DNA of 25,009 bases from the IMG/VR virus record IMGVR_UViG_3300043449_001627, positions 1-25,009 of that record. One strand, given 5' to 3'. The translations under genes and the position numbers were made by a program. This document shows positions 1 to 25,009 of the stretch, in pieces. Each line of letters starts with the position of its first letter. Within the stretch, counting starts at the first letter, position 1. Under the pieces are notes generated by a model. That model searched no databases. It was not told the DNA's origin and saw only the letters and a program-made list of their open reading frames with translations. Source of the stretch: a virus.

Positions 1-1
1 G

Positions 2-898
2 GCATGGACCATGGTTCAGAAGTCGATCGCCAATACCTGGTTCCACCATCAGACGCCCATGAACCGGGAGAAGGCGGATTACGAGTTCCGACTCACCAAT
101 GATGAACGCGCCATGTTCCTGGATGTCTTCGCGACCCTGACAACCAGTGACATCGCGGTGCTCCGGAATGCCGGGGCCAGTCTGATGCAACACATCACAG
201 CACCGGAGGTCGAGTCCTATCTGGCGAGGCAGATTGCGGAGGAGGGGGTTCACAGCATCACCTACCAGCACGTGATCGAGGTACTGGCGTTGGATCAGGA
301 GGGGTTGTACTCCCGCTACCAGACGGTTCCAGAGATTCGGGCCAAGTTTGATATGGCCAACCAGTACTCAGAGCGCATCAGTAGCTTTCTTAGCATTGGG
401 GAATTCCTTTCCGGGTTGATCTTCTACTATGGGATCTTTGAAGGGGTTTGGTTCTACAACGGGTTCAGCCCGATCTTCAGTCTTCAAAGGAAGAATCTGA
501 TGGTCGGTACCGGAACTCAACTTCAATACATCATGCGGGACGAAGCCATGCACGTGGCCTTTGGCCTCAAGCTGATAAACGGCATCATGGAAGAAGAGGG
601 GGTTCGACTCTCTGAAGACGTGGTTCACCGAATCTTCCGAGAAGCTCTGGGTCTTGAGGCGGAGTATGCCTATCGAACGATCCCCGGCATTCTGGGGTAC
701 AACCCCAAACTGCACATTGAACAGGCCAAGTTCCTGACCAATCGTCGTCTCTCACAACTCGGATATGGCCCCTTATATGAGGCCGAGAACGTGTTGCCCT
801 GGTTGGATGAGCAAGTCCAGGTGAAGAAGGAGAAGAACTTTTTTGAGACACATGTCACCGAATATCAGTCTGCCGCCAGTCTGGATGGTACGTGGTGA
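2..898 (+). CDS. nrdB: Class I ribonucleotide reductase, small (R2/beta) subunit, 5' partial
   Basis: This subunit holds the di-iron/tyrosyl-radical cofactor that lets the large subunit reduce ribonucleotides to deoxyribonucleotides in the cytoplasm. Counting from the ATG at 11, spacing matches E. coli R2 exactly. The metal ligands are D47, E78, H81, E144, E178 and H181 (the EGVH and RDEAMH motifs), with Y85 at the radical-tyrosine position. The C-terminus has the FFE...VTEY...SL...W pattern used to dock on the large subunit. The frame is open to the window edge, and no ribosome-binding site precedes the ATG at 11. The sequence before the first iron ligand is also short for R2, so the true start is probably upstream. 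No large subunit is in the window; it presumably lies to the left. Function is very secure; the start is not. Confidence 0.96.
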   Translation, partial: AWTMVQKSIANTWFHHQTPMNREKADYEFRLTNDERAMFLDVFATLTTSDIAVLRNAGASLMQHITAPEVESYLARQIAEEGVHSITYQHVIEVLALDQEGLYSRYQTVPEIRAKFDMANQYSERISSFLSIGEFLSGLIFYYGIFEGVWFYNGFSPIFSLQRKNLMVGTGTQLQYIMRDEAMHVAFGLKLINGIMEEEGVRLSEDVVHRIFREALGLEAEYAYRTIPGILGYNPKLHIEQAKFLTNRRLSQLGYGPLYEAENVLPWLDEQVQVKKEKNFFETHVTEYQSAASLDGTW

Positions 899-923
899 AC
901 TAAACGGAAAGTCCATGTAACAT

Positions 924-956
924 AACGAGGTGAACCGTAAAAAAATACACCTCGTT
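924..956 (+). other. 9-bp perfect inverted repeat (hairpin) after nrdB
   Basis: Bases 924-932 (AACGAGGTG) are the exact reverse complement of 948-956, with a 15-base A-rich loop. No T-run follows, so it is a poor intrinsic terminator. The left arm contains the GTG at 930 proposed as the start of the next small ORF, so the hairpin could hide that start or act as an RNA-processing or stability element. Confidence 0.5.
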
Positions 957-1130
957 GTCGATAATTCGAAGAGGACGTTCCTTTGGGAATGTCCTCTCTG
1001 CTTTATGACGGGAACCTTAAGTGTAGTCTCCCCGGAGACTCCCAGTGAGGCTCTGCCTCGTTTATTCCCCTACCATAGTCAGAAACGTCCGGAGTGTTCC
1101 GGCGAGATCGGCCTAATCACTTTTGATTAG
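930..1130 (+). CDS. Small zinc-finger-like protein (66 aa), uncertain
   Basis: I do not recognise this protein. It has a WECPLC motif (C-x2-C) near residue 20, followed by a YH...C pattern about 27-34 residues later. That would give a C-x2-C/H-x-C zinc site, and the intervening sequence (a stretch of acidic and hydrophobic residues ending PECSG) looks protein-like. Against it, the GTG start has only a weak GAG-type ribosome-binding site, the start lies in the arm of a hairpin, and two further hairpins fall inside or at the end of the frame (1025-1040 and 1112-1131). The 323-base gap between nrdB and the dikinase gene may therefore be structured RNA instead of, or as well as, a gene. It follows nrdB by about 30 bases. 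Confidence 0.42.
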   Translation: MNRKKIHLVVDNSKRTFLWECPLCFMTGTLSVVSPETPSEALPRLFPYHSQKRPECSGEIGLITFD

Positions 1131-1131
1131 G
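1112..1131 (+). other. 8-bp hairpin with 4-base loop upstream of promoter
   Basis: CCTAATCA (1112-1119) pairs perfectly with TGATTAGG (1124-1131) around a CTTT loop. Outer GATC sequences on both sides extend it imperfectly. The next bases are not a clean T-run, so termination would be weak. Its position just ahead of the 1145 promoter fits insulation of the nrdB transcript from the dikinase transcript. Confidence 0.45.
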
Positions 1132-1144
1132 TGATCCTGCTTCT

Positions 1145-1172
1145 TTGACCTCAAGTTTGCGCCTCTTATAAT
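1145..1172 (+). promoter_or_regulatory. Consensus sigma70-type promoter for the dikinase-like gene
   Basis: TTGACC (1145-1150), 16-bp spacer, perfect TATAAT (1167-1172). It lies 50 bases before the dikinase start. A second promoter at 4582 shares the TTGACCTC start of its -35 region. Just downstream, at 1181-1197, is a near-palindrome centred on CTTTTAAAAG flanked by GATC. It falls in the expected leader and could be an operator or leader hairpin. Confidence 0.75.
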
Positions 1173-1221
1173 TGGCCTTCGATCCTTTTAAAAGATCGAT
1201 CACCATCTTAAGGAGTGTTGC

Positions 1222-3252
1222 ATGTTTTATTTCGACGATACCTCTGTTGAGGATTTCTGTGGCTCAGAAAACCCTAAGCACTTGCTTGGAGGCAAGGGCG
1301 CTGGACTCGCGCAGATGAAAAGCCTTGATGTTCCAGTACCGGCTTTCATCGTCATTCCAACCAGCGTCTGCCTTGAGTATCTCAAGAAGCCAAAGTCGAC
1401 GATGGTCAAGATTGCCAAGGCTCTTCCCAAAGTGAAGAAGCATTTCGTAAAGCAGTTTGGCTATCTCCCTCTGGTGAGCATCCGCTCTGGGGCAAGAGTC
1501 TCGATGCCGGGGATGATGGATACCATTCTGAACGTGGGCCTTGATGCGTCGACCTACGGCGATTGGGCTGTTCGTCTCGGTGAAGATTGCGCCAAGGATT
1601 CCTACTTCCGCCTCATTGAGATGTTTGGCAACGTCGTCAACGAGATTCCTCGGGAGCACCTGTCTCTTGCTGTGGATGGGGGCTATCCTTTGGAGTTTTA
1701 TGAGGAGCAGGTAGGCTCCCCATTCCCCTCCGCTGACGACCAGTGGCTTCAGGCGATTGAGGCCGTCTTTCTTTCGTGGAATAACGACCGCGCCAAGACT
1801 TACCGTCAGTTGAACGGGATTCCAGAGAACTGGGGAACTGCCGTCGTCATCCAAGCCATGGTCTTCGGCAATCTGAACGATAACTCCTGTACGGGCGTTC
1901 TGTTCACTCGCAATCCCAGTACAGGATGCAACAAGATTACTGGCGAGTTCCTGATCAATGCTCAAGGGGAAGATGTGGTGGCCGGCATTCGGACTCCTCA
2001 GCCCTTGGACGAGATGGCGCAGTGGAACTCCCATTTGCAGTCGGCACTCTTCGCCTGTGTCCTCAATCTTGAGAATGAATTCCGCGATATGCAGGATTGT
2101 GAATTCACGGTTCAGGACGGGAAACTCTTTATCCTTCAGACACGGACGGGTAAGCGCACCGCCAAGGCCGCTGTTCGAATCGCCATGGACATGTTGGACT
2201 CTGGCCATATCTCAGAATCCGAGGCGCTGAAGCGCGTGACCTTGAAGCAATGGCACACAGCGGTTAAGCCGGTGATCGATCCTACGTTTAACCAACCCGC
2301 CCATGGCAAGGGGATCCCGGCCTCGAATGGCATTGCCTCGGGTGTCGCCGTTTTCTCAGCGCAGAAGGCGGTTGAAAGCAAGGAGCCTTGCATCCTCATC
2401 TCCGTTGAGACTACCCCGGATGATATCGCCGGAATGAATGCCGCCAAGGGGATTCTGACCATGATCGGCGGTGCCACTTCCCACGCCGCCGTGGTGGCTC
2501 GGGGCATGGATCGGCCCTGTGTCGTGGGCTGTATGGACCTCAAGAAGGATAGCAACGGGCATTTCTTCTTGAACGGTAAGCCTCTGCTTGAAGGGGGGGT
2601 GGTTACGATTGATGGCGGTACCGGATCCATTTGGGTAGATACGAAAGTCCCCGTGATCAGCGCCGAGTCAGACCCTTACATCCATAAGTTCCTTTCCTTG
2701 ATCCATAGCCAGTCCGACGCCCATCCGATTCTCAGTTTGGGGGATGGGATACCAGAGGGGCCTTGCTGGTATCAAGTCCAATCCTCAGAAGAGATTCAGC
2801 AGATTGGTTCGGCTTTACAGGGGTACCTCGATATTCGTCCGCAGATCACCAAAATGCCCGCGATGTTCCGGGAAATTCTGGAAGTCGGGTGCTCTGATCT
2901 CGATTCGACCGAGGAACTTTTGGGGAAGGCCGTCACAGACCTAGCCACAGAGATTGAACTTAAGTTCAAAGTCGTGACCAGTAACCCCAAGGTGGCCCTT
3001 CAGCTTCAAACGGCGGGAGTTGGGACGGTACCTATCGTGACCGAATGGGAGCATCTTCTGGATGTTCAAGAAGACGCTGTCATTGATTTGATCGATCCCG
3101 GTCATCCGCGTGTAGCACAGATCATGGATCTTCGTGCCAAGGCAAATCTCCCGCTCAAGACCCTCTCAGTGGGGAGTCACGCGCAAACTTCAGAAAGCCA
3201 ACACTTCCTGTCCGAATCACAGCAGATTCGGAGGGTTTTAGGAGGTAACTAA
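1222..3252 (+). CDS. Pyruvate phosphate dikinase-like protein lacking the PEP/pyruvate barrel
   Basis: The N-terminal two thirds is clearly PPDK-type. It has the GGKGAGLAQM motif (residues 23-32, Lys25), the SIRSGARVSMPGMMDTI ATP-grasp segment (about 86-103), the GTAVVIQAMVFGN and GEDVVAGIRTPQP regions, and the LQTRTGKRTA end of the nucleotide domain. A full phosphohistidine swivel domain follows, with GGATSHAAVVARG and catalytic His421. These parts normally move phosphate from ATP to histidine. A standard PPDK is about 870-900 residues and ends in a PEP/pyruvate-binding TIM barrel. Here only about 195 residues follow the swivel domain, and I see neither the barrel's GLCRTEHMF-type motif nor its catalytic cysteine. 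The phosphate acceptor may therefore differ from pyruvate. The start is fixed by TAAGGAGTG (1209-1217) just before the ATG. A copy of the 16-bp palindrome lies inside the gene at 2954. Confidence 0.9.
   Translation: MFYFDDTSVEDFCGSENPKHLLGGKGAGLAQMKSLDVPVPAFIVIPTSVCLEYLKKPKSTMVKIAKALPKVKKHFVKQFGYLPLVSIRSGARVSMPGMMDTILNVGLDASTYGDWAVRLGEDCAKDSYFRLIEMFGNVVNEIPREHLSLAVDGGYPLEFYEEQVGSPFPSADDQWLQAIEAVFLSWNNDRAKTYRQLNGIPENWGTAVVIQAMVFGNLNDNSCTGVLFTRNPSTGCNKITGEFLINAQGEDVVAGIRTPQPLDEMAQWNSHLQSALFACVLNLENEFRDMQDCEFTVQDGKLFILQTRTGKRTAKAAVRIAMDMLDSGHISESEALKRVTLKQWHTAVKPVIDPTFNQPAHGKGIPASNGIASGVAVFSAQKAVESKEPCILISVETTPDDIAGMNAAKGILTMIGGATSHAAVVARGMDRPCVVGCMDLKKDSNGHFFLNGKPLLEGGVVTIDGGTGSIWVDTKVPVISAESDPYIHKFLSLIHSQSDAHPILSLGDGIPEGPCWYQVQSSEEIQQIGSALQGYLDIRPQITKMPAMFREILEVGCSDLDSTEELLGKAVTDLATEIELKFKVVTSNPKVALQLQTAGVGTVPIVTEWEHLLDVQEDAVIDLIDPGHPRVAQIMDLRAKANLPLKTLSVGSHAQTSESQHFLSESQQIRRVLGGN
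2954..2969. repeat. 16-bp palindrome TTGAACTTAAGTTCAA, perfect copy
   Basis: Exact match to the recurrent palindrome, inside the dikinase-like gene. Here the repeat begins at the second base of a codon, so it is read in a different frame from the copies at 6449 and 17953. This argues against a shared peptide and for a DNA-level site. Confidence 0.8.
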
Positions 3253-3273
3253 CAGAAGAGACTTTGGGCAGAA

Positions 3274-3282
3274 TGTTATGAT
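3274..3282 (+). promoter_or_regulatory. Candidate extended -10 promoter
   Basis: TGTTATGAT (TGn plus TATGAT) lies 17 bases before the ribosome-binding site of the zinc-ribbon gene. No good -35 is present at normal distance, which extended -10 promoters can tolerate. It sits in the 63-base gap after the dikinase-like gene. Confidence 0.4.
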
Positions 3283-3315
3283 GCGCTCACAATTTATCTA
3301 AGGAGTGATGGTCGG

Positions 3316-3726
3316 ATGAACATACCCTGCCCAAAGTGTTCGAGCACGGTGACAAGATTAGAGGAAGAAGGGACGAGCCTATTTTTGAGATGCCGGTGCG
3401 GCTTCAATAAATGTATGGCCTCAACACTAAGTAGTGGGTTTTCGATTGAACATATTCATATTGATGGAGAGGTAAAGCTACCTAAAAAAGATTCGAAATT
3501 GGCCCAGTGTCTTGGGGCCTTGGCCTCACTCAAAGAAGCCTCGACACAAGAAGTTGCTAAAGAACTGACCAAGAGAGGAGAGTCTTGGTGCAGTGATGAG
3601 GTGGCTTCGTTTTTAACTATTCTTAAGCATCGTGGTTTAGTCGTTATTGTAGTGCCGGGGAAAGGAGTTCTCGGTGGAAGTCGGTGGTCTTTGACCGCGA
3701 CAGCCAGGAGGCTTTTGAAGCTATGA
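3316..3726 (+). CDS. Zinc-ribbon / winged-helix-like putative regulator
   Basis: A 136-residue protein. The N-terminus has a zinc-ribbon pattern, C5-x2-C8 with C26-x-C28 (and C33 nearby). The rest (about 55-136) has alternating hydrophobic helices, including an EASTQEVAKELTKRG segment like a recognition-helix pair, then a beta-hairpin-like RGLVVIVVPGKG...GSRWSLT region. This reads like a winged helix-turn-helix. Together they suggest a nucleic-acid-binding regulator, but no family is identified. TAAGGAGTG at 3299-3307 supports the ATG at 3316; an ATG at 3308 opens only a four-codon frame. It leads a three-gene cluster (3316-4585) that is AT-richer than its surroundings. Confidence 0.8.
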   Translation: MNIPCPKCSSTVTRLEEEGTSLFLRCRCGFNKCMASTLSSGFSIEHIHIDGEVKLPKKDSKLAQCLGALASLKEASTQEVAKELTKRGESWCSDEVASFLTILKHRGLVVIVVPGKGVLGGSRWSLTATARRLLKL

Positions 3727-3741
3727 CCGGAGGAGATAAAT

Positions 3742-4059
3742 ATGAGTTTGGCCATTGGTGTAACCGAGGGTGCTGTTATCGAGATAGATAACCACCCTCT
3801 TACCGTTATAAAGTCAGACGAAACTAAAATTGAAGTGGAGTTTCTCGGCCAAAATTACACTCTTTCAGAGTTTGAGTCCGTTGAACTATATCCGTCTGTG
3901 TATGTTTGTATGGGTAAGCCGGCTATCCACCTTTTGAATGTAAAGGAGGAAGCTAAGGCCTGGGATCTTCTCCCGAGAATTCTGTTCGAAGCGCCAAGAA
4001 GCGTTTCGATTCAACGCCGAAGGAAGCAGTATGGCAGTAACAAACCACGTCCCCGGTAA
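3742..4059 (+). CDS. CsrA-like small RNA-binding protein (tentative)
   Basis: A 105-residue protein. The N-terminus (EGAVIEIDNHPLTVIKSDETKIEVEF) resembles the GE-x-IxI...VxV...VRIG strand pattern of the CsrA/RsmA translational regulators. The C-terminal segment EAPRSVSIQR (83-92), followed by RRKQY, matches CsrA's conserved APxxVxVxRxEIY end. Between them is an insertion of roughly 40 residues, so it would be an expanded version. If correct, it binds mRNA leaders and alters translation. The match is from motif reading only and is moderate. The ribosome-binding site is GGAGGAG (3730-3736). Its end overlaps the next gene by 29 bases. Confidence 0.6.
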   Translation: MSLAIGVTEGAVIEIDNHPLTVIKSDETKIEVEFLGQNYTLSEFESVELYPSVYVCMGKPAIHLLNVKEEAKAWDLLPRILFEAPRSVSIQRRRKQYGSNKPRPR

Positions 4060-4585
4060 GCGGGGTTTCGGGGTTGACTCCGTCTTGTTGTGGCATGTCA
4101 AACAGAACCACGGTATTGAAGGCAAGGAGTTTATTGACTACGTCCGAAGATCTGTCAAAGCCTCCCATACCAAGGGAAACCGGCGATTCCATGATTGGTT
4201 TTTTGTACTCAACGAAAAACAGACCGTCGTGGCCTATTGCTACGGGGAACAGGGGGAGGTCATAACCGCGAGATCGATTAGACTCGCAAAACAGGGCCTG
4301 ACCGATGATCCCCCACCGCCCTTGATTCCGAAGCCTAAAACGCCTCTCAAGTTGCCTGAAGCCCCCTCAAAGGGGGCTACTCATTTCCAGAATAAACCTC
4401 ACACCTATTATCACTGCGAGGTTTGTCAGGATACGGGTAAGGTGAAGGTATATGACGAATGCCCTTACTGTGAAGGGTCCGGGTGTGAACATTGCGGTAA
4501 TCAAGGTGAAATACCCACCAAAATCCCATGCCAAAGTTGTTCAACGGATCCAAAAGGTGGGTTACGAAAGAGGCAAAGAAATTGA
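4031..4585 (+). CDS. Protein with DnaJ-type cysteine-rich zinc domain
   Basis: A 184-residue protein. The C-terminal half has four CxxC pairs, C129/C132, C144/C147, C152/C155 and C167/C170, several followed by the G-x-G spacing of DnaJ/Hsp40 zinc domains. These normally bind two zinc ions and unfolded protein. There is no J domain (no HPD motif), so it is not a full co-chaperone. Residues 15-85 form a separate unrecognised domain with WHVKQNHGIEG and HDWFFVLNEKQTVV stretches, and a proline-rich linker (94-112) joins the two. The start at 4031 follows AAGGAAG and lies within the end of the preceding gene, so translation is probably coupled. Confidence 0.8.
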   Translation: MAVTNHVPGKRGFGVDSVLLWHVKQNHGIEGKEFIDYVRRSVKASHTKGNRRFHDWFFVLNEKQTVVAYCYGEQGEVITARSIRLAKQGLTDDPPPPLIPKPKTPLKLPEAPSKGATHFQNKPHTYYHCEVCQDTGKVKVYDECPYCEGSGCEHCGNQGEIPTKIPCQSCSTDPKGGLRKRQRN

Positions 4586-4610
4586 CCTCCTAGTGGACTC
4601 CATTTAATAT
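4582..4610 (+). promoter_or_regulatory. Consensus-like promoter upstream of first phosphatase
   Basis: TTGACC (4582-4587), 17-bp spacer, TAATAT (4605-4610); an overlapping TATAAA lies at 4608. The -35 overlaps the stop codon of the preceding gene. It shares TTGACCTC with the 1145 promoter. The expected start of transcription (about 4616-4618) falls inside the left arm of the 4612-4644 hairpin. Confidence 0.65.
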
Positions 4611-4611
4611 A

Positions 4612-4644
4612 AACCCTCTAATAACAACACCTTACTAGAGGGTT
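4612..4644 (+). promoter_or_regulatory. Hairpin covering the ribosome-binding site of the first phosphatase
   Basis: AACCCTCTA (4612-4620) is the exact reverse complement of TAGAGGGTT (4636-4644), with a 15-base loop. The right arm contains GAGGG, the only ribosome-binding-like sequence correctly placed before the ATG at 4647. Transcripts arriving from upstream would fold it shut. Transcripts started at the 4582 promoter would lack most of the left arm. Confidence 0.5.
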
Positions 4645-4646
4645 AT

Positions 4647-5138
4647 ATGAAGGAGTGTAAATTTGTAATCGGTAAATCTTCCCGCGTCATTCAGGGGGGA
4701 CCTTATCGACATCGTCCAAAAACTCATTTCGGCGTCAAGATGGCAGTAGAAATTGATTTGCCGTATGACGTATCCGTACCTACTCGCGACTTTTCGACCC
4801 CAGACCCATATCTGATGGAACGGGGTATTCAATCGGTACTCAAGCCTTTGGCATTGGGGGAGCCTATTTACGCCGGTTGCATGGGCGGGATCGGACGTAC
4901 CGGATTATTTTTTGCTTGTTTGGCGAAAGCCCTTGGTGAAGAGAACCCCGTTCGTTATGTCCGTCAGCATTACATAGGGCATGCGGTTGAGACCGCTGAA
5001 CAAGAGGAATATGTCAGATTATTTCGGGTCAACCGGCTACAGGAAATCCTCCCGAAATACCGACGTGCCGCGAGAATTATGGATCTGTTGCCTTATTCAT
5101 GGGTAAAACGATTGACCGTCCGTCTGCTCGGACTATGA
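4647..5138 (+). CDS. Tyrosine/dual-specificity phosphatase-like protein 1
   Basis: A 163-residue protein with the CX5R phosphate-binding loop GCMGGIGRTG, nucleophile Cys78 and Arg84, as in protein tyrosine and dual-specificity phosphatases. The histidine usually found before the cysteine is glycine. An upstream DFSTPDPY segment could supply the general acid. The family removes phosphate from proteins, and sometimes from nucleic acids or lipids; the substrate here is unknown. It is clearly related to the protein at 6170: they share the loop and a YVRxHY...AVE block after it. The start is odd. The sequence AAGGAGTG, elsewhere the ribosome-binding site, forms codons 2-4, and no in-frame start follows it closely, so I kept 4647 with GAGGG as its site. 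Confidence 0.85.
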   Translation: MKECKFVIGKSSRVIQGGPYRHRPKTHFGVKMAVEIDLPYDVSVPTRDFSTPDPYLMERGIQSVLKPLALGEPIYAGCMGGIGRTGLFFACLAKALGEENPVRYVRQHYIGHAVETAEQEEYVRLFRVNRLQEILPKYRRAARIMDLLPYSWVKRLTVRLLGL

Positions 5139-5183
5139 TCTGACTATGCCCCCACCACGGGCGACCCTAAGGAGTGTGAAACC

Positions 5184-6173
5184 ATGTTGCATCTTGACCC
5201 GGATACGTTGGCCTATTTCAAGGCCTCGCCATTCCTCAATCCCGTCGACTTCTCCACAACACCCGTCCCGGTATTGGCGAAGAAGTGCCAGCAGACGGTC
5301 CTTCAGTCCTCCCATATCGAACCTGAGACCGAGGCCCTGAGGTTCTACCTCTATAACCACGCGTTCTCCCTGCTGTCCAGCCGGTTCGGTCCTGACGAAC
5401 CTCTGGGCGATTATTTGCCGGTAGCCCTCCTGTATGCCGAGGCTTCCGGGGCGATTTTCAAGCGCCTCATGTACTACATGACGTTGATTGTGACGCGTGA
5501 ATCTCGCCACCTTCATACGTCGGTCAGTTTCCACAAGGAACTGGGGGCGAAGTACGGGGAAGAGTTTCTTCGCTTCCATCTGGAAATCAAGAACGCCGGT
5601 TCTTCCGGGGCCGTTGAGCGGTTTTACGTCAATCCCCCGGAGATGACCTTTGGTCGCTACGTCACCGGTCTGACGGATCTGTTCAATAACGGCAACTTCA
5701 GTGGCGGTTATGGCGGTAAAGCGTGGGGCGGGATCGCGAATACTCTCCGTGCCATGGTCGTCGGTGAGACGTCACCCGAAATTATGGTCGATACCGCTTG
5801 GACGCTCTGCCATAACAATGGACCGATCTTCAACAAGGGGATGCTGTTTCAAACCTACTCGTCGGAAATCAAGCGCATTCTGGATGTGCAACGGGCCGGC
5901 ATGATCCCTCAGTACTTCAATGAGGGCCTTACTCACTTCACCAAGAAGGTCGATGGGTTCGAAATGCTTCGGACTCTCTTCCCCAACGAGATGTCGGGGT
6001 ACATCAACTGGTTCCAGGTCGAGGCTCTGGGTTCAATGCAGAAGTATCCCAGTGAAAAAGCCCTTCAGATCTCCAAGTATGGGGAGCCCGTGAAGGAGCC
6101 TGAATCTCCTTTCGGTAAGAAAGTCTGGGTGTCTGAGAAAGATTACGTTGAAACGATGGAGAGGGCGGCATGA
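5184..6173 (+). CDS. Unrecognised 329-aa protein between two phosphatases
   Basis: I do not recognise this protein. It is soluble, with no signal peptide or membrane segment. It has a mainly helical N-terminal half and a notable central block rich in glycine, asparagine and tryptophan (FNNGNFSGGYGGKAWGG, then TAWTLCHNNGPIFNKGM, about residues 167-220). Such a block is typical of a conserved active-site or binding region. The start is secure: TAAGGAGTG at 5168-5176 precedes the ATG by seven bases. The end overlaps the ATG of the second phosphatase by four bases (ATGA), so the two are translated together. Its place between two paralogous phosphatases suggests a common task, but function is unknown. 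Confidence 0.9.
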   Translation: MLHLDPDTLAYFKASPFLNPVDFSTTPVPVLAKKCQQTVLQSSHIEPETEALRFYLYNHAFSLLSSRFGPDEPLGDYLPVALLYAEASGAIFKRLMYYMTLIVTRESRHLHTSVSFHKELGAKYGEEFLRFHLEIKNAGSSGAVERFYVNPPEMTFGRYVTGLTDLFNNGNFSGGYGGKAWGGIANTLRAMVVGETSPEIMVDTAWTLCHNNGPIFNKGMLFQTYSSEIKRILDVQRAGMIPQYFNEGLTHFTKKVDGFEMLRTLFPNEMSGYINWFQVEALGSMQKYPSEKALQISKYGEPVKEPESPFGKKVWVSEKDYVETMERAA

Positions 6174-6838
6174 GACAGTACAAGGATATCGTAGGCGGGG
6201 CTTCGACCTACAAGAGATGTTTTGAATCCCATCCCGCATTACCTATCGGGAAGTTCTCGATCTTTGGCGGGAGCTGTATTCACCCTGTCATAAAGGATGC
6301 CGACATTTATGTTGGATTTGATCGCGGAATGTCTCTGGGGGAGAAGGCTTACCCTTGGGTAGACGGGCATAGCTTCCTTTTTCACATCCTCGACGGAGGG
6401 GTGCCCACTGACCTTCAGCAAAGCCTCCAGTTGGTGGACTGGTTAGCGTTGAACTTAAGTTCAAAAAAGAAAATCCACCTCGGCTGTATCGGGGGTCACG
6501 GTCGGACGGGGCTCATTCTTTCGGCCCTCGTCAAGACGATCACCGGGGAAATGGATGCGGTTGAGTATGTCCGTAAGCACTACTGCAAAAAGGCCGTGGA
6601 ATCTTCGGCTCAGATTGACTGGTTACACAAGCACTTTGGGATTGCCAAGGCCAAGCCCTCCAAGGATCACCTGTATACCTCAGGGAAAGTGATTTCCATC
6701 TCTACCGGGGGTTGGCAGGGTGCTGAGGGGAAGTCCAGCTTCGACTCGGTGAAGAAATCGACCCCCTCCAGTGGGTCTGCCAGAGTCCTGGAGCCTTTGG
6801 TCAAGGACGGGTGCCTCTGGGGGGCGAATGCCTTTTGA
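6170..6838 (+). CDS. Tyrosine/dual-specificity phosphatase-like protein 2
   Basis: A 222-residue protein with the CX5R loop GCIGGHGRTG, nucleophile Cys106 and Arg112, followed by helices like those of the protein at 4647 (EYVRKHYCKKAVES against RYVRQHYIGHAVET). The HILDGGVPTD segment before the loop is a candidate for the general-acid aspartate. The C-terminal 60 residues are Ser/Gly/Lys-rich and look disordered, unlike the shorter paralogue. It is translationally coupled to the unknown protein upstream (ATGA overlap). A perfect copy of the 16-bp palindrome lies within the gene at 6449. Substrate unknown. Confidence 0.87.
   Translation: MRQYKDIVGGASTYKRCFESHPALPIGKFSIFGGSCIHPVIKDADIYVGFDRGMSLGEKAYPWVDGHSFLFHILDGGVPTDLQQSLQLVDWLALNLSSKKKIHLGCIGGHGRTGLILSALVKTITGEMDAVEYVRKHYCKKAVESSAQIDWLHKHFGIAKAKPSKDHLYTSGKVISISTGGWQGAEGKSSFDSVKKSTPSSGSARVLEPLVKDGCLWGANAF
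6449..6464. repeat. 16-bp palindrome TTGAACTTAAGTTCAA, perfect copy
   Basis: Exact copy inside the second phosphatase gene, read as codons TTG AAC TTA AGT TCA. TTA, AGT and TCA are uncommon in neighbouring genes here, which suggests the DNA sequence itself is selected. Confidence 0.8.
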
Positions 6839-6862
6839 CCGGATGTCCCGCTTCGATATTCT
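6835..6862 (+). promoter_or_regulatory. Candidate promoter upstream of the polymerase block
   Basis: TTGACC (6835-6840), 16-bp spacer, TATTCT (6857-6862). It shares the TTGACC -35 with the promoters at 1145 and 4582, but the -10 is weaker. It sits in the 67-base gap before the 6906 gene. Confidence 0.45.
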
Positions 6863-6905
6863 GACCTCTCAAGAACAAGAAATTCACCCTTAAGGAGTGT
6901 TCGCA

Positions 6906-7817
6906 ATGGCTATCAAATTCAAGTCGTCCTTGGGCGTAGAGGATCTTCTCTCCCATTTAAAACTCGACTACACGCAAGAGTACTTCACCCATCATGGCTA
7001 CGAGGTTGATCTGGGTATCTCTGAGATCCGACTGTGTAAAGCGGAAGACGGGACCATTCTGGCCACGATCAAACCCGGTGGGCTGATCTCAAAAATCAAG
7101 TCATCAGACTCAAATTCCACTCTCTGGGTCAGAGCCCGTAGCTTGATCTCAGGCGTCATGATCGAGTTGATGAAAAACGGAAAACAGCCGATTGGACTGT
7201 GTGATCAAGACTGGTTTGAGAAGACCAATCCGCTAACGGATCTTCTCAAAGTCTCAACGCTCGGTAACCATGGGATAGGCACTTTAACCCCTAATGGTGA
7301 GATGACCCCCGGTATCACTCCAATCGACACCCAATTCACCATCCCCTTCGGTACCAGCGTTATCACTCCCGGTGAACTGGCTCCCGTTCCTGTTATTAAC
7401 AACTCCTCAGTGCCGGCTTTCCAGAAGGAAGAGCCTCCGGTGGCCACGAAAAACGAGATCGTGAACGGTAGCCGGTGTGCTTTGCGCGATGCCACCAAAC
7501 TCTATCAGCCGGTCAAGGGGACTTCGACCGGGGCTCGATATTACGTCGTTGGCATTTCAAAAGAGGGGGTCAAGATCGCCGTCAAGAAACCGGACAGCGC
7601 CATCTCGGTTCGCGTCGAGGCAGAAAAGCCCATCCCCCCGAAAGTTCTGGAGACTTTCGGCACTTTTGGGATTTCCAATAAGGATGGCTATCTCAGTGGG
7701 CACTTTACGTTGAATCATTGCACCCCGAACCGGTTTATCGGGGCTTTATTGGCCGATCTTGGTCTGGAATGGAAAACTCCACTACCCAACCTTCAACAGT
7801 TGGAGGTGGCTCCATGA
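6906..7817 (+). CDS. Unrecognised protein, first of the polymerase block
   Basis: A 303-residue protein that I do not recognise. It seems to have two folded parts, about 1-115 and about 185-300, joined by a long linker rich in proline, threonine and glycine (about 120-180). The second part alternates strands and turns (YYVVGISKEGVKIAVKK...). There is no signal peptide or membrane segment. The start is ATG 6906, seven bases after TAAGGAGTG (6891-6899); an in-frame GTG at 6897 overlaps that site and is rejected. It overlaps the next gene by four bases. Position ahead of the DNA polymerase suggests a replication-related role, by inference only. Confidence 0.85.
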   Translation: MAIKFKSSLGVEDLLSHLKLDYTQEYFTHHGYEVDLGISEIRLCKAEDGTILATIKPGGLISKIKSSDSNSTLWVRARSLISGVMIELMKNGKQPIGLCDQDWFEKTNPLTDLLKVSTLGNHGIGTLTPNGEMTPGITPIDTQFTIPFGTSVITPGELAPVPVINNSSVPAFQKEEPPVATKNEIVNGSRCALRDATKLYQPVKGTSTGARYYVVGISKEGVKIAVKKPDSAISVRVEAEKPIPPKVLETFGTFGISNKDGYLSGHFTLNHCTPNRFIGALLADLGLEWKTPLPNLQQLEVAP

Positions 7818-8032
7818 GCATGAGTGCCGTACCCCATATCGAAAAGATGGAAGTTGGGGAGATTGTGAAGATGGCCGGCGTGTTTCTGGGGGTCTCAAAG
7901 GATGAGCCCGTCATCAGCGTTCTGGTAGAGAAGGGTGAAGGTGAGGCGGTGTTCGAACTGTCTTATTTTGGTATCCCTCTGGGCACCTTGTTTGCCGTTC
8001 GGAACGGCCAATCTTGGTCTTGGGAGTACTGA
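7814..8032 (+). CDS. Small unrecognised protein (72 aa)
   Basis: Starts at ATG 7814, overlapping the previous stop (ATGA), with GGAGGTG six bases upstream. The frame is open further upstream, but those starts lie deep in the preceding gene. The sequence (KMEVGEIVKMAGVFLGVSKDEPVISVLVEKGEGEAVFELSYF as two alternating blocks) suggests a compact beta-rich fold. No family recognised. It is the middle gene of a tightly spaced set leading to the polymerase. Confidence 0.75.
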   Translation: MSMSAVPHIEKMEVGEIVKMAGVFLGVSKDEPVISVLVEKGEGEAVFELSYFGIPLGTLFAVRNGQSWSWEY

Positions 8033-8033
8033 G

Positions 8034-8444
8034 ATGAAAGTCTCCAAAAAAAGTGAAATGGAACTCTCGTTTCCTCTGGTGGATATCTTGGGCGTACCGA
8101 TCTCCTTGGAGGGGGATCGCCTGTTCGGAACCCTCAAAAAGAAACTCCGTCTCGGGTATGGAGCCAGTCTGCCTCTTGAGGGGGCTGTCGAAGGTGTGGC
8201 CGATAAGCCGCGTCAGCGATCCACCGTGACAGGGCAGGTGATTGATCGGCTGAATCTGGTACTACGTCATGATGGAGCCTCAGCCTCCGAATCTCTGTGG
8301 CTTTACAGCAGTTCCCTGGTTCCCAGTCTGAAGACCAACGATTTGAACCATGAAGATGAGTGGTTCGATAAGAAGCTCGCCGGTATGGACGGGCTCGTCA
8401 AATTCAAACGTACCCCCCAAAGCAAGAAGTGGGTGCGCGTCTAA
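8034..8444 (+). CDS. Unrecognised protein (136 aa) preceding DNA polymerase
   Basis: The ATG at 8034 lies one base after the previous stop, with GGGAG upstream. The protein is basic towards its C-terminus (KFKRTPQSKKWVRV) and has a central region with alternating strands (TVTGQVIDRLNLVLRHDG). No family recognised. Tight spacing on both sides and position just before the polymerase suggest a replication-associated or single-stranded-DNA-associated role, but nothing in the sequence proves it. Confidence 0.8.
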   Translation: MKVSKKSEMELSFPLVDILGVPISLEGDRLFGTLKKKLRLGYGASLPLEGAVEGVADKPRQRSTVTGQVIDRLNLVLRHDGASASESLWLYSSSLVPSLKTNDLNHEDEWFDKKLAGMDGLVKFKRTPQSKKWVRV

Positions 8445-8468
8445 AACCCTTAAGGAGTGTTGCCAGAT

Positions 8469-10817
8469 ATGGCCCTAATTCTTTGGTATACCGATCAGAG
8501 CAAAGTCGTCAAAGACCTTGCTCGTTCGATCTTGATGGACCCTAAACTCCATCTTCATTTTCATGAGTCGTACAAGTTTCCCGAGGTCATGTCGAATGAT
8601 CTCGTAGTTGTTTTGGGTGAGAAGCTGAAGCCGATTCTGGAGGTTCCCAAGTACATTAAGAAAAACCGCACGATCTCGTCGATGCGGGAGCAGATCTTGT
8701 CGTGTGAACCCTTACCCAAGTTCATGATCACGTATCACCCCTCGATCCGGGAAGTGGACTACGCCAAGGGGGTGGAGGTGGAATGTGATCTGCAACTCGC
8801 CAAACGCTTCGTCATGAATGGCAGTCTGGAACCTACGCTCGGGCAGTACCACTACGCGGAGGATCTTCAAACCTTTCGTGCGGAAGTCGAGGCCCTTTAT
8901 GAGAAAACCGGAAAACCCGTTCCTGTTTCGGTGGATCTGGAAACTCTGGGGACGGACGCCTTTAACCCGGATGCCTATATTCTGAATATCTCCCTCAGCC
9001 ACACCGAAAAGACCGCCACGGCTTTGGATTTCTCTCCACTGAACCAACCTAAGCCCGAACCCAAATCGAGCGCAGAAGGTCTTCTCTGGTGGGACATCCA
9101 TTGGTTGCTGAATACGGATCGAGTCTCCATTCGAGGAGCGAATCTGAAATTCGATCTGGTCTGGATAGCCCAAAAGTGGGGGATGGAATGTACGAACTTT
9201 AAGTTCGACACGCTTCTGGTCGGGTCATTACTGGATGAGAACCGTTCCAATAGTTTGAAGGTTCACGCCAAGGTTTACACCGATATGGGCAGTTATTCCG
9301 ATGCGTTCGATCAGAAGTACGACAAGGGCAGGATGGATCTCATCCCCAAGGATGAAAGACTCTTGTATGCGGCGAGTGATGCCGATGCCACGATTCGAGT
9401 CGCGAAGATTGAGGCCACTCAGCTTCAGCAAAACAAGATGCTGACCCGGTTCTACGTCAAGGTTCTGCATCCTGCCGCCCGAGCCTTTGAAAAGGTGGAG
9501 CGATGCGGGGTTCACGTGGATCAACTCGCCTTGCTCAAGCTACAGGCCGAGATTGAAAATTCACTCGAGTTTCACGAGAAGCAAGCCTTGTCTCATGTGC
9601 CCCGAAGACTCTTGGCGAAGTGGGGCGATGCCGCTTCATTGACCAAGGCCAAGTTTCTGGCGGACTACATGTTCACTCCTTCGGGGTTGAATCTGACTCC
9701 AAAGATGTTTACGGCAAAGACTCAGGCTCCTTCGACTGCGATGGATCATTTTGAGATGTTCGGGAGTGATGAGCGATCCCGTCCCTTTGTTGAACACCTC
9801 AAGGCCTATAACTCGGCGGCGAAGACTCTCAGCACCTTTGTTTCCGGGTTTCTGAAGGATCTTCGCAGTGATGGGCGGTTCCACCCTACTTACTTCCTCG
9901 CCAATCAAGGGGATGTGGGGGGGACGAATACAGGCCGGCTGTCCGCTAAGGGCCCCGCATTCCAGACGTTGCCGAAACACACCGTTTGGGCGAAGAAACT
10001 TCGCAAATGTTATGTCGCTCCCCCAGGGTATGTGATCCTCGGACCTGACTATTCTCAGGGGGAATTGAAGATTGCGGCTTGTCTGGCTGATGAACCGACC
10101 ATGATTCAGGCCTACCGGGAGGGCATCGATCTTCACGCTCTATCGTCTTCTCGCATTGCCGGGTACGAGTGGGATGACTTTGTTCAGTTGAAGAAGACCG
10201 ACAAGGAGAAGTACGACGCTATCCGCCAGTTGGGTAAGGCCGTGAACTTCGGATTGATCTACGGAATGAGTGCTCGAGGTTTCAAGGCCTATGCAGAAAC
10301 CTCCTACGGGGTCACCATGACCGACGAAGAGGCTGAGACGGCCCGAAGCACGTTCTTTGAAACCTATCGAAAATTGCCGGAGTGGCATAGGCTTTGTAAG
10401 AACCATGCGCGGACCCATAAGCAGATTCATTCTCCCTTGGGTCGAGTCCGCCATCTGCCTCTGATTGACTCCCCGATTCGGGAAGTTGCGGCGAAAGCAG
10501 AACGCCAGTGCGTGAACGCTCCGGTCCAATCGACCCTTTCAGACATGTCCCTGTGGGCCACGGCTCTGATGGATCAGAAGTACGGCATGAGTACTGAAGG
10601 ATTTTGTGTCATCGGGATGGTGCATGACCAGTTGCTGGCCTACGCTCCTGAGGATGAGGCCGAATTATGGGCCGAGCGGATGAAGTACGAGATGGAAAAT
10701 CTTCCCTTCAAGGAACTGGATTGGGAGCCACCCCTTCAGTTCACCGTGGATATGTCGATCGGATACAACCTTGCTGAACTCAAGGATTGGGCGAAACCGG
10801 GGGACTGGACTCCCTGA
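8469..10817 (+). CDS. Family A DNA polymerase with 3'-5' exonuclease
   Basis: The phage replicative polymerase, 782 residues. The proofreading domain has Exo I VDLETLG (D156, E158), Exo II NLKFD (N225, D229) and Exo III Y300-AAS-D304. The polymerase domain has motif A DYSQGEL (D527), motif B K590-AVNFGLIYG (Y598) and motif C VHDQ (H719, D720, Q721). Two positions depart from the pol I norm: glycine replaces isoleucine in DYSQIEL, and glutamine replaces glutamate in VHDE. The two catalytic aspartates are intact. There is no 5'-nuclease domain. The N-terminal 150 residues are unassigned. The start is ATG 8469, nine bases after TAAGGAGTG (8451-8459); the in-frame GTG at 8457 overlaps that site. 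Confidence 0.96.
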   Translation: MALILWYTDQSKVVKDLARSILMDPKLHLHFHESYKFPEVMSNDLVVVLGEKLKPILEVPKYIKKNRTISSMREQILSCEPLPKFMITYHPSIREVDYAKGVEVECDLQLAKRFVMNGSLEPTLGQYHYAEDLQTFRAEVEALYEKTGKPVPVSVDLETLGTDAFNPDAYILNISLSHTEKTATALDFSPLNQPKPEPKSSAEGLLWWDIHWLLNTDRVSIRGANLKFDLVWIAQKWGMECTNFKFDTLLVGSLLDENRSNSLKVHAKVYTDMGSYSDAFDQKYDKGRMDLIPKDERLLYAASDADATIRVAKIEATQLQQNKMLTRFYVKVLHPAARAFEKVERCGVHVDQLALLKLQAEIENSLEFHEKQALSHVPRRLLAKWGDAASLTKAKFLADYMFTPSGLNLTPKMFTAKTQAPSTAMDHFEMFGSDERSRPFVEHLKAYNSAAKTLSTFVSGFLKDLRSDGRFHPTYFLANQGDVGGTNTGRLSAKGPAFQTLPKHTVWAKKLRKCYVAPPGYVILGPDYSQGELKIAACLADEPTMIQAYREGIDLHALSSSRIAGYEWDDFVQLKKTDKEKYDAIRQLGKAVNFGLIYGMSARGFKAYAETSYGVTMTDEEAETARSTFFETYRKLPEWHRLCKNHARTHKQIHSPLGRVRHLPLIDSPIREVAAKAERQCVNAPVQSTLSDMSLWATALMDQKYGMSTEGFCVIGMVHDQLLAYAPEDEAELWAERMKYEMENLPFKELDWEPPLQFTVDMSIGYNLAELKDWAKPGDWTP

Positions 10818-10820
10818 TAT

Positions 10821-10836
10821 TTGATCTTAAGTTCAA
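10821..10836. repeat. 16-bp palindrome, copy with one mismatch, intergenic
   Basis: TTGATCTTAAGTTCAA matches the consensus at 15 of 16 bases, in the 66-base gap between polymerase and portal genes. It lies just upstream of an extended -10 (10850), where an operator or activator site would sit. Confidence 0.75.
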
Positions 10837-10849
10837 TTCCGGGGGCGGG

Positions 10850-10858
10850 TGCTACACT
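10850..10858 (+). promoter_or_regulatory. Candidate extended -10 promoter for the portal gene
   Basis: TGCTACACT (TGn plus TACACT). It lies in the loop of a GGGGGC (10841-10846) / GCCCCC (10859-10864) inverted repeat and 13 bases after the palindrome at 10821. No convincing -35. Confidence 0.35.
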
Positions 10859-10883
10859 GCCCCCTACATTTAAGGAGTGTTTT

Positions 10884-12395
10884 ATGGCCGAAGAATTTCA
10901 GCCCCCGAAGACGAACGCCTATGTAGTCGAGCGGTCCTTAAAGGCCGACAGCGAACAGGTGGTGTCGTCCGTCCCGCTTCAAGTGGAAGACGTGTATGTC
11001 GACATGTACTACACGGCCTCCAATACCTCAGGTCGTTTGATCATGCCCCCCTTCAACCCCATCACCCTCAAGAATATGGTGATGCGGAACAATGTTTTGC
11101 TCCAGTGCGTAGAAGCGATGGAGGTGAATGTTGCCGGTACCGGGTGGGAGATTCGACCGATCCCCGGTAAGAGTACCGAGGATAAGGCTGAACTTCAGAT
11201 GCTGAAGGACTTCTTTGGCGAACCTTACCCCGGCATGTCCTGGACCACGTTGCGTCGTCAGGTTCGCATCGACCTTGAGTCGACTGGCAATGCCTATGTG
11301 GAAGTGCTTCGGACAGCCGATAACCAGATTGCCTTTTTACGCTACCTCGATGCGTCCCTCATGCGGATGGTGCGACTGGATGCTCCGGTGCCCGTGCAGA
11401 AGACCGTGATTCGGGGTGGGAAAGAAGTCACCCTGACGCTGAATGTGCGTGAACGCAAGTTTGCCCAAATGGTGGGGATGAAACTCCAGTACTACCGCGA
11501 GTATGGCTGTAGTCGCATGGTCAATCGCAAGACCGGCGAGTGGGTCAAGAAAGGGGAGAAGCTGAAAGCCGATGAAGTCAGCACGGAAGTTATCCACCTG
11601 ACGGTTAAGAAAGATGCTCAGACCCCTTATGGACTTCCCCGGTGGATCAATAACACGCCCTCGGTCCTGGGGAGTCGCAAGGCCGAAGAATTCAACCTCG
11701 GCTACTTCGATGCGGGTGGTTTGCCTCCGGCAGTGGTCTTCCTGAAGGGTGGGGCGATGGCGGCGGATGTCGCGGATACGCTTCGTGGCTACCTGTCCGG
11801 CAAGATCTCCGACAAGCAACGTGCAGTCATCATCGAAACCTACTCCAACGCGGGAAGTCTGGATTCGAATACTCGCGTCGATGTCTCAGTAGAGCGGTTC
11901 GGTTGGGAGTCCACGCAGGACGCCATGTTCCAGAACTACGATAAGGCCGCTGAAGAACACGTTCGTACCTCTTTCCGATTGCCTCCTCTCTTTATTGGCA
12001 AGAGCCAAGACCTTAACTTCGCGAGTGCCTATGCCAGTTACCTGGTCGCGGAAGCCCAGATCTTTGGTCCCGAGCGGGTGGAAGAGGACGAAGTGTTTAA
12101 CCAACTCCTTCGCAAAGAGTTCAAGGTCAAAAACTACGAACTTCATTCTCTGCCGTTGAACGTCAAAGACGTGGCGATTCAGTTGAAGGCCATCGATCTG
12201 ATTCGGGATCGCGTCAAACCGGACAACATGGTGAAGACTGTCAATGATGTCGTCGGGTTGAATCTGGAGTTCGACGAGGAGACATACGACTTCAACAAGA
12301 CGGTCGTCAACAAACGTCGTGCCGCGAATTATTCCGACAGTGCCACCGACTACGACGCGGCGGTCAGTTCCTCCGCCAAAGAGGATGTTTCATGA
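10884..12395 (+). CDS. Portal protein (PBSX-type)
   Basis: A 503-residue protein that forms the dodecameric ring at one head vertex through which DNA is packaged and ejected. The match to PBSX-family portals includes the NNVLLQCVEAMEVNVAGTGW region, the ESTGNAYVEVLR block, the VIHL...YGLPRW segment followed by FNLGYFDAGGLPP, and RLPPLFIGKSQDLNFASAYAS near the end of the core. The last 25 residues are Asp/Ser/Ala-rich and probably flexible. The start is ATG 10884 after TAAGGAGTG (10871-10879). An upstream in-frame extension to 10821 would start within the palindrome and is rejected. It overlaps the dCMP deaminase gene by four bases. No terminase gene is in the window, so packaging genes lie elsewhere. 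Confidence 0.92.
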   Translation: MAEEFQPPKTNAYVVERSLKADSEQVVSSVPLQVEDVYVDMYYTASNTSGRLIMPPFNPITLKNMVMRNNVLLQCVEAMEVNVAGTGWEIRPIPGKSTEDKAELQMLKDFFGEPYPGMSWTTLRRQVRIDLESTGNAYVEVLRTADNQIAFLRYLDASLMRMVRLDAPVPVQKTVIRGGKEVTLTLNVRERKFAQMVGMKLQYYREYGCSRMVNRKTGEWVKKGEKLKADEVSTEVIHLTVKKDAQTPYGLPRWINNTPSVLGSRKAEEFNLGYFDAGGLPPAVVFLKGGAMAADVADTLRGYLSGKISDKQRAVIIETYSNAGSLDSNTRVDVSVERFGWESTQDAMFQNYDKAAEEHVRTSFRLPPLFIGKSQDLNFASAYASYLVAEAQIFGPERVEEDEVFNQLLRKEFKVKNYELHSLPLNVKDVAIQLKAIDLIRDRVKPDNMVKTVNDVVGLNLEFDEETYDFNKTVVNKRRAANYSDSATDYDAAVSSSAKEDVS

Positions 12396-12835
12396 GACCG
12401 GGTTGGGATGAATACTTCCTCAACCTAGCCGTTGAGGTCTCTTCCCGAGGAACCTGCCCCCGCCGAAAAGTGGGGGCTGTTCTTGTCAGCAAGGCCAATC
12501 GCATTCTGGCTACCGGGTACAACGGCAATGCCCCGGATGAAGAGCACTGTATCGATGTGCCTTGCGAGTATGCTTCGGCTCCCCGAGGCTCAGGGCTCAA
12601 CAAGTGCCCTGCGGTCCATGCCGAAGTGAATGCGATTGCCTTCTGCCAAGATATTTCGAAGGTTCATACGGCCTATTTGACGGACTCCCCCTGCGTGGAT
12701 TGCATCAAGCTACTTCTGCTGTCGGGGTGCCAGAGGATCGTATTCCTTCGCGCTTACCCCCACTCCGAATCCGAAACCCGTTGGAAAAAAGCGGGGAGGG
12801 AGTGGGTTCATCTTTCACTTAAGGAGTGCGTATGA
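12392..12835 (+). CDS. dCMP deaminase
   Basis: Converts dCMP to dUMP, the precursor of dTMP, using zinc. The catalytic HAEVNAI motif gives H76 (zinc) and E78 (proton shuttle), and SPCVDC gives C101 and C104 (zinc). The HC...C...C cluster before HAE is typical of phage T4-type and ComEB-type dCMP deaminases, which often hold a second zinc. At 147 residues it is on the short side for the family. It begins inside the portal stop codon (ATGA overlap). The ribosome-binding site and start of the dNMP kinase lie in its last codons, so the two nucleotide enzymes are coupled. Confidence 0.93.
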   Translation: MRPGWDEYFLNLAVEVSSRGTCPRRKVGAVLVSKANRILATGYNGNAPDEEHCIDVPCEYASAPRGSGLNKCPAVHAEVNAIAFCQDISKVHTAYLTDSPCVDCIKLLLLSGCQRIVFLRAYPHSESETRWKKAGREWVHLSLKECV

Positions 12836-13431
12836 AGACTGAGATGCCGTTCACCCTGATTGGACTGGTGGGCAAGAAAAGAGTGGGGAAAGATACGGCG
12901 GCAGACATCCTGCTTCAGGAGCTAGGCCCAATAGCCACCAAGGTCGCTTTTGCAGACCCTCTGAAAGATGCCGTCGCCGCCTTGTTCGGCTACACCGCGT
13001 GGTATGACATGGAGCGGGAACTTGGGAAGGAGGATCCCATCCCTTGGTTAGGGGGCATCACTCTGCGACGAATCTATCAAACCCTCGGGACGGAATGGGC
13101 AAGGAAGATGGTGCATCCGGAGATCTGGGTCAAACTCATGGATCGTCGAATCTTCAAACTTCAGGAGCAGGGCTATCGCGTGGTCGTGATCACCGACATC
13201 CGATTCGACAATGAGGCCGAGTATCTCCGGTCCAAGTTTGGAAGTTTGATCCATATCGAACGACCGGAACCCAAGGAGATGAAGCCCTGGTGGACGCGTT
13301 ACCGCATGCACCTGAGTGAGCGGGGATTGACGCCCTTGCCGGGGGAACTGGTGATTCGAAACGACAACGGGTTGGAGTCCTACCGGGTAAAAGTTTTGAG
13401 CAATTTGAGCAGGGTACTATCCCGGACGTAG
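12832..13431 (+). CDS. Deoxynucleoside monophosphate kinase
   Basis: A 199-residue P-loop kinase resembling T4 gene 1 type dNMP kinases, which phosphorylate dNMPs before reduction to triphosphates. The Walker A motif is GKKRVGKDT (14-22). The FADPLKDAVAALFG segment and GTEWAR...WV block are characteristic of the family, and VVVITDIRFDNEAEYL carries the acidic strand. The start is ATG 12832, three bases after TAAGGAGTG (12820-12828); the GTG at 12826 overlaps that site. Followed by a strong terminator. It completes dNTP supply with dCMP deaminase and NrdB. Confidence 0.92.
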   Translation: MKTEMPFTLIGLVGKKRVGKDTAADILLQELGPIATKVAFADPLKDAVAALFGYTAWYDMERELGKEDPIPWLGGITLRRIYQTLGTEWARKMVHPEIWVKLMDRRIFKLQEQGYRVVVITDIRFDNEAEYLRSKFGSLIHIERPEPKEMKPWWTRYRMHLSERGLTPLPGELVIRNDNGLESYRVKVLSNLSRVLSRT

Positions 13432-13468
13432 CCTCGGCTACGCTCCTTTGGTTGATTGAATGACTTTA

Positions 13469-13496
13469 GCCGGGGGGCGACCCCCGGCATTTTTTT
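13469..13496 (+). terminator. Strong intrinsic terminator
   Basis: Eight-bp perfect GC-rich stem (GCCGGGGG / CCCCCGGC) with a GCGA tetraloop and seven T's. A smaller 6-bp hairpin (13427-13442) precedes it at the kinase stop codon. The T-run merges into the TAAGGAGTG of the next gene, so some read-through or a separate promoter must feed the lysis genes. Confidence 0.92.
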
Positions 13497-13511
13497 AAGG
13501 AGTGAAAAGTC

Positions 13512-13763
13512 ATGAATCAACTGCTGATGTGGGCGGCAAGTCTACTGATCTCGCAACTCACCGAGAAGGCGCTCAACCCGTCAGACATTACCCGGATCAA
13601 AAATTTCATCGTCGATCTGGAAACTCGCGCCATCAACAAGGCCATCAAACATGAACAGGCCGCTCTGTTGATTCGAGAGATTACTGCGGACCTGTCGGAT
13701 CACATGGTGGACTGGGTGATTCGAACGATCCGTTGGACGCTCCGGAAAACAGGGGGTCTCTAA
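13512..13763 (+). CDS. Small unrecognised protein at head of lysis cassette
   Basis: An 83-residue, mostly helical protein with an amphipathic N-terminus (MNQLLMWAASLLISQL) and no clear membrane-spanning segment. The start follows TAAGGAGTG (13496-13504). Its stop overlaps the next ATG by one base (TAATG). The spacing and the position before a holin candidate and endolysin suggest a lysis-related role such as a holin partner or regulator, but no family is recognised. Confidence 0.75.
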   Translation: MNQLLMWAASLLISQLTEKALNPSDITRIKNFIVDLETRAINKAIKHEQAALLIREITADLSDHMVDWVIRTIRWTLRKTGGL

Positions 13764-14029
13764 TGGCACTGAAAATTTCACGTCTCTCAACCACCTCCGG
13801 CACGAATTACATCAGTGCGGTTCTGGCGATCCTCACATTTTCCGAGGCGTTCCCCCCCGACACCAAAAAGTGGTTCACCCCCCTGTGCATGGGGATTTTG
13901 GCGGTGATCTTCTATCTGATTCGCGGGTACACCCCACCCCCGGAGGAGCCTCCGATTGAAGGAGAGTCGACGGTCGAGCCGGATGAAACGAAGAGTCTGC
14001 CGGACGTACTGGATGAGGGGCGTAAGTAA
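13763..14029 (+). CDS. Holin candidate, two membrane segments
   Basis: An 88-residue protein with two hydrophobic segments (about residues 15-31 and 37-54) separated by a short turn containing PPDTKK, then a charged, Pro/Glu-rich tail of about 33 residues. This is the shape of class II holins, which make the inner-membrane hole that releases or activates the endolysin. Placement directly before the endolysin, with a TAATG overlap at both ends, supports this. No sequence family is recognised, so holin is inferred from topology and position. Confidence 0.65.
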   Translation: MALKISRLSTTSGTNYISAVLAILTFSEAFPPDTKKWFTPLCMGILAVIFYLIRGYTPPPEEPPIEGESTVEPDETKSLPDVLDEGRK

Positions 14030-14460
14030 TGCTGACCTCAAAAGACTGTTTGGCACGTTTCGGGGATCCAAAGGCGAATGAATCCAAGTTCATGACGGTT
14101 CTGGATGTTCCGACCGAGCTTGAGTTGGGTTTCATCCCCAAGAAGATTTACTGCAATAAGGCCATGACGAACCCTCTCTTACAGGCCTTCAGGAATCTGA
14201 TCTCGACGGGGCACTACCACGAACTCAAGACCTGGGACGGTTGTTTCAATATCCGGAAGAAGAGGGGGGGTACTTCGCCAAGCCTTCACTCTTGGGGTTT
14301 GGCGATCGACGTCAACGCGGCGTGGAATGGGTTTGGCAAGACACCGACCTTGACTCCCGGTTTTGTGAAGTGTTTCACCGACGCCGGGTTCGATTGGGGT
14401 GGCCTGTGGAAAGCCCCGTACACGGATGGTATGCACTTTCAGTTGGCTCGACTCCCATGA
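14029..14460 (+). CDS. Endolysin, M15-type (VanY/L,D-peptidase-like)
   Basis: A 143-residue zinc peptidase expected to cut peptidoglycan stem peptides. The M15 signature is clear: SLHSWGLAID gives H87 and D94, and DGMHF gives D133 and H136 for zinc and catalysis. Size and layout match phage enzymes such as T5 endolysin, which are single-domain and lack a cell-wall-binding domain. No signal peptide, so it needs the holin. It is coupled to the holin candidate (TAATG) and to the lipoprotein (ATGA). Confidence 0.9.
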   Translation: MLTSKDCLARFGDPKANESKFMTVLDVPTELELGFIPKKIYCNKAMTNPLLQAFRNLISTGHYHELKTWDGCFNIRKKRGGTSPSLHSWGLAIDVNAAWNGFGKTPTLTPGFVKCFTDAGFDWGGLWKAPYTDGMHFQLARLP

Positions 14461-14711
14461 TCCGCCTGATCCCTTTTCTGCTGTTGGTTGGGTGTGTTCA
14501 GGCTCCGATTGCTCCCAACCTCAAGTTACCGGAGTTGGCACAGGAATGTCCCCGTGCCAACCTCCCTCCCGTCCCGCTCAAGATGAAGTTGATCATCGAC
14601 GGGGACATGGTATCTGCCGATGCCGAGGGAGAACGCTTGTTGCGATCCTATGTTTTTGCGCGACAACGCTTACGGGGTGTGCCCTCAACTGCTCTCCCGC
14701 CGGAACCGTGA
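14457..14711 (+). CDS. Lysis-cassette lipoprotein (spanin-like candidate)
   Basis: An 84-residue protein with a short signal ending in the lipobox LLVGC (Cys13), then a proline-containing periplasmic region. Outer-membrane lipoproteins after an endolysin are usually o-spanins (Rz1-like), which disrupt the outer membrane of Gram-negative hosts. There is no separate inner-membrane Rz-type partner upstream, so the assignment rests on lipobox and location. The start ATG 14457 overlaps the endolysin stop. A second lipobox occurs in another frame within this gene. Confidence 0.65.
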   Translation: MIRLIPFLLLVGCVQAPIAPNLKLPELAQECPRANLPPVPLKMKLIIDGDMVSADAEGERLLRSYVFARQRLRGVPSTALPPEP

Positions 14712-14776
14712 GATACCACGCACGACCTGATGAACCTTATGTTCTGCAATTCGGGATTTCCTGCGATACCCAGTGA
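14546..14776 (+). CDS. Possible overlapping second lipoprotein frame
   Basis: In the frame +2 relative to the 14457 gene, an ORF from ATG 14546 encodes a basic stretch followed by LVAILCFCATTLTGC, a good hydrophobic segment with lipobox (Cys45), and runs 65 bases past the end of the 14457 gene. Rz/Rz1 spanin pairs are commonly nested in this manner. The start is uncertain: the segment before the hydrophobic region is long and arginine-rich and GGAG is 11 bases upstream. The reality of this gene is a guess supported by the lipobox and overhang. Confidence 0.35.
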   Translation: MSPCQPPSRPAQDEVDHRRGHGICRCRGRTLVAILCFCATTLTGCALNCSPAGTVRYHARPDEPYVLQFGISCDTQ

Positions 14777-14788
14777 TCTTAAGTTCAA
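14773..14788. repeat. 16-bp palindrome, copy with two mismatches
   Basis: GTGATCTTAAGTTCAA, 14 of 16 bases, overlapping the end of the possible second lipoprotein frame. The 170 bases that follow, up to the protease ribosome-binding site, contain no gene I can support. They hold only a weak TTTGGA / TAAGAT pair (14906-14932) that could be a promoter. Confidence 0.6.
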
Positions 14789-14958
14789 ATCCCCGATGCT
14801 TTGAGCCCCTCTGACGAATGATGGCCCACAAGCGGCTTCAGATCGTCCAGAAAGTTTTTAAATCCCCACCTCTGCCCGGAATACACCCTTTCTCCCCCGA
14901 ATGACTTTGGAGGAATCTCCGGCCCTTAAGATAGGCGCTCCTAAGGAGTGTTTCTTGT

Positions 14959-15531
14959 ATGCGAGTAACCAAGGCTGACGGTAAGAAACAGATCGTGATG
15001 GCCGAAGTGTACGTCCCTGGCGTACCTGACACCGACGAAGAGTTCATGACGTCTGAAACCATTGAAAAGATGGCGTACGACTTCATGCGAAACCTGCGGC
15101 TCGACCAAGTCGACAAAAATCACGACAACGAAATCGTGGATGGCTGTTGTGTCGTCGAATCTTTCATCGCCCGAAAAGGGGATCCGGACTTTATCGAAGG
15201 GGCCTGGGTAGTTGCAATGCACGTACCCGATAAGGAGACATGGGATCAGATTGAAAAGCAGGAGCTCAATGGTTTCAGTCTTGAGGCCCTGGTCCGTAAA
15301 CGCAAGACCACCCTAACGATGGAAATACCCCCGGTATTGTCTGGAAAGACGGATACCTCCGAAGACCATACCCACGAGTTCTTCGTTTCTTATGACGAGG
15401 AGGGAAATTTTTTAGGAGGTAAAACCAGCGTTAGTATGGGGCACAGCCACATTATTAAGCGTGGGACCATCACTGAAGAGTCCGACGGCCACGCCCACCG
15501 ATTCTCGTACGTGGAGTTGCTGAATGACTAG
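14959..15531 (+). CDS. Prohead protease, XkdF-like, with C-terminal HxH domain
   Basis: A 190-residue protein. The first about 120 residues match the XkdF-type putative phage serine proteases that mature the capsid: NHDN with H55, VVESFIA, GAWVVAMHVPD, and the LNGFSLEA segment with S107. The last 60 residues form an added domain with three HxH pairs (H137/H139, H162/H164, H178/H180), as DHTH, GHSH and GHAHR. These probably bind metal. This tail is not part of the minimal protease. The start is ATG 14959 after TAAGGAGTG (14942-14950). It overlaps the next gene by eight bases. Confidence 0.83.
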   Translation: MRVTKADGKKQIVMAEVYVPGVPDTDEEFMTSETIEKMAYDFMRNLRLDQVDKNHDNEIVDGCCVVESFIARKGDPDFIEGAWVVAMHVPDKETWDQIEKQELNGFSLEALVRKRKTTLTMEIPPVLSGKTDTSEDHTHEFFVSYDEEGNFLGGKTSVSMGHSHIIKRGTITEESDGHAHRFSYVELLND

Positions 15532-16714
15532 GAAGACCGTCACCGTCGAGGCGACTGAACTTCTCACCCCTGACGTGAAGTACATCTCTTTGGTCAAGAG
15601 AGGTGCCAACCGAATCCCCTTTCGTATTACCAAGTCGGAGAACGATTCAATGATTAACTTGGATTTGTCGCGCATCTTCAAGCGTGAAAAGCCGCCGACC
15701 GTCCTTGCGGTGGTCGTCAACAAAGCCGAGGTGTCTGAAGAGACCACCTCGATCATCAAGGAAGCCGGGTTTTCGGTTGAAGATGTCATCGTCCAGGACG
15801 GTTGCACGATCTTCAAACAGCACGCTACGGTGGACGGGGCAATTGCCCTGAAGATGGACGAGAACGTCGCTCTTCTGGTCGATGCCGACTCTTGGACCGT
15901 TCCGGTGACCAAGGCTGAAGAGTCATGGGCGAATGAGTTCTATGAAGCCATGCAGTGTGACGGTTATTGGGCCACCTACAGTGGTGCCACCAGTTACCTG
16001 ACTTGGACCCTGAGCAAAGCCCTGTATGCTGCCAAGTCGGCTGAGGAAGCTCGCAGTTCTGCCGCTGAAGTCATTGGCGCATACAGCGACTATGTCCTTG
16101 GCATGGTGGGCGCTATTCCTGCCTCGGCCTTCGCCATGGGTGAAGCGGTGGCGAAGAGCCTTTCAGAGCCGGGTGAAGGTGAAACCACTGAACCCCCGAC
16201 TTCAGAAACCGAAGTAGCCGAGAAGTCCGATGGAGTTCCGGGCGATGAGGGTGAAGGTGAGGCAACTGAGACCGATCCCGCAGAGGAAGTCAGCAAGAAT
16301 GACGATCCTGCCGGTGATGGGACTGGTGTTGAGGATCCCGAAGCTGAAGTACCTTCTGAAGTTGAAGCCTCGGCGGATGAAGCCGGTATGGCCTCCGTAA
16401 GCAAGGCTCTGGCGGAAATGACTCAGATGATTCAAGACCTTCCGTCCCAGTTGGCGGAGATGAGTGAAGTCATCAAGTCGATCCAGAAAGAGAACCTTGC
16501 TCTGAAGGACAAGATTGAATCCGTGGAGGTGATTGCAAAATCAGCAACTAGCGTCGTCTTAGGAAGTGAATCCCCGGACGATACTATGACCTTGGAAACG
16601 TCGGCCAAAACGGATTCTTTCGAAGTGATCGATACGGCGTTCCAGCCGAACATTCGAAAGTCAGCACGTACGATGACAGCGAATTCCCGGCAACACCGGT
16701 CGTTATCCCTCTAA
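15524..16714 (+). CDS. Scaffold-like head protein with acidic centre and coiled coil
   Basis: A 396-residue protein between protease and capsid genes, the usual place for scaffolding. The N-terminus has DVKYISLVKRGANRIPFRI (18-36), a motif seen in head proteins next to XkdF-type proteases. Residues about 205-290 are very rich in Glu, Asp, Ser and Pro and are probably disordered. Residues about 292-345 form a likely coiled coil (AEMTQMIQDLPSQL...). A basic C-terminal tail could contact the shell. Protease fused in frame or cut after assembly is possible. The role is inferred from position and composition. Confidence 0.7.
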   Translation: MTRKTVTVEATELLTPDVKYISLVKRGANRIPFRITKSENDSMINLDLSRIFKREKPPTVLAVVVNKAEVSEETTSIIKEAGFSVEDVIVQDGCTIFKQHATVDGAIALKMDENVALLVDADSWTVPVTKAEESWANEFYEAMQCDGYWATYSGATSYLTWTLSKALYAAKSAEEARSSAAEVIGAYSDYVLGMVGAIPASAFAMGEAVAKSLSEPGEGETTEPPTSETEVAEKSDGVPGDEGEGEATETDPAEEVSKNDDPAGDGTGVEDPEAEVPSEVEASADEAGMASVSKALAEMTQMIQDLPSQLAEMSEVIKSIQKENLALKDKIESVEVIAKSATSVVLGSESPDDTMTLETSAKTDSFEVIDTAFQPNIRKSARTMTANSRQHRSLSL

Positions 16715-16753
16715 GTTTCCGTATCCTAGAGATTGATTAAGGAGTGAACGTAA

Positions 16754-17725
16754 ATGTCTAGCAACGAAAATCTGATCAAAAAGGCCGACATTGCTCTGGC
16801 TGATTTGTCCAGCAACGGTGGTCTCCTGCTTCCTGAGCAGAACCAACAGTTCATCCGAGTATTGATGGAATCCCCCACCATCTTTAACTCGATCCGCATG
16901 GTCACCATGAATTCGCCACAGCGCAAGATCAACAAGATCGGCTTTGGTAGCCGTATCCTGCACGCGGCGGGTGATGCTTCGACCGATATCAACGGCAACG
17001 GTAGCCGTGCCCTGAGTGCTTCTCAGCGTGCCAAGCCTGATCTGTCTCAGGTCACTCTCAGCACCAAGGAAGTCATCGCGGAAATCCATATTCCGTACGA
17101 AGTCTTCGAAGACAACATCGAAGGTGGCAACATCAACGTGGCCATGGGCAAGACCCCTGGTGGTCTTCAGGACACCATTGTCACCATGATCGCTGAACGC
17201 GCCGCTCTCGACTTTGAAGAACTGTGCATCGACGGTGATAGCACCTCTTCTGACTCTTTCCTCGCCCTCCACGATGGTTTCCTCAAGCAGGCCAACTCAC
17301 ACATCGTCGACGCGAACGGCAAGACGGTCAGCAAGGATCTCTTCAAGGCCGGCGTCAACGCGATGCCGCCGAAGTACCTGCGTAACCGCAGTGCACTGAA
17401 GCACTTCATCTCCATCGACAACGAAAACGAGTACCGCGATACCCTCGCGAACCGTCAGACCGCTCTGGGTGACGCGTCCGTACAGGGCAACAACTCGGTC
17501 TACAGCTTCGGTTCCGAAGTCGTCGGTGTACCGCTGATGCCGGGTGACCGTGGTCTGTTCACCAACCCGCTCAACCTGATCTTCGGTATCCAGCGTCAGA
17601 TCACCATCGAGTACGACAAGGACATCCGTAGCCGCATGTTCATCATCGTCCTCACCGCTCGTATGGCCCTCGCCATCGAACAGGATGACGCGGTGGTTAC
17701 CTACCGGAACATCCTGGGTAGCTAA
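16754..17725 (+). CDS. Major capsid protein
   Basis: A 323-residue protein following the protease and scaffold genes and ending in a terminator. The sequence shows the usual major-capsid pattern: a variable N-arm, an EIHIPYEVFEDNIE segment, a long spine helix (TIVTMIAERAALDFEELCIDGD), then strand-rich P-domain pieces, including VVGVPLMPGD and the FGIQRQITIEYD region. An HK97-like fold is expected but not provable here. Codons favour C-ending forms more strongly than in neighbouring genes, as expected for the most abundant protein. The start is ATG 16754 after TAAGGAGTG (16738-16746). Confidence 0.88.
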   Translation: MSSNENLIKKADIALADLSSNGGLLLPEQNQQFIRVLMESPTIFNSIRMVTMNSPQRKINKIGFGSRILHAAGDASTDINGNGSRALSASQRAKPDLSQVTLSTKEVIAEIHIPYEVFEDNIEGGNINVAMGKTPGGLQDTIVTMIAERAALDFEELCIDGDSTSSDSFLALHDGFLKQANSHIVDANGKTVSKDLFKAGVNAMPPKYLRNRSALKHFISIDNENEYRDTLANRQTALGDASVQGNNSVYSFGSEVVGVPLMPGDRGLFTNPLNLIFGIQRQITIEYDKDIRSRMFIIVLTARMALAIEQDDAVVTYRNILGS

Positions 17726-17750
17726 GACCCCCGTTCTGGGATTCGTTAGA

Positions 17751-17780
17751 GCCTCTCTGTTCCTCTAGCAGGGGGGCTTT
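17751..17780 (+). terminator. Intrinsic terminator after major capsid gene
   Basis: Nine-bp stem (GCCTCTCTG / CAGGGGGGC, two G-T pairs), nine-base loop, short T-run (TTTAA). Likely partial, letting capsid mRNA exceed downstream messages. Confidence 0.6.
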
Positions 17781-17799
17781 AACCTAAATGGAGTATCGA

Positions 17800-18102
17800 A
17801 TGATCGCAGTAAAACTGACCCGGTGTGAAAGCTACACCCTGGTGCCCAACCAGTTTGTTCAGGGCAAGATCTACCATGTCTCGGATGAGATTGGTAAGGA
17901 TCTGCTCGGCAAGCTCGATGAATATGGCATCAACTACTTCGAGGCCGTGGAATTGAACTCAAGTTCAAATGCTGAAGGGGAAGCCCCCGAAGGCGAAGCG
18001 CCTGCGGAATCTGGCGAAGGCGCTGAGGGTGAAACCTCGGCTGACGCTTCGGAAGACGCATCCACGGGTAAGAAGAAGGCTGGTCCGAAAGTCACCATCT
18101 AA
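17800..18102 (+). CDS. Small protein with acidic tail after capsid gene
   Basis: A 100-residue protein. Residues 1-50 form a compact unit (LVPNQFVQGKIYHVSDEIGKDLL...YGINYFEAV), followed by a Glu/Gly/Ala/Ser-rich tail ending in a short basic KKKAGPK segment. No family recognised; position suggests a head accessory or head-completion protein. I chose ATG 17800 because ATGGAGT, a one-base variant of the common ribosome-binding site, lies just before it; the in-frame ATG at 17788 is part of that sequence. A copy of the 16-bp palindrome lies at the junction between the folded part and the tail. Confidence 0.72.
   Translation: MIAVKLTRCESYTLVPNQFVQGKIYHVSDEIGKDLLGKLDEYGINYFEAVELNSSSNAEGEAPEGEAPAESGEGAEGETSADASEDASTGKKKAGPKVTI
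17953..17968. repeat. 16-bp palindrome, copy with one mismatch, in coding DNA
   Basis: TTGAACTCAAGTTCAA, 15 of 16. It falls exactly where the folded domain of the 17800 protein gives way to its acidic tail, a place that tolerates inserted sequence. Confidence 0.75.
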
Positions 18103-18131
18103 TCAAACCCACTTTTCGTAAGGAGTGAATC

Positions 18132-18770
18132 ATGTTGGAAAACATTAGCGCCCAGTTCGGACAGGGGGGTACCGGCATTCCTCAGCTAGGAGCAATCCTT
18201 CGGGAATTGCAGGGCCTTACCTTCAATCTGCTCGCAGGCGCATCCGCTAACACCAAGGTCAATGTCGCTGACATTCGTCTTGGAGACACCGTGGCTTTCG
18301 CCCTCAACAACAACGCAGGTGCGCTGACCGACATTACGAGTTCCATCTCGATTGTCGATACGCATGCGTCAGGCACGATCACTGTCGGCACGCTCCAAAA
18401 TGGGGATGTGTGCGTAGTGGATGGCCGCACCTACACGGCTCGAGTGGCTCCGTCCGCTTCGGGCGAGTTCAAGATCGGTGCTACAGCGGCTGAATCTGCG
18501 CTGAACCTGTCTTCAGCGATTGCTCTACTGGAACGCAAGGATGTCCTCGGTCAAGCTGTGCCGAAGCTCCAGGTTTCCGTGGCCAGCAATGTCGTAACCC
18601 TCCGCGCTCAAGCGGATGGCGTGGCAGGCAACAGCATCGTACTGACCGGCTCAACCCGCCTTCAGGTCACCGGTTCCGGTACGCTGACGGGTGGTTCTGA
18701 TACGGGTGGCGTCAAGTCTTCCGGTGCGACGAACCAGATCGTTCTTATCTGGTACAAGAAAGCTCGTTGA
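18132..18770 (+). CDS. Head decoration / fibre-like protein
   Basis: A 212-residue protein. The central and C-terminal portion (VVDGRTYTARVAPSASG...IGATAAESALNLSSAI...VTLRAQADGVAGNSIVLTG) matches a widespread phage surface domain found in head fibres and decoration proteins. The N-terminus (QFGQGGTGIPQLGAIL) is glycine-rich and may attach to the capsid. Composition is rich in Ala, Gly, Ser and Thr, with strands predicted throughout. The start follows TAAGGAGTG (18119-18127). Function is inferred from domain type and position. Confidence 0.65.
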   Translation: MLENISAQFGQGGTGIPQLGAILRELQGLTFNLLAGASANTKVNVADIRLGDTVAFALNNNAGALTDITSSISIVDTHASGTITVGTLQNGDVCVVDGRTYTARVAPSASGEFKIGATAAESALNLSSAIALLERKDVLGQAVPKLQVSVASNVVTLRAQADGVAGNSIVLTGSTRLQVTGSGTLTGGSDTGGVKSSGATNQIVLIWYKKAR

Positions 18771-18773
18771 TCC

Positions 18774-19409
18774 ATGACTAAGCTAGTCACGATCGATGAC
18801 GTGCTGAAAGACTTCAGCTATGAGGCGACCGACGAAATCAAAAAGTTGATCGCTTCATATCTGGATATGGTGACCGAGGAGCTCTCTGTTCTCCTCGGAA
18901 CGCCATTGGCGCGAAGCGATTACACCGACTATTTCTGGTACGACGAAAGGTCGAGAGCCAACGCGCTCCCCTATACCCAATTTAATCTGAAGGCGGGCTT
19001 CGTGTCAGGCCCGGTTCAGGTCGACTACGCCCCCATGCTGGATCAGTTTGATCCGGATGTGGCGAGGGTCAAAGGTCAGCCGGTTCCAGTGAGCCCGAAT
19101 GACCTCCTTGTGAATGCTGAAAATGGGACCGTCCGTTGTATGGATGAATCCCTTCAGACCAATTCCTTCTACCGAATCCGCTACACCGCAGGGTTTACCG
19201 CCACAAAGTATGTCGTCAACGGCATAACGAACAGCTATCTCTACGAGGGAACGCCGGAGTGGCTTCGCCAGGGGGGCAAGGTTCTGACTTCCCAGTTGTT
19301 GAGGGACCACTTTGCCCCCAACACGCGATCCAAGCAGGTGGATAAGCGACTCAATGACATCCTTCAGTTGAAGGCTCGCCGTTTCGGCCCTTCCTGCCGT
19401 CCGCTCTGA
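18774..19409 (+). CDS. Head-tail connector (head completion) protein
   Basis: A 211-residue protein. An N-terminal helical bundle (MTKLVTIDDVLKDF...IASYLDMVTEELSVLLG), a strand-rich insert, then C-terminal helices ending in basic residues is the plan of gp6/gp15-type adaptors that extend the portal ring. The FYRIRYTAGF motif is common in these adaptors. It begins three bases after the previous stop without a clear ribosome-binding site, so translation is probably coupled. The order before a tail completion protein fits. Confidence 0.68.
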   Translation: MTKLVTIDDVLKDFSYEATDEIKKLIASYLDMVTEELSVLLGTPLARSDYTDYFWYDERSRANALPYTQFNLKAGFVSGPVQVDYAPMLDQFDPDVARVKGQPVPVSPNDLLVNAENGTVRCMDESLQTNSFYRIRYTAGFTATKYVVNGITNSYLYEGTPEWLRQGGKVLTSQLLRDHFAPNTRSKQVDKRLNDILQLKARRFGPSCRPL

Positions 19410-19410
19410 C

Positions 19411-19836
19411 ATGCTGGTCAAAATCACGGTGTCCGGGTTGAGGGAGCTCGCACAGAAGACCGAGCCCTTTCGGAGTCCCACGTTTGCCCATGGCGCTGTC
19501 CAAGAGGGGATTGGCATTGTGTCCCGTGGAATCAAGGAACGCTTTGATGCGGAAGTGGACCCAAACTATCGCCCATGGGCTGCTTTGAAGGAGTCTACGG
19601 TCAAACGCAAAGGGGGCCGAGGCAAGATCCTGGTCAAAAGCGGGGGCCTGAGAAACTCGATTCGCGTGATGGGTATCAATGCCATGGCCAGTAAAGTGGT
19701 CGCCAAGGACATCCCCGGAAAATTCCATCAGGAAGGCACTCCCAAAATGGTGTCCCGTCCTTTCATGGGTATCTCGGATAAAGACAATCGGAATGTGGAG
19801 AGCATGCTGAGAAGGCGGCTTCGGCTTCTGGGTTAG
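19411..19836 (+). CDS. Phage virion morphogenesis / tail completion protein
   Basis: A 141-residue protein of the P2 gpS / Mu gpG type. The pattern YRPWAALKESTVKRKGG, ILVKSGGLRNSI, a FHQEGTPK segment and RPFMGIS near the end is characteristic. These proteins finish the tail end so it can join the head. It starts one base after the connector stop. Confidence 0.82.
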   Translation: MLVKITVSGLRELAQKTEPFRSPTFAHGAVQEGIGIVSRGIKERFDAEVDPNYRPWAALKESTVKRKGGRGKILVKSGGLRNSIRVMGINAMASKVVAKDIPGKFHQEGTPKMVSRPFMGISDKDNRNVESMLRRRLRLLG

Positions 19837-19850
19837 GAACTGGACCCCCA

Positions 19851-19859
19851 TGCTATTCT
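19851..19859 (+). promoter_or_regulatory. Candidate extended -10 promoter
   Basis: TGCTATTCT (TGn plus TATTCT) in the 46-base gap before the gp37-like gene. No good -35. Same form as 3274 and 10850. Confidence 0.35.
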
Positions 19860-19882
19860 GAGATCAGTTAAGGAGTGTCCCG

Positions 19883-20476
19883 GTGATCAACGAGATTGAA
19901 GACTCAATTGTGAAGCGGCTTCGGGCCAAAATCCCGCCGCCCATTCGCGTTGAGGCTTTCCCGGATTCACCGTCGGGTTACCAGTTTCTGACCCCGCATG
20001 GTTCGGTGTTCGTCCGTTTCGAGGGGGAGGATCTCGTGGGAATCTCCCAATCCATGGGGATTATCAAGCAGGATTCGACCATGACGTTTGTCATTACGGT
20101 CCTGCATCGAAATCTTCGGGTACAAGGGGGGATTTACCAGTATCTCGACCAGGTGAAGACCGCCTTGCGGGGGTTTCGTCCTATACCGGGGAGTTCCAAG
20201 ATCTGGATCAACAAGTCCGGGTTTGTCGGGGAAGAGCAGGGGACTTGGCACTACGAAATCTGGGCCAGTCTGTTGATGCCACAGGTGGAGAAGCCCGACC
20301 CAGAGCCCAACCTACCGGTGGCCCACCACCTGAGCTTTGATGGGAATTTCGGCGTACTGAGTATTGCCGAAAATGAGGCCGAAGACCCCAGTCAGGAGAC
20401 GGTGACCTTCAGCTACAGTCCAGAGAATGTTTCCCGGACTGAACCGATGCCGCCCCATGACGAAGGCGACGACTAA
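19883..20476 (+). CDS. Mu gp37-like tail protein (DUF1834 type)
   Basis: A 197-residue protein that starts at GTG 19883, five bases after TAAGGAGTG (19869-19877). The N-terminus (INEIEDSIVKRLRAKI) and the core (VFVRFEGEDLVG...MTFVITVLHRNLR...IYQYLDQVKTALRGFRP...YEIWASLLMP) resemble Mu gp37, which lies just before the sheath gene, as here. The last 50 residues are acidic and probably flexible. Role: tail terminator or assembly. Its stop codon is part of the next TAAGGAGTG. Confidence 0.72.
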   Translation: MINEIEDSIVKRLRAKIPPPIRVEAFPDSPSGYQFLTPHGSVFVRFEGEDLVGISQSMGIIKQDSTMTFVITVLHRNLRVQGGIYQYLDQVKTALRGFRPIPGSSKIWINKSGFVGEEQGTWHYEIWASLLMPQVEKPDPEPNLPVAHHLSFDGNFGVLSIAENEAEDPSQETVTFSYSPENVSRTEPMPPHDEGDD

Positions 20477-20485
20477 GGAGTGACC

Positions 20486-20689
20486 ATGAAGACGTTCAAC
20501 TACCAAGGCCCTTTGACTTCCGTAACGCTGGCAGACCAGACCTCGGTGATTTTGTTTCCCGGTTCTACGGTTTCTCTGCCTGAGGACAACGAATTCGTGG
20601 TGACGCTGATGGCCCTTGACCGACTTCAGTCGGTTAAACCGGCAGAAGAACCCGCCCCGACCGTGAAAGCACCCAAAAGCGACGGTTGA
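20486..20689 (+). CDS. Small tail protein between gp37-like and sheath genes
   Basis: A 67-residue protein. A short strand-rich part (TSVTLADQTSVILFPGSTVSLP) and a Pro/Ala/Lys tail. In Mu-like phages a small protein (gp38, DUF2635 type) occupies this slot, but I match by position and size only. The start is ATG 20486 after TAAGGAGTG (20474-20482); GTG 20480 is inside that site. Confidence 0.7.
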   Translation: MKTFNYQGPLTSVTLADQTSVILFPGSTVSLPEDNEFVVTLMALDRLQSVKPAEEPAPTVKAPKSDG

Positions 20690-20726
20690 TTTTTGACGAC
20701 CTTGTAATTCATTTAAGGAGTGACTC

Positions 20727-22175
20727 ATGCCTGCAAATTTCCTCCACGGGGTGGAAACCATCGAACTCAAGATCGGCCCTCGCCCCATCAAGGGAGTGAA
20801 GACGGCTGTGATCGGGTTGGTGGGTACAGCCCCCCTCTATGACGTAGCCGCCGACTATCAAACCCCGAATCAGGCCACCCTGGTTCTGAGTGACACGCAG
20901 GCGAAGGAGTACTTCGGTACCCAACGTGCTGGTTTCACTTTGCCTGCTTCTCTTGCGGCAGGATTCAAACAGGGGAATGGTCCGATCTACATCGCCATCA
21001 ATGTTCTGGATCCTGCGGTACACGTGACTTCGGTCACGAACGAAGCCCAGACCTTCGACTCCAAGGGCGTGCTCTCTCTGGCACATCCCCAGGTCAATCA
21101 AGTGGTCGTGAAGAACAGTGCCGGGACGACGACCTATGTTGCGGGTACGGACTACACCTTGGCTCAGGGTGATGGCGTGATTACGCGAATTGAAGGGGGT
21201 GCCATCACTGCCGGCGCTTCAGTCAAGATCAGCTACCAGTACCTCGACCCCTCCAAAGTGACCAATTCCGACCTGATCGGTGCCGTCAACCTTGCAGGGA
21301 ATCGGACTGGCCTTCAACTGTTCCTCGAGTCCTATCAGCAGTTCGGTTTCTACCCGAAGATCCTGATCGTTCCGGGATACAGTTCCAACCAAGCCATTGC
21401 CACGGAAATGGTCTCTCTGGCCACGCGGATTCGTGCGGTCGCTCCGATTGATGCCCCTGCGGGTACCACGCCTCAGCAGGCGATCACCGGTCGGGGTCCG
21501 GAAGGGAGTATCAACTTCAACACCGCTTCCGAGCGTGCGGTTCTGTGCTACCCCCACGTCAAGCGTTGGGATACCGATCTCAATGCAGAAGTCGTGGCCC
21601 CCTACAGTGCGTTCTACGCCGGGGTTCTGGCCCGCAACGACATCGAGAATGGCTACTGGTGGAGCCCCTCCAATCAGGAGATTCTCGGTATCACTGGCGT
21701 TGAGCGGAATATCACCGCGATGATTAACGATCCCACCTCTGAAGCTAATCTGCTGAATGAGTCGGGTATCACGACCATCTTCAACAGCTTCGGTTCAGGC
21801 TTCCGAGTTTGGGGTAACCGTTCAGCGGCATGGCCGTCTGAGACCGATCCCAAGAACTTCGTGAATATCCGCCGCGTGGCCGATGTGATTCATGAATCCA
21901 TCGAGTATTCGATGTTGCAGTTCATTGATCAGCCGATCACGAACGCATGGATCGACTCTGTGACCGAAAGCGTCAACAGTTTCATCCGCACCCTGATCGC
22001 CCGTGGCGCTCTGGTGGATGGAAGTTGCTGGTACGACCCGAACAACAATCCGGCAACGGAACTGGCGTTGGGGCATGTCACCTTCAACTATGCGTTCATG
22101 CCGCCGCCCCCCGCAGAACGAATCACCTTCGAATCGTTCGTTGACATCAACCTGCTGAGTAAGCTGGGTACTTAA
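20727..22175 (+). CDS. Tail sheath protein
   Basis: A 482-residue contractile sheath subunit of the P2 FI / Mu L type. Hallmarks are GVKTAVIGLVGTAP near the start, GPIYIAINVLDP, the central FYPKILIVPGYSS, the C-terminal NESGITTIFNSFGSGFRVWGNRS followed by FVNIRRVADVIHESIE, and FDVN-like ends (VDINLLSKLG). An insert (about 109-173: QVNQVVVKNSAGTTTYVAGTDYTL...) is an immunoglobulin-like surface domain seen in some sheaths. The start is ATG 20727 after TAAGGAGTG (20714-20722). The presence of a sheath defines the phage as a myovirus. Confidence 0.94.
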   Translation: MPANFLHGVETIELKIGPRPIKGVKTAVIGLVGTAPLYDVAADYQTPNQATLVLSDTQAKEYFGTQRAGFTLPASLAAGFKQGNGPIYIAINVLDPAVHVTSVTNEAQTFDSKGVLSLAHPQVNQVVVKNSAGTTTYVAGTDYTLAQGDGVITRIEGGAITAGASVKISYQYLDPSKVTNSDLIGAVNLAGNRTGLQLFLESYQQFGFYPKILIVPGYSSNQAIATEMVSLATRIRAVAPIDAPAGTTPQQAITGRGPEGSINFNTASERAVLCYPHVKRWDTDLNAEVVAPYSAFYAGVLARNDIENGYWWSPSNQEILGITGVERNITAMINDPTSEANLLNESGITTIFNSFGSGFRVWGNRSAAWPSETDPKNFVNIRRVADVIHESIEYSMLQFIDQPITNAWIDSVTESVNSFIRTLIARGALVDGSCWYDPNNNPATELALGHVTFNYAFMPPPPAERITFESFVDINLLSKLGT

Positions 22176-22185
22176 GGAGTGACCT

Positions 22186-22707
22186 GTGTCTAACATCACC
22201 ATCAATCGCGTAACGAATGCCAACGTCTACATGGATGGCACGTCGTTCCTGGGTCGGGCGGAGTCTATCGATCTGCCCGAGATCAACTACAAGTTCAGCG
22301 AGCACAAGGCGCTGGGTATGGTCGGTTCCAGCGAATTCTTCGCGGGCATCGAGAAGATCGAAGGCAGTATCAAGTGGAATTCGTTCTACATTGAAGTCAT
22401 GCGGAAGATCGCCAACCCGGTGAAAACCATTCAGCTTCAGGCCCGGAGTTCCCTTGAGACCTACAACTCTCAGGGTCGTACGACTGAAGTTCCGGTGGTC
22501 ACTTTCCTGACCGTCTCCTTCAAGGTGGCACCTTCAGGAAAGTACAAGCAACACGACAATGTGGAGCTTGATTCCAAGTTTGCGGCGTACTACGTCAAGC
22601 AGACGGTCGGTGGGGTGGATGTCGTCGAAATCGACGTACTCGCCAACATCGCCAAGGTCAACGGTGTGGATATTCTGGCGCAGTACCGGGCCAACATCGG
22701 CGGCTAA
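22186..22707 (+). CDS. Major tail tube protein
   Basis: A 173-residue protein of the P2 FII / Mu M type, forming the inner tube inside the sheath. NVYMDGTSFLGRAESIDLPEI at the N-terminus and the IEKIEGSIKWNSFYIEVMRKI block are typical. It starts at GTG 22186, four bases after TAAGGAGTG (22173-22181). A UUCG terminator follows immediately, which would set sheath and tube expression above that of the tape measure. Confidence 0.92.
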   Translation: MSNITINRVTNANVYMDGTSFLGRAESIDLPEINYKFSEHKALGMVGSSEFFAGIEKIEGSIKWNSFYIEVMRKIANPVKTIQLQARSSLETYNSQGRTTEVPVVTFLTVSFKVAPSGKYKQHDNVELDSKFAAYYVKQTVGGVDVVEIDVLANIAKVNGVDILAQYRANIGG

Positions 22708-22720
22708 ACGAAGCTCAGGA

Positions 22721-22746
22721 AGGAGGGGGCTTCGGCCCCCTTTCTT
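22721..22746 (+). terminator. UUCG-loop intrinsic terminator after tail tube gene
   Basis: AGGGGGC (22724-22730), TTCG loop, GCCCCCT (22735-22741), then TTTCTT. A C(UUCG)G tetraloop gives unusual stability. Confidence 0.85.
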
Positions 22747-22763
22747 CGCAGGCGGGATAAAAA

Positions 22764-22779
22764 TTGAACTTAAGATCAA
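22764..22779. repeat. 16-bp palindrome, copy with one mismatch, intergenic
   Basis: TTGAACTTAAGATCAA, 15 of 16, between the tube terminator and the tail chaperone start. It is the last copy in the window. Confidence 0.75.
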
Positions 22780-22797
22780 AAAACCAAAGAGTGACTT

Positions 22798-23088
22798 ATG
22801 ACTACTGAAACCAAGAATTCCACACTGGCACCGGGTGAACATGAATTTACCGTTCCCAGTGGCAAGCTGATCCGCTCCCGCAAGGGCATCGGTCGCGACA
22901 TGATCAACGCAATGCGAAAGACCAAAGATCACCGCGAAGTGATGTTTGCGTTGGCCGCTGAACTGATCACTGTAGATGGTGCTCCCATCATCTATGAAGA
23001 CCTCCTTGAGATGGACCTTGCCGATGTCATGACCATCCAGCAGGAGATGGGTGAGGTTTTTATGCCCTCCCAGACCCCCAAGGAATAA
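22798..23088 (+). CDS. Tail assembly chaperone (gpE-like)
   Basis: A 96-residue protein in the fixed position between tube and tape measure genes. The sequence (FTVPSGKLIRSRKGIGRDMINAMRK...VMFALAAELITVDGAPIIYEDLLEMDLADVMTIQQEM) resembles P2 gpE and Mu gp41 chaperones, which coat the tape measure during tail assembly. Its leader has a degenerate AAAGAGTG in place of the usual TAAGGAGTG, which may lower translation. A -1 frame continues past its stop; see next feature. Confidence 0.82.
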   Translation: MTTETKNSTLAPGEHEFTVPSGKLIRSRKGIGRDMINAMRKTKDHREVMFALAAELITVDGAPIIYEDLLEMDLADVMTIQQEMGEVFMPSQTPKE

Positions 23089-23219
23089 TCCACCTCAGCC
23101 ACACCACGGGGTGGAGCTATTCCGAAATCGAGAGGATGGAACTTTCTCTCTTGTCGTTCTGGATCCAGGAAGTGAACCAGTACATCAAGGACACCAATGA
23201 GGCTAATGAGGTGGGCTGA
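23055..23219 (+). CDS. -1 frameshift extension of the tail chaperone (gpE' part)
   Basis: In the -1 frame, open from 23055 to the TGA at 23217-23219, the peptide WSYSEIERMELSLLSFWI matches the W...M-L...L...W pattern of P2 gpE' extensions. These are made only as a fusion by ribosomal -1 slippage in the upstream gene. Slippage would have to occur between 23055 and 23088. Candidate slip runs are T5 (23057-23061) and C5 (23075-23079); neither is a classical heptamer. An internal ATG (23136) would lose the first conserved tryptophan. The tape measure ATG overlaps this stop by one base. Confidence 0.7.
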   Translation, partial: GFYALPDPQGIIHLSHTTGWSYSEIERMELSLLSFWIQEVNQYIKDTNEANEVG

Positions 23220-25009
23220 TGGCAATTGAACAACGTCTGGATGTAATCCTTCAGGCTACCGACAAAATGTCGGGGGTCATCAATTCGGCGGTTTCCAACG
23301 CGACTGCCAAGTTTGATGCGATGCAAAATCGTCTCAAGCACATCTCTGCCACCGCCCAGAACGTCAGTATCAGCTCGGCGTTTGCGGCGGCGTCTATCGG
23401 GGGTGCCATGGCGCATCCCCTCAAGATGTTCACCGAGTATGACTCCGCACTGGCGGGTCTCAAGACCTCCATGATGAATTTCGAGGGGGTCGTCGATAAC
23501 GACATGCTGAAGTCGCTCGACAAGTACTCCATTGAACTCGGCAACAAGTTCAAGGGCAACGCGGCGGACATGACCAAAATGTTCTACGAGTTGACCACCA
23601 ACGGCGTTGAAGCCAAGTACGTTCTTCAGGGTCTGGGTGAAGCCACGGCGCAGTACGCCACCCTGACCGGCCAAAGCTATGAGGAAGTCGGTAAGCGGTT
23701 CGGGCGACTCGTTAATGAGATGGGGATTCTCAACGAAAAGCTGTACCCCACGCCCGAAAAGCAGAAAGAAGCGTTCATGACGTTTTCGGATCAGCTTCAG
23801 CGTGCCCATTACATGGGGGTAAAGCCGGATGAGTTAATGTACGCCTTTGGTCGCAGTGCCGGGGGTCTGAAACTCATTGCCCAGCAAGGAGTTGATGCCT
23901 TCAAGGGGGTCATGCCGTTCTATGCCATGATGATTCGTGGCGGGGCCTCGGGCGAAAAGGCGGGTACCAACGCCGTGGCCATGTACCTCAATATGCTCGA
24001 CCCCAAGCGGGTGAATGACGCCAATGAGTCTCTGGCGGCATTCGGCAAGAACATCAAACTGGCCTTTGTGGATAGTCACGGCAATCTGGAGCGGGGCGAA
24101 GGCTTGATGCGTTCTCTGTTTGCTCAGGCCGAGAAGCTCCAGGGCTTGAGTGACCGACAGAAAGCGATCGTCGGTAAAGACCTCATGGGCGGCGGTTACG
24201 ATCAGCAGATCTGGAACATGATGGTCAGCGCCGGAACCAAGGGCTATGACGAGTTCAAGGCCCTGATGGAACGGCAGGCCGATATCCAGAAAAGGAATGC
24301 CGAGATTCAGCAGACGCTTGCGCTGACGTGGGAAAACACCAAGTCGATTTTCGAAAATGTCGAAATCACCTGGGTGAAGACCTTTGACAAGGATCTCAAG
24401 AATTTCATGACAGGGACGCTTCAGCCCTTCCTTGAGCGAGTTCGAATCTGGGTGGAAACCCATCAGGAACTCGCCAAGATGGTGGCTCTGGGGGCTGTGA
24501 GTCTGGCTGGTTTTGCCGCTGTGACTGCCGTGGTGGCCGGCTTCGTCTACATCACGTCTTCGGCCATCCGTAACCTGATGGTCTTTGGCGGGCTGGCCAT
24601 CCGGGTCATGGGCCTCCTCACCGGATTCACCGGAGCCAGTCTGGGTCTGGCCGGGGTAGCCAGCAGTGCCGAGAAGGCCAAGAACATGACCTCCCTGATG
24701 TCCTCTACGGTGGCCATGGCCGGAGGTCGGTTGTCGGCATTCCAGAAAATCGTTTCGATCCTCCGAGTGGCCCTCCTGGGTTGGGTCGGTCCTCTGCTGA
24801 TCGTGGGCAGTCTGGTGTACAAATTCTGGGTGCCGCTTCAGGAATTCTTTGCGGCCCTTGGGAGTGGCTTTAATCGCGCCACGGAAGGTTCCGGGGGCAA
24901 CCTGCTGACTTTGTTCCAGGGGGTCGCGTCTGGAATTGAATCGGCCTACAACTGGATGACCAAATGGATGGACCTGATCAGCCGAAGGGAAGGGTCTAGC
25001 CAAACGGCC
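23219..25009 (+). CDS. Tail tape measure protein, 3' partial
   Basis: Open from ATG 23219 to the window edge, 597 codons without a stop. Tape measure proteins fix tail length and occupy the tube. Evidence: position after the chaperone and frameshift; N-terminal helical repeats (QATDKMSGVINSAVSNATAKFDAMQNRLKHI); a core with GxSYEEVG and GVKPDELMYAFGRSAGGLK, typical of the TP901/P2-type tape measure core; and long hydrophobic helical stretches from about residue 420 onward (MVALGAVSLAGFAAVTAVVAG and later ones) that resemble membrane segments and are normal in this family. The start overlaps the upstream TGA (TGATG). Confidence 0.9.
   Translation, partial: MAIEQRLDVILQATDKMSGVINSAVSNATAKFDAMQNRLKHISATAQNVSISSAFAAASIGGAMAHPLKMFTEYDSALAGLKTSMMNFEGVVDNDMLKSLDKYSIELGNKFKGNAADMTKMFYELTTNGVEAKYVLQGLGEATAQYATLTGQSYEEVGKRFGRLVNEMGILNEKLYPTPEKQKEAFMTFSDQLQRAHYMGVKPDELMYAFGRSAGGLKLIAQQGVDAFKGVMPFYAMMIRGGASGEKAGTNAVAMYLNMLDPKRVNDANESLAAFGKNIKLAFVDSHGNLERGEGLMRSLFAQAEKLQGLSDRQKAIVGKDLMGGGYDQQIWNMMVSAGTKGYDEFKALMERQADIQKRNAEIQQTLALTWENTKSIFENVEITWVKTFDKDLKNFMTGTLQPFLERVRIWVETHQELAKMVALGAVSLAGFAAVTAVVAGFVYITSSAIRNLMVFGGLAIRVMGLLTGFTGASLGLAGVASSAEKAKNMTSLMSSTVAMAGGRLSAFQKIVSILRVALLGWVGPLLIVGSLVYKFWVPLQEFFAALGSGFNRATEGSGGNLLTLFQGVASGIESAYNWMTKWMDLISRREGSSQTA

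Follow-up and report, generated by a model that had tools for sequence, protein, structure and literature searches.

How a tailed phage organises its genome in the cell before packaging, and how it distinguishes its own DNA from that of its host, are largely open questions. They are raised here by a short palindrome that recurs across a 25,009-bp stretch of DNA (the window), an entire virus record. The window encodes, on a single strand, a ribonucleotide reductase, a PPDK-like protein, DNA polymerase, portal, protease, capsid and tail sheath, and belongs to a contractile-tailed phage; megablast against cultured phages returned no match. The original prediction described a 16-bp palindrome in six copies and took it for a site on DNA. 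Rescanning the window, we recovered all six copies with the positions and mismatch counts first described, three of them within genes (in two reading frames) and three between genes:

Site 1, 2954..2969: TTGAACTTAAGTTCAA, with core TGAACTTAAGTTCA at 2955-2968; within a pyruvate-phosphate-dikinase-like gene, 1222-3252.
Site 2, 6449..6464: TTGAACTTAAGTTCAA; within a phosphatase/thymidylate-synthase-like gene, 6170-6838.
Site 3, 10821..10836: TTGATCTTAAGTTCAA; flanked by the DNA polymerase and portal genes.
Site 4, 14773..14788: GTGATCTTAAGTTCAA; 171 bp upstream of the prohead protease gene (14959).
Site 5, 17953..17968: TTGAACTCAAGTTCAA; within a small gene, 17788-18102, that comes after the major capsid gene.
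Site 6, 22764..22779: TTGAACTTAAGATCAA; 19 bp upstream of the next start codon (22798) and after an intrinsic-terminator-like stem, which itself follows the gene at 22186-22707.

Does this recurrence exceed chance? The six copies compare with 0.07 expected. Shuffled sequences do not give similar counts: 300 codon-preserving shuffles contained a mean of 0.4 copies, and at most 2, with two or fewer mismatches. No seventh copy is present in the window at up to three mismatches, and the tail at four to five mismatches is background. The gaps, correctly given at the outset as 3495, 4372, 3952, 3180 and 4811 bases, are unusually even, with a coefficient of variation (CV) of 0.15 where 0.77 is expected (P=0.0013). 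The repeated unit, however, is not the 16-mer. It is the 14-mer TGAWCTYRAGWTCA, in which positions 4 and 11 may be A or T and the centre is TA, CA or TG; all six window copies match it exactly, and shuffles contain almost none. Once the search is corrected for all 16,384 possible 14-bp palindromes, 1 of 40 shuffles also reached six copies, and the window by itself is only suggestive. It is the relatives that make the evidence overwhelming. An exact search for the 16-mer in all viral contigs returned 26 contigs with one exact site apiece.

The closest relative, a 98-kb genome (IMGVR 3300001605_000014, here G1), is 72% identical to the window in the tail sheath and 88% in the capsid. It contains dozens more copies: genome-wide there are 36 exact matches to TGAWCTYRAGWTCA, and the 16-mer finds 28 at up to three mismatches. 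Of the window sites that can be aligned with G1, three of four survive where nucleotide identity is 70%; two of the three are intragenic and unchanged at every letter. Site 2 is identical at 14 of 14 positions in the homologous codons (g1r 5408), against a background of 2% among random 14-mers, and site 5 is likewise 14/14 identical at the homologous position 18169. Site 4 has a counterpart in the same place (14961), where the next gene starts 196 bp further on, and site 6 is kept as a site at 22929 (TGATCTTGAGATCA). Site 3 has decayed to the degenerate TGAAACTAAGTTCA, and site 1 has no alignable counterpart in G1.

What kind of molecule does the site address? It had been argued that a palindrome with no loop cannot fold as RNA. 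As stated this is incorrect, since TTGAAC-TTAA-GTTCAA can form a 6-bp stem; what was concluded from it nevertheless holds, for another reason. In 42 sites, positions 4 and 11 are occupied by AT 15 times, TA 12, AA 8 and TT 7. They vary independently, so RNA pairing is not the conserved property; an RNA hairpin is ruled out and the element is a DNA site. Both half-sites are equally constrained, and the sites are palindromes. The evidence strongly supports a site in double-stranded DNA that is bound by a dimeric, phage-encoded protein. The likeness to the LexA/DinR operator, on the other hand, is a coincidence: that operator has a fixed GAAC-N4-GTTC core, whereas G1 accepts A and T about equally at position 4, position 5 differs among relatives, and relatives fill the same layout with TGCAAT, TGCAGA, TGACAT, GGCAAT and further variants.

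That layout is shared by a large group of tailed phages with genomes of roughly 80-120 kb. An unbiased palindrome search covered 11 relatives, of which G5 is a fragment and the other 10 are complete or near-complete; each yielded 19-58 sites, with a CV of 0.37-0.68 against 0.93-0.97 expected. Among 406 pooled gaps, 7.9% fall below a quarter of the mean, compared with 22% at random. The named relatives have 27-58 sites per genome, one per about 1.6-3.7 kb, with a shifted specificity that is mostly TGCAATYRATTGCA:

Stenotrophomonas phages DLP5 and DLP3: TGCAATYRATTGCA, 35-36 sites.
Vibrio phage PG28: TGCARTTAAYTGCA, 35 sites.
Rhodobacter phage RcZahn: TGCARWYRWYTGCA, 30 sites.
Rhizobium phage TM16: GTGMAAYATRTTKCAC, 27 sites.
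Rhodobacter phage RcTiptonus: TRCAATCGATTGYA, 58 sites.
Agrobacterium phage JP1: TTGCAAAYRTTTGCAA, 49 sites.

The sites are under strong selection. When DLP5 is aligned with DLP3 (82% identity), 33 of the 34 sites compared are kept, while 18% of random 14-mers are unchanged. When contigs were fetched with the window's capsid protein as query, an NGCA-type palindrome ranked top of 16,384 in 38 of 53, against 1 under a Markov null. The motif is absent from KellEzio and G2.

Which protein reads these sites? RcZahn and RcTiptonus share a host and use different palindrome centres, which points to a phage-encoded reader and makes a host-encoded one unlikely. That such a protein recognises the palindrome in double-stranded DNA as a dimer is strongly implied. 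Comparison of core genes pointed to one family, fam39, which is phrog_17202, a protein of uncharacterised function encoded just after RuvC in the recombination module. Two other proteins were rejected: the MerR-like gp059, which is missing from most bearers and whose recognition helix is not the same in phages that share one motif, and fam54, which looks like a single-strand binding protein.

The distribution of phrog_17202 follows that of the array closely. Its profile matches the named motif-bearing genomes searched and every NGCA-motif genome above 70 kb in the capsid-selected set except G021 (101 kb), where the motif is present and the family is undetectable by profile. Conversely, G020 has the protein and no NGCA motif was found in it. 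The profile search found no member in KellEzio or G2, the two genomes without the motif. The gene is absent from the 25-kb window fragment, and in G1 its reading frame is interrupted by stops or frameshifts that are probably errors of assembly.

A more demanding comparison runs in the opposite direction. Contigs were fetched with phrog_17202 alone, and their DNA was then searched without prior knowledge of the motif, giving 78 usable loci. An NGCA-type palindrome came first of 16,384 in 57 of the 78, against 2 of 78 under a Markov null and 0 of 15 unrelated contigs. The motif itself varies among these lineages (for example TGACATT, TGATMTY, GGCAATY, TGCAGAY and TGCACTY). Sites also gather in front of the gene: the interval 0-250 bp upstream of its start holds 37 where 6.1 are expected, mostly at 41-110 bp. 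Counted by locus, 36 of 59 have a site no more than 300 bp upstream of the gene; for genes preceded by a comparable gap the figure is 25% (P=3e-8, a value that overstates independence, as the loci share ancestry). When core families are ranked by upstream sites, phrog_17202 comes first (7/10, against a mean of 0.10), the prohead protease second (6/9), and ParB has none (0/10). A DNA-binding protein that regulates its own gene would be expected to show such a pile-up. In G1, the 1.2 kb upstream of the gene contain no site.

What sort of protein is this? Between Lys/Ala/Pro-rich tails lies a conserved helical block, ...FxxFVExxxGxxYRKAxYLIxIYxxLV...LGWTKLKELAxxLTxENVDEWV... The predicted model (mean pLDDT 83) has a helical core followed by a C-terminal strand-like segment and two helices, an arrangement resembling a ribbon-helix-helix dimer. 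A fold search against the PDB gave no significant match, so it is sequence pattern, not structure, that suggests DNA binding and a ribbon-helix-helix. The family is encoded at 47761-48564 in DLP5 (gp066) and at 6373-7353 in PG28; the palindrome TGCAATCAATTGCA would be the predicted target of these two proteins. In lineages where the outer T is relaxed, Lys or Arg occupies one position of the presumed recognition helix in 3 of 3 cases, against 2 of 50 elsewhere, a weak covariation that was picked among many columns without correction and is only a lead. A TGA-type motif predicted from the helix residues of locus L380 was not confirmed.

These observations suggest a mechanism in which phrog_17202 is likely the reader. 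Granted that, the evenly spaced sites may well be anchors from which the protein folds or coats the phage DNA; its basic tails would neutralise charge and organise or compact a replication concatemer or packaging substrate. The protein would also repress its own gene through the site about 40-110 bp upstream. On balance we favour an array read by phrog_17202 in a mainly architectural role, giving partial credit to mixed roles, since architectural and regulatory functions can coexist. This comes close to one of the possibilities originally listed, a phage-encoded chromosome-organising protein. A bolder version is plausible but tentative: a histone-like phrog_17202 loaded at a self-specific palindrome every 2-3 kb, forming a sequence-addressed phage nucleoid whose address code diverges by lineage and marks the DNA as self during replication and packaging.

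One of the closest known parallels is MatP/matS of E. coli, in which a chromosome-organising protein has a short palindromic site dispersed over a replicon, a 13-bp target present in 23 copies in 800 kb (PMC3330122). Here the replicon is a phage genome, and the array is 10-20 times denser and evenly spaced. Profile and fold searches with phrog_17202 found no match to MatP, and the two have no detectable sequence or fold similarity. The phage protein may share with MatP a plan of helical domain plus ribbon-helix-helix. Phage-encoded nucleoid-associated proteins (H-NS-like, or the Fis-like NinH) are also basic DNA-binding proteins carried by phages; they bind with low specificity and are not known to have a dedicated genome-wide site array. 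We found no report of such an array in the open papers searched, whose coverage is incomplete, and palindromes go unmentioned in the papers on DLP3 and the Rhodobacter phages; a virus that marks or folds its own DNA in this way looks like something previously unreported. What the system offers is a dense, even, strongly selected array and a single best candidate reader that lacks an annotated function. If the proposal is true, a core protein family would gain a function, and its lineages would provide a natural set of diverged protein-site specificities. Cultured bearers (DLP3, DLP5, PG28, RcTiptonus, JP1 and TM16) make the question directly testable.

The main rival is a role in transcription. 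The sites could be operators or stoperators, at which a phage regulator, possibly the same protein, blocks initiation and elongation and so sets the expression programme or keeps a prophage silent. Sites are indeed enriched between genes (28-56% against 8-18%). In G1, many follow a promoter and 5' hairpin and precede a start codon by 16-21 bp, and some directly adjoin -35 boxes. Certain places recur, upstream of the prohead protease in 6 of 9 genomes, upstream of phrog_17202, and after the capsid gene at 17 of 35 loci. The protease and capsid places speak for some regulatory use; enrichment between genes and fixed recurrent places are also expected from a regulatory role and count against a purely architectural reading. 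DLP5 and DLP3, moreover, are temperate (PMC5834331, PMC7326821), and mycobacteriophage L5 likewise has more than 20 stoperators over one genome, many in short intergenic gaps. L5 sites, however, are asymmetric, bound by a monomer and oriented with transcription (PMC9283540), whereas those described here are symmetric and carry no orientation. Their spacing is even and not tied to transcription units, 44-72% of them are intragenic, and RcTiptonus, with the most sites of the named phages, belongs to a cluster reported as virulent (PMC8601537). Stoperator-like sites, which the original prediction also listed, are therefore less favoured, and we regard them as rather unlikely to be the main explanation.

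Compared with anchors for phrog_17202, marks for packaging or replication are improbable. On that reading, another core protein (the terminase small subunit, a lambda-O-like winged-helix protein or the RecA/RuvC module) would use the sites to tell phage from host DNA, or would start replication, recombination or headful packaging from them. Even spacing over the whole genome, conserved sites in the capsid-protease region and the place of phrog_17202 in the recombination module are consistent with it. But headful packaging needs only one pac site, and the recognition regions of the candidate binders are unrelated in phages that share one motif; on this ground both the terminase-adjacent middle protein and the lambda-O-like protein were rejected.

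The least probable reading is that the sites load a ParB/Noc-like CTPase in the manner of parS or NBS. Many of these phages encode such a protein, its gene lying two genes upstream of the large terminase. This reading led at first: a ParB-like gene adjoins the terminase in all named motif bearers first examined, its product's N-terminal domain matches Noc and ParB, and Noc/NBS and KorB/OB, which are ParB-family clamps, use dispersed 16-bp palindromes both within and between genes (PMC8429893, PMC11790492). It was dropped when VP-RY-9 and several more large metagenomic genomes proved to keep the array without any ParB-like protein; KellEzio has the protein and no array, the ParB gene shows no upstream site preference, no ParA was found (no PF13614 match above cut-off in 10 genomes), and the best candidate reader is unrelated. 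As a general reader the ParB/Noc-like protein is largely refuted. Its AlphaFold model is of low confidence; its sequence carries the CTPase-domain signature (GxHR and the N of the second motif), with R74 and N109 invariant in alignment A1.

Among relatives of the window phage, several lineages carry clearly shifted palindromes: TGACATT, TGATMTY, TGCAGAY, TGCACTY, GGCAATY and TGCAAGC. These lineages (L320, L329, G008, G017, L373 and L383-L388) offer a natural series in which to study protein-DNA specificity.

Site placement also shows recurrent features. In 17 of 35 loci a site lies no more than 150 bp past the major capsid stop codon, and a recurrent site about 57-95 bp 3' of that codon is found in 11 listed loci (L201, L204, L206, L210, L214, L217, L221, L223, L230, L238 and L254). 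In G1, the closest relative, several intergenic sites are preceded by a promoter-proximal 5' hairpin (tcgcc...ggcga) and followed by the next gene's ribosome-binding site, and others adjoin -35 boxes. The sites noted for such placement are at 55073, 66153, 67589, 69253 and 72282 (reverse-complement coordinates).

In part of the lineage, the gene two positions upstream of the large terminase is a conserved ParB/Noc-like one with no accompanying ParA:

L043:19945-20796, Stenotrophomonas phage DLP5
L044:1-930
L045:12951-13715
L052:3505-4383

The ParB-like gene of G1 (L035:7372-8215, minus strand) is split by one frameshift and has a palindrome 17 bp upstream of its start.

In three phages an AAA ATPase and DnaB flank a fast-evolving lambda-O-like winged-helix protein, probably the replication organiser:

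46799-47827, Rhodobacter phage RcZahn
17870-18820, Rhizobium phage TM16
1627-3093, VP-RY-9

In the window, phrog_20946, a conserved gene of no assigned function, is bracketed by two related phosphatase-like genes, annotated in relatives as thymidylate synthase or tyrosine phosphatase:

4647-5138, phosphatase-like gene
6170-6838, phosphatase-like gene
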